64,000 bases of DNA from an uncultured Clostridia bacterium (GTDB lineage Bacteria; Bacillota; Clostridia; Christensenellales; Borkfalkiaceae). The notes below the pieces were generated by a model. The model searched no databases. It saw nothing but the letters and a program-made list of their open reading frames with translations, and had not been told where the DNA came from. The DNA lies in contig CALWCH010000005.1 of NCBI GenBank assembly GCA_944376335.1, positions 35,543 to 99,542 of the forward strand, read 5' to 3'. The position numbers and the translations under genes are program-made. Below, piece after piece: positions 1 to 64,000 of this stretch (position 1 is the stretch's first letter; every line of letters starts with the position of its first letter).

Positions 1-1342
1 AGGAGAGGAAGGGCGAGAGGACGACTTTGTAGCCGTCGAGCGCGTGCTGCGTGTCGATGACGTCTATGTTGTAGTGGCGGAACGCCCCGTAATAGCGCGC
101 GATGAGCTCCTTGCGGTAGGCAAACCCCTTGACGAGGGGCGCCGACTCGAAGCTGTTGAGCGCCGTACTCGAATAGTGTAACGCAATTGACGAGCGGATG
201 CAAGAGTTACAGAGAAATTCCTTGCATTTTTTCAGATCTTCGGCGGCGGAGCGCACTTCCTCGGAGACGCGGTACTCCCTGCCCGCAGGCGAGAAGAGCG
301 CCCCGTGCGCCATCTCGTGCCCGTTGGGGTGGGCGCGGAAGAGCCAGAACAGATTGACCTCGGCGCCCCGCGCAAAGGGCAGCATGGCATTCGCATAGCA
401 CGCGCCCTGCGGGCGGTAGCCGCCCTCCGCGAACTCGCTCCCGTTCCAGCCTGCCTGCGTCTCCATCACCCAGAAGGGCTTGTCCTTGACGCAGCGCACG
501 AAGTCAAACCCGAAGGCGGTATCGGCAAGCGCGGAGGCGGGCTCGTAGTGGTTGTACTGCACGACGTCGAGCTTCTCGTTGATACGATAGTAGCTCATGC
601 TGTTGTGCTGCATCATATTTGTTCCGATATTCCTGCAGCCGTGCGCATGCAAGATGCCTGCCTGTTCATCGACATAGCTCTTGACCTGCGCATATTGGAA
701 ATCCCGCCACGCTTTGCGAAGGGAAGGATGCCGCCACTGCCCGGGATAGGGCGGTTCGACGTCCTCGAAACTTGCGTATGTAAGAGACCAGCGCGCCATG
801 CCCCAAGCCCTGTTGAGGGCGTCGATGGTGCCGAATTTCTCCTTCAGCCACACGCGGAACGCCGCCTTGCACTTCTCGCAGAAGCACCCCTCGTTGTAGG
901 GATAGATCTCGTTGTCGATCTGCCAGCCGAGAACGCCCGGCATCTCGGCAAAGGTCTCGGCAAGTTTGGTAACGATGATGCGGTTTTTCTCGCGCATGAC
1001 GGGCGACGTCTTGCAGGTGTGGCAGCGCGAAGAGACGTCCACATGGACGAGCTCGTGGGTGACCATGCGCGTCTCGGGGTACTTTGTGAGCAGCCATCTT
1101 GGCGGCGTTGCCGAGGGCGTGCAGAGGATCGCGGAGATGCCGCTATTATACAGCTTCTCCACAATGTCCTTGAGCCAACCGAAGTGAAATTCCCCCTCTC
1201 TCGGCTCCATCCGATCCCACGCAAACTCGCCGATGCGCACGGCATTCAGCCCCATCTCCTTCATGCGGGCGATGTCCTTTTCCTGTTCCTGATTATCCCA
1301 TAGCTCGGGATAATAAGCAGCGCCTAAATATACATTTTCCAT
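1..1342 (-). CDS. GH42 beta-galactosidase, 3' end cut by the window edge
   Basis: Hydrolyses terminal beta-D-galactosides, probably in the cytoplasm because there is no signal peptide. About 447 codons are visible and the C-terminal trimerisation and beta domains lie outside the window. The start is an ATG preceded by GGAGAATTCA. The (beta/alpha)8 barrel opens with GAAYYPELW. The acid/base glutamate is about residue 145 in GWQIDNE, and the nucleophile glutamate is about residue 294 in WVMET. Cysteines at about 107, 153, 155 and 158 match the four-cysteine zinc site known from GH42 enzymes such as Thermus A4. It is the last visible gene of the LacI-headed operon, only 15 bp after the GH110-like gene, so the two may act on the same galactose-containing oligosaccharide. 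Family assignment is firm; the exact linkage is inferred. Confidence 0.93.
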   Translation of the reverse strand, partial: MENVYLGAAYYPELWDNQEQEKDIARMKEMGLNAVRIGEFAWDRMEPREGEFHFGWLKDIVEKLYNSGISAILCTPSATPPRWLLTKYPETRMVTHELVHVDVSSRCHTCKTSPVMREKNRIIVTKLAETFAEMPGVLGWQIDNEIYPYNEGCFCEKCKAAFRVWLKEKFGTIDALNRAWGMARWSLTYASFEDVEPPYPGQWRHPSLRKAWRDFQYAQVKSYVDEQAGILHAHGCRNIGTNMMQHNSMSYYRINEKLDVVQYNHYEPASALADTAFGFDFVRCVKDKPFWVMETQAGWNGSEFAEGGYRPQGACYANAMLPFARGAEVNLFWLFRAHPNGHEMAHGALFSPAGREYRVSEEVRSAAEDLKKCKEFLCNSCIRSSIALHYSSTALNSFESAPLVKGFAYRKELIARYYGAFRHYNIDVIDTQHALDGYKVVLSPFLS

Positions 1343-1357
1343 TGAATTCTCCTTTTG

Positions 1358-2887
1358 TCATCTTCGGAGAATGACATTGTTCTCAACTTCCTTGTGTCTG
1401 ACGTTTTTCACAGAGAACGCCTCCCTGCCGTCGGGCAGGAGCACGACGTTGTCCCGAATGACGATGCGCCCGTGCTGTTTTCCCGTCCCCTCTTCGGAAC
1501 TCGTACCGACGGACACGGCATCCGCCGTTCCTCCGCGCACAGCGCACTCCAGAAAGACGTTATGGACGATCTCCACACATTCCGAGGAAGTTCCCTCTCC
1601 CCACCATTCCTCCGCCGAGACGACCACCGCCGTGCTGTCGGTGTGCTCAAAGAGGGAGTACTCGACGCGCGCACGCTTGGTCTTGATGAGGACGGAGCGC
1701 GCGAAGTGGCTGCGCGTGCGGCAGCGGGAAAAGAGAAAGTCGGGGCAGGCGGAGGCGTTTTCGAGATAGTACGTCTCGTCCGCGCCCGGGGGTAAAGGCC
1801 GGTCGAACGTCACCTCGACGCCGCCTTCCGCTGCCCTTGCAGTATGAACTTGAAAGCACTCCCCCTTGTCGAGCGTACCGCGGCGGATGAGCTGCATCGC
1901 ATCCCCAGGGGAAGGCACATCCTCGGCGAGCGTGTGCGTTCCGTCCGGGGCAACACAGCGCAAAAGATAGCACGTGCCCGAGAGGTGCGTGAAGGCGTGG
2001 TCGTAGTTATGTACGTTGACCGCGTCGTCGCCGTGCCCTTCAAAGGTGCAGTTGACGAGGGTGAGCTTTCCGTAACAGGACGCAAAGTGCGTTGCATCGG
2101 TGTTGGTGGACATGCGCTCGCCCGATGATGGCACGACGCTCACGCCGTCGAGAAGGATATCCCGCGAGAGATGCCCCACGATGCCCATGCCGGGCTGCGC
2201 GTGGACGGTGACGTCCTTTAAGGCGATGTTCTCCGCATTTTGGATGCAGACCGCGGGACGCGAATGAAAGGCGTGCCAGACGTAGAGTTCGTCGCCGACG
2301 ACGTTTGCGTCAAAGCGGTCCGTTTGAATGACAAAGAGTTCGCCCTCCACGCGCCGCTTGGCACCCAACCCGAAGGGAAGATAGTGCATGACGCCCGTCT
2401 TTGCATCGTAGAGGGCACAGCGAGGCGAACAAAAGGTATCGGGCATCGCCATGCGGAAGCGAACATAGAGTATGCCTCCCCCATCGCGCAGTTCTGCCCG
2501 CTCGATGGTGCCGTGCGAATAGGGCTTGCGCTTATAATCGACGGTCAGCCCGCGCAGCGTGACGTTTTTGCACCGGCGCAGAGAGACAGGCTCGAAGAAG
2601 CCGTCCAGAAGCAGCGTGACGCCGTCTGCAATGACGCGCGTCCCCTCCTGCCCTTCAAAGTCCATGACGCGGAGGTAGGGAAAATCGGGGCGAAACATCC
2701 TGTCCTGAGGGTTCTCGCCGAGCCTGCCTTCGATCATGTCGGTAAAGACGGCATGCGCCCGCTCCTCGGTCACCTCATAGACGCCGGGCGGGATGAAAAG
2801 TTCCTCGTGGGGATGCGCCCTCAGCCACGCCATTGCCGCCGCAAACTTTTCCAAGTTGTTTCTGCCCTGAAATTGTGTGAACTCCAT
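1358..2887 (-). CDS. Right-handed beta-helix glycosidase, GH110-like
   Basis: A 509-residue protein without a signal peptide, so probably cytoplasmic. It starts with a pectate-lyase-like pattern (FIPPGVYEV) and continues with many short coils such as NVTLRGLTVDY and GKLTLVNCTFEGHGDDAVNV, the form expected of a right-handed parallel beta-helix. The acidic block HGDDAVNVHNY and the nearby NTDATHF stretch resemble the active-site region of GH110 alpha-1,3-galactosidases, and length fits that family. GAGAGGAAAAGC precedes the ATG. A GH42 beta-galactosidase follows 15 bp downstream, supporting a role on galactosides. The fold is secure. The GH110 assignment is moderate; a lyase or another beta-helix hydrolase is possible. 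Confidence 0.68.
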   Translation of the reverse strand: MEFTQFQGRNNLEKFAAAMAWLRAHPHEELFIPPGVYEVTEERAHAVFTDMIEGRLGENPQDRMFRPDFPYLRVMDFEGQEGTRVIADGVTLLLDGFFEPVSLRRCKNVTLRGLTVDYKRKPYSHGTIERAELRDGGGILYVRFRMAMPDTFCSPRCALYDAKTGVMHYLPFGLGAKRRVEGELFVIQTDRFDANVVGDELYVWHAFHSRPAVCIQNAENIALKDVTVHAQPGMGIVGHLSRDILLDGVSVVPSSGERMSTNTDATHFASCYGKLTLVNCTFEGHGDDAVNVHNYDHAFTHLSGTCYLLRCVAPDGTHTLAEDVPSPGDAMQLIRRGTLDKGECFQVHTARAAEGGVEVTFDRPLPPGADETYYLENASACPDFLFSRCRTRSHFARSVLIKTKRARVEYSLFEHTDSTAVVVSAEEWWGEGTSSECVEIVHNVFLECAVRGGTADAVSVGTSSEEGTGKQHGRIVIRDNVVLLPDGREAFSVKNVRHKEVENNVILRR

Positions 2888-2904
2888 GCTTTTCCTCTCT
2901 TTTA

Positions 2905-2935
2905 AAAGGGGGCGAAAACAAGTCCCGCCCCCTTT
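2905..2935 (-). terminator. Rho-independent-terminator-like hairpin inside the operon
   Basis: AAAGGGGGCG pairs perfectly with CGCCCCCTTT across an 11-base loop and, read on the minus strand, is followed by TTTTAAAAG. It sits between the stop of the 2990-3970 lipoprotein and the GH110-like gene. It may partly end or attenuate the transcript, or protect its 3' end, so that the intracellular GH110 and GH42 genes are expressed at a different level from the upstream lipoproteins. Confidence 0.65.
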
Positions 2936-2989
2936 ACAAGTTCCTTATGAAAGAAGGTGCATCATTTATCTTCGATCACATGGCGGCTG

Positions 2990-3970
2990 TTACGAACCGA
3001 TCGGTTCACCGTATTCCGTCCGCTCTGCTGAGAGATCGACCGTATCAAGGGCGATCGTCATATCGCGGATGACGCCTCCGTGCGTTTCGTCAGCGTAGTA
3101 GTTTTCAAAGTGGGCAATACGCATCTGATAAATGGCACCTGTGGAAAAGCCCGTCACGGAGAAGATGAGCTGCGGCTTTCCGTCGGCATCCTCCGCGTAG
3201 CAGGCGAGGCGGTCGCCGTCTCTTTGAAGCAGCAGATAAAGTCCGTTCTGCTCCTTGATGAGATCGGAAAACGCCCGATCGAGCGTATAAGCAGTTCTGC
3301 CGCCCGCGCCGATCCTGCTCGCCTCAATGACGACCGTCTCCTGTCCCGCCGTGGGATGATAGCGGAACACGAGCTGCCACCAGTTGGGATTGGCGTCGGT
3401 GCGGTGGATGTTCATATGCACTTCAACGTTCTGCCCCGACACGAGCTCGCTCACGTCATAAGTGAACCCCATAAAGAAACGCATGACAAACTTCTGCGGG
3501 GCGATGGGCGCAAATTTACCGCCGATCTGCGTACTCGTAAAGACGTCCGGCCCGTTTTCCGTGCCCTCTGCGTAGAATTCGCGATCGGTGAACATTTTTG
3601 CAAGCACGTCAACGGGCGTTTTCCCCGACTGCTCGGCAAACGTCTCCCCGCAGCGGCTGCACGTCCAGACTTCCCTTCCTCCGTTCGAGGCGATCTCATC
3701 GTCTGCGAGCGCGGCCCTCTGCGTCACATGCCCGAGCGGCGCCGTGACGGTATCCGCCTCGGCGATCTCCTGCGATGCCGCTTCATCGGAAAAATATTTC
3801 CCGCATCCCTCGCAATACCAATAGGCACGATTGCCCGCTTCGATGCACGTTGCCGTCTTTTCCTGAACGTCCGTCAGCTCATGCGTGTGCACGTTGCATG
3901 CCGCCAGACAACAGCCTGCAAAAAGGCAGGCAGCCAAAGCGGCAGTTAAGATCCTTAACCGATTTTTCAT
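2990..3970 (-). CDS. Lipoprotein with two CxxC repeats and a C-terminal beta-sandwich-like domain
   Basis: A 326-residue exported lipoprotein. The signal peptide ends in a lipobox with Cys25 (LAAC). Two repeats of the form H-x-L...TC-x-E-x-GN...YW-x-C-x2-CGK-x-F follow at about residues 30-115; paired CxxC motifs suggest a small metal- or disulfide-stabilised module. The rest (about 120-326) is rich in predicted beta strands (KFVMRFFMGFTYDVSEL, VEVHMNIHRT) and resembles a concanavalin-like carbohydrate-binding sandwich, but I do not recognise a named family. GAAGGAGATCTT precedes the ATG. It lies in the LacI-headed operon directly after the larger repeat lipoprotein with the same N-terminal repeat, so the two probably do related surface work such as glycan capture. 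No catalytic motif is seen. Confidence 0.7.
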   Translation of the reverse strand: MKNRLRILTAALAACLFAGCCLAACNVHTHELTDVQEKTATCIEAGNRAYWYCEGCGKYFSDEAASQEIAEADTVTAPLGHVTQRAALADDEIASNGGREVWTCSRCGETFAEQSGKTPVDVLAKMFTDREFYAEGTENGPDVFTSTQIGGKFAPIAPQKFVMRFFMGFTYDVSELVSGQNVEVHMNIHRTDANPNWWQLVFRYHPTAGQETVVIEASRIGAGGRTAYTLDRAFSDLIKEQNGLYLLLQRDGDRLACYAEDADGKPQLIFSVTGFSTGAIYQMRIAHFENYYADETHGGVIRDMTIALDTVDLSAERTEYGEPIGS

Positions 3971-3991
3971 AAGATCTCCTTCGTCCCCAAA

Positions 3992-4022
3992 AAGAGGAGC
4001 GGGAGAATCTTCCGCTCCTCTT
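3992..4022 (-). terminator. Strong internal hairpin with a T tract
   Basis: AAGAGGAGCGG pairs with CCGCTCCTCTT over a nine-base loop, and an outer TCGTCCC/GGGACGA pair can extend it. Read on the minus strand, the stem end runs into TTTTT. It lies between the large repeat lipoprotein gene and the smaller lipoprotein gene. It is probably a leaky terminator or mRNA-stabilising structure. Confidence 0.65.
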
Positions 4023-4042
4023 CGGGACGATGATATCGTCTC

Positions 4043-6532
4043 TTAAACAGGGTTGATAGTGATATTCGACCACACATATATGCCGGCACCCGCATACAGC
4101 TCGATGTCTGCGGCGTCGCCCTCTGCACAGGTCACGGAGCCGAGCTCGGCCCACGCATCTCCGTTCATAACTTCCAACTTGAAAGTCGTACCCGTGCGGG
4201 TGATGCGAATGCGAAGCCCTTCATCGCTTAAAAGTTCGTCCAAGATATAGCCAAGTCCCGCTTCATCCCCATTGACGTCGGCATTTTCCGCCATCGCATT
4301 GGTGAGATTGTTCTCACCGAATTGACGGATATGCGTCCTTGTGCCGCCGGAGTTCCACGACCAGAAGTAGAACCCGACGTTCCCTTCCGTCAGACGGATG
4401 GCGTAGCGCTGCTGCGTCTGAATGGTGTCCCATCCGCTTAAGAAGTCACGCATGTTGAGGGTCGCTTCGAATACGAAGTCGCCCGTCGTGAGCCCATCGG
4501 GAACGGTCAACTTCTCCTGTCCCGCCCATGCGTTGTTCGTCAGAGCAACGGCGCCTTTTCCGATCGTCAAGGCCTTATGCAGCGTAACAGTCAGCTCGCC
4601 GCCCTCTTCGGGAACGACCAGCGTTGCAGTCGCATAGCCGTCGGCGGTGACAGTGTAGGTATCTGCGTACATCTGCGTGAGTGCAGCTCCCCCAACCGTA
4701 TAGGTATAAGTATTGAATTTGCCCGTAAGCGTAATGACCGTACCATCTGCAAGCGAAGCAGGCTTGGAAGCGTCCAACTCCGTTGCAGAAAAGCTTAACG
4801 ATACGCTGACCGCGTTGATCACAACATCCTCGGCAGTCGTCTGCGTACCGTCGGGAAGCCAGTAGTTGGTGCCGTCCGTGTAGTAAGCGACATTGCCCTG
4901 CTCGGAGACCGACGGCTGCTTTTCCGCGACATATTCGAGAGCGGCAAAGTTGATATTAGACCACTCGTAGGATGCCTGTGCGCCGTACACTTCGATCTCG
5001 GTGGGATCGCCTTCCGCGCAGCTGACAGAACCGAGATTCACCCAAACATCGCCGTTCATGGCTTCCAGCATGAACGTAGTACCCATACGCACGATTCGGA
5101 TGCGAAGCCCTTCTTTGCTCAGGAGTTCGGTGACGAAAAAGCCAAGTCCGGATTCATCCGCGTTGACGTCGTCATTCTCCGCCATTGCATTTGTGAGATT
5201 GTTCTCGCCGAACTGACGGATACGCGTTTTGTAGCCGTTGGAGTCCCACGACCAGAAGTAGAACCCGACGTTTCCTTCCGTCAGACGGATGGCATAGCGC
5301 TGCTGCGTGCTTTCCGTCGTCCAGCCCGCGGTGTAATTACCCATATTCAGCGTCATTTCAAGGACGAAATCGCCGGTGATCGTTTCGGGGACTGCGATCA
5401 GCTCGCCGGAAGTCCACGCATTGTTCACCATGGGCTGTGCGGGGATATAGATGACCTGCGTCAAAGTGACATTGATCTCGCCGCCCGTCGCGGGAACGGT
5501 CAGCTGAATGGTACGGTAGCCGTCCGCCGAAACGGTGTAGCTGCCGGCGATCATATTGAGCACATCGCTCTCTCCGACCGTGTAAGTATAGACATTGGAA
5601 CGGCCCGTTAAGGTGATGACCGTGCCTTCGGGGATCTGTGCCGCAGTTTTGCCGTCAAGGGCGATCGCGGAAAGGTTGAGCGTCACGCTGACCGGCATAT
5701 AGATCATGACGTCCTCTGCGGTCGTTTCCTCAAAGTCCTCGAACCAGTAACGCGTGCCGTCCGTATAGTAGGCATGATTGCCAGGCTTTTCGGCGGAAGG
5801 TTCGGACGCCGCGACATGCGTCAGCGTTTGAATTCCGATATCCGACCACACATAGGAAGCCTGCGCGCCGTAGAGCACGATCCTTGCGGGGATCTCCCCA
5901 TAGGACGAGATGTCGATGGAGCCGAGATGCGTCCATTCCGTCCCGTTCCATGCGAACAGCGCGAATTCGGTGCTTGTGCGGAAGATGCGGAGCTGAAGGC
6001 CTTCCTCGCCGAGAAGCGACTCCGTCATAAAGCCGAGAGCTGCCTCATCGGCATTCACGTCGGCATTCTCTGCCATTGCGTTGTTTAAGTTGTTGGTCGC
6101 AAACAGACGGATATGCGATTTATAGCCGCTGCTGTCCCAAGACCAGAAGTAGAATCCGACGTTGTTGGAAAGGAGCTTAATGGCATAGCGCTGTTGCGTC
6201 CCTTCCGTCTTCCAGCCCGCAGTGTAATCGCCCATCTTCAAGGTGGCGTCAAAGACAAAGGTGTCGTTCCCGAGATCTTCGGGAAGAATGAGCTCTGCGC
6301 TGCCCGTCCAGGCGTTGTTCTGCATATCCTGCGCCGCGAAGGAGATCGTACCCTCGCTGTCGTTGACGGTCACGTTATCGTTTGAGCCATAGGCGATCGT
6401 CTCTTCGAGGCGGAGCGTATAGTCCGTCGTGCCCGCCGTGACTTCAAACGACGCTCTCCTGAAACCGTCGGCGTCGATCTGATAGCTCCCGACGCAGAGG
6501 GAATCGACCCCGAGCGACCTGTCCGCGTTCAC
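4043..6532 (-). CDS. 3' part of a frameshifted surface lipoprotein with three tandem 297-residue modules
   Basis: This 829-codon frame has no signal peptide. It reads on from the 6529-7215 frame after a frameshift, so its apparent start in LTVNADRS is artificial. The protein is a tandem repeat. Each module has an Fn3/Ig-like part (GTVITLTG, GSYTV-x-ADGY, VP-x-x-GGE) followed by a concanavalin-like part (RYAI-x-L, VGFYFWSW, ENNLTNAMAEN). The YFWSW-region anchor recurs exactly 891 bp apart twice. Copies two and three are nearly identical around RLTEGNVGFYFWSW; copy one is more diverged. No catalytic residues are recognised, so a glycan-binding surface role is inferred. With its 5' part the intact protein would be about 1,055 residues. 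Confidence 0.8.
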   Translation of the reverse strand: MNADRSLGVDSLCVGSYQIDADGFRRASFEVTAGTTDYTLRLEETIAYGSNDNVTVNDSEGTISFAAQDMQNNAWTGSAELILPEDLGNDTFVFDATLKMGDYTAGWKTEGTQQRYAIKLLSNNVGFYFWSWDSSGYKSHIRLFATNNLNNAMAENADVNADEAALGFMTESLLGEEGLQLRIFRTSTEFALFAWNGTEWTHLGSIDISSYGEIPARIVLYGAQASYVWSDIGIQTLTHVAASEPSAEKPGNHAYYTDGTRYWFEDFEETTAEDVMIYMPVSVTLNLSAIALDGKTAAQIPEGTVITLTGRSNVYTYTVGESDVLNMIAGSYTVSADGYRTIQLTVPATGGEINVTLTQVIYIPAQPMVNNAWTSGELIAVPETITGDFVLEMTLNMGNYTAGWTTESTQQRYAIRLTEGNVGFYFWSWDSNGYKTRIRQFGENNLTNAMAENDDVNADESGLGFFVTELLSKEGLRIRIVRMGTTFMLEAMNGDVWVNLGSVSCAEGDPTEIEVYGAQASYEWSNINFAALEYVAEKQPSVSEQGNVAYYTDGTNYWLPDGTQTTAEDVVINAVSVSLSFSATELDASKPASLADGTVITLTGKFNTYTYTVGGAALTQMYADTYTVTADGYATATLVVPEEGGELTVTLHKALTIGKGAVALTNNAWAGQEKLTVPDGLTTGDFVFEATLNMRDFLSGWDTIQTQQRYAIRLTEGNVGFYFWSWNSGGTRTHIRQFGENNLTNAMAENADVNGDEAGLGYILDELLSDEGLRIRITRTGTTFKLEVMNGDAWAELGSVTCAEGDAADIELYAGAGIYVWSNITINPV

Positions 6533-6660
6533 CGTGAGGTTTTCGTAGGTGTTGGTAGAATAGCTGCCGACAAGGGCCAGTTCGCCGCTGATCTCTCGTA
6601 TGCCGCCGCGTCCTCGATGAGTGCGCCCGAGAGGTCGTAGATCTCAACGGTGATGCTGAC
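4046..6660 (-). repeat. Three tandem copies of a carbohydrate-binding-like module, 891-bp spacing
   Basis: The DNA for the RYAIRLTE/RYAIKLLS anchor starts at 4401, 5292 and 6183, two steps of exactly 891 bp (297 codons). Copies at 4.4 and 5.3 kb share long near-identical stretches; the copy at 6.2 kb is more diverged. Linkers between modules differ slightly in length (for example the NHAYYTDG and NVAYYTDG segments). This is a recent in-frame duplication within one gene. Confidence 0.85.
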
Positions 6661-7215
6661 GCTCTGTGAAACGAGCTTATCGAGCACATAGTCCTCTTTG
6701 TCTGCTTCCTCTTCACCGTAAGGATCGGCGAAATAGGTTTTGCAAACGGTGCACTCATAGTGTTCTTTCACGCCTTCGCTCTCCGCCGTCGGCTCGACGG
6801 TGTCCACCAGCACGATATCGTGCGAGGCGGTGGTCGTGACGCTTCCGACCTGCTTTGTCGCTTCAGCATCCGAGAAATTCAGCTCACAGCGAGAGCAGGA
6901 CCAGTATTCGATATTGCCATTCTCCGTGCACGTTGCAGCAACTGCATCGTGATGGGTGAGTTCATGCCCGAGCGCTGCGAGCGTGACATCCGCATCGCTG
7001 ACCTCCGTCTCCGCATTTTCGTCTGCAAAGAGTTTGCCGCAGTGCGAACACAGGTAATAAGCCTCGTTTCCCGCTTCCGTGCAGGTCGGCTGCTTCGCAT
7101 CCACCGGAGTGAGCGTGTGTTCCTCTCCGCCGCATGCCGCGAATGCACCCAGCGACAGCGTCAGAATGGATGCGACCGATATGACTGCGGTCCATTTTTT
7201 CTGTTTTGTACTCAT
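6529..7215 (-). CDS. 5' part of the frameshifted repeat lipoprotein: signal peptide and three CxxC repeats
   Basis: AAGGAGGAAAACG precedes the ATG. The signal peptide ends in a lipobox with Cys28 (FAAC). Three TC-x-E/EG...Y-x-C-x2-C repeats follow at about residues 35-175, then the first strands of module one (SVSITVEIYDLSGALIEDAAAYE). After AAAYE the frame turns into the unrelated RSAANWPLSAA and stops. If one TC of the TCTCTC run at 6591-6596 is removed, reading continues AAAYEISGELALVGSYSTN and joins the 4043-6532 frame. The break is therefore a two-base insertion (or equivalent) in a dinucleotide run, caused either by assembly error, recent mutation or slipped-strand variation. Confidence 0.85.
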   Translation of the reverse strand: MSTKQKKWTAVISVASILTLSLGAFAACGGEEHTLTPVDAKQPTCTEAGNEAYYLCSHCGKLFADENAETEVSDADVTLAALGHELTHHDAVAATCTENGNIEYWSCSRCELNFSDAEATKQVGSVTTTASHDIVLVDTVEPTAESEGVKEHYECTVCKTYFADPYGEEEADKEDYVLDKLVSQSVSITVEIYDLSGALIEDAAAYERSAANWPLSAAILPTPTKTSR

Positions 7216-7295
7216 CGTTTTCCTCCTTATATTTGTGGCTCTTCAGGGCCTTAAGGCCTTTAATTATACTTTTGTTTCATGAAAGGAGCACTTCA

Positions 7296-9188
7296 TCATT
7301 CGTCTTCGATCACGCACCCCGCGGCTTCCAATTCCTTCATGTAGATATCGCGGTAAGCGTTTGCATTCGGATGGACGCCGTCGGCAAGATCTCCTGTCGT
7401 CACCTTGTCCTCGACGTCGATGAAGGTGATCCAATCACGGTTTTCGCACCACTCCTGCAAGGCATCATTGGCTGCGCTGATCGACGCCGAATAGGTGGTA
7501 TCGGCGCGCAGGGCGATGGAGAAGCAGTAGATCTGCGTATCGGGCATCGCCGCGTGCAGGCAGGTGAACAGCCTCTCGATATCGCGGACGGTCTCCTGCA
7601 TGGAGCGGTGGTCGTCGTAGAAGTTGTTCGTACCGACGTTGACGACAAGGTTCTTAGGTGCCATGTCGAGAACGGCGTGATCGTGAAGATAGAAGTTTTC
7701 CCAATCGAAAGAGGTCGAACTGCTGATGCCGAGCGTAAGCGCGTCTTTGCCTGCGTAATCGGTGTAGAAATTATTCCAGCTCCACGATGCGGCGTCGAAG
7801 AAGGAATCGCCGATGAATACCGTCGTCTTTCCGTCCGTTCCGTTTGCAGCGTACTGATTGGCTCTGTCCGTTGCGGAAGAAGTGAAGCCGCTGTAATTCC
7901 ATTGCGTTCCGCTCGTATCGACGACGGAGGCGTTGACATAAAAGCTTGCAGTATCCTCTCCGCTCGTCACCTTGACTTCGAACCTGCCCTCCGCAAGTGC
8001 GCGGACCGTCCTGTTCTCCTTGTCGATCTCGAGCTTGGTCTCGTCATATTCGAGCGTGAAGTCGCTCTCGCCGTTGTTGAGTTTTACGACGAACTCTGAA
8101 GGCGGGTACCCGACCCACGCCTCGACGGAGTTCTCCACCTGGATGGCTGCCGATTGGGAAACGAACGTGGGCACGACTGTCGTATCGCCATAGGCGGTAA
8201 AGGAATAGACGTTGCCCATGACGCTGCTCACCACGTCCTCGCCGTTGAAATACAGGTGCTCGATCACATAGCCCTCGTCGGGCTGAATGTTGAGATTGAC
8301 GACGTCGCCGTCGATGGTCCAGTCGTAACCCCATTCCTCGGTGACGGTGCCGCCCTCTGCCTCCTCAATGATAAGATCGTTGCAGATAAAGCCGTTGCGG
8401 TCGAACACATATCCCGAGTTGGGTTTTCCCCAGCCGTTGAGCGAGCTCTGCTCTCCGCCGAAATTGTACCAGGTACGCATATCGGCGATCGCATTGCCGT
8501 AGTCATCCAGCGTTGCGGAGATCATCGTGGGATTGAAATACACGTTGACGGGGCGGGCGGACTTTCCATACAGGGAGTACGGCATAAAGTATTCCACGTA
8601 GTACTCGTAGCACTCGCCCTTTGTGATATCTCCGATGCGGCGCACCGCATGAACGGGCATTTGGTCTTCCGGGATGCTCAAAACGCGCAGACTGCCATTG
8701 ACAAATTCGGAAATTTTGAACCGATTCCCTGCCGTGCACTCGATCTCATAGACGTCATTTCCCACCGTTGTCGCGTCCTCAAAGGCAAAATACCCGCTGA
8801 AGCACGTCTGATTGCCCGTTTCCACGGACGAACTGTAAACGGCGGGTCTCGAATCAACGATATGTGCCGCAACAAGGATGCCCGTATCCGAAAAATACGT
8901 CGTCATCTCGAGCGAACCTGTCTCGCCGCCGGGCACGATCTTGTTGAGCTGAAGCCAGTTTCTGCCCCCATAGAGCGCCTCATCGAACACGCCGTCGACC
9001 GTGATGCCCGAGTCGACCTGGACAGTCGAACCCGTCGTGTTGATGACGTACTCCTCCGTCTTCCCGGTCACGCGATAGCTGTACTCGGGGCCATTGACAA
9101 AATTACCCTGTGAACATCCCGCAGCGACCGCAGAGAGCGCGACAACGGCCGCACTCATCGCTGCCAAAACTTTCATCCTTTTTTTCAT
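7296..9188 (-). CDS. Lipoprotein with CBM9-like domain, Ig-like domain and SGNH hydrolase
   Basis: A 630-residue exported lipoprotein, lipobox Cys25 (VAAGC). The second ATG (9188) is chosen because GGAGG lies seven bases upstream; the ATG six bases earlier is too close. Residues about 45-270 look like a CBM9/DOMON-type sandwich (GVFDEALY, MTTYFSDTGILVAAHI). About 330-420 is Ig-like. The C-terminal 190 residues are an SGNH/GDSL hydrolase with all blocks: IGDSFF (nucleophile Ser), a Gly block (LGISSS), VGTNNF (Asn) and DGVHPN (Asp and His). Such domains are usually carbohydrate esterases, so it may remove acetyl groups from polysaccharide at the cell surface. It lies seven bases after the GH43 lipoprotein gene, suggesting cooperation on an acetylated, arabinose- or xylose-containing glycan. 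Confidence 0.85.
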   Translation of the reverse strand: MKKRMKVLAAMSAAVVALSAVAAGCSQGNFVNGPEYSYRVTGKTEEYVINTTGSTVQVDSGITVDGVFDEALYGGRNWLQLNKIVPGGETGSLEMTTYFSDTGILVAAHIVDSRPAVYSSSVETGNQTCFSGYFAFEDATTVGNDVYEIECTAGNRFKISEFVNGSLRVLSIPEDQMPVHAVRRIGDITKGECYEYYVEYFMPYSLYGKSARPVNVYFNPTMISATLDDYGNAIADMRTWYNFGGEQSSLNGWGKPNSGYVFDRNGFICNDLIIEEAEGGTVTEEWGYDWTIDGDVVNLNIQPDEGYVIEHLYFNGEDVVSSVMGNVYSFTAYGDTTVVPTFVSQSAAIQVENSVEAWVGYPPSEFVVKLNNGESDFTLEYDETKLEIDKENRTVRALAEGRFEVKVTSGEDTASFYVNASVVDTSGTQWNYSGFTSSATDRANQYAANGTDGKTTVFIGDSFFDAASWSWNNFYTDYAGKDALTLGISSSTSFDWENFYLHDHAVLDMAPKNLVVNVGTNNFYDDHRSMQETVRDIERLFTCLHAAMPDTQIYCFSIALRADTTYSASISAANDALQEWCENRDWITFIDVEDKVTTGDLADGVHPNANAYRDIYMKELEAAGCVIEDE

Positions 9189-9200
9189 GGCCATTCCTCC

Positions 9201-11111
9201 TTATGCCTGTGCGTCTGCAAACTTGCCGACCAGTGCGATCTCGGCAATGCCGACGCTCTCCTTGCCCTCGGGCACTTCTACCGTAAAGCGGATCGCCTTG
9301 ACGTTTGCAAGGGGTGCAAATTCCGCATAGCATCCGCCGCCGTAGATGAGATAATAGCGGTCATTGAGTGCATCGTAGATGTGGTTGCAGTCAAAATCAA
9401 ACGCAAGTTCGGGAATGAGATACACCTTGTCCTGTCCGTTCTCCTCGCAGATGAAGGCGATGTTCGTGATCTTATCAAACGTTGTCTCATCCCTCTTGGA
9501 ATTGTAAAACATGATGCCGCACACTTCGCGGGGCGACTCCAATGCGATCTCGAACGTGGAGGAAGAAACGACTTTGGTCTCCTGCACATATTTGTCCTCG
9601 AATGCCTGGTTGGACTGCACGAAACAGGAGAACAGGCCGTCGATGAGCGGATCTGCCGAGCTGCCCTCGGCGAACTCGCCGCGGATGAGCGCTGCGCTCT
9701 CCATCGCATCGGAAATATCGCCGTATTCCTGTCCGACGCCGAAAGAAGGCTGCACTGTGACCGTAGGCCCGTTGACGTGCATGACGTCAAGTTTGTTGCC
9801 GTTCTCATCCTCGATCGTGACCCATTTCACCTCGTCAAACCGAAGTGCTCGATCGGAATATGTCACGAGATTGGTGTGCGCATGATATGCGATCATGAGC
9901 TTTTGCTCGCCGTCCACGTTGACCGTAAAGAAGGAGTGGTGACCGGGGCCGCCCACCGCGTGGTTCTCCCCCACGTCATTGCTCAAGAGCATCCCGTTTT
10001 CTTCATCGGTAAGTTTCCTGAAGGGCCCGAGCGGGCTGTCGCTCACGGCCTGCATGACGCCGTAGGAAGACTCGGTGTAGGAACCGATGGAGAAGGTAAG
10101 GTAATAGAGGCCGTTGTGCTTATACATGAACGGACCCTCGTTGCAGTAGGACGCCATCTCCTCGTAGTAAACAGTCTCGACTTCCTCGCCGTTCATCGCC
10201 TTCTGATAGTCCTCGATGGTGTAGTAGCGGCAGGCGGTCAGCGTCTCGTAGGTCGACCAATCGGGCGTGAGCCAGTTGATCATCTTCACGCCTGCGATGG
10301 CGCCCGGCGTCTGGCTCCAATAGAGATATTTTTCTCCCGTATCGGGATCGATGAAGGGGCTTAAGTCAATGGTCGCAACATATCCCCCGTCGACGCCCGT
10401 GTTGGAGACGGTGATGATGGGATCGGTATCGGGGATCCCCCTCTTTTCGAACTCTTCAAGATATGCCGCTTGGTCGAAGAGCGCGTATTTCGCGTAGTAC
10501 TGAGGATAGTCCTCCGAAGTGGTACGGACGTATTCCTCATATCCTTCGCCGAGCGCATTCTCCACCTGCGCTTCGTTGGTGAAATCAACGACTTCAAAGG
10601 GCCCCTGCGCCGCATCGGATACGGCGACAACTGCAAGATAGGCAGGCGACGTCACGCCCTCCATGTCGGTGTCGGGCTGCGGCGTGAGCGAGAAGAAAGC
10701 ATAATACTTCTCCGCTTCCGCGTCATAGGTGACCTCGGGCGCCCACGTTGCATTCGCTCCTGAAAGCTCGGACGGGAGCGACACAAAGCTGCCGCCGCTC
10801 GACCAGGTCACGAGGTCGTCGGAATAGTAATAGTTGAGCCCCGTCACATAGGCGTAGTAGTAGCCGGAGCGTGCCGTGTCATCGAGCACAAGCGGATCCG
10901 CACCGCTGATGGAATTACTGGCGCGCCGCCAAAGTTCATCGTTGTAATAGGGTTTATTCGGATCATCCAGCTCCTCGACATACGTCCCGTCGTAAAACGA
11001 GAGTTCCGTTGCGGGCTGGTAGATGGTCTCGGTCGGCTCTCCACAGGCTGCGAGCAGCGATATGCAGGGCAGCGCTGAAAGAATGACCGCTGCGATCTTG
11101 ATTTTTTTCAT
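9201..11111 (-). CDS. GH43 family glycosidase lipoprotein
   Basis: A 636-residue lipoprotein (Cys23 in LLAAC) displayed on the cell surface. The start is the ATG after AAGGAGAACCTAC; a longer frame upstream runs into the permease gene and lacks the signal. The five-bladed propeller shows the GH43 signature: base Asp72 in ISGADPLVL, then WAPEVTYD, and the acid glutamate in CNEGPFMY, with GPGHHSFF further on. GH43 members are arabinofuranosidases, arabinanases, xylosidases or galactosidases; which one cannot be read here. About 240 C-terminal residues after the propeller form an additional beta-rich domain, possibly carbohydrate-binding. It lies directly after the two permease genes, so it probably produces the oligosaccharides that the transporter imports. 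Confidence 0.88.
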   Translation of the reverse strand: MKKIKIAAVILSALPCISLLAACGEPTETIYQPATELSFYDGTYVEELDDPNKPYYNDELWRRASNSISGADPLVLDDTARSGYYYAYVTGLNYYYSDDLVTWSSGGSFVSLPSELSGANATWAPEVTYDAEAEKYYAFFSLTPQPDTDMEGVTSPAYLAVVAVSDAAQGPFEVVDFTNEAQVENALGEGYEEYVRTTSEDYPQYYAKYALFDQAAYLEEFEKRGIPDTDPIITVSNTGVDGGYVATIDLSPFIDPDTGEKYLYWSQTPGAIAGVKMINWLTPDWSTYETLTACRYYTIEDYQKAMNGEEVETVYYEEMASYCNEGPFMYKHNGLYYLTFSIGSYTESSYGVMQAVSDSPLGPFRKLTDEENGMLLSNDVGENHAVGGPGHHSFFTVNVDGEQKLMIAYHAHTNLVTYSDRALRFDEVKWVTIEDENGNKLDVMHVNGPTVTVQPSFGVGQEYGDISDAMESAALIRGEFAEGSSADPLIDGLFSCFVQSNQAFEDKYVQETKVVSSSTFEIALESPREVCGIMFYNSKRDETTFDKITNIAFICEENGQDKVYLIPELAFDFDCNHIYDALNDRYYLIYGGGCYAEFAPLANVKAIRFTVEVPEGKESVGIAEIALVGKFADAQA

Positions 11112-11136
11112 GTAGGTTCTCCTTATTTCTTCCTTG

Positions 11137-12051
11137 TCATTCCTTTCCGCCGCCGATATTGATGCCCTCGATAAAGTACTTTTGCATACTGATATACAGG
11201 ACGACAAGGGGCAGCAGTGCAACCAGAGCGGCCGCGCAGCGCGCGTTGTTGTAGCCGTTCCCTTCATTCAGCATCCCGGTCAGTTCGGAGAGTGCAAGCT
11301 GCAGATTCCAAAGTGATTTCTCGTCATACAGATACATGAGCTGAGCGGAATAGCTGTTGTACGACCCGACAAAGGCAAACAGAAACTGCGCCAAAAAGGC
11401 AGGTTTTGCGAGCGGAAGCGCGATCGACCAGAACAGTCGCACCGTTCCCGCACCGTCAAGTTTTGCGGCCTCCACGATCTCGTTGGACAGCGCACTGTCA
11501 AAATAAGTACGGAGAAAGAAGATCGTGCCGGCGCTGCCGAACAGGCCCGGGATGATGAGCGGCAGAAGTCCGCGCGAGCCTCCGACCCAGCCGATATTCA
11601 TATAGAACAGATACCCGACAAACCCGAATGCGCCCAGAGGGAGCATCGAGGTCAGCACCGTGATCAGAAAGAGCGTTCGCCCGCCGGGGAAGCGGAACTT
11701 TGAGTAGACGAATGCGACGAGGGTGGACACAAAGAGTCCGCCGACCGTAGGGATGAGCGTCTGCCACATCGTATTGAAGAAGCCGATGAGCAGAGAAGGC
11801 ACGCCGTTCACCGCATTCGGATCGAGCGTAAAGATGAGTTCATACCCTTCCCAAGTCCACTCATAAGGAAAGAGATGGAATTCGTAGGCGCCGAGTTCAT
11901 AGTCACTCGTAAACGAAGTAAGGATGACGATGAGAAAGGGCGCCATCAGGATGAGCAGATAGAGCGTCATCAGCAGATATGTGACGATCTTACGCACAGG
12001 GATGTGATGTTCTTTTCTTCTTTGCAGCGTCTTTACGGCAGTATTTTGCAT
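11137..12051 (-). CDS. CUT1 sugar ABC transporter permease, MalG-like
   Basis: A 304-residue membrane protein with about six hydrophobic segments. It has the EAA loop (EAAKLDGAGTVRLFWSIALP) that docks the ATPase. The short N-terminal cytoplasmic tail and the VILTSF segment fit the MalG side of the pair. It begins two bases after the MalF-like stop, with GGGAGG nine bases before the ATG inside that gene's end, so the two are translationally coupled. With the upstream permease and the 13.0-14.8 kb binding protein it forms one importer. No ATPase is encoded nearby, as is common when a shared MsmX/UgpC-type ATPase serves several CUT1 systems. Confidence 0.93.
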   Translation of the reverse strand: MQNTAVKTLQRRKEHHIPVRKIVTYLLMTLYLLILMAPFLIVILTSFTSDYELGAYEFHLFPYEWTWEGYELIFTLDPNAVNGVPSLLIGFFNTMWQTLIPTVGGLFVSTLVAFVYSKFRFPGGRTLFLITVLTSMLPLGAFGFVGYLFYMNIGWVGGSRGLLPLIIPGLFGSAGTIFFLRTYFDSALSNEIVEAAKLDGAGTVRLFWSIALPLAKPAFLAQFLFAFVGSYNSYSAQLMYLYDEKSLWNLQLALSELTGMLNEGNGYNNARCAAALVALLPLVVLYISMQKYFIEGINIGGGKE

Positions 12052-12052
12052 A

Positions 12053-13018
12053 TCACATATCCTCCCAGGAGAGCACTCTCTTGCGGATGAGATACACCGA
12101 AGGGATCATCATGACGAGGAACAGAAGCCACGACAGAACGGAAGCATACCCCATATTCCCGAATTGCACGCCCTCGATGTAGATGTAATACATCAGCGAA
12201 AGCCCCGCGTTGTCCGGTCCCGCATAGCCGTCCCAGCTCACCGGTGCCATCACCCTGCAGGCGTCGAACGTCGTAAGGCCCGCCGTGATGCCCGCCAGCA
12301 TCAGGAAGAACGTGATCGCCGAGATGCCGGGCAGCGTGATATACCAGAACTTCTGGAAGGCGTTTGCCCCATCGAGGTCTGCCGCCTCATACAGGGAAGG
12401 GTTAATGGACTTGAACGCCGAACAATACATGACAATGCCGTACCCCGGCGCCTGCCAGATGATGGAGGTGAAGATCGCCCAGGTCAGAGAGGAAGGACTT
12501 TCCAGGTTATTCAGCCATTCCTTATCGAGCCCCAGCAGCGCATTCAGCGCTCCGTTCCAGCCGAAGATGACCGTCCACATGATGGACACAGCGACCGCCG
12601 AACAAATATATGGCACGAAGTAAAGTGTCTGGAAAAACCGGGTCGCCTTGACCCCCTGGCTGAGAAACGCCGCCATGATGATCGCAATGAGAAGCGACGT
12701 GAACTGTGCCAGCGTGAGGATGAGCGTCACCTTGATCGATTGCAGGATCGTAGAGATGTTCTCCCCTATCTGAAAGAAATTCGCAAAGTTATTCCAGGTC
12801 AGCGTATCGATCTGGTTGTACTCCATATCACAGAACATTGCCATGAGGGAGAAAACCAACGTAAATCCGCTGAACGCCAGAAACCCAATGAGCGGAATAG
12901 CGACGATGACCCAGCAAAGGACGTTCTGTCTGGTTATGATCTTCTTGTGCGGAAGCTTTTCCCGTATCTTTCGCGTACGCTCCTCTTCCGCAAATGAGGC
13001 TATTTCGGCAGCCTTCAT
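12053..13018 (-). CDS. CUT1 sugar ABC transporter permease, MalF-like
   Basis: A 321-residue integral membrane protein with a charged N-terminal tail and at least six membrane spans. The EAA loop (YEAADLDGANAFQKFWYITL) is intact. GGGAGGTGGTGAG precedes the ATG, one base after the stop of the binding-protein gene. Partner of the MalG-like permease downstream; together they form the membrane channel of an oligosaccharide importer. Confidence 0.93.
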   Translation of the reverse strand: MKAAEIASFAEEERTRKIREKLPHKKIITRQNVLCWVIVAIPLIGFLAFSGFTLVFSLMAMFCDMEYNQIDTLTWNNFANFFQIGENISTILQSIKVTLILTLAQFTSLLIAIIMAAFLSQGVKATRFFQTLYFVPYICSAVAVSIMWTVIFGWNGALNALLGLDKEWLNNLESPSSLTWAIFTSIIWQAPGYGIVMYCSAFKSINPSLYEAADLDGANAFQKFWYITLPGISAITFFLMLAGITAGLTTFDACRVMAPVSWDGYAGPDNAGLSLMYYIYIEGVQFGNMGYASVLSWLLFLVMMIPSVYLIRKRVLSWEDM

Positions 13019-13019
13019 C

Positions 13020-14804
13020 TCACCACCTCCCGTTCAGGTAGATGTCGACCTCGGCGATGGCACTCGTTGCCGCAGCGCCGTCCTTTTCCATGAAGGCGTC
13101 GATCGTCATATAGCCCGCACGCAGCTGGTTATTGAAGGAGCCCGACCAGTCGTTGACCCACTCGCCGTTTTCAAAGTAAGCCCAGTCGCCGATGTTGGCA
13201 TTCTGTGCCTGGAAGGCAAATGCCCAGTAGTTTTTGCCGTTGCCGATGTTTAAGAAATCATCTGAGAACGCGAGAGAGGTCTGATTGGGCACGTCACCTG
13301 TCTGCAGCACATAGGCCTGCCCCTCTGCGCTCGCCGCCCAGCGGATAAACTTCCAAGCGGCATCCTTCAAGGATGCATCCGAACGCTCGGGAATGACGAG
13401 CGCCGTCATACCCGCAAAGCCCGTCGCACGGCCGACATAGGGCGTGCCCGTCTCTTCGTCCACGGCAAGCTCGCCCGTATATACCTCGCCGTCGTACGTT
13501 TCGCCGATGACTTTGAGATACTCGTTGGCAAACCCCTCTTCGCCGTTCATCTGATAGGTGCTGCCGCCGACGTACTCTCTCCACTGCTGTGCGGGAGCGA
13601 TATCGTATTTTCCGTTGTAGGAAGTTTCCAGACTGGTGACTGCATCCGAACTTGCAAGGAGAGCGACCTGTTGGGTCGAAAGACTGCTCGCGCTGTTGTC
13701 ACCCGAGAAGACCCCGACGCCGTAACCGTCTTCGCCCTGTCCGTTTCTGCCGCCTACGGGAGAGGAGAGACGGACAAACTCATAGAGTGCATCGTACTGC
13801 GAAGGAAGCGCGTGAACGCTGCCCTCATCTGCAACGCCGGCAGCTGCGTCGCGGTCCGCATAATCGACGATCTCACCCGCGTTATACGTCCTGCCGTTGA
13901 GCGTCAGTCCGTCGGTTAGAACAAGCCAGTTAGGTTCCTCGTCCGCAACAGTGAATTCGTAGTGATCCTCATTCCATCCGATGCAGTCTCCACCGACAGA
14001 CCAGCCGTAGGAGAACCACCAGTGCGAACCCGAACCCGTCGTTGTGGGCGAGGACGCATTATAGCTCTTGGTGAACATCTTGGAAAGATAGCGGAACTCC
14101 TCCCAGTTCATGGGAATACGGTTGTTGAAGACTTTATAGACCGTCTCACCCGCCATATTCATGGAGGACACGGCACCCTCGAACGGGGCCTCCTTGTATT
14201 CCGCATAGCCGTGCGGCTGAACTTCGGCATATTCTCCCGTTCCGTTCAGCTCTTCTTCGGCGACGGAAATGATGTTGATGCCCTGATCTTCAAATGCGGG
14301 AAGGCTGTAAAAATACACCATGGGGGTCGCCCCGAAGGGAAGCGCCTGCAAGTCTGCGCCCTCTCCCGCCATGCGGATGCCGTTCGCACCGACTTCCTTG
14401 TCGATGCGGAAGGTGTTCGTGAGCGCATCGGGGATGCCATCCTCGGAATAGCTTCCCGGATCGCTCTCATAGTAGTCTGTAAGATCGGTGAACAGCCCCT
14501 CGAGCGCCCAAGTCTTGAATTCTTCATCGGAGATCACCAAAACGCTCGGCGGGTTGGAATAGAGTGCGGTGCGGTCGATGTTCTGGCGGTTGTCGCCCTC
14601 GACAAAGACGCCGTCCTCCTTGCCCTGCCCCTCGTTATAGGCGTCGATCATCTCATTTACGATCCTATTTTCGGAAATGGTCGCAGTATACCAGAAGCGA
14701 ATGGTCGTCTGTCCTTCCGACGCCCCGTCTCCGCACGCTGCCATCGTTCCCATTGAAAACAAAAGAGCGACCGACATCACCAATGCCTTCCAGCTGTGTC
14801 TCAT
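13020..14804 (-). CDS. Extracellular sugar-binding lipoprotein of the first ABC transporter
   Basis: A 594-residue solute-binding lipoprotein, lipobox Cys24 (TMAAC). The ATG at 14804 follows AAGGAGGAAATT; an ATG 27 bases upstream lacks a ribosome site. TIRFWYTATISENRIVNEMIDAYN is the typical start of a family-1 binding protein, and ALVIPERSDASLKDAAWKFIRW is the conserved C-lobe segment. It is clearly longer than the usual 400-450 residues, with insertions in the middle (VSSMNMAGETVYKVF, SHWWFSYGW), suggesting a large or branched oligosaccharide ligand. It is the second gene of the operon, 37 bp after the LacI-type regulator. The ligand is not identifiable from sequence. Confidence 0.9.
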   Translation of the reverse strand: MRHSWKALVMSVALLFSMGTMAACGDGASEGQTTIRFWYTATISENRIVNEMIDAYNEGQGKEDGVFVEGDNRQNIDRTALYSNPPSVLVISDEEFKTWALEGLFTDLTDYYESDPGSYSEDGIPDALTNTFRIDKEVGANGIRMAGEGADLQALPFGATPMVYFYSLPAFEDQGINIISVAEEELNGTGEYAEVQPHGYAEYKEAPFEGAVSSMNMAGETVYKVFNNRIPMNWEEFRYLSKMFTKSYNASSPTTTGSGSHWWFSYGWSVGGDCIGWNEDHYEFTVADEEPNWLVLTDGLTLNGRTYNAGEIVDYADRDAAAGVADEGSVHALPSQYDALYEFVRLSSPVGGRNGQGEDGYGVGVFSGDNSASSLSTQQVALLASSDAVTSLETSYNGKYDIAPAQQWREYVGGSTYQMNGEEGFANEYLKVIGETYDGEVYTGELAVDEETGTPYVGRATGFAGMTALVIPERSDASLKDAAWKFIRWAASAEGQAYVLQTGDVPNQTSLAFSDDFLNIGNGKNYWAFAFQAQNANIGDWAYFENGEWVNDWSGSFNNQLRAGYMTIDAFMEKDGAAATSAIAEVDIYLNGRW

Positions 14805-14841
14805 AATTTCCTCCTTGTCTGTGCCGTGCACAATATTTTAT

Positions 14842-15801
14842 TTATTTACTCAGTTCGACGGGGAAGATCTCCCGGACGATCCTTCCGTCGTACTTTTCTA
14901 TCTTACGGATGAGGAGCTGTGCGCTCCGCCTTCCGATCTGGCCCAAACGTCCGCCGACGCTCTTGACCTTCCTGCAATAGGGAAGATATTCGGAGAATCG
15001 GTCCATCCCGTAGATCTCTCCGCGGAAGTTCCCCATCGACTCCGTCATCTCCTGCACGGTCGCCGCAATCTCGTCGTTGAAGCAGAAGATGAAGTCATTC
15101 CTGTTCGCCTCCACGCTCTGTCTGATCTTCTGGATGGAGGCCTCCTTGCTGTAATAGTTGTAGGTATAGATGTCGCACCCCAGCCCTGCGCCCTTGAGGG
15201 TGGCAGCAAACCCTTCCCGCCGCATAGCGCCTGCATTGTTCTTGGCGAGGTCTACAAAGCACGGGTGCTTGGCTCCGCAGGCGATCGCCTCCTGCGCCAC
15301 GAGCCGCGCACATTGATATTCGTCCGAATAGAGCGCGCTCACGCGGTCGGAATGAGGCTTGAAGCCGCAGATGAGAAGCGGGATCTTGTTCTGTTCGCAG
15401 TAGTCGATGGCGTCGTCCGTCACGTCGAGAAAGGACAAAATGCCGCATGCGCCGTTCTGCACGCAGGAGATGATCTCGCCGACGTCGAGCGCATTACGGA
15501 TAATGGAGATGAGCGGACGGTAGCCCTTCTCCCCCATGTAGTCGGTACAGTGGTCCATGCAGATGGAATAAAAGGGATTGGTGAGCGAATTGACGGCGAC
15601 CGCAATAATATTGGAGCGCTTGGAGCGCAGGAACCCCGCGATGCGGTTGGGAACGTATCCCATCTCCATGGCGGTCTGCTTTACGCGCTCTTTTGTCGCG
15701 GCGCCGATATCGGAGCAGTTTCTCAAAGCCCTGCTCACCGTGTTTTTTGTGGTGCCGAGCCTTTCTGCAATGTCCTCCAACGTGACGACTTTCTTTTCCA
15801 T
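14842..15801 (-). CDS. LacI/GalR-family transcriptional regulator
   Basis: A 319-residue regulator. The ATG at 15801 has GAAAGGAGAGAGCT upstream and starts MEKKVVTLEDIAERLGTT, the standard LacI HTH, followed by the hinge (GYVPNRIAGFLRSKRSN) and a periplasmic-binding-like effector domain (IIAVAVNSLTNPFYS). A frame extending 34 codons upstream has no homology and is rejected. It is first in the minus-strand operon that carries its probable target transporter and enzymes, so a sugar-responsive autoregulated repressor is likely. Palindromes upstream at 15903-15920 and 16086-16096 are candidate operators. Confidence 0.93.
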   Translation of the reverse strand: MEKKVVTLEDIAERLGTTKNTVSRALRNCSDIGAATKERVKQTAMEMGYVPNRIAGFLRSKRSNIIAVAVNSLTNPFYSICMDHCTDYMGEKGYRPLISIIRNALDVGEIISCVQNGACGILSFLDVTDDAIDYCEQNKIPLLICGFKPHSDRVSALYSDEYQCARLVAQEAIACGAKHPCFVDLAKNNAGAMRREGFAATLKGAGLGCDIYTYNYYSKEASIQKIRQSVEANRNDFIFCFNDEIAATVQEMTESMGNFRGEIYGMDRFSEYLPYCRKVKSVGGRLGQIGRRSAQLLIRKIEKYDGRIVREIFPVELSK

Positions 15802-15902
15802 AGCTCTCTCCTTTCGCCTCCTGCCCCGCCCGCTGTGCAAGCCCGCAGGAGCGCCCGTTTCAAGTGATTTTTGAATTTTCCGAACTTGACTGAAGCTTAG
15901 CA

Positions 15903-15920
15903 TACATTATCAGTAATGTA
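15903..15920 (-). promoter_or_regulatory. Probable LacI-type operator overlapping the operon promoter
   Basis: TACATTA and TAATGTA form a perfect inverted repeat around TCAG. On the minus strand GATAAT (15911-15906) can serve as -10 with TTCCCA 17 bases upstream as a poor -35, so the palindrome covers the -10 box, the usual place for repression. The similar palindrome AATGT-A-ACATT at 16086-16096 shares the TAATGTA core and could be a second site for looping. Confidence 0.5.
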
Positions 15921-16185
15921 AATGGTATTGGGAAAACTTTTTTATGAAAATTTTTTCCAGGTATTTTATTCGAGATTTTTTGGTGTTTCTCTCGAAAAGA
16001 ACGCTGTTTTATTGCAATTCATGCCATCTGCACCTTCGAAATAAGATTATCCATATTGTGTTTAAAATGTGAAATCAACCCAAGTAATGTAACATTTGCC
16101 GATAACTTCAATTTCGTTCAAATAAACCTGAACGAAAATAGCTCCGATTGAAATCGGGCAGGGGCGCACACGGGTGCAGGCAAAA

Positions 16186-16207
16186 CCCCGCGGCTTTCAC
16201 CGCGGGG
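16186..16207 (-). terminator. Terminator of the sigma-factor gene
   Basis: CCCCGCGG and CCGCGGGG pair perfectly over a six-base loop and on the minus strand are followed by TTTTGC. It begins six bases after the sigma gene stop codon. Confidence 0.85.
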
Positions 16208-16213
16208 TACACG

Positions 16214-16801
16214 TCAGGAAATTTGTTTTCTGATCTCACCGATGGCGTTCTTTTCGAGGCGGGAGACCTGCGCCTGCGAAATGCCGACTTCCTTCGAGAT
16301 CTCCGTCTGCGTCTTGCCCTCAAAGTAGCGAAGCTGAAGAATTTTCCGCTCCCGTTCGTTGAGGCGTTCGAGTGCCTCCCGAAGGGCGACGTGTTCCGTC
16401 CAGATCTCGTCGCTCTGCCTCTCGTCGGCGAGCTGGTCCATGAGCTCGAGCGCATCCCCCGACTTGTTGTAGACGGGCTCATACAGCGACACGGGGTCGG
16501 AGATGGCGTCGAGCGCGTAGACGACCTCCCGCTCCCTCAATGAAAGTTCCTCGGCGATCCTTGGGATGGTCGCTTCCTCGTCCCTCGCCTCGATGCGTTC
16601 CCGCGCCTTCAGGATCTGATACGCCGTATCGCGGATGGAGCGCGAGACGCGCAGCGAATTGCCGTCCCGCAAATACCGCTTGATCTCCCCCAGGATCATC
16701 GGAAATGACTTTCGCACGTCGAAACACTCGTAGTTTATTTCCGTTCGGTTTTCCCTCTCGGATGGACACATTATACCATATTCCGAGAAATTTTGCAACA
16801 T
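16214..16801 (-). CDS. SigG/SigF-like sporulation sigma factor lacking its N-terminal third
   Basis: The frame has 195 codons, but only the part from about residue 34 (FPMILGEIKRYLRDGN) is sigma factor. From there it follows B. subtilis SigG closely: RVSRSIRDTAY, ALDAISDPVSLYEPVYN, and region 4 LNERERKILQLRYFEGKTQ with the HTH EISKEVGISQAQVSRLEK. SigG is about 260 residues; here region 1.2 and the core-binding helices 2.1-2.2 are missing, and no other reading frame upstream restores them. A good promoter lies inside the frame (16770-16798), so translation must start after about 16763; GTG at 16717 and ATG at 16699 are in frame, both with weak ribosome sites. It may be a decayed sigma factor or a repurposed short DNA-binding protein. 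Confidence 0.75.
   Translation of the reverse strand: MLQNFSEYGIMCPSERENRTEINYECFDVRKSFPMILGEIKRYLRDGNSLRVSRSIRDTAYQILKARERIEARDEEATIPRIAEELSLREREVVYALDAISDPVSLYEPVYNKSGDALELMDQLADERQSDEIWTEHVALREALERLNERERKILQLRYFEGKTQTEISKEVGISQAQVSRLEKNAIGEIRKQIS
16770..16798 (-). promoter_or_regulatory. Sigma-A-type promoter for the short sigma-factor gene
   Basis: On the minus strand TTGCAA and a consensus TATAAT are 17 bases apart. The start point would be near 16763, inside the open frame, which shows the first dozen codons of that frame are not translated. Confidence 0.75.
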
Positions 16802-16804
16802 GAT

Positions 16805-16843
16805 AAAGAGAGCACGTCTCCAAACCGGAGGCAGGCTCTCTTT
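16805..16843 (-). terminator. Terminator after the HTH/recombinase-tail gene
   Basis: AAAGAGAGC pairs with GCTCTCTTT, with an inner GTCTCC/GGAGGC pairing. On the plus strand it ends in TTTTT; on the minus strand it directly follows the stop of the 16844-17689 gene. It can work in both directions and shields the sigma-factor promoter. Confidence 0.75.
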
Positions 16844-17689
16844 TTACTCTGTCACACCCAAAACTACTTTTTCATACTGCGTTTTATTCAGGTAGACCTT
16901 TATCTCGCCGTGCTTGAGCTCGACCTTTGTAACCAAACTTCTTACAACATTTTGTTTCTCCTGCGGCGTCATCACGCCCCATGTATCGGGCAGCGTACGG
17001 AGCATCTTTTCATTCTCCTCGATCTGTTTCGTGTAAGTCTGTATTTCTCGTTCTTCTACAATTTCACGCTCCAGCTTTTTACAGTCAGCATCGATATCTG
17101 CTGCCTGATCCAAAAGCCCATCATCTCCGATTTTTTTGTAGGCATAGATGAGACGATCGTATTCCTGACGCAATGTATTTTTATAGCTGAAGTCATCCCA
17201 TTCCCAATCACGAAAGCCCGCTCTGTTCTCAAGATCGTACAACATTCCGATCGTCAAACCCGATCCGTATGTTTCACACTTCGGGCCGATATACAGGTAA
17301 GAACTTTGTATCCGGCGGCCGGCTTCATCAAAATTCGGCTTGACCTCGATCAGCCGATCGTCCTTCAAGCGCCTCATGAGAGATTGTATTGTCCGCTTGG
17401 ACACGGCGAGTTTTGCGGCAAGCTTCTTTAAGTCCATCGGCTTTCCCCTCCTGCGGATGATGTAGTTTATCACCATCTCCCGTCGCTCCTCGGGCGTTGC
17501 CTTGCGCATGAGAAATTCGGGCGGAGCAAAGCAGTCATGATTGTCGTAATACTCGGGATTTTCGATCTCAATAAACCCGTACTTATGCTTATGAACGGTG
17601 TGATCCCCCGGCTTTCCCAACGTATGCTTTCTGTGTTTCTTCTTTCTCTTTATGATTTCTCCTCCCGTTCCGCCGCTGTTCGATCCCAT
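16844..17689 (-). CDS. HTH protein with a serine-recombinase-like C-terminal coiled coil
   Basis: A 281-residue protein. The N-terminus is basic (KRKKKHRKHTLGK), residues about 80-120 form a winged HTH (DLKKLAAKLAVSKRTIQSLM then RRLKDDRLIEV), and the C-terminal half is a coiled coil (DCKKLEREIVEEREIQTYTK) ending in TWGVMTPQEKQNVVRSLVTK and KVYL. That ending is what I know from the tail of large serine recombinases, but the catalytic domain and zinc ribbon are absent. It could be a regulator built from a mobile-element fragment. It has its own consensus promoter with a palindrome at the start point, suggesting autorepression, and its own terminator. The product name is uncertain. Confidence 0.6.
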   Translation of the reverse strand: MGSNSGGTGGEIIKRKKKHRKHTLGKPGDHTVHKHKYGFIEIENPEYYDNHDCFAPPEFLMRKATPEERREMVINYIIRRRGKPMDLKKLAAKLAVSKRTIQSLMRRLKDDRLIEVKPNFDEAGRRIQSSYLYIGPKCETYGSGLTIGMLYDLENRAGFRDWEWDDFSYKNTLRQEYDRLIYAYKKIGDDGLLDQAADIDADCKKLEREIVEEREIQTYTKQIEENEKMLRTLPDTWGVMTPQEKQNVVRSLVTKVELKHGEIKVYLNKTQYEKVVLGVTE

Positions 17690-17705
17690 AGTACCTCGCT
17701 ATAAT

Positions 17706-17717
17706 ACAAACGTTTGT
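17706..17717 (-). promoter_or_regulatory. Palindromic operator at the transcription start of the HTH gene
   Basis: ACAAACGTTTGT is a perfect 12-bp palindrome covering the expected start point of the promoter at 17722-17750. This position suits repression, most simply by the encoded HTH protein. Confidence 0.55.
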
Positions 17718-17721
17718 TCTT

Positions 17722-17750
17722 ATTATAACAGAGAAGTAACGGTTTGTCAA
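17722..17750 (-). promoter_or_regulatory. Perfect-consensus sigma-A promoter of the HTH gene
   Basis: On the minus strand TTGACA and TATAAT, both consensus, are separated by 17 bases. The start codon is about 30 bases downstream of the -10 box. Confidence 0.88.
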
Positions 17751-17919
17751 GCGCGAAATTTCAATCGCACGGCAGAAAATTTCAGAATTTCAAGAGAGGA
17801 ATTCTCACCGACAGAGCCTTTCTTCGTGACAGTCGTGCGGGCAGAAACCCAATGCGATCGAATGCCTCGCATTTGCGAATACCGCTGCACCAACGCCACG
17901 CTCTATGCCCTTCCCGTCC

Positions 17920-19143
17920 TCAGATTCGGCCCAACAGCCAGTCGATGGCATTTATGACCTCGATCCCCTCATAGTTGCCCGGCGTAAATCGGTCCAATGT
18001 GAGGATCTTCTTGGGGTAATTGTCCCCGATCTTCCGCAAAGGCGCTATTTCGCGCTCAAACGTTGTCTGCTCTATAAGTGAAGCCGAAACCTGATAGTAC
18101 TCCAAAATATCGTCCTTCCCCGCGACAAAATCAATTTCGGCATTGCCCGCCTTCCCGATATTCACCCGATAGCCGCGCCGCACGAGTTCCAAAAACACGA
18201 TATTTTCCAGCGAATAGCCCAAATCGTAATTGCATTTGGGGAGCAGATAGCGGCGCAGGCCTAAATCGACGATATACAACTTCCCGTTCTGTTTCAAAAG
18301 CTGTTTGCCCTCCACATCGTAACGTTCCGCGCGATAAAAGATATACGCCTCCGTAAGCGCCTCGATATAATCATCTACCGTATTGGGCGACACCTTTCTC
18401 CCCGATGAAGTGATATAATCGGCGATCTTTTTCACCGAAATTGGGCTGCCGACGCAATTTGCAAGAAACTTGGAGATATTCTTCAAAAGTGCGATATCCG
18501 TCACCTTCCGCCTGTTGGGGTCTTCTTTGCGGGAGCGGCGCTCCTCCACATCCTTTACAATGACGGTATTGTAGATCCCCTCCAGGTACATATCCACCTT
18601 TTCTTTCGTCCTGTCCATCGTGGCAATATACGGAAAGGCTCCGTCCGACAGATATTCGGCAAACAGCCTGTCCTCATCGCCGCCGCCCCGGCTTTCATAG
18701 AATTCCGAAAACGAGAAGGGCAGCATATTGATCTCTACATATCTGCCCGACAGCAGCGTTACAAGCTCGCCGGACAGCAGCCACGAGTTGGAACCCGTGA
18801 TATACACATCGACATTCTCCTTGATATAGAGGCTGTCTACCACCCTTTCAAACCCTTCCACCTTCTGGACCTCATCGAGAAAAATGTAGGTCATTTTGCC
18901 TCTGCAAAGCCTTTCGGTAAGATAGGCATACAGTGCCCTGTAGTCTTGCAGCACCTCGTTTTCGAGCTCTTCAAAATTGACGGAAACGATTTGCTCGCCG
19001 CCGACCCCGTGCCCTTTCAGATATTGCTTATACAGATCGAGCAGCGTAGATTTTCCCGAGCGGCGAATGCCCGTAACAACTTTGATGACCTGCTCATCCT
19101 TCCATGCGATCAGCTTTTTGAGATACTCTTTCCTCTCTATCAT
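17920..19143 (-). CDS. AAA_14 / DUF4143 family ATPase
   Basis: A 407-residue protein of a family widespread in gut anaerobes and archaea, often called ATP-binding protein. The ATG at 19143 has GGCAGGAGGATTTGCC upstream; an upstream extension of 16 codons lacks a ribosome site. Walker A is GIRRSGKSTL at about residue 24-33, Walker B is YIFLDEVQ, and a sensor-like ITGSNS follows. The C-terminal half is DUF4143, with a winged-helix part (SPISVKKIADYIT) and a nuclease-like fold (GNAEIDFVA). The biological role is not established; links to toxin-antitoxin or DNA metabolism have been suggested for the family. It stands alone between the interlude genes and the rhamnosidase operon, with no visible partner. 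Confidence 0.85.
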   Translation of the reverse strand: MIERKEYLKKLIAWKDEQVIKVVTGIRRSGKSTLLDLYKQYLKGHGVGGEQIVSVNFEELENEVLQDYRALYAYLTERLCRGKMTYIFLDEVQKVEGFERVVDSLYIKENVDVYITGSNSWLLSGELVTLLSGRYVEINMLPFSFSEFYESRGGGDEDRLFAEYLSDGAFPYIATMDRTKEKVDMYLEGIYNTVIVKDVEERRSRKEDPNRRKVTDIALLKNISKFLANCVGSPISVKKIADYITSSGRKVSPNTVDDYIEALTEAYIFYRAERYDVEGKQLLKQNGKLYIVDLGLRRYLLPKCNYDLGYSLENIVFLELVRRGYRVNIGKAGNAEIDFVAGKDDILEYYQVSASLIEQTTFEREIAPLRKIGDNYPKKILTLDRFTPGNYEGIEVINAIDWLLGRI

Positions 19144-19305
19144 GGCAAATCCTCCTGCCGTCAGTATAGCATAGAGGCATAAATTAGTCAATATGTTTTC
19201 CTAAATCGGAATTTTTGAAATAGAAATACATGGAATTTTCCGAAAATGGCAGCATTTAACGAGCAATTCCTTCCCTGAGCTGCTTAACTTCCAAGAAAAA
19301 CAAAA

Positions 19306-19325
19306 ACCTCGGCGGCGGCCGAGGT
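19306..19325 (-). terminator. Terminator of the transporter-GH78 operon
   Basis: ACCTCGGC pairs with GCCGAGGT over four bases and on the minus strand runs into TTTTTGTTTTTC, shortly after the GH78 stop codon. Confidence 0.88.
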
Positions 19326-19342
19326 CTTTGTCGTTTGAATTG

Positions 19343-22030
19343 CTACACGCCGATGGAGCGCAGTTTTTCGTCCAGGACTTCCTGCATCTGCGGCGGCACG
19401 AAGAAGGAGCGCATGGAGAGCATATCGCGAAGGGTATAGCCGCTCATGCCGACGTCGTTGCCCGAGAGAAAGGCGCAGATGCCGGGTGCGACTTCCTTGA
19501 ATGCCGCCCTCGGCCGCTCGTCGTCCAACACGTCATATAAGATCGAATCGAGCGAATAGGGATGCACCAGCGTTCTGTTTGCAGGGAGCAGGAAACTGTT
19601 CTCTCCCGCCTTTAAGGGTTCCCGCAGCTCCCCGACGGAGAGCTCTGCCTCCACGCCGTAGGGAATGGTGACCTGCAGTTCGGCTTTCCCCTCGGGTGAG
19701 ATGCGGTACTTCACCGCAAATTCCCCCGCAGGCGAGAGAAAGCGGCAGGAAAAATCTTTGAGCCGATGGTTGAACTTGGGCGAGATCGTCACGCTCTTAA
19801 AGGCGACTTTCCTGGGTTCGATGCCCGCAATGTCGCGGTAGAACGCCTCGGCGACCGCCCCGAAGGAGTAGTGGTTGAGCGAATTCATCGCCGTGCCCGT
19901 GATGGAGCCGTCCGCTCCCAATGAATTCCAGCGCTCCCAGATGGTCGTCGCGCCCAGATTGACGCAGTATAGCCAGCTCGGGAACTTTTCGGAATACAAA
20001 ATGCGGAAGGCATCCTCGGTGAGCCCCGCCCTCAGCAGTGCCTGAATGAGCTTGGTCGCTCCCACAAAGCCGCCCTTGACGGCATAGCCGTCCTTTTTGA
20101 TGCGCTTTTGGAAGCAGGAGACGAGCTTTTCCCGGTCCACCCAGATCCCAAAAATGATACAGAGGACGTATGCCGTTTGGGTATCCACTGCGAGCCGCCC
20201 CGTCTGCGTAAAGTATTCGCGGAGAATGGCGCTTCTGATTTCCTCGGCGATGCGTGCATACCGCTCCGCACGCTCACCGTACCCGAGCTCCCCTTCCGCA
20301 AGCGAGAGAATTTTAACACTGTTGAAGTAGTAGCAGGAGGCGATGAAGTGTTCGTTGGTCGCGCCGCGCAGCGCGCTGCTGTTGACGCCGTCCTGGCTCA
20401 GCCAATCGCCGAGGCAGAACCCGAAGCGGTTGAGCCGTTCGCCCCCGCTCTCGTCGTCCTTGCGGATGAGCAGGTCCACATAGGAGCGCATCATGGGCAG
20501 ATGCCTTGAAAGAAAGCTCTTGTCGCTGTAGAACTCATAGACCGTCCACGGGATGATGGTCGCCGCGTCGCTCCAGATGCTGCCCGATTCCTCCAGTTCC
20601 CCGAAGGAGGGGGAATAGGAAGCGATGCCGCCCCCGAGCCGCCTTTGGTCAATCTCCATGTCGCGGCAGTACTTGTCGTAGAAGGCGCGGCAGTCGAACT
20701 GATAGCACGCCGCCGCACAGAACACCTGCGCATCGCCCGTCCAGCCGAGGCGTTCGTCGCGCTGCGGACAGTCGGTGGGCACATCCAGGAAGTTGCTCTT
20801 CTGGCCCCACTTGCAGTTGAGGAGCAGGCGGTCGATCTTGGGATTGTCCGTCGTGATGAACGCCGTCTCGTCGACGTCGGAATACAGCACGCAGCCCGTG
20901 AAATCGTCGGGGTCCACCTTCTCGAAGCCCTCCACGCACATGTAGCGGAAGCCGAAGAAGGTGAACTTGGGGTACACCTCGCGCGGAACGCCGTCCGACA
21001 CATAGTCATATTCCGCCTTGGCGGTGCGCAGGTTGTCGCGGTAAAAACAGCCCTCCTGCAGCACTTCACCCGCCCTGAGACGCACATGCCGTCCGCGGGC
21101 AAGACGGGAGCGGAAAGAGACGAACCCCGAAAAGTTCTGCCCGAAGTCGAGGATGTTTTCCCCCTTGGGGCTTACGATGAGCTTGGGTTTGATGCGCTCC
21201 TTGATGACGATGGGCAAACTGATGCGTTCCACGACGCGGAACATCTGCGGCACGCGGACGACTCCGCAGCTTTCACGAGTATCCCTCGTGAAGTCCGCGC
21301 TCTCGCCGTCATAGATGCCGCTCTCCGCGATCTCGGAGGGGCGGGAAAGCCACGTCTCGTCCGTCCTTATCACGGTCTTATTGCCGTCCTTGTCCCACAA
21401 AACGAGCTTTGCGGCGCAGACGAAATCTCTTCCGTAGATATTGCTGCAGTGATTGAGCCCGAACCTTCCCTTGAACCAGCCGTTGCCGAGCGCGATCTCG
21501 AGAAGGTCCTCGCCCTTCAAATAGGGAGTGATGTCGTACGTCTGATACTGCACATAGTCGGAATAGTCGTTGCAGCCCGGGGTGAGGTACTCATTTCCGA
21601 CGCGCTCCCCGTTGAGGCGGGCTTCATACAGCCCCAACCCCGTGACATACAGCCGCCCCCTGACGGCGCCCCTTGAGGAAAAGGTGCGGAAGATGACGGG
21701 ATGACTGTATGCGGCCTTGGAGAGGACGAAGGGTGCGTCGAACGAAGTGCCCGTCTCAAAGAAGTGCAGGGCGCTTCTCTCCTTCCCCGCCGCGAGCTCG
21801 AAATAGTACCGCGTCTCTTTCTCCGGTGAAAAATGCAATTTTGAGGCAAAGTTTTCGGCGATATCGAGCGGCTGCGAAAAGAGCAGGTTCTCGCGCGAAG
21901 GACTGCCGTAGATACGCAGTTCCAAACCGCCCTTCGGCTCCCCCGTCACGGCGTAAGAGAGGACGAGTTCGTCAAGATCGTACCCGACGGGGTCCGTTAC
22001 GCCGTTGATCTTGATGTTTGTAAATTCCAC
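19343..22030 (-). CDS. GH78 alpha-L-rhamnosidase
   Basis: An 895-residue enzyme without a signal peptide, so it acts on imported oligosaccharides in the cytoplasm. The start is a GTG with GGAG seven bases upstream. Domains in order: an N-terminal Fn3-like domain, beta-sandwich lectin-like domains (YVTGLGLYEARLNGERVGN, LTPGCNDY), then the (alpha/alpha)6 catalytic barrel with the family block DVPTDCPQRDERLGWTGDAQ, where the acidic residues are those used for catalysis in GH78, and LGATTIWERWNS near the end, then a C-terminal beta-sandwich. It is last in an operon after two permeases and a binding protein, so the transporter probably brings in a rhamnosylated glycan such as rhamnogalacturonan or a flavonoid glycoside. 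Confidence 0.93.
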   Translation of the reverse strand: MEFTNIKINGVTDPVGYDLDELVLSYAVTGEPKGGLELRIYGSPSRENLLFSQPLDIAENFASKLHFSPEKETRYYFELAAGKERSALHFFETGTSFDAPFVLSKAAYSHPVIFRTFSSRGAVRGRLYVTGLGLYEARLNGERVGNEYLTPGCNDYSDYVQYQTYDITPYLKGEDLLEIALGNGWFKGRFGLNHCSNIYGRDFVCAAKLVLWDKDGNKTVIRTDETWLSRPSEIAESGIYDGESADFTRDTRESCGVVRVPQMFRVVERISLPIVIKERIKPKLIVSPKGENILDFGQNFSGFVSFRSRLARGRHVRLRAGEVLQEGCFYRDNLRTAKAEYDYVSDGVPREVYPKFTFFGFRYMCVEGFEKVDPDDFTGCVLYSDVDETAFITTDNPKIDRLLLNCKWGQKSNFLDVPTDCPQRDERLGWTGDAQVFCAAACYQFDCRAFYDKYCRDMEIDQRRLGGGIASYSPSFGELEESGSIWSDAATIIPWTVYEFYSDKSFLSRHLPMMRSYVDLLIRKDDESGGERLNRFGFCLGDWLSQDGVNSSALRGATNEHFIASCYYFNSVKILSLAEGELGYGERAERYARIAEEIRSAILREYFTQTGRLAVDTQTAYVLCIIFGIWVDREKLVSCFQKRIKKDGYAVKGGFVGATKLIQALLRAGLTEDAFRILYSEKFPSWLYCVNLGATTIWERWNSLGADGSITGTAMNSLNHYSFGAVAEAFYRDIAGIEPRKVAFKSVTISPKFNHRLKDFSCRFLSPAGEFAVKYRISPEGKAELQVTIPYGVEAELSVGELREPLKAGENSFLLPANRTLVHPYSLDSILYDVLDDERPRAAFKEVAPGICAFLSGNDVGMSGYTLRDMLSMRSFFVPPQMQEVLDEKLRSIGV

Positions 22031-22034
22031 GTTC

Positions 22035-22976
22035 TCACTCCTTTACCCCGCCGAGAGAAATTCCCGCCACGAAGCCCTTCTGGAAGAAGGGATAGGCGAT
22101 GAGGATGGGAAGGATGCCGATGACGGCGATCGCCATCTGGACGGATGCGGAGGGAAGATTTTCCGTGCTCAGCCCGAGGTCAGGGTTGGAGGCGATGAAG
22201 TCGACGGAGTCCTGCATCTCCTTTAAAAGACGCTGGATGGAATACAGCTCCTGATGCTCCATCGAGATGTAGTAGAGCGAGTTGTTCCAATCGTTCCAAA
22301 AACCGATGGCGGTGCTCAGGCTGAGCGTTGCGATAAGCGGAAGCGCGAGCGGGATGTAGATGGCGGCATAGATGGTGAACATATTCGCACCGTCCAGCTC
22401 CGCCGCCTCCATGAGTTCCCCCGAGACCGAGCTTCTGAAGTACATCACGAAGAGCATGACGCCGAAAGCGTTCATCAGCATACCGGGAACGATGAGCCCG
22501 AAGAAGGTGTTGTTGAGGTGGAACACCGTCGAATAGATGACGTAGGTAGCCGTTGCGCCGCCGTTGAAGAGCATCGTAAAGACGACGAGGAACATGATGA
22601 TGTTGCGCCCGGGCGTCTTCTTCCACGCGAGACCGAACGCCATCATCGTGGTGATGAGCATATGCAGAAGGGTGCCGACGAGCGTCGTGGCGATGGTAAT
22701 GAAGTACGCCTTGCCGATCGTCGACCATGCCTTGAAGAGATAGGCGTATGCGTCGAAGCTCACTTCCATGGGAATGAGGCCGTAGCCGTAGCGGGCGAGC
22801 GCTTCCTCCGAGGTGATGGAGGAGGAGATCATCATGATGAAGGGGAAGATGGCAAGGAGCGCCGCGACGATCATAACGATGTGCGCCACGATCTTGACGC
22901 CGAGGTTCTCCCGCTTCAAACCGCTGCTGTCCCCTTCTTTTCCCATTCTTCTCTTTTTGATTGCTTGTGCTTGCAT
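22035..22976 (-). CDS. CUT1 ABC transporter permease, LplC/YtcP-like
   Basis: A 313-residue membrane protein with six spans and the EAA loop (MEAAELDGANMFTIYAAIY). The ATG has GAGGAGGAAAATC upstream. The inserted stretch around HQELYSIQRLLKEMQDSVDF before the last spans is typical of the LplC/YtcP branch of CUT1 permeases, which transport complex plant oligosaccharides such as unsaturated rhamnogalacturonan fragments. It ends five bases before the GH78 gene. Confidence 0.92.
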   Translation of the reverse strand: MQAQAIKKRRMGKEGDSSGLKRENLGVKIVAHIVMIVAALLAIFPFIMMISSSITSEEALARYGYGLIPMEVSFDAYAYLFKAWSTIGKAYFITIATTLVGTLLHMLITTMMAFGLAWKKTPGRNIIMFLVVFTMLFNGGATATYVIYSTVFHLNNTFFGLIVPGMLMNAFGVMLFVMYFRSSVSGELMEAAELDGANMFTIYAAIYIPLALPLIATLSLSTAIGFWNDWNNSLYYISMEHQELYSIQRLLKEMQDSVDFIASNPDLGLSTENLPSASVQMAIAVIGILPILIAYPFFQKGFVAGISLGGVKE

Positions 22977-22987
22977 GATTTTCCTCC

Positions 22988-23980
22988 TCAGAACAGCGAA
23001 CTGTCGGGGTCGACCTTCTTGATGACGAGATTGGCAGACACAACGAGGATGAGCCCGATGAGCGACTGCAAAATGCCCGCCGCCGAAGAGGTGACAAGAT
23101 CGCCCGCGCCCTTCAGCGAGTTATAGATGTAGGTATCGATGGTCTGCGAGACCTCATAGAGCTGGCCCGAGTTCTGCGAGAGCAGATAGAAGAGGCCGTA
23201 GTCCGAGCGGAAGATGCCCGCAAGGCCCATGATGAGCATGGTGACCATCGTCGTCTTGAGCCCCGGAATGGTGATGTAGCGCACCTGCTGCCAAAAGTTC
23301 GCACCGTCCAGCTTGGCGGCATCGAAGAGGCTGGGCGAGATGGAGAGCAGCGAGGAATAATAGAACAGGAAGTTGAAGCCCGTGCTCTTCCATGTGTTGA
23401 AGAAGATGAATACGAAGGGCCACATCCCGATGGCATCCTTGCCATAGAAGTTGATGCGCTCCCCGCCCGCGTTGGTGATGATGGCATTGAGCATGCCGTT
23501 CTCGCCGCTGAACAGAGCGAAGGTGACATAGCTGACGATGACCCAGCTCATGAGGTAAGGCAGAAGGATGATGGTCTGGTAGACATTCTTGATCTTCCCG
23601 CGCACAAAGGTGAAGAGGATCGCCATCGTCACGGGCACGATGAGATTGATGAGGATGAACGCGACGTTGTAGAGCACCGTGTTGCGGATATACAGCCAAA
23701 TATCCGAACTCTGAAACAAGATCTCAAAATTCTCGAAGCCGCACCACGGGCTGTTAAAGATGTTGGTAAGGCTCATATCGGGCTCTTTGAACGCGAGCGA
23801 GAGCCCGATGAGCGGCATGTAGTTGTTGATGAGAAGGTATACAAGCCCGGGAAGCATCATCGCAAAGACGATGATGATGTTCTTCCACTTGGTCATGCCG
23901 TTCTGCGTGCGGCGCGATTTCGCCTTAAAGGCACGCTCGGCGCGCTCTGCGCTTTTTACTCCCTCTTTGACTTTTTCCAT
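22988..23980 (-). CDS. CUT1 ABC transporter permease, LplB/YteP-like
   Basis: A 330-residue membrane protein. A basic N-terminal tail precedes the first span (IIIVFAMMLPGLVYLLINNY), the domain has six spans, and the EAA region reads FDAAKLDGANFWQQVRYITI. GLSLAFKEPDM and the FSGENG segment fit the LplB/YteP branch. AAGGGGAGAGCT precedes the ATG. It pairs with the LplC-like permease downstream. Confidence 0.92.
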   Translation of the reverse strand: MEKVKEGVKSAERAERAFKAKSRRTQNGMTKWKNIIIVFAMMLPGLVYLLINNYMPLIGLSLAFKEPDMSLTNIFNSPWCGFENFEILFQSSDIWLYIRNTVLYNVAFILINLIVPVTMAILFTFVRGKIKNVYQTIILLPYLMSWVIVSYVTFALFSGENGMLNAIITNAGGERINFYGKDAIGMWPFVFIFFNTWKSTGFNFLFYYSSLLSISPSLFDAAKLDGANFWQQVRYITIPGLKTTMVTMLIMGLAGIFRSDYGLFYLLSQNSGQLYEVSQTIDTYIYNSLKGAGDLVTSSAAGILQSLIGLILVVSANLVIKKVDPDSSLF

Positions 23981-23992
23981 AGCTCTCCCCTT

Positions 23993-25663
23993 TTAACTGT
24001 TCTGTTCCGCCTTCCATGCGGCATACTGCTCCGCCTTATCCTCGACGATGCTGTCGATCCGGGCATTGTCGAGGGCATTGATGAATTCCTCATAGGTACT
24101 GCCGGGGCCCGTAAAGGTGCCGTCCGTGCCCTTGCTGCCCGCTCCGACGGCGAGCGTCAGGAAGTAGCGCGACATGACCTGTGCATTGATGTTTCGGATG
24201 GTCGTCGTATGCGAGCGGTCCGCCCAATAGATGAAGCCCCATGCAGGAGACTTGTGCGAAAGCGTTCTCTCCTCATAGTAGAGACTCTCTTTCTCCACGC
24301 GCTCCATATCTTCGATGATCTGTTCGGCATCCACGCCATATTGAACGAACGCATAGAGCATATCGTAATCGCCCCAGAAGCCGCCGATGACGTAGTTGTT
24401 GGTACGTGAGCCTTCGTACACTTCGGTGATATAGCCCCTCTCCTCATCGACGAATTCCCACTCCTCACCCTCGATGCCGTACATAATGAGATTGACGAGG
24501 TACTCATCGGAATAGAGGAGGTCGATGAACTGCATGGCCCTTGCGGGGCGCTTGCTCTTGGAGGGGATCATGAGCGACTGCATGGGGTTGGTGAGGTAGG
24601 AATACTCAACGGAGAGCGGAAGCATCACGAGGTCGAGATCGCCCTCGAGCGACGTCCCCTCCTTGTTCTTCATGCGGTCGGTCTCCCACTGATATTCGAG
24701 CTCGGGGCTCGTCTGCAGCACGACGCCCACGTAGCGCTCGGAATCGAACATATCGTTAAGGTTTTCACTCGTCGTCTCGGCGTCGGGATGGACGTAGCCC
24801 GCCGCGTTCCATTTCCCCATCCACTCGACGTATTCCTTATAGGCATCCGTCTTGTAGTAATTGACGACTTCGTTCCCCCACTCACCCGTTTCGGGGTCTA
24901 CCATGAGCGTTGCAAGAGGATAGCTCTCTGTTCCGAGCTTATCGTAAGGTACGAGCGCCGTCATGTAGTCCTGCCCGTTCATCGCCGAGCAGGGATACAC
25001 CGTCTGTCCCGCCGAGTTTGTGGGCATGACTTCGCGGATGGCGGCAAAGATGGTGTCGAGATCCTCGTAGCCGATCGGCTGGCCTTCGGTGTACTTGCCC
25101 TCTTGTGGGGTCTCGCTGTAGAGGCCTGCGCGCTCCAGAACATCCTTCCGCACCATGTACGAATAGCCGCCGAGCATATGGCTGGGAAACACCGAAACGC
25201 CGTAGATGTTCCCGTCCTCGCCATAGAGCGTGGTCTCGGGCCTTTCTGGAAGCACTTCGGAAAGATAGGGCGCGATCTCGGGCGTTAAGAGCGAATCGAG
25301 CTCCCGCGCCGAATGGTCGGTGATGAAGGACTCCGAGCCCGTGAATACGTTGATGATATCGATCTCCTGGTTGGTGATGAGCCAGTTCTGGTAGTCGGAC
25401 GTGCAGTTGAAGACGTTGGTCTGCTTGAACTGCACGCCGAAGCCGAGCTTCTCCTCAACGTATGCGGAGACGGCCGCCTCCACCTTCTTCGTCGAGGGCT
25501 GCATCGTGCCCGCATGCAGGAAGGAGAGGACGACGTCGCCCTCTTCCTTGGAAGGATCGGCGGTGCCGCCCGTCTTGCCCGTCTCGGTACAGGCCGCAAA
25601 GCCCACGAGAGAGGACGCCATCAACACTGCGGTGAGTGCCAAACAAAGGTTACGTTTTTTCAT
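23993..25663 (-). CDS. Extracellular oligosaccharide-binding lipoprotein, LipO/LplA-like
   Basis: A 556-residue lipoprotein, lipobox Cys25 (GFAAC). The ATG at 25663 is the one that yields a signal peptide (MKKRNLCLALTAVLM); GAGGTGTTAAG is a weak ribosome site. Long binding proteins of this branch accompany LplB/LplC permeases. Characteristic segments are VVLSFLHAGTMQPSTKKV, SDYQNWLITNQEIDIINVF and a C-terminal block with YFLTLAVGAGSKGTDGTFTG. It is the first gene of the rhamnosidase operon, transcribed from the promoter at 25725-25753 with an upstream regulon site. Confidence 0.9.
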   Translation of the reverse strand: MKKRNLCLALTAVLMASSLVGFAACTETGKTGGTADPSKEEGDVVLSFLHAGTMQPSTKKVEAAVSAYVEEKLGFGVQFKQTNVFNCTSDYQNWLITNQEIDIINVFTGSESFITDHSARELDSLLTPEIAPYLSEVLPERPETTLYGEDGNIYGVSVFPSHMLGGYSYMVRKDVLERAGLYSETPQEGKYTEGQPIGYEDLDTIFAAIREVMPTNSAGQTVYPCSAMNGQDYMTALVPYDKLGTESYPLATLMVDPETGEWGNEVVNYYKTDAYKEYVEWMGKWNAAGYVHPDAETTSENLNDMFDSERYVGVVLQTSPELEYQWETDRMKNKEGTSLEGDLDLVMLPLSVEYSYLTNPMQSLMIPSKSKRPARAMQFIDLLYSDEYLVNLIMYGIEGEEWEFVDEERGYITEVYEGSRTNNYVIGGFWGDYDMLYAFVQYGVDAEQIIEDMERVEKESLYYEERTLSHKSPAWGFIYWADRSHTTTIRNINAQVMSRYFLTLAVGAGSKGTDGTFTGPGSTYEEFINALDNARIDSIVEDKAEQYAAWKAEQNS

Positions 25664-25724
25664 CTTAACACCTCGTATCATATAGTCTGATGAAAGCCGC
25701 ACCCCGGCGGCCTTTTGTGGCCTC

Positions 25725-25753
25725 AATATAGCACACGCGCCCCTTAAAATCAA
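25725..25753 (-). promoter_or_regulatory. Promoter of the transporter-GH78 operon
   Basis: On the minus strand TTGATT and TATATT are 17 bases apart, about 60 bases before the binding-protein start codon. The regulon site at 25782-25806 begins 28 bp upstream of the -35 box. Confidence 0.75.
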
Positions 25754-25781
25754 GACAAAACCCCAAAATACCCCTTCGGAA

Positions 25782-25806
25782 GTGACAAAGCGCGAACGTT
25801 TGTGAC
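25782..25806 (-). promoter_or_regulatory. Regulon site A: inverted half-sites 28 bp upstream of the -35 box
   Basis: On the plus strand GTGACAAAGC, five bases, then CGTTTGTGAC. The right half is identical to both halves of site B at 28.5 kb; the left half matches at seven of ten positions. The gap to the -35 box of the minus-strand promoter is 28 bp. On the other side the tetR promoter -35 box is 31 bp away, so the same site could also affect the regulator gene. Confidence 0.7.
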
Positions 25807-25816
25807 GCAGTAAAAT

Positions 25817-25829
25817 GTGAAATTTTCAC
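25817..25829 (+). promoter_or_regulatory. Palindrome upstream of the tetR promoter
   Basis: GTGAAA and TTTCAC form a perfect inverted repeat around a single T, eight bases before the -35 box of the TetR-type gene. Size and position suit an autoregulatory operator, but no second copy was found. Confidence 0.4.
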
Positions 25830-25837
25830 TTCCTCCC

Positions 25838-25866
25838 TTGACGGGAAAAGGTTGTTGTGGTAAAAT
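25838..25866 (+). promoter_or_regulatory. Promoter of the TetR-type regulator
   Basis: TTGACG and TAAAAT are 17 bases apart on the plus strand. The start codon is 23 bases after the -10 box, with GGGGAG as ribosome site. Confidence 0.7.
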
Positions 25867-25888
25867 GGTTTTATTCGGGGAGAAAAGC

Positions 25889-26482
25889 ATGAACAGCAAC
25901 AATCAGGATCTGAAAAACATCACCAAGGAGAGCATCACCCAGTCGCTTTTAAGGCTGATGGAGACCAAGGAATACAAGGATATCTCCATCACCAACATCT
26001 GCGAGCTCGCGGGCGTCTCCCGCAATGCGTTTTACCGCAACTATCCCGCAAAGGATGCCATTCTGCGCCAGTACATGTATGAGATCACCGACGTGTGGCG
26101 GCGGCAGCTGCGTACGATCAAAAACCTCACCGCAAAGCAATATTTCACGACGATTTTCGCCGAAACGGGCAAGCAGAAGGAGCTTGTCCGCCTGCTGCAC
26201 AAGGCGCAGGTCGAGTATCTCCTCATCGATGTCATCTTCACCTTCTTCCGCAACTTTACGCTGCACACGAGCCAGGTCCACTACTATCAGTGTCACTTTG
26301 CGGGCAGTTTTCATGCCATGATCGTCCACTGGATCATGAACGAACAGCCCGAAACGCCCGAGGAACTCGGAAGCCTGATGTGCAAGTTCAACCACATCGC
26401 CCCCACGACGCGCATCAACCTGCCCGACCCCATCGCCATTGAAGACCTCATGACCATCAGCACCTTCACCTACCGCAACTGA
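25889..26482 (+). CDS. TetR/AcrR-family transcriptional regulator
   Basis: A 197-residue regulator. The ATG at 25889 follows CGGGGAGAAAAGC; an upstream in-frame ATG lies before the promoter and is rejected. The N-terminal HTH reads ITQSLLRLMETKEYKDISIT then NICELAGVSRNAFYRNYPAK, the standard TetR pattern. The C-terminal helical ligand domain is of the type seen in DhaS-like proteins, some of which are activators or co-regulators. It is divergent from the transporter-GH78 operon and lies beside regulon site A, making it the leading in-window candidate for the regulator of that site. The evidence is positional only. Confidence 0.88.
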   Translation: MNSNNQDLKNITKESITQSLLRLMETKEYKDISITNICELAGVSRNAFYRNYPAKDAILRQYMYEITDVWRRQLRTIKNLTAKQYFTTIFAETGKQKELVRLLHKAQVEYLLIDVIFTFFRNFTLHTSQVHYYQCHFAGSFHAMIVHWIMNEQPETPEELGSLMCKFNHIAPTTRINLPDPIAIEDLMTISTFTYRN

Positions 26483-26492
26483 AAGACAGCGA

Positions 26493-26518
26493 AAAGGCCC
26501 CGCAAAAGCGGAGCCTTT
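26493..26518 (+). terminator. Terminator of the TetR-type gene
   Basis: AAAGGCCCCGC and GCGGAGCCTTT pair with one mismatch and are followed by CTTCTT on the plus strand, 11 bases after the stop codon. Confidence 0.8.
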
Positions 26519-26524
26519 CTTCTT

Positions 26525-26583
26525 GCAGCAAAGTTATAAGAGGAATGAAGATAGGGGGAATTCAAGAGGAATAACTTTGTTGC
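26525..26583. repeat. Inverted repeat with internal direct repeats
   Basis: GCAGCAAAGTTAT (26525-26537) and ATAACTTTGTTGC (26571-26583) are inverted copies with one mismatch, and AAGAGGAAT occurs directly inside each inner edge. It fills the space between the convergent TetR and Big2-lipoprotein genes. It may be a long-loop 3' structure for the minus-strand gene, but no T tract follows. Confidence 0.55.
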
Positions 26584-26601
26584 CGCAAAGGATAAGCTTG
26601 T

Positions 26602-28407
26602 TTACCCGGCAGGCGTAAAGACGCTTTCCACGGGTTCGCCCGTCGTCCCGTCTGTCGTAACGATGGTGAAGGATGCGACGGTATTGCCGTCTGTTACCGC
26701 TTCATAGGAAGCAACGCCCGTGAAGAGGTTCCCGCCGTACAGCAGCGCGACCGCTGTGTTGAAGTACTGCACTTCCATTGCGCCGTCTGCGATGTTGTAG
26801 TAGCCGTAGGAAGAGAACAGCGTCAGGCCGAAAGCGGATGCCGTGAAGTAGAAGGTGCCGTCTGCCCCGAAGGCGAAGGAGGTCGTGATGCCGCTCGCCT
26901 CGCTCGAATAGGTGACGTCCTCTGCAAAGGCATTGCTGCCCGTGAGCACGCTCGCAGGGAAGGCGACGGTCACTTCGATCTCTTCGGTGATATCGTCCAC
27001 GGTGACGACGATGGTCGCCGTGCCGGGCTTTGCACCCGTGACGGAGGAGCCGCTCACGGTGACGACGCCCTCTTCCGAGCCCTCTTTGAGAGCGACGCCC
27101 ACGGTGAGCGCGGAGACAAGATCGGTCACGCCCTCTGCAGGGGAAAGCGTCGAGGTCGCATACAGGTCGAGCGAAGCGCCCGAGTTGAGCGCAAGCGTCT
27201 TCTTGCCGTCCTGTTCGACAACGGAAGGAGCAAAGGTGATGCTCTCCGTCTCGATATAGGGAATGTCAAAGCCGAACGCCGAATTGGCGACCTCTCTTGC
27301 GAGGTTGAACGTCGCCGAAACGGGAGCAGCTGCGCCCTCCCACGAGAAGGAAGCGGTGACGGTGACGCCGTTCTTGGTGTCCGTTTCGCTTTGAATGGTG
27401 ACGGACGACGCATCGCCGAAGGCGACGGTGCCCGACATCTGCCCTGCGGTATTCACAGTGCCCGAAACGGGAGCGAAGGTGAGGGCATTGTCCGCCGCCT
27501 CCCACGTCGTCTCGAAGGAGACGGGCGAGACGGAAGAACCTGCAGGAACAAAGCTCCCCACGGTGAACACCGCCTTGCCGTCAGACCAAAGCTGGATGCT
27601 GTCTGCAGCATTTGTGCCTGCAATGGTCGTCTGAATGTAGGCAACGGTGGTATCGATGCCGCCCTCCACCTTGGTGGAGCCTACGAGCTTCGCCGCTTCC
27701 TCCTTGGAAAAATCATAGGTGCCGAGCTCGAAGTCGCTCGTGCCGTTGTTGATATACAGGCGGAGCTGCAGCTGCTGGTTTTCAAACGTTGCATCAGCGA
27801 GCACGGGGAAGCTGAAGCCCATTGCCGTCACCTGGCCGCTGAATGCGGGCGCATTGTCGACGATCTGATAGCTCCCCGTATAGGGCTCGATGGCAAGCTC
27901 GGTGCTGCCCGATACCGCAACGCCCGTGAGTTCAACATCGCCGTACTCATACATGATGAGCGTGTTGGTGTTCGTGCCCACCGCCGCCGTCTTTTGGATG
28001 CCCTCGCCGCGCGCCGCGATGACGGAGATGCTGCAATATGCCTGATACAGCCCGTCGCCCTCTTCCGCCGTTGCGGTGATGGTGCACGCCTTGCCCGCCG
28101 CATCCTCTTTGGCGGTCACGAGGCCGTTTTCATCCACCGTGCAGGTATCGTCGAAATCAACTTCCCAGGTGACGTTCTTATTCGTTGCATTCTCTGGGGT
28201 GAAGATGACCTCGAGCTGTACACTCTCGCCGACTTCCAGCGAGATCTCATCCTCGGCAAACGAGATGCCCTGCAGCGCGACCGTATCGCCGCCCGGCGTC
28301 GGTTCGGGGGGCTGCTCGGGATCCGTGCATGCCGCAAATACGCCCGCGGAGAGCGCAAGCATTGCCGCCGCGGCAAGACTTACTAACCATTTTGACTTGT
28401 GTTTCAT
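26602..28407 (-). CDS. Lipoprotein with bacterial Ig-like (Big2-type) domains, function unknown
   Basis: A 601-residue lipoprotein, lipobox Cys27 (VFAAC), followed by a proline-rich linker. Residues about 43-130 are a clear Big2 domain (LQGISFAEDEISLEVGESVQ, ENATNKNVTWEV, GLVTAKEDAAGKACTITATA). The rest is beta-strand rich and low in charge, with another Ig-like stretch near 430-490 (GTATIVVTVDDITEEIEVTV). No catalytic motif is recognised, and a glycan-binding or adhesive role is only inferred. It is a single-gene unit with its own promoter (28465-28493) carrying the best copy of the regulon site, so it belongs to the glycan response despite its unknown function. Confidence 0.75.
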   Translation of the reverse strand: MKHKSKWLVSLAAAAMLALSAGVFAACTDPEQPPEPTPGGDTVALQGISFAEDEISLEVGESVQLEVIFTPENATNKNVTWEVDFDDTCTVDENGLVTAKEDAAGKACTITATAEEGDGLYQAYCSISVIAARGEGIQKTAAVGTNTNTLIMYEYGDVELTGVAVSGSTELAIEPYTGSYQIVDNAPAFSGQVTAMGFSFPVLADATFENQQLQLRLYINNGTSDFELGTYDFSKEEAAKLVGSTKVEGGIDTTVAYIQTTIAGTNAADSIQLWSDGKAVFTVGSFVPAGSSVSPVSFETTWEAADNALTFAPVSGTVNTAGQMSGTVAFGDASSVTIQSETDTKNGVTVTASFSWEGAAAPVSATFNLAREVANSAFGFDIPYIETESITFAPSVVEQDGKKTLALNSGASLDLYATSTLSPAEGVTDLVSALTVGVALKEGSEEGVVTVSGSSVTGAKPGTATIVVTVDDITEEIEVTVAFPASVLTGSNAFAEDVTYSSEASGITTSFAFGADGTFYFTASAFGLTLFSSYGYYNIADGAMEVQYFNTAVALLYGGNLFTGVASYEAVTDGNTVASFTIVTTDGTTGEPVESVFTPAG

Positions 28408-28464
28408 GTCTTTCTCCCTTAAATAATTTTTATATCGGAACGGGAGTCCCGCTCCTTTTGCCTC

Positions 28465-28493
28465 ATTTTACTTCAACTGTCCGCCCCTTTCAA
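28465..28493 (-). promoter_or_regulatory. Promoter of the Big2 lipoprotein gene
   Basis: On the minus strand TTGAAA and TAAAAT are 17 bases apart, with a leader of about 50 bases ending in AAGGGAGAAAGAC. The -35 box is 28 bp from regulon site B. Confidence 0.78.
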
Positions 28494-28521
28494 GGGCATT
28501 CCCGAAAATAGGCGCTCCGTG

Positions 28522-28546
28522 GTCACAAACGCAAACCGTTTGTGAC
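28522..28546 (-). promoter_or_regulatory. Regulon site B: perfect inverted repeat, 10-5-10
   Basis: GTCACAAACG, five bases (CAAAC), then CGTTTGTGAC. The arms are perfect inverted copies. It begins exactly 28 bp upstream of the -35 box at 28488-28493, and this copy defines the motif. Confidence 0.82.
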
Positions 28547-28550
28547 GCTT

Positions 28551-30689
28551 TTAATATCCGAAGTATTTTTTCACCATCTCGGTGTACTTGGCGCGGTAGA
28601 CATTGCCGCACTCGGCGTTCGTCGAACCCATATGGTCGCAGTTGGGGAACATGACGACGGTGTGCTCGATGCCCGCCTCGGTGAGCGCCGCCTCCATCTG
28701 AATGCCGTGCTCGCCCGAAATGAGCATGGGGTCGAGGCAGGCCTCCGCAAGGACGGTGGGGACCGCATCCCCCTTCTTGACAAAGGCGAGCGGCGAAATG
28801 CTGTCGATCTTTTCGTCGAACTCTTCCTTGGAATAGGAGGTAAAGTCGTATTCGTTGAGCGCGCTGCGCGGCAGTTCCCCCGCCATAATGGCAGTAAGCT
28901 GTTCCTCGAGGCGCTTGTACTCCGCGCTGTTGATATATTCTTCGTACTCGGGCGTGCCGGGCTGACGGTCTCCCACGCCCAGATCGAACAGTTTGGGGTC
29001 GTTGAGGGCGATGACCGCCACCTGCGGGCCGAGGGGCATGATCGTGCCGCTCGACCAGCAGTCGAGGTGGAAGCTCATGGGGCCGACCATCGAGAAGGTG
29101 CATACGACGGGGATGGGCGCTTCCTCTTCGTTGCCCATGTCGTAGGCGTACCACGCCGCAAGGTGCGAGCCCGAGGAATAGCCGTTGGTCGCACACTTGG
29201 TGATGTTCCAGCCGTACTCATCGGAGAGCTCCTTCACCTTCTGCATCGCCTGGTTTATCTCATTCTGAATGTCGAGGAAGGTGACGACATCGCCGTTGTC
29301 GTACTGCCGCCCGCCATAAGTGTGGTTGATGGCGACGGCAAAGTAGCCCTTGTCTGCCCAGTCACGGGCGCCCGCGAGCATGGACTCTTTCTCACCGCTC
29401 GTCCAGCTGCCGCCGTGGATGAGCAGGATGACGCCGTTTCCCTCCTCCTTCTGTGCCTTCCACTTGTCCTCGGCGGGGATATAGATGTCGAGCATCTCGC
29501 GCTTTTCGAGGATGGTGGGATCGGCCGCTTCGAGATCGTACTGGGAAGCATTGTCGTCGGTGCGTTCTGTGTAAGGAAGCATCGTTCTGTCGCCGTAGCG
29601 CACGTCCTTCATGAACGTGACCCCGCGGGAGGCGACGTAGTCGTCGCTGCTCATGAGGTCGGCGTCGAAGTCATAGCCGCCCGTCGCGGCGTTGGTCTCG
29701 TCCACCACGGCATACGGCATGACGGCAAACACGTTGTCCCGCCGCGAGACGACACCGGTTGAAGCATTGATGTAGAAATTCGCATCGGTACCGTCATCGA
29801 ACTTGGCGTTCATGCTGTACTCGTTGGTGCCTGCAAGGGGCGTGTCCGCAACGTCATAGGTCCCGAAACGGTAGTACTCCTTGCCGACAACGTACTCCTT
29901 GCCGAGCGTTTGATTGAAGTACTCGCAGCCGAGCTCAGTATAGTGGTTGGTAACGACGAAGGTATTGTCGCTTACGAAGGAGACGACGGAGGAGCGGTAG
30001 AGCTGCGAAATTTTGGTGACCGCGAGCATCTCCTCTTTGAGCGTCTCGTCTTCAAGGGCGAGGATCTTGTTGAGCTCCCCTTCCGTAAACACGGTGACGT
30101 CGCTGTAGCCGCTCTCGGGCTTTAAGACCTTGCTCTCGAGCACGATCTCGCCCGAAGAATAGCTCGCCTTGCCGCCGCCCAGCGCCTCAAGCATGATGTT
30201 GACGGCATATACCGATGCGTCATCGTCCCCCACCGCTGCAAGCAGCGCATTGGCGAGAAGCCCGTTGTAGCGGGGCGTTTCCGCACCCACTTCCTCCCCC
30301 TCGATCTCGAAGAGATTGAGATAGTCGGAAACGTCGGCATCCGCTGCATAAGGGGTCTCGAGCGTCGCCTGAATGTTCGTGCGGAAGGCCTGCGCTTTCT
30401 CATTGACAACACCCTTGTTCTCGGCAAGCGTCTTGGTGTTGTCGTACTCCGTCCCCGCGATGTCGTTGACGGCACTTTGCGCAAGCTGTTTCTGCTCCGC
30501 ACTCGTCCCCACGCCGTTGTAGCCGCGGGCGTAGACGGCAAGCTGCGTCCTGTACGCCTCAAACTCCTCCACGGCGGCAGGATCGACGGGCGTCTCTTCG
30601 GGCCCACCCTCTTTGCACGCCGTGAGCAGCGCCGAACATGCGCCCAAAGACAGTACTGCCGCAAGCGTTAAAGCTGCAAATCTCTTCAT
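28551..30689 (-). CDS. Surface lipoprotein with alpha/beta-hydrolase (esterase) domain
   Basis: About 712 residues; the second of two adjacent ATGs is preferred because GGAGG lies six bases upstream. The signal peptide ends at Cys25 (LTAC), with Cys18 (LGAC) as an alternative. The N-terminal 350 residues have no recognised family. The C-terminal half is an alpha/beta hydrolase close to carboxylesterase/acetyl-xylan-esterase types: oxyanion motif LIHGGSWTSG, nucleophile elbow GYSSGSHLA, and catalytic histidine in NCDHMGS. A surface esterase that removes acyl groups from glycans is the likely role; a lipid esterase cannot be excluded. It is a single-gene unit whose promoter carries regulon site D and a palindrome in the leader. 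Confidence 0.82.
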   Translation of the reverse strand: MKRFAALTLAAVLSLGACSALLTACKEGGPEETPVDPAAVEEFEAYRTQLAVYARGYNGVGTSAEQKQLAQSAVNDIAGTEYDNTKTLAENKGVVNEKAQAFRTNIQATLETPYAADADVSDYLNLFEIEGEEVGAETPRYNGLLANALLAAVGDDDASVYAVNIMLEALGGGKASYSSGEIVLESKVLKPESGYSDVTVFTEGELNKILALEDETLKEEMLAVTKISQLYRSSVVSFVSDNTFVVTNHYTELGCEYFNQTLGKEYVVGKEYYRFGTYDVADTPLAGTNEYSMNAKFDDGTDANFYINASTGVVSRRDNVFAVMPYAVVDETNAATGGYDFDADLMSSDDYVASRGVTFMKDVRYGDRTMLPYTERTDDNASQYDLEAADPTILEKREMLDIYIPAEDKWKAQKEEGNGVILLIHGGSWTSGEKESMLAGARDWADKGYFAVAINHTYGGRQYDNGDVVTFLDIQNEINQAMQKVKELSDEYGWNITKCATNGYSSGSHLAAWYAYDMGNEEEAPIPVVCTFSMVGPMSFHLDCWSSGTIMPLGPQVAVIALNDPKLFDLGVGDRQPGTPEYEEYINSAEYKRLEEQLTAIMAGELPRSALNEYDFTSYSKEEFDEKIDSISPLAFVKKGDAVPTVLAEACLDPMLISGEHGIQMEAALTEAGIEHTVVMFPNCDHMGSTNAECGNVYRAKYTEMVKKYFGY

Positions 30690-30711
30690 CATTTTCCTCC
30701 CAAATCGTTTT

Positions 30712-30725
30712 TTGTGACGTCACAA
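30712..30725 (-). promoter_or_regulatory. Palindrome in the 5' leader of the esterase lipoprotein gene
   Basis: TTGTGAC abuts GTCACAA to give a perfect 14-bp palindrome. It uses the same TTGTGAC core as the regulon site, but with the half-sites abutting and in the opposite relative orientation. It sits about 17-30 bases downstream of the predicted start point, so binding there could repress. Confidence 0.5.
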
Positions 30726-30748
30726 CTGTTACGTCTTGTATGGGCTTC

Positions 30749-30777
30749 ATTATAGGGGCGCGCGCGGACGATTGCAA
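30749..30777 (-). promoter_or_regulatory. Promoter of the esterase lipoprotein gene
   Basis: On the minus strand TTGCAA and a consensus TATAAT are 17 bases apart. Regulon site D starts 28 bp upstream of the -35 box. Confidence 0.8.
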
Positions 30778-30805
30778 GACCATTTTAAAAGAAAGCCGGC
30801 ATGTT

Positions 30806-30830
30806 GCCACAAACCGCCCGCCGTTGTGAC
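30806..30830 (-). promoter_or_regulatory. Regulon site D upstream of the esterase lipoprotein gene
   Basis: GCCACAAACC, five bases (GCCCG), then CCGTTGTGAC, flanked by a further GTTG/CAAC pairing. Same 10-5-10 layout and same 28-bp distance to the -35 box as sites A and B. Confidence 0.75.
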
Positions 30831-30852
30831 GGCAACGTGCAAAAAAGCGGCA

Positions 30853-30878
30853 AAAAAGGAGCCCCTCGGCTCCTTTTT
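30853..30878 (-). terminator. Terminator of the large GH operon
   Basis: AAAAAGGAGCC pairs perfectly with GGCTCCTTTTT over four bases, just after the GH39 stop; on the minus strand it ends in a T tract. Confidence 0.9.
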
Positions 30879-30896
30879 CGGTGATACGGGTGAACT

Positions 30897-32135
30897 TTAT
30901 TTCAGCTCTATCAAAACAATATCGTTGGTGCGGAGGCACACGCGCACCGTGCTCTCACCGCCATCAGGCCGCACGGGGCAGGGCTCCCGCGAAAGAGCAG
31001 TCCTCTCGCGGATGGCCTCCGCCTGTGCGGGGGTGAGAAGGTCGGGCTTCCCCATCGCCTCCCACTCCGCCTTGGGGTTGCAGTGCATATCGTCAATGCG
31101 ATACATCGCCGCCTCGGTAAAGGCCCCCTTCAGCCGCACTTCCGCCTCGAACGCCTCGTCCTTCCTTGCATCAAAGTCCTGTGCATACAGGAGAAGCTGC
31201 ACCTTTTCCCCGTCCGTGAAGGCGGCGAGCTCGACTTCCTCATCGGTGACGGGAAGGATCAGGCGTGCAGGACAGAGCTTGGACAAGAGCTCGAACGCGC
31301 GGAAGTTGGGCTTGGGGATGCCGTCGCTCGAGAGGATGCCGAACGCCCCGTGAAAGGGCTTGCCGAGGTCGAACATCTCCTCGAATACATCCGAACAGCA
31401 CCAGAACAGATAGCCCTCGGCGATGTCGTCCGCGTCCATCACGCTCTTTACGACGAACGCCGCCGAGTACTTCTCATCGTGGACGGGCGCCGCGAAGACG
31501 GAGGTCGAATTCCACTCGGTGATGAAGAGGGGCAGCTCTCCCGCCGCCTCGCGCGCAGCCTCGTCCAACTTGCGGAAGGCGCCCTTCTTCCATGCGGCGC
31601 TCTCCGCGGGGTCGTAGAAGAGGGCGGTCATCGCCTCGCCGAGGGGCACGCCCTTCTCGGCGCACTCCTTGGCGATTTGGCCGAGACGGCCTGCAGGGCG
31701 CGCGGAGAGCAAGTTCCCGAACGCATCCCCGGGGTAGTGATGGGTGGAGAGGAAGTCGAGCGGCACCTCATTCTGCGTGCAGAACGTCCTGAACTCCTTT
31801 AACCATTTGCAGGCGCTCGTTGCGGGACCGCCCACGCGGAGGGCGGGATCCTCCGCCTTGATCGCGCGCGCCGTCGCCTCGTAGAGGCGGAAATAGTCGG
31901 GCATCTCCGAAGCGGAAAAGACGCCTAAGTCGGGCTCGTTCCACACCTCGAAGTACCAGCTCTCCACCTCCTCCCTGCCATATCTTTCAAGCAGAAAGCG
32001 GATGAACGCGCGGATAAATTCCGCCCACGCCCCCAAGTCCTTGGGCATGGTGATGTTGGCGTTGTAGGCAAGGCCGGTTTCCCTGCCGCTTGCAAGTGCC
32101 GAGGGCATGAAGGAGAGCTCCACGAAGGGCTTCAT
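30897..32135 (-). CDS. GH39 beta-xylosidase-like enzyme, 3' fragment of a frameshifted gene
   Basis: 412 codons containing most of the (beta/alpha)8 barrel. The acid/base glutamate is in YFEVWNEPDLGVF and the nucleophile glutamate in LFITEWNSTS, both diagnostic of GH39; PLDFLSTHHYP lies between, and a C-terminal beta-sandwich follows. The apparent start, MKPFVELSFMPSALASG, is internal in normal GH39 proteins and continues directly from the end of the 32132-32446 frame. Restoring one base (reading LLALGMKPFVEL) joins the two into about 516 residues, the usual GH39 length. As written, neither piece makes a complete barrel. No signal peptide; last gene of the operon. Confidence 0.85.
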   Translation of the reverse strand: MKPFVELSFMPSALASGRETGLAYNANITMPKDLGAWAEFIRAFIRFLLERYGREEVESWYFEVWNEPDLGVFSASEMPDYFRLYEATARAIKAEDPALRVGGPATSACKWLKEFRTFCTQNEVPLDFLSTHHYPGDAFGNLLSARPAGRLGQIAKECAEKGVPLGEAMTALFYDPAESAAWKKGAFRKLDEAAREAAGELPLFITEWNSTSVFAAPVHDEKYSAAFVVKSVMDADDIAEGYLFWCCSDVFEEMFDLGKPFHGAFGILSSDGIPKPNFRAFELLSKLCPARLILPVTDEEVELAAFTDGEKVQLLLYAQDFDARKDEAFEAEVRLKGAFTEAAMYRIDDMHCNPKAEWEAMGKPDLLTPAQAEAIRERTALSREPCPVRPDGGESTVRVCLRTNDIVLIELK

Positions 32136-32446
32136 GCGAGGGCGAGCAGGTTGTCGTACACGACGGCAGCGCGGCGGAAATTGCGCTCCGTCACCTTCTC
32201 CGCGTCCGGAAGGACGGAGAACGCCTTGAGGTCGGCAAACGACTGCAAAATGCGCATGTCGTCGTTGAAGATGCCGTGGAAGCGCACATAGCGGAAGCCG
32301 ATCTCATCGTGCGCGCGCTTTAAGTGCGAGCACACGTCCGTGCGCATCACCTGAAAGGCATGGTCATTGCCGATGCCCATCTGCCATGCACGGGAAGTCG
32401 GCTTGGTCTCCCTATGCACGTCGACGGAAAACGCAAATTTTTTCAT
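32132..32446 (-). CDS. GH39 beta-xylosidase-like enzyme, 5' fragment
   Basis: 104 codons giving the first strands of the GH39 barrel: MGIGNDHAFQVMRTDVCSHL and IGFRYVRFHGIFNDDM are strongly family-like. The stop comes immediately after VYDNLLALA, exactly where homologues read on through G-MKPFVELSF. The stop overlaps the ATG of the next frame (ATGA), which mimics translational coupling, but both parts belong to one domain, so a one-base deletion is the better explanation. The start overlaps the GH3 stop, with GGAG eight bases upstream. Confidence 0.82.
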   Translation of the reverse strand: MKKFAFSVDVHRETKPTSRAWQMGIGNDHAFQVMRTDVCSHLKRAHDEIGFRYVRFHGIFNDDMRILQSFADLKAFSVLPDAEKVTERNFRRAAVVYDNLLALA

Positions 32447-34854
32447 TCGTTGTTCTCCATGATGGCCTCATAGACGCGCGTTGCGCACACCTCAAGCTTC
32501 CTGCGCGAGAGCGTTCCCTCTCCGAGCGCCGCCTTGAGGTCCTCGAAGTCGGCGTCTCCGCCCGGGGTCATGAGGTCGTTGCCCGCCGCAATGACCTTGT
32601 GCGCAAACACGCCGGGGTGTTTGGACGCGGGGTCGAAGATGGCGCCCGTCGCGATCCAGTCCGTCATGACAAAGCCCTTGAATCCCCATTCGCCGCGCAG
32701 GATCCCGTCGAGAAGGCCGCCCCGCTGAGAGGTATGCTCGCCGTTTAGGAGGTTGTAGCTCGTCATCACCGCCTTGGGCGAGGACTCCTTGATGCAGATC
32801 TCAAAGCCCTTGAGGTAGAGTTCGCGCATCGCCCGCTCGGAGACGATGGAATTGCTGTTGTAGCGGTTGTTCTCCTGATTGTTTGCGGCAAAGTGCTTTA
32901 CGGTCGCGCCGATGTGCCTGTGCGCCTGCAGTCCGCGCACGATGCCCGCCGCCGTCCTGCCCGTGAGGAACGGGTCCTCCGAGTAGTATTCAAAGTTTCT
33001 GCCGCAGAGGATGTTCCGCTGCAGGTTCATGGCGGGCGCGAGCCAGAAGTGGCAGCCGAAGTGCTCGCACTCCTCCCCCACGATGTCGCCGAACACCGCC
33101 GCAGCGGAGGGATCCCACATCTGCGCGATGGCGGTGCCGATGGGAATGGCCGTCGTAAACTGCGCCCGGACGTCCTCATCTTTCACCTTGTCGAAGGTCA
33201 GCAGCTGCTGCTTCATCTCTTCGGGGAGAGAGGCCAGCAGGGGCGAAAGTTTCTCATATACCGTGCGCTTTCCGTGCTCCGTCTCGGTATAGTACAGCGC
33301 GATGCGAAGCCCCGCCGGGCCGTCCGCGAGCACGAGATACTTGCCTTTGAGAAGCTCGGGAACATAGTTCGTCGTCTCCCCCGAAGCTCCGCAGACATGG
33401 CAGGCGGAACTGCCCAACACGGAGAGCTTGGCCTTGGGAAGGTATGCGCCGATGCACAGGTGCATGAGCTGTTCGTCCGTACAGTTTTTGATGGCGGGGG
33501 CGATGTGCTCGTCGATTTCGTAAGTATGCGTCAGCGTCTTGAAGTCTGCCGCAGAGAGCTTTAAAAGGGGCACTCCCTCGGGGAGCTTGAGGGCGGGTGC
33601 CTTTAGCACGGCGTCCGTGAAGTCCGGCTTTCCGAGAGCGTTCTTCACGCGCTCCGAGACGACATCCTCTTCCAGCTCCAAAACGCCCGCCGCTTTTGTG
33701 TCCCGCGAGGAATTTCCGACGAAAACCACATACTTCCCCTTTTCAAGCACGAATGCGGCCGCCTTTTCATCATAAGAGGCGAGGGAGGCAAGGTCGAAGG
33801 TGAGCGAAACTTCCCTTTCTTCGCCCCTCTCCACGGCGATCTTTTGGAAGGCGGCAAGCGATTGGAAGGGCTTATCGAGCTTCCCCTCGGGCGGCGCGAC
33901 GTAAACCTCAACGACTTCCTTGCCCGCGCGCTTCCCGACGTTCTTCACCTTTGCCCGCACGGTGACAATGCTCCCCGCGCGGGAGATGCCGGAAGGCGTC
34001 ACTTCAAAGTCGGTATAGGAGAGCCCGAACCCGAAGGGGTAGAGCGGCGCCTTGTTCGCCGTATCGAAATAGCGGTAGCCGACGTAGACGCCCTCCCTGT
34101 AGCGGGTATCGTCTCTGCCGCCGAACTCGCCGATCGTCTGATAGTCCTCGTATTTCGCCCACGTCGCCGCGAGCTTGCCCGAGGGGTCTGCCTTTCCGAG
34201 GACGATGTCCGCGAGCACATCGCCCGTTGCAACGCCCAGCTGCGAGAGCAGGAGAATGTTCTTCACCCCGTTGACGGGAGATAGGTCTACTACGCCGCCC
34301 ACATTGAGGACGAGCAGGAATTTTTCAAACTTTTTGTCGAGTGCCAGGATATCGCGCACCTCGGTGTCGGTGAGGAACACGTTGCCCTTCTCCGCCGTGC
34401 GGTCCATGCCCTCGCCCGAGTTTCTGGAAAGGACGTAGATGCACGCCTCTCCCTCTCCTTCGAGCGGAATATCGTATTCCTCTTCCCCGTGGATGAGCCC
34501 GAAGAAGGTCAAAAACAGGGAATTTCCCCCCTTGACGCTTCGCTTTTTCTCTTCGAGCCATACCTTTTCGGCGCGGGCGCGCTCTTCGTCGTAGGCGTCG
34601 AGCCACGCCTTGGTCGTAACGGTAAAGCCCGCCTCTTCCAATGCCTGCTCGCACGAGTTGAAGCGCACGCAGTACACATCTCCGCTCCCCGTGCCGCCTT
34701 TCACGGTATTGCGCGCGCCGTTTCCGAAGAGCGCAAGCCTGCCCGCTCTCTCCAAGGGAAAGCTGCCGTCCCGCTTTAAAAAGAGCGTTCCCTCCGCCGC
34801 ATTGGCGCGCACGCGCGCCGCGTGTTTTTGAATGTATTCGGGTATAGCGATCAT
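32443..34854 (-). CDS. GH3 beta-glycosidase with permuted domain order (first copy)
   Basis: 803 residues, no signal peptide. The ATG at 34854 has AAGGAGAATATT upstream. The order is reversed relative to most GH3 enzymes: the alpha/beta sandwich comes first (LALFGNGARNTVKGGTGSGD, ILLLSQLGVATGD), then an Fn3-like domain (VKNVGKRAGKEVVEVYV), then the catalytic barrel with VKHFAANNQENNRYNSNSIV and the nucleophile aspartate in FVMTDWIATG. This arrangement is known from some rumen and gut Clostridia, such as the Butyrivibrio fibrisolvens and Ruminococcus albus beta-glucosidases. The substrate is probably a beta-glucoside or beta-xyloside from imported glycan. It resembles the 41.7-44.1 kb gene in the same operon. 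Confidence 0.92.
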   Translation of the reverse strand: MIAIPEYIQKHAARVRANAAEGTLFLKRDGSFPLERAGRLALFGNGARNTVKGGTGSGDVYCVRFNSCEQALEEAGFTVTTKAWLDAYDEERARAEKVWLEEKKRSVKGGNSLFLTFFGLIHGEEEYDIPLEGEGEACIYVLSRNSGEGMDRTAEKGNVFLTDTEVRDILALDKKFEKFLLVLNVGGVVDLSPVNGVKNILLLSQLGVATGDVLADIVLGKADPSGKLAATWAKYEDYQTIGEFGGRDDTRYREGVYVGYRYFDTANKAPLYPFGFGLSYTDFEVTPSGISRAGSIVTVRAKVKNVGKRAGKEVVEVYVAPPEGKLDKPFQSLAAFQKIAVERGEEREVSLTFDLASLASYDEKAAAFVLEKGKYVVFVGNSSRDTKAAGVLELEEDVVSERVKNALGKPDFTDAVLKAPALKLPEGVPLLKLSAADFKTLTHTYEIDEHIAPAIKNCTDEQLMHLCIGAYLPKAKLSVLGSSACHVCGASGETTNYVPELLKGKYLVLADGPAGLRIALYYTETEHGKRTVYEKLSPLLASLPEEMKQQLLTFDKVKDEDVRAQFTTAIPIGTAIAQMWDPSAAAVFGDIVGEECEHFGCHFWLAPAMNLQRNILCGRNFEYYSEDPFLTGRTAAGIVRGLQAHRHIGATVKHFAANNQENNRYNSNSIVSERAMRELYLKGFEICIKESSPKAVMTSYNLLNGEHTSQRGGLLDGILRGEWGFKGFVMTDWIATGAIFDPASKHPGVFAHKVIAAGNDLMTPGGDADFEDLKAALGEGTLSRRKLEVCATRVYEAIMENNE

Positions 34855-34864
34855 AATATTCTCC

Positions 34865-36004
34865 TTATTTGTCCAAGCCGAGAAGGGAGAGCCCCACCTG
34901 CTGCGGCCGTCCGTTGACGGCATCCCATATCCAATCGATGAGCTTCACGCCGTCAAAGACATAGTCAAAGACATAGTCCGCCGTCTCAAAGGTGTGGTCG
35001 GTGAGGCCGTTCCCCACCTCGGAGGGCCTGTCGAAGATATAGAGCGCGACATCGGGAATGTGCTCCCTCAGCGCCCGTACATGGCGGGTGAGCAGCGCCT
35101 GAAAGGCATCGCCGCCCACGCCGTCAAAGATGAAGGTGCGGCCGTCCAGATAGTTCTGCATCTGCGAAAGCAGCGCATCCCGATAGGTGCAGCCGACGGC
35201 GATCTTCACCCGCTCCCCATGCTTTTTGCGGAGCGCGAGAAGGCAGTCGAGCGAAAGATCGTCCGAGACGATGCGCTCTGCGATCTCTGCGGGCGCCTTC
35301 CATTGCGCCATTGCCGTCTCCTTCCAGTGCGGGCAGGAGAGGACGCCGCTGTCAGGCAGGCAGGTAACGTCCTTGCAGTCGGGGAAGAGCCCCATCACGT
35401 CATCGGTAAGGATGGCTGCCCCAAACGCACCGCCCGAAAAGCCTGTCACGAGCAGTTTCTCGGGGGCAGGCACAAATTCTTTCATCTTTTCGACCATCGC
35501 CCGATAGTTGAAGTACCCGCGGTGACGGCATACCCCCTTCCCCTTTTCGGGGTCGTCGAAGGCGAAGTCGTTCGTTCCGCAGTGGAAGTCGCCGCTCGCA
35601 TAGGTGATGACGACGACCGACCAATCGCGGAAGGGATTTTCCGCCCTGTCCTTGCTGCCGATGCCGCCGTGCCCGAGGAAGTACCCCGCGACGAGGGTAT
35701 CCTGCATATAGAACTGCTGCTCCCCCTCCACGGCGGGAATGGTATTCGGCCGTGCGGCGGAGTAGGCGTCGGGCGCGCAGCCGCCCCCGCAGAAGAGCAT
35801 GATGAGCTTGTTCTCCGTGCCCACCTTCAGCGAGCTGTAATACGGCCTCCCATTGGCGCAGAGGCACCCCTCGGGCGCGTAATAGTACCAGGTATTCTTT
35901 TGGGGGCAGGGAGGGAGTTCCTCCGGCTTGCGTGCGTAGATGGCGCGGATGGTCGTCCGCTGCGGTTCGGGCAATGCCTCGATCATCTGTTCTTCCGTCA
36001 ACAT
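34865..36004 (-). CDS. Pectinacetylesterase-like alpha/beta-hydrolase
   Basis: 379 residues without a signal peptide, so intracellular. LIMLFCGGGCAPDAYSAA resembles the oxyanion-hole loop of the pectinacetylesterase/Notum family. VVITYASGDFHCGTNDF follows, and the nucleophile elbow is TGFSGGAFGAA (G-x-S-x-G). A late histidine in LTDHTFE could complete the triad. AAGGAGAAAAAAT precedes the ATG. Its place between GH3 and GH2 genes suggests it removes acetyl groups from imported oligosaccharides. Family-level similarity is fairly good; the substrate is inferred. Confidence 0.7.
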   Translation of the reverse strand: MLTEEQMIEALPEPQRTTIRAIYARKPEELPPCPQKNTWYYYAPEGCLCANGRPYYSSLKVGTENKLIMLFCGGGCAPDAYSAARPNTIPAVEGEQQFYMQDTLVAGYFLGHGGIGSKDRAENPFRDWSVVVITYASGDFHCGTNDFAFDDPEKGKGVCRHRGYFNYRAMVEKMKEFVPAPEKLLVTGFSGGAFGAAILTDDVMGLFPDCKDVTCLPDSGVLSCPHWKETAMAQWKAPAEIAERIVSDDLSLDCLLALRKKHGERVKIAVGCTYRDALLSQMQNYLDGRTFIFDGVGGDAFQALLTRHVRALREHIPDVALYIFDRPSEVGNGLTDHTFETADYVFDYVFDGVKLIDWIWDAVNGRPQQVGLSLLGLDK

Positions 36005-36016
36005 ATTTTTTCTCCT

Positions 36017-38479
36017 TTACGATACGATCTCGATCATCCTTCTTATCGTCTTACCGCCCGCAAGGACGGTGATCTCCACCTCTCCCGCACGTCTCCCGCG
36101 GATGACGGCAAGCGCCCTTCCGCGGAAGGTGGTGCGGATGCTGTCGTCAAACTCCTGCTCGGTCGCAGGGTCTCCCGTGCCGAAACCCAGAAGCTCGGCA
36201 TTCTCCGAAACGGTGATCTTGACGGGCACGCCGTCCTCGGTGGAGGGAATGCCGTTTTCATCCGTGAACTGCAGCTCGGCAAAGCACAGCTCTTCGCATT
36301 CGAGCCGCTCCTTCGAGAGCTTGAGCGCAAGGTGCACCTCCTTCCCCGCCGTCCGCAGCGTATCGGAGAGCGTGCGCTCCCCGCCCGTATAGCCGACCGC
36401 CGTGAGGGTGCCGGGCTCATATACCGTCTCAAAGATCACGCGGCTGCGCTCCGCCCGCTTCCTGCCGACGCTCCTTCCGTTGAGGATGAGCTCAACTTCC
36501 TCATCCGCCGTGTAGACGGTGACGCGCACCGGCTTGCCCTCTTCGCCGTGCCATGTCCACGAGGCGACCGTCTCAGGTTCCGCCCACGAGGTGCACCTTG
36601 CGGGCGCGGAGAAGTGACGGGGATCCTGCACGGAGAGATAGGGCGCCTTCCGAAGGCCGTAGACGATCTCCCTTAAGTAGCTCATCGGGCGGCGATAGCC
36701 CGTGATGTCGATGTCGCCGCAGTAGGCGAGATACCCGGGGTACGCAACTGCAAACTCGCTCTTTCCCTCGTAGTTGGTATGGCCGACGCCCGCCTCACCG
36801 ATGTAGTCCCAGCCCGTCCAGGTAAAGTCGCCGATGAGCTGCGGGATGCGCTTCACCTTCTCCCAAAGCAGGTCGATATCGGGCGGCGTCGTCTCGGAGC
36901 CCACGACGATCTTGTCGGGGCACTCCCGTGCGTCCACGTCGTAGCGCGCCTTCATGTAGTTGTAGCCCGCAACGTCGAGCTGAGAAAGGGGCTCTGCAAG
37001 TCTTTCCCCTACGGAGGGATGCTCGACGACGCGCCCCATGTTGTTCGCAAGGGCGAGCATGGCGTCGTTGATGTTCCCGCCCTTGCCTGCCGCCTCGAGG
37101 ATGACCTGAAAGACGCTTGCGCTGTCCGAATTTTCATCGCCCGTGATGCTCTTCACCTGTTCTTTTGTGACGATGCCGAGGTCAACAAGAAGGGGCACGA
37201 TCCTGCCGCTCGCCGCGCACAGTCCGTTGATGGCATTCGTCACGAGGCGTGTATGATCGAGCGAACGGATGTATTCCGAGATGTCTCTCCCAAGGCGGAT
37301 GCCCTCGGGCTTGATGACCTCGGGGATCTCATTCCCGATGCTGTAAAAGATGACCGAGGGGTGGTTATAATCCTTTGCCACCATTTCGGCGGCAACTTCC
37401 TTCCATGTCTCATCGAAGTACATGGAATAGTCGTACCTCGTCTTTCTCTCCCGCCACATATCGAAGGTCTCATCCCAGACGAGCATGCCGAGCGTATCGC
37501 ACGCCCTTAAGATCTCCTCCGAACAGGGGTGGTGGGAGATGCGCACCGCGTTGAAACCCGCCTCCTTGAGGATGCGGATGCGCCGCTTTGCAGCATCGTA
37601 AAATTCCGCCGCGCCGATGACGCCGTTGTCGTGATGGATGCACGCGCCGCGGAGCTTTGTCTCCTTCCCGTTGAGCCGCAGCCCGTGCACGGGGTCAACG
37701 GAAACGGTACGGAACCCGAAGCTCTCCTCCGCCTCGTCGAGAACGCTCCCGTCCTCTCCCGATATGCGCACTCTGAGCGTATAGAGTGCGGGGGTCTCGC
37801 ACGACCACAGCTTTGTGTTCCGCACATAGAGGCGAAGCCGCGCCCTCTCGTCCTTTTCAAAGAGCGTGAAGGGCGTGCTCTGTTCGGAGACGATCCCCTT
37901 CTCGTCCGCGATCTGCGTCTTGAGAAAGACCGTCCTCTGCCGACCGTCGTTTTCAATGCAGATCGTCACCTCTGCCTCCGAAACATCTTCCCCCACGAGC
38001 GGCGTGGAAATTTTTATGCCGCGGCGGGCGATGCGCACCTCTCCGCCCGTATAGAGACAGACGGAGCGGTAGATGCCGCTGCCCGTGTACCAGCGGGAGT
38101 TCGGCTGGCGGTCGTTGTCGACATACACTTCGACCACATTCTCCGCGCCCGGCACGATGTATGGAGAGAGGTCGGCGGTAAAGCCGTTGTAGGCATAGAA
38201 ATTGCCCTTGAGATATCTTCCGTTGAGGTAGACGTGACTCTCCCCCGCAATGCCGCCGAAGGCGAGCAGATACTTTTTCTGCCCCGCTTCGGGTGTAAAT
38301 TTTTTGCGGTAGCAGTATCTCCCGCCGTAGTAGTACCCGCCGCCCGCGCCCGCACGGGCGTCCTCGGCGTGCCCCTCTGCGACCATCGCATCATGCGGAA
38401 GATCGATCTCCTGCCAATACTCCTCATCGGTATTGAGTTTGCGGAAATTCCATCCTCTGTTGAAATTCGTGCGTTTCAT
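36017..38479 (-). CDS. GH2 beta-galactosidase/glucuronidase-family enzyme
   Basis: 820 residues, cytoplasmic (no signal). GGAGAATGAT precedes the ATG. The N-terminal jelly roll (FNRGWNFRKLN, EIDLPHDAMV, YYYGGRYCYRKKF) leads into Ig-like domains and the TIM barrel. Acid/base: NHPSVIFYSIGNEIPEV. Nucleophile region: KIVVGSETTPPD, then GDFTWTGWDYIGEAG. C-terminal Ig-like domains (WTWHGEEGKPVRVTVYTADE) are those found in many Clostridial GH2 enzymes. Galactosidase, glucuronidase and mannosidase activities cannot be separated by eye. Confidence 0.92.
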   Translation of the reverse strand: MKRTNFNRGWNFRKLNTDEEYWQEIDLPHDAMVAEGHAEDARAGAGGGYYYGGRYCYRKKFTPEAGQKKYLLAFGGIAGESHVYLNGRYLKGNFYAYNGFTADLSPYIVPGAENVVEVYVDNDRQPNSRWYTGSGIYRSVCLYTGGEVRIARRGIKISTPLVGEDVSEAEVTICIENDGRQRTVFLKTQIADEKGIVSEQSTPFTLFEKDERARLRLYVRNTKLWSCETPALYTLRVRISGEDGSVLDEAEESFGFRTVSVDPVHGLRLNGKETKLRGACIHHDNGVIGAAEFYDAAKRRIRILKEAGFNAVRISHHPCSEEILRACDTLGMLVWDETFDMWRERKTRYDYSMYFDETWKEVAAEMVAKDYNHPSVIFYSIGNEIPEVIKPEGIRLGRDISEYIRSLDHTRLVTNAINGLCAASGRIVPLLVDLGIVTKEQVKSITGDENSDSASVFQVILEAAGKGGNINDAMLALANNMGRVVEHPSVGERLAEPLSQLDVAGYNYMKARYDVDARECPDKIVVGSETTPPDIDLLWEKVKRIPQLIGDFTWTGWDYIGEAGVGHTNYEGKSEFAVAYPGYLAYCGDIDITGYRRPMSYLREIVYGLRKAPYLSVQDPRHFSAPARCTSWAEPETVASWTWHGEEGKPVRVTVYTADEEVELILNGRSVGRKRAERSRVIFETVYEPGTLTAVGYTGGERTLSDTLRTAGKEVHLALKLSKERLECEELCFAELQFTDENGIPSTEDGVPVKITVSENAELLGFGTGDPATEQEFDDSIRTTFRGRALAVIRGRRAGEVEITVLAGGKTIRRMIEIVS

Positions 38480-38480
38480 A

Positions 38481-39344
38481 TCATTCTCCCATTGCGTTTA
38501 AAATATATTCTCTCGCGGCCATCAGCCCTTCCGCGCGCGAAACGCCCTCTTTGGGCGCGGCCTCCACGCAGCAGCCGCCTCTGTAGCCCTTTGCATCGAG
38601 CTCTCTCATGATGGCGGCGATCGGAATGATGCCCTCTCCCGTCGGAACGGCGTCCACCCGCCTGCCGTCCGAAAGGCGTTCGCCCTCATCGGCGAGCTCC
38701 TCGCGGATCACGACGTCCTTGATGTGGACATACCCGATGTCCTCGAGGGAAAGCCCCTTCAAATAGGCGAGCGGCCCCTCGCCGCCGAAGAGGGTGTTGC
38801 CGCTGTCAAAGACGAGCTTGAGCCCCTCCACGCACGCCATCAGCGCTTTGACTTCTTCCAAACGGGTCGAATAGAGGGAGCGGTCGGGGAAGTCCTCAAA
38901 GACGGGAACGATGCCGAGCTCTGCCGCGCGCGCACATACAGGCGCAAAACTTGCAGCAAGCGCCGCGTGAACTTGCTCTTGAGATGCAGGCGGTGCGCTC
39001 TCGGGCACGAGCATCAGGACGGGAGAGCTCAGCCGCTTTGCCGTTTCGAGCGCCGCAAAGGAACGCTTTAAACATTCTTCCCGCCCCGTCTCATCCGCAA
39101 AGCAGTCGATGTGGATGAGGCTCGCAATGCCGAGGGAGAGACTTCCGAGCGTCTCCGAAAGGAATGTTTCGCCCAAGAGGGAGACCTCGAACGAGGCGAG
39201 GTCGACACCCGAAAAGCCCGCCGCCTTCACGTCCCTGAAATAAGCCGTATAGCGCGCCTCAAGCCCCTCTCTGTCTCTGTCGGCACGAAAGGGAAAGAGC
39301 GTCTCCTTCAAAAACCCGAGAGTCATCACGCTCAGTTTGTTCAT
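38481..39344 (-). CDS. Sugar isomerase/epimerase-like TIM barrel (AP endonuclease 2 superfamily)
   Basis: 287 residues. The ATG at 39344 follows GAGAAAGGAAT and overlaps the stop of the upstream aldo/keto reductase (ATGA), so a longer frame is rejected. VMTLGFLKETLFPF at the start and VFDSGNTLFGGEGPLAYLKG plus IGYVHIKDVVI fit xylose-isomerase-like TIM barrels with metal-binding Glu/Asp/His. Members interconvert free or keto-sugars. Its coupling to an oxidoreductase gene suggests a joint sugar modification step. Confidence 0.8.
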   Translation of the reverse strand: MNKLSVMTLGFLKETLFPFRADRDREGLEARYTAYFRDVKAAGFSGVDLASFEVSLLGETFLSETLGSLSLGIASLIHIDCFADETGREECLKRSFAALETAKRLSSPVLMLVPESAPPASQEQVHAALAASFAPVCARAAELGIVPVFEDFPDRSLYSTRLEEVKALMACVEGLKLVFDSGNTLFGGEGPLAYLKGLSLEDIGYVHIKDVVIREELADEGERLSDGRRVDAVPTGEGIIPIAAIMRELDAKGYRGGCCVEAAPKEGVSRAEGLMAAREYILNAMGE

Positions 39345-40306
39345 ATTCCTTTCTCCCCCGTCTCCAGCGTATTTGCCTCTTCCTCCGTCATGGGAAGGGT
39401 GAGCGCCGAAATGCAGCTCTGCATGCGTTCCCGCGTCGAGGCGCTGACGGCCGCGAACACGTTGAGGCCCTGCGAAAAGATCCACCGCATGGCGATCTCG
39501 GAGACGGTGCAGCCCTTCTTAGCGGCAAGCTGCTCGGCACGGTGAAGCCGCGCAAAGTTCTCCTCGCAGTCATACGCCTTGAGCGCGACCGCATCGAGCA
39601 CTTCCCGCGCCTTTTTTCGCTCGTCGGAGCGGAATTTTCCCGAGAAAAACCCTCTCGCAAGCGAAGAATAGGCAACAAGCGGCAGTTGTGTCTCCTTATA
39701 CCATGCCCGAGCCGCCGCGTTCTCCGCGCCCGTGATGGTCACGCAGCCGCCGCCCCACGGGTCGCACTGCTGATACGCCAGGGAAAAGTTGGGGCTGGAG
39801 ACCGCAAAGGGGGTGAGCCCGTGCTCCCTTGCATAGTCATTTGCCGCCGCGATGCGCTCGTGCGTCCAATTGGAGCCCCCGAACGCACCGATCTTCCCCT
39901 CGCGTTTTAATTGGTTGAAGAGTTCGACGATCTCCCCGACGGGCACGCGCTCGTCGTCGCGGTGGAGAAGATAGATGTCGATATCATCCGTCTGAAGTTC
40001 CTCAAGCGAGCGAGATAAATCGTCGCGAATGGCGCGCTCATTGACGCGGCTGCCATTCCCGTCGGGATGCCCGCACTTGGAGAGGATGACGACGTCCTTT
40101 CTCACGCCGCGCTTTGTCAGCCAGCGGCCGAGGGAAGCCTCCGCCCCGCCGTAATTGCGCGCCGAATCAAAGGCGTTGATGCCGCAGGCAAGAGCCGTGT
40201 CGAGCATCTCATCGGCGTCCTGCCCCATGATCATGGGCTTCACCGCCGTGCCCAGCAAAATGCGCGAGACGGGCTTGTTCACCCCGCGGATCCTGCCGAA
40301 GTTCAT
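39341..40306 (-). CDS. Aldo/keto reductase
   Basis: 321 residues. GAGGGAGGTCTT precedes the ATG. The AKR barrel shows the active-site tetrad: Asp in INAFDSARNYGGAE (Tyr four residues later), Lys in VVILSKCGHP, His in IDIYLLHRDD. The NADP-binding end carries SASTRERMQS. It is closest to bacterial AKR types acting on sugars or sugar-derived aldehydes. Coupled by ATGA overlaps to the isomerase-like gene after it and the hydrolase gene before it. Confidence 0.88.
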   Translation of the reverse strand: MNFGRIRGVNKPVSRILLGTAVKPMIMGQDADEMLDTALACGINAFDSARNYGGAEASLGRWLTKRGVRKDVVILSKCGHPDGNGSRVNERAIRDDLSRSLEELQTDDIDIYLLHRDDERVPVGEIVELFNQLKREGKIGAFGGSNWTHERIAAANDYAREHGLTPFAVSSPNFSLAYQQCDPWGGGCVTITGAENAAARAWYKETQLPLVAYSSLARGFFSGKFRSDERKKAREVLDAVALKAYDCEENFARLHRAEQLAAKKGCTVSEIAMRWIFSQGLNVFAAVSASTRERMQSCISALTLPMTEEEANTLETGEKGI

Positions 40307-41655
40307 AAGACCTCCCTCATCATCTCTTTGAGTGTCTTGGAATACGTCGGGGAGAGCGCCGCCGCCTTGGAGAAGAGCCCGAAGAGCTTCTCCTTTCCGT
40401 TGTCCGCGGCATACTTTTTGAGCTCCTTTTTCATCTCTTCGCGGTAGGCGGAGAGCGTGCCGTACACCCCCTCGCCGGCGTGGGCAACGAGCTGCCTCGC
40501 CTTCCCGGCGTACCGCTCGGCAAAGAGGACGAGCTTTTCGGGCGAGAGCACATTCGTCTCGTGCGCTCCCCTCTCAAACATGCGGGCAATGTAGTTTACA
40601 TCGCTCGTCCTGCCCGTGTGCGTGCCGAGGTTGTGGCTCGAATACGCCTCGGGCGCGCCCTCATCGGTGATGCACACATTGAATTGTTTGCTCTCATCGA
40701 ATTGAAGGGGTACAACATCATCTCCGTCCACAGGCGGCACCTTGAAGAGGTTGAGCTCGCTTTTTTCGAGAAGTTCGCAGAAGGGCTTGCCGAGCACGCC
40801 CTCACATTCCCCCAAACGGTAGTTATACCCTTGGGGGATCGTCCTTCCGGGGGTCGCATAGGTATATTTTTTGGTCAGCTGATCGATGGGAACGAGCAGA
40901 TCGCTCGTCGCCCAATTGATGTAGACGGGATCGGAATAGCAGGCATAGAATGCCGTGGGTGAGACGGCCTCCCACGCGGAAAGGTCGTTCAAGTCGAACA
41001 TCCCCTCCAGATGCCTTGTAAACGCGCCCGTGCCGCAGATGGCGGCAACAAAGGGCAGCGGCGTCTTGGTGAGAAGGGCGACGGGATTGTGCCGCTCGGC
41101 TTCGGGGAGCCTTTCAACGGCCTCGCGGATGTGTGAGACCGCCTCGCCGAAATATTTATAGAAGTTGAAATAGGCGTTGAGGGGCGGCGCACCCGCCACC
41201 GTGCAGCAGATGCCGAGCTGCAGCGCAGAGAGCATCATCGCCATGTATCCGCCCGCGCTCCCGCCGACGACGGCGATGCGGTCGCTGTCGATGTCCTCCC
41301 GTCCGCGCAGCATACAGAGCGCCGCATTGTTGAACACGAGGTCGTCACGCATGAGTTCCGCGTTGTATTCGTCCTTGAAGTCGGCGCACGAGGCGACTGC
41401 CCAGCCCTTGAGAAGATAGTCCCTGATCTCGAGCGAATCTTCCTTCATCTCGTAGTGCGGCACGTAGACGAGCGGCATAGGCTTTTTGGCGTCCTTGGGG
41501 ATATTCAGGCGCACGGGGCGCACATCGCGGCTGCCGTCGTGTTTGAGATAGGCAACCTCTATGATCTCCTGCCCGATGCCCTCGAGCGGAGGGTTGTTCT
41601 TCTTGAGCTGTGCCTGCATCGCAAACAATTTTTGAAGATCGAGTCCGTTTTCCAT
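40303..41655 (-). CDS. Alpha/beta-hydrolase (prolyl-oligopeptidase/acetyl-xylan-esterase-like), cytoplasmic
   Basis: 450 residues, no signal peptide. AAGGAGAAGACA precedes the ATG. The core shows MPLVYVPHYEM, then IAVVGGSAGGYMAMMLSA with nucleophile serine in GGSAGG. The later part (DPVYINWATSDLLVPIDQLT) carries the acidic member of the triad region, and EAYSSHNLGTHTG could hold the histidine. It probably deacylates imported oligosaccharides, in line with the other esterases in the window. The substrate is inferred. Confidence 0.72.
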   Translation of the reverse strand: MENGLDLQKLFAMQAQLKKNNPPLEGIGQEIIEVAYLKHDGSRDVRPVRLNIPKDAKKPMPLVYVPHYEMKEDSLEIRDYLLKGWAVASCADFKDEYNAELMRDDLVFNNAALCMLRGREDIDSDRIAVVGGSAGGYMAMMLSALQLGICCTVAGAPPLNAYFNFYKYFGEAVSHIREAVERLPEAERHNPVALLTKTPLPFVAAICGTGAFTRHLEGMFDLNDLSAWEAVSPTAFYACYSDPVYINWATSDLLVPIDQLTKKYTYATPGRTIPQGYNYRLGECEGVLGKPFCELLEKSELNLFKVPPVDGDDVVPLQFDESKQFNVCITDEGAPEAYSSHNLGTHTGRTSDVNYIARMFERGAHETNVLSPEKLVLFAERYAGKARQLVAHAGEGVYGTLSAYREEMKKELKKYAADNGKEKLFGLFSKAAALSPTYSKTLKEMMREVL

Positions 41656-41665
41656 TGTCTTCTCC

Positions 41666-44095
41666 TTATTTCTTCTGTGCCGCTTTGAGCGTCTTTGCCA
41701 TATGAATGAGCCGTGCCGCGCACTCCTCCGCCCGCTTGCGGGGAAGGGCGCCCGCTTTGAGCGCCGCCAAAAGTTCCTCGTAGTGCCCTGTACTTCCCGG
41801 CATCATGAGGTCGTTGCCCGCCGCGACCGTCCTTGCAGCCCGCGCACGGGGGTATTTGAGCGTATCCTCCGACTGCGGCTTATAGCCCACCCAGTCGGAC
41901 ATGACGATGCCCTCAAAGCCCCACTCGCCGCGCAGCACCCCTTCGATGAGATCCTCCCGTTCGGAGGTGTGCTGCCCGTTGAGAAGGTTATAGGAGGTCA
42001 TCACGGCAAGCGGCTGCGCCTCCTTGACAGCGATCTCAAAGCCCTTCAGGTAGAGATCGCGCAGGGCGCGCTCGCTCACGATGCTGTTGGAATTGAGGCG
42101 GTTGTTCTCCTGCTCGTTGCACACAAAGTGCTTGAGCGTAGAGCCCCTGCCCGCGCGGCTCTGCACGCCGCGCACGATCGCCGCCGCCATCTTGCCCGTC
42201 ACAAGCGGGTCCTCGGAGAAGTACTCAAAGTTTCTCCCGCACATAAGGTGACGGTGCATATTGAGGGCGGGCGCAAGGTGGTAGTCCACGCCGTAGTGCT
42301 CCATCTCCTCGGCGACGATCTCCCCGCAGCGCTCGCAGAGCGCTGTATCAAAGCTTTGCGCAAGCGCCGTCTCGATGGGCAGCGCCGTGCAGTATTGGTC
42401 GAAGATCTCCCCGCCCCTGCCCTCGTTGGCAGCATCGGGGAACATGACGAGCAGCACCTTCAGGATGTCGGGGGGAAGCAGTTCCTTGACCGCCTTGGTC
42501 TCCTCGCCGACGACGGCGTACTTGCCGTTCTCATCCACGCCGTACTGTCCTGTGATATGCAGCCCCGCAGGGCCGTCCGCCATGATGAGGGTGGGAATGC
42601 CCTCGGAGACAAACCGCTTCGTCGACTGCCCCGCCGCGCCGGGCACGTCCGCACCGCCGAGGCCGCGCGCTTCCTCCCCCTCCGCAAAGTCGCCCGTCAA
42701 AAGGCAGCAAAGCTCCTCATCGGAGAGCGCCTCGGCAAAGGCGAGCGCTTCTTGATCGGGCCGCTTCCTTGCATGCACGGTCTCCTTTACAGCACTCGCA
42801 GGGAGTGTAAATTCAGGCACATCCTTCGGGAGTTCCCGCTCCCTGCGCTTGGGCTTGAAGTCCTCAAAATCGGGCATACTCCCGACGTGCTCCACCCGCT
42901 CCGTGATGACGTCCTCGTCAAGATGCACGACGGCGACGGGCTTTGCATTGCGGCTGCTGCTTCCGACGAACACAACGTAATCTCCCGCCTCCAGCACGCG
43001 GCAGCTGCGCTCTTCATCAAAGGAGGCAAGCGAGGCAAGGCCGAAGCAGATCTCCAGCGTCTCCTCTCCGCCCGCCTCCAAGAGCGCGGTCTTTCGGAAG
43101 GCCGCAAGCACGAGGGGCGGCTGGTCGAGTTTGCCCTCGGGCAGGGAGACGTACACCTCGGCGACCTCTTTTCCCGCACGCTCCCCCGTATTCTTCACGG
43201 TGACGCAAAGGCGCACCTCGCTCCCTTCGAGCGATGCAGAAGCCGTCATCCCGAACGTCGTATAGGAGAGCCCGTGCCCGAAGGGAAAGATGGGTTCTTT
43301 CCCCGCCGCATCGAACCAGCGGTAGCCGATGTAGATGCCCTCTTTATATCGCGTGTCATCTGCAGGGCCGAGATCTCCCACCATCGGATAATCTTCATAC
43401 CGCCCCCAAGTGGAGGCGAGCTTGCCCGAAGGGTTCTTCTTTCCGCTCAGAAGGTCTGCAAACGCATCCCCGACGGCACTGCCGAGCTGCGACAAGAGCA
43501 AGATATTTCCGACTTTTTCCGCGACGGGCGAAAGGTCGACGACGCCGCTCACATTGAGCACGAGCATGAATTTTTGATACTTTTCTGTAAGGGCGAGGAT
43601 GTCGCGCACCTCGGTATCGGTGAGGAAGATATCCCCCTTCACTGCCGCGCGGTCCGCCCCCTCCCCCGAAACGCGGGTGAGGACATACACGGCGGTCTCC
43701 CCCTCTCCATCGAGGGGAAGCTCATATTCGGGCTCCGGCATCGCCACGCTGAGCGCCCCCAGCCCCGTCAGCCCGTCTGCGGCAATGGTATCTTTGATTC
43801 CCATGCGGTAATTATGGCGGGCATTCTCAATGACAGCATCGTACCCGTCCAGCCACGCCTTGGTAGTAATTATAAAGCCCGCGTGAAACAGCCCCTCTTC
43901 AATGGTCGTGTATTCCTTGACCTCGACGATCCCGCCGCCCGTGCCCCCGCGCAGGGTGTGCCTAGCGCCGCTGCCGTAGAGGGCGATCTTCTCCCCCTCT
44001 CGGACGGGAAAGCTCCCGTCCGACTTTAAGAGAACGGCGCAGTCCGCAGCAAGTTCCCTCACACGGTTGTAGTGTGTCTTCAACATTCCATTCAT
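41666..44095 (-). CDS. GH3 beta-glycosidase with permuted domain order (second copy)
   Basis: 809 residues, cytoplasmic. The first ATG has GGAGGAAATTT upstream. Same permuted layout as the 32.4-34.9 kb gene: IALYGSGARHTLRGGTGGG first, Fn3-like VKNTGERAGKEVAEVYVSLP in the middle, and the barrel last, with LKHFVCNEQENNRLNSNSIV and the nucleophile aspartate in IVMSDWVGY. The two share the overall plan but differ throughout, so they are old paralogues with probably different substrates. It overlaps the ceramidase-like gene upstream by an ATGA-type junction. Confidence 0.92.
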   Translation of the reverse strand: MNGMLKTHYNRVRELAADCAVLLKSDGSFPVREGEKIALYGSGARHTLRGGTGGGIVEVKEYTTIEEGLFHAGFIITTKAWLDGYDAVIENARHNYRMGIKDTIAADGLTGLGALSVAMPEPEYELPLDGEGETAVYVLTRVSGEGADRAAVKGDIFLTDTEVRDILALTEKYQKFMLVLNVSGVVDLSPVAEKVGNILLLSQLGSAVGDAFADLLSGKKNPSGKLASTWGRYEDYPMVGDLGPADDTRYKEGIYIGYRWFDAAGKEPIFPFGHGLSYTTFGMTASASLEGSEVRLCVTVKNTGERAGKEVAEVYVSLPEGKLDQPPLVLAAFRKTALLEAGGEETLEICFGLASLASFDEERSCRVLEAGDYVVFVGSSSRNAKPVAVVHLDEDVITERVEHVGSMPDFEDFKPKRRERELPKDVPEFTLPASAVKETVHARKRPDQEALAFAEALSDEELCCLLTGDFAEGEEARGLGGADVPGAAGQSTKRFVSEGIPTLIMADGPAGLHITGQYGVDENGKYAVVGEETKAVKELLPPDILKVLLVMFPDAANEGRGGEIFDQYCTALPIETALAQSFDTALCERCGEIVAEEMEHYGVDYHLAPALNMHRHLMCGRNFEYFSEDPLVTGKMAAAIVRGVQSRAGRGSTLKHFVCNEQENNRLNSNSIVSERALRDLYLKGFEIAVKEAQPLAVMTSYNLLNGQHTSEREDLIEGVLRGEWGFEGIVMSDWVGYKPQSEDTLKYPRARAARTVAAGNDLMMPGSTGHYEELLAALKAGALPRKRAEECAARLIHMAKTLKAAQKK

Positions 44096-45318
44096 AAATT
44101 TCCTCCGTTTATCTCCGCATCCAGCCTGCGGAAGGTCTCTTTCAAACTTTGTTCGGCATATCCCGAAGCGAGCGGCGCGCCCTCCGTTTCAAAGGAATGG
44201 TGTTCAAGCTGCCAATCATCGGGGATATACCCCTTATAGCCGTTCACAAGCGAAATAAAGATCGCCTCTTCCTTCATCTCGTTTAAAATGGCCGCACCGA
44301 TGGATGTGGGCACTTCAGCGTCCACGCCCGCAAGGGTGAGTCCTCCCGCCTTTAAGAGGGTGCAGCGGTACTCCGTCTCCCCGCCGTCCGTCCGCGGGCA
44401 AAATGCGCTCCCCTCTCCCGCAGCAATTTCCCCCGCGAAGGGCGCACATCGTATGGTTTCCAGCGTCCGTTCGACGTCACGCACATGCTCCTCCGTCAAA
44501 AGTTCAAGAACGAGATGCCCCGTCTCTCCCAGATTTTGGTAGACGGGCTTTCCGTCGATAACTTTTACGCCGAAGTTGGTCATCATGCGCGGATTCTGAT
44601 CTCCCGCCGCCGAAGAGGTCCACAGGCAGACGCCCCCGTGCCTTGCTTCCACGGCACTCGCCGTCCGCCCCGGGAAGTCGCCGCTCACGCCCACGCCGCC
44701 GCGCTCGATGCAGCCGTTCATGACGACGGCATGGCAGGCATAATTTACAAGAAAGGCGATGGGCACACCCGCCTCGTCCTCGAGGCGCACGGCTCTCAGC
44801 GTCTTATCGGAGGGCCGCTCGAAGTTATACCCGAGCTCTGCCTTCTCCCCCGACTTTATCTCATCGCGGTTGCAGTTGATGTACGACTTCCCCGTACCCG
44901 CTCCCATCCGTGCGGGGCGAAGGGAAGCGATTGCCTCCCCCGCCGCCTTCATGAGGCCTTCCTTGATGTGTTCCTTCCAGCTCATGGAGGACTTGGACGC
45001 ATCGTCCTCCCTTGTAAGCAGCCTCGCAGCAAAGAGCGGCACGGCCTCATGCGTGTGCGTGGCGGCAAGGAAGATGTACTCCTCGGGAATGTGAAATGCC
45101 GCAAAGAGCGCCTCTTTGTATCCCTCCGCGTCGGGCACAAAGGTGAGGTCGAAAGAGGCAACCAGCGCGCGCCTGTTTCCGCTCTCCAATACAAGCACCC
45201 GCACAAAGATGTGATCGTTGATACGCGTAAATTGCAGGGGCCCTAAAAGGGGGAGCGGCAGAAGCGCCTCCTTGGGGGTGATATCCGCCTTAGCGGCACC
45301 CGCACGCAGCATGTTCAT
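44092..45318 (-). CDS. Neutral/alkaline ceramidase N-terminal-domain-like protein
   Basis: 408 residues, first gene of the large GH operon. The ATG at 45318 lies nine bases after GGGAGG; longer frames are rejected. LRAGAAKADITPKEALLPL is the conserved start of the neutral-ceramidase-like family, and IFLAATHTHEAVPLFA resembles its zinc-binding histidine block (THTHE); VNYACHAVVMNGC and SGDFPGRTASAVE continue the pattern. No signal peptide, unlike secreted ceramidases. Relatives in glycan operons are usually of unknown function, so an amidase or deacylase acting on a glycan or glycolipid is possible. Confidence 0.75.
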   Translation of the reverse strand: MNMLRAGAAKADITPKEALLPLPLLGPLQFTRINDHIFVRVLVLESGNRRALVASFDLTFVPDAEGYKEALFAAFHIPEEYIFLAATHTHEAVPLFAARLLTREDDASKSSMSWKEHIKEGLMKAAGEAIASLRPARMGAGTGKSYINCNRDEIKSGEKAELGYNFERPSDKTLRAVRLEDEAGVPIAFLVNYACHAVVMNGCIERGGVGVSGDFPGRTASAVEARHGGVCLWTSSAAGDQNPRMMTNFGVKVIDGKPVYQNLGETGHLVLELLTEEHVRDVERTLETIRCAPFAGEIAAGEGSAFCPRTDGGETEYRCTLLKAGGLTLAGVDAEVPTSIGAAILNEMKEEAIFISLVNGYKGYIPDDWQLEHHSFETEGAPLASGYAEQSLKETFRRLDAEINGGNL

Positions 45319-45352
45319 CCGGTTGTTCCTCCCAATCACTGATTTTTGTCCC

Positions 45353-45381
45353 ATTTTAGCATACTTGCAGCCGCTTTACAA
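45353..45381 (-). promoter_or_regulatory. Promoter of the large GH operon
   Basis: On the minus strand TTGTAA and TAAAAT are 17 bases apart, about 35 bases before the ceramidase-like start codon. Confidence 0.7.
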
Positions 45382-45398
45382 GAGGCGAAGGGGCGGAC

Positions 45399-45423
45399 GT
45401 AACACCCCCGCCGCCTTTGTCAC
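45399..45423 (-). promoter_or_regulatory. Regulon site F: weak copy, 17 bp from the -35 box
   Basis: GTAACACCCC, five bases, CCTTTGTCAC. The right half matches CGTTTGTGAC at eight of ten positions, the left half at about six. It is 17 bp from the -35 box, 11 bp (one helical turn) closer than sites A, B, D and E. It may be a weaker site for the same regulator or a chance match. Confidence 0.4.
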
Positions 45424-45435
45424 ACAGACAAAAAA

Positions 45436-45462
45436 GGGGACGGAACGCGCGGCTCCATCCCC
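45436..45462 (-). terminator. Terminator of the sugar-catabolic cassette
   Basis: GGGGACGGA pairs with TCCATCCCC with one G-T style mismatch. On the minus strand it ends in CCCCTTTTTT, after the zinc dehydrogenase gene. Confidence 0.85.
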
Positions 45463-45506
45463 TCTTTTGAATATCCTATCGGCATTGTCATGGCCGCAGG
45501 CGGCAC

Positions 45507-46619
45507 TCACTCGCCCTTGACGACGATCTTGAGCCCCTGCATGCTGATGTTCATCTCCATGGCGTCGTTAATGTCGGCAAGCGCATATTTGTGCGTCAGG
45601 AGTTCCTCAACGGGCAGGCCGTCCTTCTTGGCCTCCTTCAAAAAGTCGCACGCCTGCATCCAGTCCTTGGCCTGGTATGTCCAAGAACCCGTCACTTTGA
45701 TCTCCTTGTTGCAGATGTCGAGGTGCGGGTTATAGGTCGCATCGCCGTTGTTGACGAAGAACCCGAGCTCGCACATCGCCCCGCCCCTTCTCACATACTT
45801 CCAGATGGTGGAGGCAGCCTTCGGCGAGCCCGTGCACTGGAACGCCATCTCCGCGCCCTTGCCCGTGATTTCGCCAACGCGCGCGATCGCATCCTCCTTG
45901 AGGAAGTTGACGGTATACCGTGCCCCCAGCCTCTCCGCCATCCGAAGGCGCTTCTCGTCGCCGTCGACGGCGATGATGTTGCCCACGCCCATCGTCCTCA
46001 CGAGCGTTAAAAGCAGCAGCCCGATGGGTCCGCAGCCCTGCACGAGCACATAGGAGCCATGCTTGAAGTTGAAAATCTCCTTCGCCTTCTCCACGGCGTG
46101 AACGACGACGGCGGCAGGCTCGATGAGGGTGCGAAGGTCAACGTCCATATCGCTGACGTTGAAGATGACGCCGCCCGCATTGATCTTGATGTATTCGCCG
46201 AACCAGCCGTTGAAGTTCTTGTAGGCCTTTTCGCCCGGGATGAGCCCGAAAATTTCGCCGCTCTCGCACAGATGGATGTGTTCGGGGTCGTACTTGCAGG
46301 TATCACATACGCCGCAGGGCTTGAGGCCCGTTACGACTTTATCCCCCACCCGAAGGGGCTTGCCGTAGTAGTCCGCCTTGACGTTCTTCCCGAGCTTAAC
46401 GATGGTGCCCGTTCCCTCGTGGCCGAGTTCGATGGGGATATACCCGAAGGGATCGCCCTTGTACTCGTGCACGTCGGTGCCGCAGATGCCCGTCTGCTCC
46501 ACTTTGACGAGCACTTCGTCGTCATTGACCTGAGGCACGGGGAGTTCATAGATCTCGATCTTCTTGGACCCCGTCAGCACGGCGACCCTCGCCCTTTCGG
46601 GCACTTCAAATTGTGTCAT
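45507..46619 (-). CDS. Zinc-dependent medium-chain alcohol/polyol dehydrogenase
   Basis: 370 residues. ATAAGGAGCAAACAAG precedes the ATG. The catalytic zinc site is in GICGTDVHEY and ELGHEGTGTIV (Cys, then His-Glu). The structural zinc site is the four-cysteine block CGVCDTCKYDPEHIHLC. The NAD(P)-binding motif is VLVQGCGPIGLLLL with an aspartate after the second strand (IAVDGDEKR), favouring NAD. It groups with sorbitol/threonine-dehydrogenase-like enzymes. As last gene of the kinase-isomerase-aldolase cassette, it may reduce the aldehyde released by the aldolase, or oxidise a polyol that enters the pathway. Confidence 0.9.
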   Translation of the reverse strand: MTQFEVPERARVAVLTGSKKIEIYELPVPQVNDDEVLVKVEQTGICGTDVHEYKGDPFGYIPIELGHEGTGTIVKLGKNVKADYYGKPLRVGDKVVTGLKPCGVCDTCKYDPEHIHLCESGEIFGLIPGEKAYKNFNGWFGEYIKINAGGVIFNVSDMDVDLRTLIEPAAVVVHAVEKAKEIFNFKHGSYVLVQGCGPIGLLLLTLVRTMGVGNIIAVDGDEKRLRMAERLGARYTVNFLKEDAIARVGEITGKGAEMAFQCTGSPKAASTIWKYVRRGGAMCELGFFVNNGDATYNPHLDICNKEIKVTGSWTYQAKDWMQACDFLKEAKKDGLPVEELLTHKYALADINDAMEMNISMQGLKIVVKGE

Positions 46620-47539
46620 CTTGTTTGCTCCTTATCATTTTTTATCCTCATCACGAGGTTAAATCTTATTTTCTCCCCCGCCTTTAAGGTGCGGTAGGAA
46701 AAGCGGCCGTCGAGCTCCGTCGTCGAGGGCTCCAGCCCCAGGGCATAGTCCCCCGCCGCCATGCTCTTCCACTCGACAAAGTAAGGCAGCGCCTCCTTCG
46801 GCCACTCCAGCGTAAACGCCTTACCGAGTTTTGCGTTCCTGAGCGTCACGCGCGGCGTTTTCAGGCGCAGGAAGTAGCAGCGCTCCTCCTCATTGGGAAC
46901 AGGCGCCTGCATCTTGCAGCGGCCTGCAATGCCCTCGGCCGCCCACGGCGTGCGGGGGATGACTTCCTCCGCATTGTCCAAAAGCTCCGCGCCCTCATCG
47001 AGCATGGGATAGCCCACATTGACGTGGTAGAGAAGGCAATAATCCTCATCGCGCGTGCCGAGGTTTTCGAGGGTGTCCTCGATTTCCAGCGTATCCGAAC
47101 CGACCGCCGAAGTGACGCGCCGCCTGAACAGCAGATTCTTGCCGAAGAGCGCCGTCTCACGCACTTCCGCCTCGATGAAAATGCCCGTCTCATTCACCTC
47201 TGCCCTCGTCACGCGGGCGGGGGTGAGATGGTGCGAGCCGTGCAGGGGATACCCCTCGCGTGCGCCCGCCGAATCTAACCCGACGGTATAGAGCATCCCG
47301 CCCTCAAAGCGGTTTGCAAAGTCCGTCTCCCGCATCGTAAAGCCGTTTTTGGAGATAAAGGAGATGTTCATGCCCCCGTCGAAGAGCTGCATCACATCGA
47401 GCGCCTTGCTCTCATTGAGAAGAAAGCGCAGCCGCCCGTTGTCGCAGTCCAAAACGCGCAGCCCGCGCTCGGGGCCTTCCGAAAGCTCATAGCGGCGGAG
47501 GGAGGCAATCTGACAGAAATTAGAGATGCGCCCGTCCAT
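46616..47539 (-). CDS. DUF4432 aldose-1-epimerase-like protein
   Basis: 307 residues. The start overlaps the aldolase stop (TGATG). Features of the family: RGLRVLDCDNGRL, the pattern around YPLHGSHHLTPARV with paired histidines as in mutarotases, YHVNVGYPML, and a conserved acidic end (GLEPSTTELDGR). Probably interconverts anomers of the sugar consumed by the neighbouring isomerase and kinase. The fold is inferred from motifs; the substrate is unknown. Confidence 0.82.
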   Translation of the reverse strand: MDGRISNFCQIASLRRYELSEGPERGLRVLDCDNGRLRFLLNESKALDVMQLFDGGMNISFISKNGFTMRETDFANRFEGGMLYTVGLDSAGAREGYPLHGSHHLTPARVTRAEVNETGIFIEAEVRETALFGKNLLFRRRVTSAVGSDTLEIEDTLENLGTRDEDYCLLYHVNVGYPMLDEGAELLDNAEEVIPRTPWAAEGIAGRCKMQAPVPNEEERCYFLRLKTPRVTLRNAKLGKAFTLEWPKEALPYFVEWKSMAAGDYALGLEPSTTELDGRFSYRTLKAGEKIRFNLVMRIKNDKEQTR

Positions 47540-48387
47540 CAGTCGATGCCGCTGAACACCTTCAGCGTCTCCAGCACGTTCTCGTACATCGCCTTCTCGG
47601 CGTCCATCGCAAGGTCATGGTAGTACCCTTCGGCCTTCTCACCCGTGAGCGCCTTAGCCGCCGCATAGCCCGCATACGACATATAGGTATAGTAGTTGAT
47701 CTTATCGATGCCGCGGCGGATGACGTCGCGGTACACCTCGTGCGAGATGCCGCTCCCGCCGTGCATGACGAGGGGAATGTCCGTCTGCTTCTTTACCGCG
47801 TCGATGATATCAAGATTTAAAACGGGCGTACTCTTATAGATGCCGTGCGCCGTACCGAAGGCGATGGCGAGCGCATCCACGCCCGTCCGCTCTAAGAAAT
47901 CGGGCACGAGGGAGGGCTTCGTGTAGAGCGCGGAGGGATCAGAAGCCGTCTCGCCCGAACCGTCCTCGCGCGCGGGGAGCGCCCCCAGCTCCGCCTCCAC
48001 CTCCACACCGCGTTCATGGGCGTACTTCGTCACTTCCGCCGTGCCCTTCACGTTTTCCTCGTAGGAGAGCGTCGAATAGTCGATCATCACCGACGTAAAC
48101 CCGTGTTCGATGGCCCGCTTGCAGTAGTCGAAGTCCTCGCCGTGGTCGAGATGCACGCAGACGGGCACCTTCGCATTCTTTGCCGCCGCAACCATGAGGG
48201 GCGCGATCTTGTCGAGCGGGGCGGCGTAGTCATGGCACTGCGCGTGCGCGATAATGACGGGCACATTCAGCTTTTCCGCCGCATCGATGACCGCCCACAA
48301 GCTCTCCGTGTTGGGGGTGTTGAAGCTGCCGACGGCAGCATTTTTGCTCTTTGCGAGCTCGCAAACTTCCTTTAATGTCGCTAACAT
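47539..48387 (-). CDS. Class II (zinc) ketose-bisphosphate aldolase
   Basis: 282 residues. GATAAGGAGTAAATT precedes the ATG. The fold is that of class II FBP/tagatose-bisphosphate aldolases: catalytic Asp and zinc His in VCVHLDHGEDFD, further zinc ligands in IAFGTAHGIYKS and PLVMHGGSGI, and the phosphate-binding end KINYYT. It would cleave a ketose phosphate made by the FGGY kinase next door. Whether the substrate is a 1-phosphate or a bisphosphate is not clear; no phosphofructokinase-type second kinase is in the cassette. Confidence 0.92.
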   Translation of the reverse strand: MLATLKEVCELAKSKNAAVGSFNTPNTESLWAVIDAAEKLNVPVIIAHAQCHDYAAPLDKIAPLMVAAAKNAKVPVCVHLDHGEDFDYCKRAIEHGFTSVMIDYSTLSYEENVKGTAEVTKYAHERGVEVEAELGALPAREDGSGETASDPSALYTKPSLVPDFLERTGVDALAIAFGTAHGIYKSTPVLNLDIIDAVKKQTDIPLVMHGGSGISHEVYRDVIRRGIDKINYYTYMSYAGYAAAKALTGEKAEGYYHDLAMDAEKAMYENVLETLKVFSGID

Positions 48388-48390
48388 AAT

Positions 48391-49788
48391 TTACTCCTTA
48401 TCGATGTCGATGACTTCGTAGCCGAGGTAGGTCGAAAACGCCTCCTCGAGCACGGCCTTCATGTGCCCCATGCCGACGGTGGTGTGGTGCTTGAACCCGC
48501 CGCGCGCCAAGCGAATGAGTTTGTTCTGCAGGTCGGGGATCTCCGCCACGCCGCCGCAGCCGAAGTAGCCGCTTTCGATGGGTTCGCCCGTAAAGCGCGC
48601 CTCGCTCGCATACACCTTGAGTTTGCCGTCCTCGGTAAAGCCGTTGGAAAAGGTCATATCGAACGCGGCGATGCGCCCCTCGTTGGTGCCCCAGCCCGAG
48701 CCGGGGTCGCCCTTTGCAAACATCTTGTGCTCGGTGACAGTTCCCTTTCCCGCCATGAGCGTCTCAGCGACCGGCCCGCAGTGGAAGAGAATGACTTTAT
48801 TCTCGTCGTCGCCGTAGTTGTTGTTCCAATCGAGGCAGGCCGCGGGTTTCTCGCTCGCAAGGGCAAGTGCGCGCATGGTGACGGCGGACGTCAAATCAAT
48901 TTCGCACGAGCAGACGATGCCGCGGTCGTTGAGCTCGGAGACGAGCACGCACGGGCACACGCGGAGGATGGTCTCCATCTCATTCCAGCAGCGGAGCGTC
49001 ACTGCATCCAGATGATACTCTTCGATGTATTCGTCGATGACGGCGGAGATCTTCGCGAGCGTCAGCTTGTTCTTCTCGGGCACGCGCGAAAAGTCGGTGT
49101 AATCTTCGAGGCGCTTGACCTTTGCGAGCACGGCAGCGTCGTCGTCCTTCTTCCGCTGCACCTTGAAGATGAGTTCGGAGAGATCGAAGCTCTCCACGTT
49201 GATGCCGTACCGCTGCAAGGTGACCTCGTCGAAGCGCACCGTCTTGAAGGCGGTCGTCCGCGCGCCGATGCAGCCGAGGTTGAAGCGCTTCATCCCCTTG
49301 ACGACGCGGCAAATGGCGGCAAAGTCCTGTAAGTTTTGGCGGAACGCCTCGCTCAAAGGATGCACGACGTGCGGCTTCATCACGGTGAAGGGGATCTTGT
49401 ACTGATAAAACACATCCGTCACCGAGAACTTGCCGCAGAAGGCGTCGCGGCGGTGCGCAAAGTCCATCTTGCCGAGCTCGTCGGGGTACGCCTGCATGAG
49501 AATGGGCACGTTCGCGTCCTGCAGCGCCGTCACCGCGCCATTCTCGTCGATGAAGATGGGCATGCAGAGGATGACGCCGTCATACTCGCCTTCGTGGCTT
49601 TTCAGCCAATCGTGGTAGAGCCGGCCCTCTTCACGCGTCTCCACCGCGCCGTAGCGGGTGAGGGAAGCGTCCATCGCGAGGTACTCATACCCCGCGTCCG
49701 TCACGGCTTTTTCCATCTCCCGCCGCGCGCCCTCGATGAGCTCCCCGGGCATGAACCCGCGGTTGCCGAAAAACAGTGCAAATTTCAT
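48391..49788 (-). CDS. L-fucose/L-arabinose isomerase-superfamily protein
   Basis: 465 residues. The start is the ATG with GGAG eight bases upstream; a TTG one codon earlier is less likely. KFALFFGNRGFMPGE begins the Rossmann-like domain, DGVILCMPIFIDENG fits the second domain, and the active-site region holds the acidic residue in CWNEMETI and EIDLTSAVTMRALA, with FHCGPVAETLM later. These are features of the FucI/AraA-like superfamily, which converts an aldose to a ketose. The final histidine-rich segment (KHHTTVGMGHM) fits the metal site. The specific sugar cannot be read from sequence. It overlaps the kinase stop (TGATG). Confidence 0.85.
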   Translation of the reverse strand: MKFALFFGNRGFMPGELIEGARREMEKAVTDAGYEYLAMDASLTRYGAVETREEGRLYHDWLKSHEGEYDGVILCMPIFIDENGAVTALQDANVPILMQAYPDELGKMDFAHRRDAFCGKFSVTDVFYQYKIPFTVMKPHVVHPLSEAFRQNLQDFAAICRVVKGMKRFNLGCIGARTTAFKTVRFDEVTLQRYGINVESFDLSELIFKVQRKKDDDAAVLAKVKRLEDYTDFSRVPEKNKLTLAKISAVIDEYIEEYHLDAVTLRCWNEMETILRVCPCVLVSELNDRGIVCSCEIDLTSAVTMRALALASEKPAACLDWNNNYGDDENKVILFHCGPVAETLMAGKGTVTEHKMFAKGDPGSGWGTNEGRIAAFDMTFSNGFTEDGKLKVYASEARFTGEPIESGYFGCGGVAEIPDLQNKLIRLARGGFKHHTTVGMGHMKAVLEEAFSTYLGYEVIDIDKE

Positions 49789-51233
49789 CAAAAATACTCC
49801 TTTAACGCATGATACAGCGTTTGATACCGTCCGTATTTTTCCTCATAGCGGCGCTCTTTGGGCACGGGGAAGCGCTCCTTGACCTGCACAAAGAGCCCTG
49901 CCGCCTCCTCAAACGTCTTTTTTCCCATGGCGACGGCGGAGAGCACCGCGCATCCGCACAGTCCCCCTTCCGAAGAGCGCAGCGTGGCATACGGGATGCC
50001 CTGAATTTCCGCCTTGAGGGAGAGCCACACCTTGGAATTTGCCCCGCCGCCCGTTGCAACGGCACTCTTCACGAAGATACCGAACGCTTCTGCCAATTTG
50101 GTCTCCAGCCGCATCTCCATCGAGAGCCCCTCCATCACGGCCTTGTAGATGTCGCTGTCCGTCGTCGAAGCCGTCAGCCCCACAATGGCGCCCTTGGCGT
50201 CGATGTCGCAGTAGGGAATGGCGGCGCCCGCAAAGTAGGGCAGCACAAAGAGCGAGGTTGGCTGCTCCTTCATGCCCTTCTCGAGGTAGGCAAACTGCTT
50301 CTCCTCCTCTCCCTTATATCCGTGCATGATGTCGCGGCGGAACCAGTTGACGATGGAGCCGCTCGAATAGTTGACGATATAGGTGCAGTACAGACCCTCG
50401 ACGGCATAGGGGATGCAGGCATAGCCCATCTCCCCCATCTTCACGTCGCTCTTCGCGCCTTGATACACCGCCGTGATGCACTCCACCGTGCCCATGCCGT
50501 CCACCGCGCGCCCTTCTTCGACGATACCCGCGCCGAGGGCGGTGCATACCTGGTCGTGCGCGCCGAGGACGAGCGTGCAATCTTCAAGCCCCGGCACCTT
50601 CACCTTGCCGACGATGCTCCCCGCCCGCTTGGGAGTGGAAAACCACGCGGCGGGAATGTCCATCCTCTTCAGCATTTCTTCGGAAAAGCAGAGGGCGTGG
50701 ATATCGAACGCCCCCGTGCGCGCCGCCAGGGAGCAGTCGATGACGCGCTCGCCCGTCAAAAGATAGCCCAAGAAATCGCCGATGAGCATCACCTTATCGA
50801 TGCGGGCAAACAGTTCGGGGCGGTGCTTTTTTACCCAGAGCAGCTTGCTCACCGAATACATGGAGTGAGGCACGGTTCCCGTCTTTTCAAAGACGTACGC
50901 ATTTCCGAACAGCTCGGAGAGCGTCTGCGCCTCGTCGTCCCCCCGTTTGTCGGTGTAGAGCAGGGGGTCGAAGAGGACGTTGTCCTCCCTGTCGAGCGCG
51001 ACGAAGGTCTCGCCGAAGGTGGAAATGCAGATGCTGTCGACACTGCCCCACGCCTTGGCGGCTTCGATCATGGAAAACACGTTATTTCGGATGGCGGCAA
51101 TGTCTACAACGAGCGCTCCTTCCGCCTCTTTCAGGGGGTACTCCTTGGCAAGATACCCCAAAATATTGCCCTTTTCGGAGAACAGCTGGCATTTGCACGC
51201 CGTCGTTCCCACGTCGAGCGTTAAATAATTCAT
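49788..51233 (-). CDS. FGGY-family carbohydrate kinase
   Basis: 481 residues. The second of two adjacent ATGs (51233) is best spaced from GGGGGCGC. N-terminal nucleotide-binding strand YLTLDVGTTACKCQLF and the FGGY domain motifs are present: ISTFGETFVALD, DFLGYLLTGERV, VLGAHDQVCTALGAGIVEEG and ATGGGANSKVW. It resembles xylulokinase/rhamnulokinase relatives and would phosphorylate the ketose made by the following isomerase. First gene of the cassette, divergent from the AraC/PocR regulator; its promoter overlaps the regulator promoter. Confidence 0.92.
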   Translation of the reverse strand: MNYLTLDVGTTACKCQLFSEKGNILGYLAKEYPLKEAEGALVVDIAAIRNNVFSMIEAAKAWGSVDSICISTFGETFVALDREDNVLFDPLLYTDKRGDDEAQTLSELFGNAYVFEKTGTVPHSMYSVSKLLWVKKHRPELFARIDKVMLIGDFLGYLLTGERVIDCSLAARTGAFDIHALCFSEEMLKRMDIPAAWFSTPKRAGSIVGKVKVPGLEDCTLVLGAHDQVCTALGAGIVEEGRAVDGMGTVECITAVYQGAKSDVKMGEMGYACIPYAVEGLYCTYIVNYSSGSIVNWFRRDIMHGYKGEEEKQFAYLEKGMKEQPTSLFVLPYFAGAAIPYCDIDAKGAIVGLTASTTDSDIYKAVMEGLSMEMRLETKLAEAFGIFVKSAVATGGGANSKVWLSLKAEIQGIPYATLRSSEGGLCGCAVLSAVAMGKKTFEEAAGLFVQVKERFPVPKERRYEEKYGRYQTLYHALKEYF

Positions 51234-51263
51234 CATGCGCCCCCTTTTTTGCGCCCATCTTAC

Positions 51264-51292
51264 TTGATTTTTGGCGCCATTTATAGTATCAT
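51264..51292 (+). promoter_or_regulatory. Promoter of the AraC/PocR regulator gene
   Basis: TTGATT and TATCAT are 17 bases apart on the plus strand, leaving a leader of about 35 bases. Confidence 0.6.
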
Positions 51293-51311
51293 GCGTATAG
51301 AAATATGGTAA
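51283..51311 (-). promoter_or_regulatory. Promoter of the kinase-isomerase-aldolase operon
   Basis: On the minus strand TTACCA and TACTAT are 17 bases apart. It overlaps the divergent regulator promoter, so occupation of one would exclude the other. Confidence 0.6.
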
Positions 51312-51333
51312 TTTCGTATCGGATTTTACGATT

Positions 51334-52131
51334 ATGCGCGAATACGACTTAAACAAAATGCAGCAACTACTGCACGACTTTTACGATCTGACGGGCATCA
51401 AGATCTGCATCTACGACAGCCGTGAAAACGAGCTTTGTTACTATCCCGAAAAGCTCACGCCCTTCTGCCGCTGTTTAAGGGAGGACAAGGCGCAGGACAA
51501 GGCGTGCCGTCTTTCAGACAAAAACGCCTTCCTCACCTGCCGCCGCACCCGCAGGCAGACGGTTTTGGAGTGTCACGCGGGGCTTTTAGAGTGCTTTTCG
51601 CCCATCTTCTGCGAGGGAAAACTCATCGGCTACATCGCCATCGGACAGATTCGCTCCAAGCCGCATGCGCCGGAAAGCGTTCCCGAAGAGCTGCGCCCCC
51701 TCTATGAGGCGCTTCCCTCCATTCCCATGCGCAAGATCGACGCTGCCATGCACATTCTCGACGCCTGCGCGGGATATGAATACCTGAAAGCCCTTGTTGA
51801 GACGTACGAGAGCCGCATCGACACGCGCATCTCCGAATACATCGAAGAACACCTTGAGGGCGACCTCTCCGTTACGGCGCTCTGCCGCGCCTTTTACCTC
51901 TCGCGCGCCGAGCTCTACGGCATCTTCCGCACCTACTTTCATGCTTCGGTCGCCGATTTCGTGCGCGGACGCAGGCTGGAACGGGCAAAGGTCCTGCTCA
52001 AGACCACGCCTCTCCTCGTCAAAGAGATCGCGGTGCAGTGCGGTATTCCCGACTACAACTACTTCTCCAAACAGTTCCGCCGTGCCTTCGGCGTAACGCC
52101 CACCGCCCTTCGGAAGGGGGTGCAAGCGTAG
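51334..52131 (+). CDS. AraC-family regulator with PocR sensory domain
   Basis: 265 residues. Residues about 8-110 form a PocR-type domain with its cysteine pattern (FCRCLREDKAQDKACR, LECHAGLLECFSPI) and YIAIGQIR; PocR domains sense small hydrocarbon derivatives and sugars. The C-terminal 100 residues are the double AraC HTH (LSVTALCRAFYLSRAELYGI, VKEIAVQCGIPDYNYFSKQF ending in FGVTP). The ATG has only a weak ribosome site (GGAT). Divergent from the kinase-isomerase-aldolase operon, it is the obvious activator for it. It ends three bases from the convergent GH94 gene. Confidence 0.92.
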   Translation: MREYDLNKMQQLLHDFYDLTGIKICIYDSRENELCYYPEKLTPFCRCLREDKAQDKACRLSDKNAFLTCRRTRRQTVLECHAGLLECFSPIFCEGKLIGYIAIGQIRSKPHAPESVPEELRPLYEALPSIPMRKIDAAMHILDACAGYEYLKALVETYESRIDTRISEYIEEHLEGDLSVTALCRAFYLSRAELYGIFRTYFHASVADFVRGRRLERAKVLLKTTPLLVKEIAVQCGIPDYNYFSKQFRRAFGVTPTALRKGVQA

Positions 52132-52134
52132 GCC

Positions 52135-54531
52135 TCAGCCCATCACGGCGAGCACTTCCGCCTCGCGCCTGCCCTTCAAAAGTTCGGGCAAAATGAGGTT
52201 GCCCTCTGCCTTCTCGCCGTCCACATAGAGCGCCTTCACGCCGTGTTCGACGCCCTCGTTTTCCACGCGGATATGAAGCCTGCACCCGCGCCAGATGCGC
52301 TCCACGGCAAACCCCTTCCACGTCTTGGGGATGCAGGGGTCGATGACGAGCCCTTTGAGCGTAGGCCTGACGCCCAGAAGGTACTGCGTCGAGACGACGT
52401 CCATCCACGCCGCCGTGCCCGTCACCTGCGAGACGCAAGCCCAGCCGAATTTTTCGTTATCGGGCCCGAGCATCGTGCTCGAGAAGGCGTACGGCTCGTT
52501 GTGATAGCGCTCGACGCCCACTTTTTCGATGACCTCGTGCGGCAGGATCTGCTTATAGTACTTCCACGCATTCTCGGCGCGGCCCAAGAGCGCCTCCGCC
52601 ATGATCGCCCAGCAATTTGCCTGGCAGAACACGCCGCCGTTCTCCGAATACCCCTTGGGAAGGCCGTTGACCATGCTGTCGGGAAGGCTCGGGAAATTGA
52701 TCATGAGCCCCATGCCCGTATCCAGCTGCTCCTTCACGGAGTCCATCGCCTGCGTATTGTGCTCTCTCGTGCCCGCGCCTGCAATGATATTCCAGCTCTG
52801 CGTATTCACCCAGATGCGCGCGTTTGCGTCGGACGCCGTGCCGATGGGCTGTCCTTCGTCGTCATAGCCGCGGCGGTACCACTTGCCGTCCCACGCGAAC
52901 GTATCGAGCGCCGCTTCCTGCTGCTTTTGAAGTGCTTTGAGCCGCTCCGCACAGGCAACATCGCCCCGAGCTTCGGCAAGTTCCTGCAATAATTTCAGTT
53001 GATAGATGTGCTGCTGCGAGACAAAGATGCTCTCCCCCTTCCCCTTTTTGCCGAAGGGGCCCAAATGGTCGTTCCAGTCGCTGAAGAGAATGAGCGGCAG
53101 CCCGTGCTCGCCCTTGTTGTTCTCCGTAAAGGATACCCCGCGGAGAAGGTGCTCAAAGAGCGAAGCGGGGGAGACCGCGCTCTTTAAGTCCTTCCCGAGG
53201 AAGGGCACTTCTCTATTCAGGAAACTCAAATCTCCCGTCTCGGCGGCGATGGCATGGGCGAGGTAGGTCATCCAGATGTGATTATCCGAGCGAGTTGCGA
53301 CCTGCGGGAGCTTCTCGTCCTCCGGCCACGATTGGTGCACGGTGGAGCCGTCCTCAAACTGCTGCGAGGCGAGATAGCAGAGCATCTCCTCCGCCCATTT
53401 TGGCTTGCGGTACGCCTGCGCGAGCATATCCTGCGCCGTATCGCGGAACCCGATGCCGCGGATGCCCGAAGCAGAGGAACTGATAGAGCGCGAGAACCAT
53501 GCCGTCACCACGCTCTGCACGGGATTCCAAGTGTTGATCTCCCGCATGGCGTTCTCATCGGGAATGTCGCATTGCAGCACGCCCAGCTGTTCTCCCCACC
53601 ATGCGGCGTTTTTGTCGAATTGACGGCGCACGGCTCCCTGCTCGCGGAGCGCATGAAGCGTCTCCTTCGCCGCCGCCCTCGCCCTCTCAAAGTCAAGAAG
53701 CGCCCCGGGCGCAACGCCCAAATAGTACTCGACCGTCCTTTTGCCCTTCCCTTCGAGCACGATGTGTGAATGCAGCGCGGCGCAGGGCTCCCCGCCCTTC
53801 AGGGCAGTATCGGAGAGCACGCCCCGCTCCACTTCCACAGGCTCTCTCTCGTCGCGGTAATTGCCGCAGAAGATGTCTCTATCGCAGCAGTAGGACTGAA
53901 CTTTCTCGCTCGAACCAAAGTACACGAGCGGCACATCGCTCTTTCTGATCTGCACGAAGGAGTTGAAACGGTACAAAATTGCGTCGAGGTCCGTATCAAA
54001 GTCCGCCTCCGTCTGCCATTTGAGGTAGTACCCGAGGTTGACTTCGTTCAAAAAGGAGAACTCGGAAAGCTCCACATAGGCAAAGACATCACATTCTGTC
54101 TGCTCGCCCCTCTCGTTCTCCAAATCGAGCGACCACAAAAGCGTATCATAGTCGGGCGCCATAAAGAGGGTGAGCACCGCTCTGAGCCCGTCCTTTTCGG
54201 CAATAAACTGCGAATATCCGGGCGCATGCACGGCCTCGAACCGATCGAGCGCGGTCTCCGCAGGGCGAAAGGCGGGAGACCAGACGGTGCCGTCTTTCAT
54301 GCGGATGTAGATATAAAACCCCGGGCTGTCGATGGGGAAATTGTAGAAGCGATAGCGCGTCAATCGGAAGTTCTGCGGTGTTCTCCACCAAGTGAGCCCG
54401 CCGCCCGCCTGCGAGACGAACGCATGCATCCGCCCGTTGGAAAGGTAATTGATCCACGGCGAGGGAAGATCGTATCTCGTAATGACGATCTTTTTATTTT
54501 TATCGTCGAAATAGTAGAGTAACTTTTGCAT
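52135..54531 (-). CDS. GH94 family beta-glycoside phosphorylase
   Basis: 798 residues, cytoplasmic. The ATG at 54531 is taken; a TTG three codons upstream is too close to GGGAGG. N-terminal beta-sandwich (WINYLSNGRMHAFVSQAGGG, WWRTPQNFRLTRYRF), then an (alpha/alpha)6 barrel with GIRGIGFRDTAQDML, HQSWPEDEKLPQVATRSDNH and the catalytic aspartate in LFSDWNDHLGPFGKKGKGES. These are the GH94 marks (cellobiose, cellodextrin or chitobiose phosphorylases). It would split a disaccharide with phosphate to give a sugar-1-phosphate, saving ATP. Last gene of the xylA-GH78-tannase operon; a disaccharide left after deacylation and derhamnosylation is a reasonable substrate. Confidence 0.92.
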   Translation of the reverse strand: MQKLLYYFDDKNKKIVITRYDLPSPWINYLSNGRMHAFVSQAGGGLTWWRTPQNFRLTRYRFYNFPIDSPGFYIYIRMKDGTVWSPAFRPAETALDRFEAVHAPGYSQFIAEKDGLRAVLTLFMAPDYDTLLWSLDLENERGEQTECDVFAYVELSEFSFLNEVNLGYYLKWQTEADFDTDLDAILYRFNSFVQIRKSDVPLVYFGSSEKVQSYCCDRDIFCGNYRDEREPVEVERGVLSDTALKGGEPCAALHSHIVLEGKGKRTVEYYLGVAPGALLDFERARAAAKETLHALREQGAVRRQFDKNAAWWGEQLGVLQCDIPDENAMREINTWNPVQSVVTAWFSRSISSSASGIRGIGFRDTAQDMLAQAYRKPKWAEEMLCYLASQQFEDGSTVHQSWPEDEKLPQVATRSDNHIWMTYLAHAIAAETGDLSFLNREVPFLGKDLKSAVSPASLFEHLLRGVSFTENNKGEHGLPLILFSDWNDHLGPFGKKGKGESIFVSQQHIYQLKLLQELAEARGDVACAERLKALQKQQEAALDTFAWDGKWYRRGYDDEGQPIGTASDANARIWVNTQSWNIIAGAGTREHNTQAMDSVKEQLDTGMGLMINFPSLPDSMVNGLPKGYSENGGVFCQANCWAIMAEALLGRAENAWKYYKQILPHEVIEKVGVERYHNEPYAFSSTMLGPDNEKFGWACVSQVTGTAAWMDVVSTQYLLGVRPTLKGLVIDPCIPKTWKGFAVERIWRGCRLHIRVENEGVEHGVKALYVDGEKAEGNLILPELLKGRREAEVLAVMG

Positions 54532-54536
54532 TTCGT

Positions 54537-56039
54537 TCAATACCTCCCGTTGCCGCGCACTTTCGTAAAGTGATTCTTATCCTTCCTGTCGCCGCCCGCG
54601 TACTTTGTCTCATACGGGTAGGGATAGACGGGCCTCTCATAATCGACCGTCCCCTTCATGTCTCCCTCTTCAAACGCAGAAGCGTACAGTACCTCGGGCG
54701 CGATGCCCTTCTCCGCCCAAGTCATCACGGCGCAGACGGCGTCGTGCTCGGCATCGTAAGAAATAGCAGCAATGCCGCCCTTTGCACCGATCTCTTGAAG
54801 GCCGCTCCCGCCCTGACAGTGCCCGAGCCCCGGCACATGGAAATAGCGGAAGAACTGCGCTACATTTTCTTCGCCGCCCATCTCGTCGAGAACGCTCTTG
54901 TAATAGGCGAGCCCGTCCGTATAGGGAATGAGGGAATCTTCCGAACCCGTGATCATGATGAGCTTCCCCCTGCGCGCCTGAAAGGCGGAGAGGTCGGGAT
55001 CGGACGCATCAAACTCCCTTTGATAGGGCCCGAGCACGGCCTTGTGCTCTTCATAGGAAACATTGATCGCATCCTCGCCGTATCCCCACCGCTGGAAGAA
55101 ACCCAAAAGCTTGATAAATCCATCCTTCAAATAGGGAATAAAGAGCGACGAGGGCTCACTCCCGAGCGGCGGCGTAAAGAAGAGCGGGCAGCCCCTCTCC
55201 GGGTCGACGGGCGCGCTATGCAGGTCTTTGAGCACCTTTTTCTGCGCCTCGTTGAGCCCGAGCCCTTCACAGAGCGCCTCCACGTCCGCGGGCATGAATT
55301 TTACTTTCCCGGGGTAGGAGAGGAAATTATCCCCCTCCGCGCTGCCCGACAAGACGGCGTACTTTTCGACGATGCGCCTCTTGAGCGCCGCGATCTGCTC
55401 CTTTGTAAAGGCCGCCGAAGGGTCGGAACAGGTGACGGAGACGATCCACGGAAAGGACTGCTGCAAATAATAGCGGTTGCGGGCAGGGCAGACGGCGACG
55501 ATGCCGTCGTAGTCCTCGGGGTACTTCTGCGCCTCCTGCAATGCCTGATTGCCGCCCGTACTCCCACCGAGAAAGTACGCCCGCCCGATCTTTTCGCCGT
55601 AAAAGGCCTCGGTGAGCTGTTTCCCGACCGCCGTCATAAGGTGCGTCGCGCGGTGGGCAAAGTCCAACCATCTCTCGGGGCAGCGGTACATCTTTCTGCT
55701 GTCCAACGAGCTGCCCATATCGGTATTGGCGACCGCAAACCCGTGCGAGACGCCCGCATCGAGGCTCCCCTCCACGATGACGCCCGCCTGCCCGCCGTTG
55801 CCCGTGCCGAGGAACCGCTTGTTCCAGCCCGTAAGGGGCAGCACGAGCACGCAGGTGATATCCGACTGCTCCGAGGGATACAGCTTATACGTCACCCGGC
55901 AGCGCGGGGGCAGGGGCAGAAGTGCGCACCCGTCCCCGTCGACGGGGGTCGGGTTTCCCTCCAAAAAGGCGATATCCGCAATTTCCCCCTGTTCGATGAA
56001 AACAGCCCTCAGCCTTCTTTCATATTCCTGATGGGTCAT
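54537..56039 (-). CDS. Tannase/feruloyl-esterase family hydrolase
   Basis: 500 residues, no signal peptide. The ATG at 56039 follows AGGAGGAATTT; a frame 18 codons longer is rejected. CRVTYKLYPSEQSDITCVLV, NGGQAGVIVEGSLDAGVSHG and FLGGSTGGNQALQEAQKYP mark the tannase family, with nucleophile serine in GGSTGG. The C-terminal triad region shows ITGSEDSLIPYTDG (Asp) and VPGLGHCQGG (His). Family members cleave ester bonds between phenolic acids and sugars. In an operon with GH78 and GH94 enzymes, a gallate-, ferulate- or coumarate-acylated glycoside is a likely substrate. The usual secretion signal is absent, so it acts after import. Confidence 0.85.
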   Translation of the reverse strand: MTHQEYERRLRAVFIEQGEIADIAFLEGNPTPVDGDGCALLPLPPRCRVTYKLYPSEQSDITCVLVLPLTGWNKRFLGTGNGGQAGVIVEGSLDAGVSHGFAVANTDMGSSLDSRKMYRCPERWLDFAHRATHLMTAVGKQLTEAFYGEKIGRAYFLGGSTGGNQALQEAQKYPEDYDGIVAVCPARNRYYLQQSFPWIVSVTCSDPSAAFTKEQIAALKRRIVEKYAVLSGSAEGDNFLSYPGKVKFMPADVEALCEGLGLNEAQKKVLKDLHSAPVDPERGCPLFFTPPLGSEPSSLFIPYLKDGFIKLLGFFQRWGYGEDAINVSYEEHKAVLGPYQREFDASDPDLSAFQARRGKLIMITGSEDSLIPYTDGLAYYKSVLDEMGGEENVAQFFRYFHVPGLGHCQGGSGLQEIGAKGGIAAISYDAEHDAVCAVMTWAEKGIAPEVLYASAFEEGDMKGTVDYERPVYPYPYETKYAGGDRKDKNHFTKVRGNGRY

Positions 56040-56049
56040 AAATTCCTCC

Positions 56050-58461
56050 TTACGCGAGATACAATTCGTTGAGGCGGGCAAGGCGCTTTTCAAAGTCTTC
56101 GCCCGTCAGCTTGCCCTTGTCGAGCAGATACTGCTTTGCAAAGGCAAGCGTATCCGAAGAATTTTTCAGGTAGTTGAGCTCCAGCGGGTGAAAGACGCCC
56201 GCGAACGCCTCCGAGAAGGCGCGGCTCGCCTTGGGGTTGGTGAGCACGTCAACAACGGGGCTCTCAAGCGCAAACACGGGTCCTGCAAGCGTCTCCCACG
56301 GGCAGGTATGGGTGAGTACCCCGCCGCCCGATGCCGCCAAAGTGCCGTCGGGCAGATACAGCTCGCCCCGAACGCCCGCGGGAAGCTCCGCAAAGAAGGT
56401 GATGCTTCCCCCTTTCTCCTCATATCCCGCGCGGATGACGCCGTGAACGCTCTCAAAGCAAGCGCGCACGCGCGAAAGCCCCTTGACGGGGTGCGGGCAG
56501 ATGCGCACGCGCGAAAAGCCGGGCTCCTGCGCCTCGATGCCCGCAATGCGGCGGTAAATAAACTCCATCACCGAGCCGTAGGCGTAGTGGTTGCAGCTGT
56601 TCATGCCGTCGGGATTGGGCGTGCCGTCGGGAAGGATGCTGTTCCATCGTTCCCAGATGGTCGTCGCGCCCATGTCGACTTCAAAGAGCCAGCCGGGGAA
56701 GCCGATGTTCATGAGCACCTTCCCCGCCGTCTCCATATAGCCGTTGTCGGCGAGCGCAAACAGGAGATAGGGCGTGCCGATAAAGCCCGTGACGACGCGG
56801 CAGCCGTGGCGCAGCACGCGCGCGTTGAGCGCAGCCGCCGTCTTTTTGCGGAACGCTTCGGGCACGATGCCGAAGACGAGCGCCAGCACATGCGCGGCGA
56901 TCGTCTCGGAGGCCACCTTGCCGCCCGCGGTGATATACTCCCTTCTCACCGCCGCAAGTGCCTCTTCATGCGCTTCTTGATAGCGGCGGGCGTCCTCTTT
57001 CCTTCCGAGGGCTTCCGCCGTCTCCCGCATGACCGCAAGCGCGCGGACGTGCAGGAAGTTTGCGATGAGGTATTTATCCGTGCTTGCAAATTCGGCGTGC
57101 CGAAGGAGGGGGTCGACTTCCATCGCCAGCCAGTCGCCGTACTCGAATCCCTTTGTGATGAGTTCTCCTTCCATGTTCTTTTTGCGGGCAGAGAGAAAGC
57201 GCTCCATCGCCTCGTAGTTTTCGGAAAGGAAGCTCTTGTCGCCGTACATCTCGTAGAGCGCAAAGGGAATGGTGATGATGCAGTCGCTCCACATCGCGGA
57301 GGTGTTCAAGGTCATCTCGGGCCCCAATGCCGCTAAAACGTACGGCACGACGACGGGCACCTCGCCCCCTTCCGCCTGTTCGCTCCGAAGGTCACGCAGC
57401 CACTTCTTCATAAAGGCACGGATATCGAAGTTATAGGCGGCCGTTCTGCAGAAGGCGTTGATGTCGCCCGTCCAGCCCAGCCGCTCGCTGCGCTGCGGGC
57501 AGTCGGTGGGAATGTCTACAAAGTTATCGCGCTGGCTCCAGACGATGTTGGAAAGCAGCCTGTTGACGCGCACATCCGAAGTCTCGATGCTGCCCGTGCG
57601 GTGCATCTCCGTGTGCCGCACGAGCGCGGTCACATTCTCCTTGGGAAGTTCCCCTCCCGAAAGGCGCATATAGCGGAAGCCGTGGAAGGTGAACTCGGGC
57701 GCGTAGACGGTGCGCCCCCTTGCGGTGAGCGTATCCGTCGCCTTGGCGGCGCCCAGGTTGCCGCGATACAGTTCGCCGTCCACCATGAGCTCGCCGAACT
57801 CCATCGTAAGCGTTCCCGCAAAGTCCTCGGGCGTGACGATCTCAACGACGCCCGAAATGTTCTGCCCGAAATCATACACCGCATCTCCCTTGGGCGTTGT
57901 AATGACTTCCTTTACGGGGAGGCGCTCCGTCGTGCGCACAAAGGCGTCCTCTTGCAGAACGAGCTTTGTTTTATCGAAGGGCACTTCCTTCGGGGTGAGC
58001 GGACGAGGATCCGCCGTAAAGGCTGCGCTCTCGCCCGCGTAGATGCCCGCATCTCTGATAAAAGAGGTGCGCGCCGTAAACCTTTCGTCCGTCGAAATGG
58101 TCTCGCTCTCGAGAACGAGGTCGGCGGCAGCGGCCGTCTCCGAGCCGTAAATCTCCCGCTTCATCAGCCAGAAGAGGGGACCCTTATACCACCCCTCGCT
58201 GACGGTGAGGGTGAGTACGTTCTCCCCCTCCTGCAAGAGCGAAGAGACGTCGTACTCCTGCACCTGCACGATTTTGTGATAGTTGGTCCAGCCGGGGGTG
58301 AGATAGTTCTCCCCCACCCGCTTCCCGTTGATGTGTGCCGTATATAGGCCGAGCGCCGTCACCCGAAGGACGGCGGCGCACGGTCTTTGCAAGACAAATT
58401 TCCGTTCGAGGACAAAGGTATTCACCCCCTCCCGAACGCCCATAAATTTCCCCTTGAGCAT
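56050..58461 (-). CDS. GH78 alpha-L-rhamnosidase (second copy)
   Basis: 803 residues, cytoplasmic. GGGAGAGGAATAA precedes the ATG and overlaps the xylA stop. N-terminal sandwich domains (VTALGLYTAHINGKRVGENY, LTPGWTNYHKI), then the catalytic barrel with DIPTDCPQRSERLGWTGDIN and DMGATTIWERWNS, then a C-terminal sandwich. It lacks the N-terminal Fn3 domain of the 19.3-22.0 kb enzyme and is about 90 residues shorter, so it is not a recent duplicate. Probably removes rhamnose from imported, possibly acylated, glycosides. Confidence 0.92.
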   Translation of the reverse strand: MLKGKFMGVREGVNTFVLERKFVLQRPCAAVLRVTALGLYTAHINGKRVGENYLTPGWTNYHKIVQVQEYDVSSLLQEGENVLTLTVSEGWYKGPLFWLMKREIYGSETAAAADLVLESETISTDERFTARTSFIRDAGIYAGESAAFTADPRPLTPKEVPFDKTKLVLQEDAFVRTTERLPVKEVITTPKGDAVYDFGQNISGVVEIVTPEDFAGTLTMEFGELMVDGELYRGNLGAAKATDTLTARGRTVYAPEFTFHGFRYMRLSGGELPKENVTALVRHTEMHRTGSIETSDVRVNRLLSNIVWSQRDNFVDIPTDCPQRSERLGWTGDINAFCRTAAYNFDIRAFMKKWLRDLRSEQAEGGEVPVVVPYVLAALGPEMTLNTSAMWSDCIITIPFALYEMYGDKSFLSENYEAMERFLSARKKNMEGELITKGFEYGDWLAMEVDPLLRHAEFASTDKYLIANFLHVRALAVMRETAEALGRKEDARRYQEAHEEALAAVRREYITAGGKVASETIAAHVLALVFGIVPEAFRKKTAAALNARVLRHGCRVVTGFIGTPYLLFALADNGYMETAGKVLMNIGFPGWLFEVDMGATTIWERWNSILPDGTPNPDGMNSCNHYAYGSVMEFIYRRIAGIEAQEPGFSRVRICPHPVKGLSRVRACFESVHGVIRAGYEEKGGSITFFAELPAGVRGELYLPDGTLAASGGGVLTHTCPWETLAGPVFALESPVVDVLTNPKASRAFSEAFAGVFHPLELNYLKNSSDTLAFAKQYLLDKGKLTGEDFEKRLARLNELYLA

Positions 58462-59496
58462 TTATTCCTCTCCCATGAGAAGATCCATCACATACATCTC
58501 GAGCCCCTCGAAGTCGCGGTTTTCCACGCACTTCTTCTGGAAGTCGTAGTCAAAGCGGCGGACCTTCTTCTCGAGCTTTTTGAAGATCTTAAGGCTGTTC
58601 TCAAGGTGCTTGTAGCTGTCCTCGTCCGTCGTGGTGCGCATCGCCTTTACGTCGAGACCGACGTATTCCCCGCGGGAGCCGTAGTTGTTTTCGACGAGCA
58701 CCTTGACCTGATTGAACGCCTGGCGCAAGTTCTCCACGCCGAAGGTCTTGTCCTGGTCGTAGCGAATGCCGTTCTGATCGTTGAGGTGCACGGTGAAGAG
58801 CTTATCGAAGGCGAGCGCAAAGCCGATCTCATGCGCGGGATCGAGTCCTGCAAGGATGGCGTGCGCGCTCTCGAGGTTGCCGCCCACGCGCTTGGGGTCG
58901 ATGGTCGCCGCCGAGACTGCCATCACGTGCCCCATCGTGCCGCAGATGCTCCTGTCGATGGGCTCGTTGGGCTTGGGCTCGATGCACACGCGGATGTGCT
59001 CGTCATATTCGAGCATCTCATTGATGGCGGAGACGAGCTGTTTGGTCGCCCAAACGGGAGACTTGCTCTCCGCGCACAGCGTGCCCTCGCGGGCGAGCCA
59101 CAGGACGAGAAGGTCGGTGCCCAGCTCCTTTGCGATATCGATGGAGCGCTTTGCACGCCACATGGCGAACTCCCTGTCCTCCTTGCGAGTCGACATAAAC
59201 CCGCCGTCGATGGTGTGGGGGTCCATCCACAGGCGGGGCGCAACGAACTCCGCCTTCAATCCATACTTATCGAGCAGCTTTTTGAGCTTTCTCGCCTCTT
59301 CCTTGATTTCCTCCCCGATGAGCTCGTTGAGGTTGGGCACGGCGTCGTCATCGTGGAATTGAACGGCATCGAAGCCGATCTCCTTAAAGCGCTTGAACTT
59401 CTCCTCGAGCGGGATCTCCTTGCGCGTTGCGGGGCCGTAGGAATCTGCCCCTGCGTGAACGTTCCAAGGGCCGACGGAAAACTTGAACTCAGACAT
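58462..59496 (-). CDS. xylA: Xylose isomerase (class I-like TIM barrel)
   Basis: 344 residues. The ATG at 59496 follows TTGGGAGGTTATTT; a much longer frame upstream runs through the promoter and is rejected. The catalytic histidine is His48 in AVQFHDDDAVPN. The metal-binding glutamate and lysine are in VCIEPKPNEP, then GGNLESAHAILAG, and FTVHLNDQNGIRYDQDKTFG carries metal-binding Asp residues. This matches actinobacterial-type class I xylose isomerases, though slightly shorter than their 385-395 residues. The natural substrate could be another aldose, such as rhamnose, given the GH78 gene four bases away. First gene of the operon, under regulon site E. Confidence 0.82.
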   Translation of the reverse strand: MSEFKFSVGPWNVHAGADSYGPATRKEIPLEEKFKRFKEIGFDAVQFHDDDAVPNLNELIGEEIKEEARKLKKLLDKYGLKAEFVAPRLWMDPHTIDGGFMSTRKEDREFAMWRAKRSIDIAKELGTDLLVLWLAREGTLCAESKSPVWATKQLVSAINEMLEYDEHIRVCIEPKPNEPIDRSICGTMGHVMAVSAATIDPKRVGGNLESAHAILAGLDPAHEIGFALAFDKLFTVHLNDQNGIRYDQDKTFGVENLRQAFNQVKVLVENNYGSRGEYVGLDVKAMRTTTDEDSYKHLENSLKIFKKLEKKVRRFDYDFQKKCVENRDFEGLEMYVMDLLMGEE

Positions 59497-59548
59497 AAAT
59501 AACCTCCCAATGGTGCTGATTTGCGGGGCCTTGCCCCTCTTTTCCTGC

Positions 59549-59577
59549 AGTATAGCACGGCACAGGGCACAATTCAA
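59549..59577 (-). promoter_or_regulatory. Promoter of the xylA-GH78-tannase-GH94 operon
   Basis: On the minus strand TTGAAT and TATACT are 17 bases apart, about 55 bases before the start codon. Site E begins 28 bp upstream. Confidence 0.78.
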
Positions 59578-59605
59578 GAAGATGGGGAAAAATGGGCGGC
59601 GCGGT

Positions 59606-59630
59606 GTCACAACGCAAAAATCAATGTCAC
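59606..59630. promoter_or_regulatory. Regulon site E, midway between divergent promoters
   Basis: GTCACAACGC, five A residues, TCAATGTCAC. The left half fits the motif well (its complement is GCGTTGTGAC); the right half is weaker. It is 28 bp from the -35 box on each side, so one site can serve both promoters. Confidence 0.7.
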
Positions 59631-59658
59631 GCCTCTTGCCCGGTTTCCCCAAAAGCCC

Positions 59659-59687
59659 TTGAAAACGCCGCCGCATTTTTCTATAAT
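59659..59687 (+). promoter_or_regulatory. Promoter of the divergent esterase gene
   Basis: TTGAAA and a consensus TATAAT are 17 bases apart on the plus strand, 23 bases before the start codon. Confidence 0.82.
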
Positions 59688-59710
59688 AGAAAAAAATCAA
59701 GGAGGCAGCC

Positions 59711-60748
59711 ATGCACACACAAGTCATCCCTTTAAACCGCGAACACACCGCTTCCCTCACCGCATATCTCTGGGAAAGGAGCCCCGAATACGCACAGCTC
59801 GATGAACGCCCCGCCGTCGTCATCCTCCCCGGGGGCGGGTATGCGATGTGTTCGTACAAGGAGGCAGAGCCCATCGCCCTCGGCTTTGTGCGGGCGGGCT
59901 TCCACGCCTTTGTGCTGCGCTATACCGTGAAGTCGCAGCATCCCTGGCCGGCGCCCCTTAAGGACTATGAGCAGGCGATGCAAACCCTTCTCGCCCGTGC
60001 GGAGGAATGGGGCGTCGACAGGGAGCGCATCGCCGTCTGCGGCTTTTCGGCGGGCGGGCACCTTGCGGCGTGTGCGGCGACCATCGCAAAGCACAAACCG
60101 CGCGCGGCCGTCATCGCCTACGGCGCCCTCACGAAGGAGACCGCCTCCCTCTGCGGGAACGTTCCCCTGCCCGTCGACCTCGTCGATGAGAACACCGCCC
60201 CCTGCTTTGTGTTCGGCACGCGCAACGACAATGTCGCGCCCGTCCGTAACTCCGTCGCCTTCATCGACCGCCTCGAACAGTGCGGCATCTCATTTGAGAG
60301 CCACATCTACTCCTTCGGCCCGCACGGCTTCGGCACGGGCGAAAAGGCGTACAACCGGCCCCCCATCACCCGCCGCGCAGAGAGGTGGCAGGAGGACTGC
60401 ACCGAATGGCTCGGGGAAGTGTGGGGCGAACGCACCTTTGAAGGCTATGCCGCGCCCAAGTTCGGGCGGCGCATCAACGGCGACAGCGAGAAGACGCTCT
60501 CCCTCACCTGCACCTATCCCCACATACTTCAGCAGGGCGATGAGGCAAAGGCGGTGCTCGAAGAGCCGCTCGCCGCGATCGGAGCCTTCCTCGAAAACAG
60601 CCCGAGCGAGGGCGTGAAAAAGGTCGTTTCGAAGTGGACGCTCGTCGACATCCTCTCCGCGCTCGGCTATTCCGAAGCGGCGCTCGACGCGCTCGAAGGG
60701 CAGCTTCGCACCATCGACAATATGCGCGAAAGCATTTTGAAAAACTGA
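59711..60748 (+). CDS. Alpha/beta-hydrolase, acetyl-xylan-esterase-like, with C-terminal extension
   Basis: 345 residues, no signal peptide. AAGGAGGCAGCC precedes the ATG. The first 240 residues are a BD-FAE/acetyl-esterase type hydrolase: oxyanion loop VVILPGGGYAMCS, nucleophile elbow AVCGFSAGGHLAAC, Asp in FVFGTRNDNVAP and His in SFGPHGFGTGE. The last 90 residues (SLTCTYPHILQQGDEAKAVL onward) form a helical extension not usual for this family, ending in a small helical repeat (VDILSALGYSEAALDALEGQ). It shares control with the xylA operon through site E, fitting a role in deacylating the same imported glycan. Confidence 0.82.
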   Translation: MHTQVIPLNREHTASLTAYLWERSPEYAQLDERPAVVILPGGGYAMCSYKEAEPIALGFVRAGFHAFVLRYTVKSQHPWPAPLKDYEQAMQTLLARAEEWGVDRERIAVCGFSAGGHLAACAATIAKHKPRAAVIAYGALTKETASLCGNVPLPVDLVDENTAPCFVFGTRNDNVAPVRNSVAFIDRLEQCGISFESHIYSFGPHGFGTGEKAYNRPPITRRAERWQEDCTEWLGEVWGERTFEGYAAPKFGRRINGDSEKTLSLTCTYPHILQQGDEAKAVLEEPLAAIGAFLENSPSEGVKKVVSKWTLVDILSALGYSEAALDALEGQLRTIDNMRESILKN

Positions 60749-60760
60749 CACAACGTCAAA

Positions 60761-60792
60761 AAGAGACTGCTGCCAAACGGCAACAGTCTCTT
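60761..60792 (+). terminator. Terminator of the divergent esterase gene
   Basis: AAGAGACTGCTGCC and GGCAACAGTCTCTT pair with one G-T mismatch over a four-base loop and are followed by ATTTTTTA on the plus strand. On the minus strand it also ends in TTTTTG, so it can stop traffic from the mobile element side. Confidence 0.92.
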
Positions 60793-60797
60793 ATTTT

Positions 60798-61022
60798 TTA
60801 AGTGATATAGACCGCCATTGTGATGGGCTCAAAGCGTGACTCGAAAAACTTTACCCCGAGGCGCTTGTAATATTCCCTTGCGGTCGGGGCGTCGATCGCA
60901 ATCGTGAACAGCGGTCTATCGGGCGAAAACCCATTAGCCCCTCGGGTGTTTGATATTCGCCTGTACAAAGGTGTTACTTTGAAGGGCAAATAGTCTATGC
61001 AAAAAAATTTTTTCAGTTCCAT
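60798..61022 (-). pseudogene. C-terminal remnant of a GNAT-type acetyltransferase
   Basis: 74 codons. Only the last 40 residues look like protein: LFTIAIDAPTAREYYKRLGV then FESRFEPITMAVYI, the typical final strand-helix-strand of a GNAT acetyltransferase. The first 30 codons are AT-rich and unrelated, and the junction is near 60932. The missing N-terminal two thirds are not in the window. Together with the adjacent recombinase gene, this suggests that a mobile element inserted into the acetyltransferase gene. Confidence 0.6.
60932..60990 (+). repeat. Diverged direct repeat, left copy, at the probable element boundary
   Basis: The stretch with CCCCTCGGGTGTTTGATATT and later TTACTTTG aligns with 61177-61237 (CCCCTCGGATGTGCGATGTT and TTACTTTG), roughly three bases in four identical by eye. 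It begins where acetyltransferase homology ends. Confidence 0.45.
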
Positions 61023-61176
61023 AATTTCAGCCGATAAAAGAAGTGTTCAACTTATATGGAAACAGCCTTTTTTACCTTCTTGCAAACAGTTCATTTTTCC
61101 GAAGAATTGCAACTTATATTATAGCAAAACGAGCCGCTATATACTGTATATAGTAGTTGTGTTAATATTACAACAC

Positions 61177-61237
61177 TATTAGTTGCCCCTCGGATGTGCG
61201 ATGTTCGCCCTTGCCGACATATTACTTTGTTGGTAAT
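61177..61237 (+). repeat. Diverged direct repeat, right copy
   Basis: Partner of 60932-60990, about 245 bp away in the same orientation. Both keep ATTAG, CCCCTCGG, TTCGCC and TTACTTTG in the same order. Confidence 0.45.
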
Positions 61238-61279
61238 ATAATATCATATCATTACTAAAATTGCAAGCAGAATTAACCT

Positions 61280-61306
61280 AAAGGGGACGGTCACCCCGTC
61301 CCCTTT
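61280..61306 (-). terminator. Terminator of the serine recombinase gene
   Basis: AAAGGGGACGG pairs perfectly with CCGTCCCCTTT over five bases; on the minus strand it follows the recombinase stop codon by four bases. Confidence 0.8.
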
Positions 61307-61309
61307 CTT

Positions 61310-63094
61310 TCACACAAAAACATGTACAGTCAAATCTCGCCATTGGTTTTTTCTTAAAAACCCTCCTCTCAATTTTCTGTATTTTTCTGCCTCATCGAAG
61401 TTTATAACAAAAGTCCACACTTCGTTATATCCTGTTGTTGAATCATCTTCGAAGATATGAGGAATCAAATTTAAATGCCAATCGAATTCCAATGTGTTTC
61501 GCGGAACAATCTTTTCTACAAATTGCTCTATAATACCCCTATCAATTATAGGCGCGCTGAAATCAATTTTTTCCACCAAAATTGCCGCGAATTCATCGAG
61601 AGACATCTTAATGACGGCGGGATCCGGCTCTTTTCTTTCCTCGACCAGTGCCTTCAATTTTTTTTGAAAAGCTGCTATTTCGTCAGTAACTTTTTGCTTG
61701 TATTCTTGATACTCCGTCTTTGAAATCTCGCCTTCCATACGCATATTAGTCAAGTTATTCAACTTTACTTTTAATTTTTCAATTTTTGACAACAAAACTT
61801 CTTTTTGATTATTTGAGCTGTTCCCCTTTGCTTTGAAGTTGTTTTCGTAAATTGAATAAGAGCGATTTATACACTCTCTTTGTTCTCCGCACAAACCTTG
61901 AAAAATCTTTTGCGCCATCATATCAATTTTCCAATCGCCGATTGTACCCATATCGCAATACCCCTCGGTCGATATGCCTGCGCTTTCACGAATTTTCTTT
62001 GAACCGTTATTTAATTGGTTATAGCATTGATAGCCGTAAATGAGTTCGCCACTTTTATTTTTATGCCACTTGCATCTCCTGAAAGAAGAACCGCAACGAC
62101 ATTTCATTTTCTTTACCCAGATATCATTGCTGGGTTTGAAACCAACAACTCGTTCTTTCCCGCCGTAGCTTTTAATTTTCATTGCTTTCGACTCTCGTAT
62201 TTGCCTACACTTCTCCCAAAGTTCTTCAGATACAATCGGTTCAAAATTCCCCTTTATATATAAATGTGTGCTTTCATCTCTGTTAATAATGGACTTTTGC
62301 TCCAAATAATTATTCCGAAAAGATTTTAAGTATCCCATATAACCTTTATATGTAGCATTATGTAGAATACGCGAAATTTTTGTGCATTCCCAGCGTACAA
62401 GGCCATAACTATCTTTTCTATGCTGTGACACCAACTCGTTGATTATTTTCTTAAAGCCAAGCCCTTGCGAATATAAATTGTAAATCAAGCGGACAGTTTC
62501 GGCCTGTTCTTCGTTGATGACATATGTATCACCAACACGGTCATATCCAAGAATATTACCGTTCCCATATAAAACGCCATTATCTCTACTGATTTTCTGC
62601 CCGGCACGAACGCGCTCAGATGTTTTTCTACTCTCCTCCTGCGCCAACGTAGCCATAATTGTCAAACGAAGTTCACCATCACCGTCCATTGTCCAGATAT
62701 TATCCTCTACAAAGTACACCTCAACGCCGATTTTTTTCAATTCGCGCGTTGTAACAAGCGTATCGACTGTGTTTCTTGCAAAGCGGCAAACCTCTCTTGT
62801 AACAATAAGGTCAAATTGCCCGTTTTTTGCATCTTCCAACATTTTCAAAAACGCCGGGCGCTTTTTGGCTTGTGTACCGGTTATTCCCTCGTCAATATAC
62901 TTTCGCAAAACTTTCCAATTCGGATGATACTTCGATTGATCGTCATACCATTGCAACTGATTTTCAAGAGCAGACAACTGCGCTTCATGTTCCGTTGAAA
63001 CTCGGCCATAATAAACAATTGTCCTTTCCCTTTCTCTGTCTGCCAAAATAATATCTTTGGGCAATATTAGTTTGTTAGTACCAGAAACTTCCAT
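61310..63094 (-). CDS. Large serine recombinase (integrase/transposase type)
   Basis: 594 residues. AAGGAGTAAGAAC precedes the ATG. The catalytic domain has the nucleophile in IVYYGRVSTEHEAQ, then DLIVTREVCRFARNTVDTL and LTIMATLAQEESRKTSERV. The recombinase domain follows (GYDRVGDTYVINEEQAETVR), then a cysteine zinc ribbon (MKCRCGSSFRRCKWHKN) and a coiled coil (KIEKLKVKLNNLTNMRMEGE). Such enzymes integrate and excise ICEs, prophages and Tn4451-like elements. Codons are AT-rich compared with the GH operons, indicating transfer. It sits at the left end of an element that continues beyond the window. Confidence 0.95.
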   Translation of the reverse strand: MEVSGTNKLILPKDIILADRERERTIVYYGRVSTEHEAQLSALENQLQWYDDQSKYHPNWKVLRKYIDEGITGTQAKKRPAFLKMLEDAKNGQFDLIVTREVCRFARNTVDTLVTTRELKKIGVEVYFVEDNIWTMDGDGELRLTIMATLAQEESRKTSERVRAGQKISRDNGVLYGNGNILGYDRVGDTYVINEEQAETVRLIYNLYSQGLGFKKIINELVSQHRKDSYGLVRWECTKISRILHNATYKGYMGYLKSFRNNYLEQKSIINRDESTHLYIKGNFEPIVSEELWEKCRQIRESKAMKIKSYGGKERVVGFKPSNDIWVKKMKCRCGSSFRRCKWHKNKSGELIYGYQCYNQLNNGSKKIRESAGISTEGYCDMGTIGDWKIDMMAQKIFQGLCGEQRECINRSYSIYENNFKAKGNSSNNQKEVLLSKIEKLKVKLNNLTNMRMEGEISKTEYQEYKQKVTDEIAAFQKKLKALVEERKEPDPAVIKMSLDEFAAILVEKIDFSAPIIDRGIIEQFVEKIVPRNTLEFDWHLNLIPHIFEDDSTTGYNEVWTFVINFDEAEKYRKLRGGFLRKNQWRDLTVHVFV

Positions 63095-63145
63095 GTTCTT
63101 ACTCCTTTGCTATGCAGCTATTATATTTTTATACGGTCAAGTTTT

Positions 63146-63337
63146 CTAAGCTGTAAAATCAGAAACAATCCCGTAATCTTTCATCAGCCTTTCTTTAACA
63201 GCGATATACTCTCTTTCGCTCAACAACTTGTAACGCAATAATTTTTGCAACATAATCAACTGCATGCTATACCGCATAAGTCTGCCGCACTGTTTTGCAC
63301 CAATGTTTCCTGTGCATTTCATATTGTTCTGTTCCAT
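63146..63337 (-). CDS. Small SHOCT-like protein of the recombinase module
   Basis: 63 residues. GGAGGTTTTCG precedes the ATG. The C-terminal half (QKLLRYKLLSEREYIAVKER then LMKDYGI) has the short helix-turn-helix pattern of SHOCT-like domains often found next to serine recombinases in Clostridial elements. The N-terminal half contains two cysteines (KCTGNIGAKQC). Function unknown; possibly an accessory or oligomerisation factor. Confidence 0.6.
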   Translation of the reverse strand: MEQNNMKCTGNIGAKQCGRLMRYSMQLIMLQKLLRYKLLSEREYIAVKERLMKDYGIVSDFTA

Positions 63338-63362
63338 CGAAAACCTCCTTCAAAAATAAAAA

Positions 63363-63398
63363 GGAGGGCCTGATTGCATTTCGCATATCAAACCCTCC
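63363..63398 (-). terminator. Hairpin after the degenerate recombinase-like gene
   Basis: GGAGGG and CCCTCC enclose a second TGAT/ATCA pairing; on the minus strand TTTTTATTTTTG follows. Probably a terminator or attenuator between the first and second genes of the module. Confidence 0.7.
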
Positions 63399-63425
63399 AT
63401 GTTAGCCAACGGATTATGATTTATT

Positions 63426-63806
63426 CTATTTAACAATTCTGAATTGTTTTCTAAACAGCAACGGCAAATCCTTTGAAGAAATTATACCTTCACTTATCGA
63501 ATATACCCTTACCCCGTTCGATTCCAAAAACACAATTTCTGCCGTGATTTCGACGGGAGTTTTCCCAAACGCATTGATTGAAGGGACAAACAGCACTTCG
63601 TAGTCTTTCCATACAGCGTGGCGTCGAATTGTTCCCAAACCTATCGTGTCCTCTGGTTCATATAATTTCTTACCAACGGAATTTATTGTCATAACAATCT
63701 GAATATTCCTGTTGCCATACATATTAAAAAAGACCTCACGCTGTTGCGCGAAGTCCTCGTGTTTACCCGTCTCCGATCGCAACAGCAAAATCGCACGTTC
63801 TTGCAT
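63426..63806 (-). CDS. Degenerate serine-recombinase catalytic-domain-like protein
   Basis: 126 residues, ATG preceded by TGGAGGCAGAAT. Strand order and the final pattern (ITAEIVFLESNGVRVYSISE) resemble the resolvase catalytic domain, but the normal R-x-S nucleophile signature reads LLLRSETGK and the usual arginine-rich D-R-L-x-R block reads SINAFGK, so catalysis is unlikely. No DNA-binding domain follows. It may be a regulatory partner of the active recombinase. The assignment is by pattern only; it may be an unrelated small protein. Confidence 0.5.
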   Translation of the reverse strand: MQERAILLLRSETGKHEDFAQQREVFFNMYGNRNIQIVMTINSVGKKLYEPEDTIGLGTIRRHAVWKDYEVLFVPSINAFGKTPVEITAEIVFLESNGVRVYSISEGIISSKDLPLLFRKQFRIVK

Positions 63807-63893
63807 ATTCTGCCTCCATGATGCTCATGAATTTAACAGCAAGCGGATTTTGTAGTTAGCCGATCATTGAACTGTTATTCAAATTGTACTGAT

Positions 63894-63922
63894 ATTATAC
63901 CTCATCTTTGCGTACTTGTCAA
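63894..63922 (-). promoter_or_regulatory. Perfect-consensus promoter of the recombinase module
   Basis: On the minus strand TTGACA and TATAAT are 17 bases apart, about 90 bases before the 63806 start codon. It probably transcribes the degenerate recombinase-like gene, with read-through to the SHOCT and recombinase genes. Confidence 0.85.
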
Positions 63923-63953
63923 TAATATATAGCAATATTGAACCTAACAATTT

Positions 63954-64000
63954 TTATGCCGCTTCTATTTCATGGCTTGTTCTCCGTTTCTCCACTACAT
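63954..64000 (-). CDS. Possible 3' end of a gene running off the right edge
   Basis: On the minus strand an open frame enters from the edge and ends VVEKRRTSHEIEAA with TAA at 63956. Only about 15 codons are visible, so it could be chance. Confidence 0.2.
   Translation of the reverse strand, partial: VVEKRRTSHEIEAA

Follow-up and report, generated by a model that had tools for sequence, protein, structure and literature searches.

TetR-family proteins are known mostly as repressors. DhaS of Lactococcus lactis (TIGR02366, PDB 2iu5), which has the TetR fold, uses a wide inverted-repeat operator. In the accessible parts of the literature, DhaS appears either as an activator of the dha operon (PMC6534649; a table row in PMC12647141) or as both repressor and activator (PMC12421961). 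Class I activators of Bacillota have their site upstream of the −35 hexamer. According to the accessible text of a Bacillus subtilis alpha-CTD study, promoters that depend on the alpha-CTD are marked by AT-rich elements with centres at −43 and −53, and none of the class I activators named there (ComA, RemA, ManR, YufM, YycF) is a TetR (PMC4495994). No title among the matches listed in our literature searches (in one of them the best 20 of 3,617) concerned the activation of a glycan island by a TetR-type protein, within a scope that leaves most subscription papers outside.

Here we analysed a window, the whole stretch of 64,000 nucleotides from an uncultured Clostridia bacterium, in which five related inverted-repeat sites lie upstream of glycan genes (Table 1). 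Our main reading, to which we assign a probability of about 0.72, is that the TetR protein encoded beside site A would be a DhaS-like class I activator binding GTnACAA-N11-TTGTnAC in the island. As far as sequence can tell, the regulon is real and compact, its sites keep a fixed phase, and there is a good candidate for its regulator.

Table 1. Coordinates of sites, promoters and regulatory genes in the window
Feature	Position	Strand	Description
LacI regulator	14842-15903		
Promoter A	25725..25753	−	TTGATT-17-TATATT; 28 bp from site A; downstream: lipoprotein, two permeases, GH78
Site A, 25 bp	25782..25806	−	Between tetR and transporter operon
tetR promoter	25838..25866	+	TTGACG-17-TAAAAT; 31 bp from site A, another helical phase
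TetR-family regulator, 197 aa	25889..26482	+	Divergent from site A; proposed cognate factor
Promoter B	28465..28493	−	TTGAAA-17-TAAAAT; 28 bp from site B; drives Big_2 lipoprotein 26602-28407
Site B	28522..28546	−	Perfect inverted repeat
Compact operator in promoter C leader	30719..30732		GTnACAA + TTGTnAC abutting (N0), 11/12
Promoter C	30749..30777	−	TTGCAA-17-TATAAT; 28 bp from site C; drives esterase lipoprotein 28551-30692
Site C	30806..30830	−	
Promoter E	45353..45381	−	TTGTAA-17-TAAAAT; 17 bp from site E; ATG at 45318
Genes after promoter E			Ceramidase-like, GH3, esterase, AKR, TIM barrel, GH2, pectin acetylesterase (PAE), GH3, GH39 (Pfam)
Site E, weaker	45399..45423	−	3 mismatches vs GTCACAA-N11-TTGTGAC; 11/12 vs GTnACAA-N11-TTGTnAC
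PocR-type AraC regulator	51334-52131		Inside island
Promoter D−	59549..59577	−	TTGAAT-17-TATACT; 28 bp from site D; then xylose-isomerase-like gene (ATG 59496), GH78, tannase-family, GH94
Site D	59606..59630		Between two divergent promoters (D−, D+)
Promoter D+	59659..59687	+	TTGAAA-17-TATAAT; 28 bp from site D; BD-FAE esterase 59711-60748

An earlier note on this DNA had proposed four 25-bp minus-strand sites of two inverted halves, each starting 28 bp from the −35 box of a promoter with a 17-bp spacer, at unlinked glycan genes. When coordinates, distances and hexamers were rechecked, all four sites (A to D) were present at those promoters and the 17-bp spacer was found at each. Inverted halves occur in all four sites, but only B is a perfect palindrome, and the 28 bp are measured from the promoter-proximal end of the site rather than from its start. 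The site centre lies near −76, helically fixed as the note had it for its four promoters, and the same holds for D+. Two promoters had been missed: D+, at 28 bp, and E, whose 17 bp had been predicted as an alternative distance and recurs at three target promoters in genome G055. The description of the targets as unlinked did not hold, as all of them belong to one glycan island, in which they lie next to each other. Judged from gene order, six units between 19.3 and 60.7 kb are served by the sites. A CRP/FNR-type site carries TGTGA before TCACA, six bases apart. The order of the halves is reversed here, with TCACA first and TGTGA last, and for this reason we rejected a CRP-like reading, as the note had done.

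The fixed spacing was assessed with a promoter score applied 5 to 109 bp downstream of the sites. A distance of 28 bp with a 17-bp spacer was the top-ranked promoter for A, B, C, D− and D+, and the probability that four random points of the window would share one best distance was approximately 9e-7; random spacing was therefore rejected. When contig C5 (99.5 kb) was scanned for sites with up to 3 mismatches and a good promoter within 5 to 59 bp, they fell at distances of 28 (five cases), 31 (tetR) and 17 (E), and allowing 4 mismatches added single cases at 10, 26 and 52.

Specificity was evaluated across the 1.75-Mb assembly, which is 86% complete. GTCACAA-N11-TTGTGAC with up to 2 mismatches occurred at only four places, A to D, with none for the reversed-pattern control. 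At up to 1 mismatch there were three sites in the genome and one across the other 102 congeners (in G088, in a region without a relative of the island), where two control places were also found. A composite of site, 28 bp, TTG and TAnnnT with up to 3 mismatches recovered five promoters genome-wide, all of them in the window and with 0 to 2 mismatches (control 0). In the other 102 congeners the same composite gave 12 matches in 11 genomes, each with 3 mismatches, and 2 controls; among these 11, G024 was the one examined as an orthologous promoter. With 17 bp in place of 28, three matches appeared genome-wide, each with 3 mismatches (control 0). For E the promoter bases match throughout and all mismatches fall within the site itself; the other two matches come from sites A and B, where the promoter fits poorly. 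Single weak matches mean little, because the site alone with up to 3 mismatches occurs at 24 places in the genome versus 10 in the control, and many genomes of the family have the loose form ACAAA...TTTGT ahead of a promoter (169 of 398; from this loose-pattern scan only rows G000 (3) and G055 (4) were used). By eye, an ACAAA...TTTGTGGA element at one constant distance from a TTGACA box was also seen in G011, G035, G037 and G064; this is perhaps another regulon or a shared promoter.

Within the window, paired GTnACAA halves are spaced by N11 exactly at A, B, C, D and E, by N0 once, in the promoter C leader, and by N6 once; no pair was found at the remaining spacings from 0 to 18. Site E is intergenic; by eye, it is preceded by a hairpin-like run and followed by a ribosome site. 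In the leader of promoter C, three GTnACAA-type half-sites stand in a row at 30712-30732, the compact operator included, and a second palindrome, GTGAAAATTTCAC, lies at 25817-25829 between site A and the tetR −35 hexamer. Several observations concern the surroundings of the sites. The GH39 gene at 30897-32446 is split into two overlapping open reading frames by a frameshift in gene or assembly. To the left of the island, 9201-15903 is occupied by another glycan unit with GH43, a transporter and the LacI regulator, and the right edge of the island shows a serine recombinase gene (61310-63094) and GTTACAA/GTAACAA pairs at 62749-62805.

Three regulators are encoded in the window, namely LacI, PocR-AraC and a TetR_C_8 protein, and the last of these lies directly beside site A. 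It is the likeliest regulator of these sites, so that the earlier note's view of a regulator with no known match was incomplete. When the open reading frame 25817-26482 was scanned, Pfam placed it in the TetR family and the TetR_C_8 group, at 25.9 bits for TetR_N (cutoff 24) and 27.5 bits for TetR_C_8 (cutoff 26.1). The predicted model had a pLDDT of 89.6, and TetR folds were its best structural matches. Foldseek ranked the DhaS-like structure 4mk6 first and 2iu5 fourth, with TM-scores of about 0.5; the repressors FadR and EthR rank beside the DhaS structures and are about as near. By sequence, 2iu5 is a weak match (E 8e-4). The best NCBIfam match was TIGR02366 (E 2.4e-8); because it scored 34.2 bits against a curated cutoff of 129, the protein is not DhaS itself, and none of the 45 window open reading frames carried a dihydroxyacetone kinase domain (Pfam), as a DhaS neighbourhood would have. 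The protein thus appears to be distant kin of a known activator. Its recognition helix reads SRNAFY, and the only other TetR match in the source genome has RATFY.

Close relatives are rare. Across 398 family genomes and an overlapping set of 396 order genomes, only G055 encoded one, with 40% identity; besides it, no match was better than E 1.7e-27 in the family set and none reached E<=1e-28 in the order set. On G055 contig C21, tetR faces a GH78 gene in an island whose products are 45 and 49% (permeases), 52% (GH3), 48% (PAE), 41% (esterase) and 34% (GH2) identical to those of the window. This island also has a Big_2 lipoprotein gene, for which no match in the window was found at 1e-8. The window-type site with up to 1 mismatch is absent in G055. 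Repeats of the form GGAACAAA-N8-TTTGTTCC with up to 2 mismatches occur there three times genome-wide, all on the tetR contig (control 1), one base narrower than the window sites and with GG or GA as outer bases. Each stands 17 bp from the −35 hexamer of a target, these being GH78, the Big_2 lipoprotein and a solute-binding protein, and the difference between 28 and 17, 11 bp, is one helix turn. A further repeat of window-like N11 form, GTAACAAA-N9-TTTGTAAC, stands midway between two of these sites, 49 bp from each of the last two −35 boxes (L037 4838-4926). A second TetR gene was noticed near this middle repeat. The tetR promoter itself is off the shared phase in both islands, at 31 bp in the window and 21 bp in G055.

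To relate recognition helix and half-site, wider relatives were collected. A related-locus search with the single TetR protein returned no relative, and one with a two-row alignment returned 78 loci. From 130 entries, 63 relatives were retained at 75% identity (same genus and family, other Clostridia, Streptococcus), with leaders below 200 bases and the query clade L005, L006, L043 and L071 left out. Among 40 leaders of SRNAFY relatives, GTnACAA pairs matching at least 11/12 were spaced by N11 in 11, by N0 in 4 and by N14 in 3, and GAnACAA was found in none. Among 19 leaders of RATFY relatives, none had GTnACAA at N0 or N11 (one each at N17 and N18), and GAnACAA occurred at N0 in 7, at N11 in 3 and at several further spacings. 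Shuffles gave a null of about 0.02 per spacing, and 4 of the 63 relatives had neither helix. Recognition helix and half-site vary together across these TetR relatives, and the window sites belong to the operator class of SRNAFY-type proteins, GTnACAA-N11-TTGTnAC, although the N11 cases are not independent, since 7 of the 11 are Streptococcus.

The position of the operator differs from that in the window, where N11 sites lie upstream of target promoters. A scan for N11 and N10 forms across 77 loci (1.42 Mb), accepting 12/12 matches anywhere and 11/12 within 400 bases of tetR, yielded 20 rows, all near tetR. In 17 of them the start codon of tetR falls within the N11 site, and in the other three the site is just upstream of the gene. 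Such a start-codon site would repress tetR, or may form an RNA hairpin. In Streptococcus (L080, L088, L092, L098, L116, L121 and others), the tetR leader has an inverted repeat across ribosome site and start codon. Perfect repeats beside tetR with ACAAA-type halves in a fixed 17- or 28-bp layout were found in no relative outside G055.

We then compared site D with its counterpart in congener G024, where the D-locus proteins are 66 to 93% identical to those of the window. Site D is kept there (20/25 identical), at 28 bp from the −35 hexamer and without an indel. At promoter D−, 5/6 bases of the −35 and 6/6 of the −10 hexamer are identical, compared to 9/17 in the spacer, 18/28 in the linker (with the first 8 bases and ATTTT kept) and 10/25 in the 25 bases upstream of the site; on the esterase side the distance is 29. 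An A/T run centred near −49 occurs in the 28-bp linkers, with 5, 5, 4, 5 and 3 of 5 positions in A, B, C, D− and D+; it is weak in D+, and a run this strong appeared in 0 of 20,000 shuffles. Site E has no clear A/T run near −50. The conservation pattern in G024, the A/T run and the position of the sites fit class I activation, in which the site lies upstream of the −35 on a fixed face of the helix, as it does at 28 bp in five promoters, 17 bp at E and 17 bp at three promoters in G055. Phase and A/T run thereby lend sequence support to the earlier note's activator contacting RNA polymerase, while activation itself is what they suggest. Target −35 boxes are 1 or 2 bases off TTGACA, which is no strong argument for activation, because tetR's own box is nearly equal (1 off).

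The same TetR protein might instead repress from upstream, for instance through too tight a hold on the alpha-CTD or through DNA loops that join phased sites. The usual role of the family, the repressor position of the operator over the start codon in 17 of the 20 rows, the compact operator in the promoter C leader and the three phased repeats in one divergent region of G055, whose −35 boxes are near-consensus, would all accord with repression. We nevertheless consider it unlikely on two indirect points: none of the five 28-bp promoters is covered by its site, and the A/T run at about −50 suggests recruitment. A tentative reading, somewhat less doubtful but still improbable, is that for one TetR protein the geometry and place of the operator set the sign of control, such that wide N11 operators 28 or 17 bp upstream of the −35 would activate and a compact N0 operator in a leader would repress. 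A regulator encoded elsewhere and shared with G024 is a distinctly poorer prospect than either. No tetR orthologue was found in G024 (79% complete), where the best TetR match is 27% identical and has RATFY as its helix; because site D is kept nonetheless, either the part absent from the assembly contains tetR or the site is bound by a different protein. On the other side, all sites of the source genome with up to 2 mismatches lie in the island with the tetR gene, and helix and half-site covary across the relatives.

AraC proteins often activate glycan genes, and the PocR-type regulator is encoded inside the island. We rejected it as the binder on its distribution and regard its involvement as very improbable. 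A homologue at E<=1e-25 is present in 10 of 103 congeners (this one included; 49% identity in G004), but the site with up to 1 mismatch is confined to this genome and a single place in G088, and neither G088 nor G055 belongs to the ten. Of the other nine, G015, G084 and G100 each show a single composite match with 3 mismatches, on contigs other than that of the homologue, and G024 keeps site D although its GH94 gene adjoins the kinase gene with no AraC between. The kinase-isomerase-aldolase run (51.2-45.5 kb) that faces the araC gene is without an N11 or N0 site, and a single N6 match (51422-51441) lies inside araC itself. As the sites are few and their promoters could be duplicates within the island, chance or the copying of promoters without a regulator might also be invoked. 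We give this almost no credence: sites and boxes line up across the promoters, but their linkers and spacers vary, and the same contrast recurs against G024 in the identities given above.

For class I activation by the TetR protein, we infer the following mechanism from the sites, their distances, the A/T run, the partial conservation in G024 and the covariation of helix and half-site. The protein would bind the 25-bp operators GTnACAA-N11-TTGTnAC and sit near −76 at the five 28-bp promoters, or about a helix turn closer at E. From there it would help the alpha-CTD of RNA polymerase onto the A/T run at about −50 and so raise transcription, with a product of plant-glycan breakdown as the probable signal. 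Because regulator, operator, targets and distance rule can be read from the DNA, the mechanism lends itself to direct testing.

For uncharacterised TetR genes, the link between helix and half-site could be of use in finding their operators. Regulator, operator, targets and distance rule are readable in two related islands, as is a run on which the alpha-CTD might dock. If the tentative reading is true in which geometry and place set the sign of control, an operator for autorepression would have become a modular activating element in this lineage, and its distance would move by whole helix turns both within a genome and between genomes.
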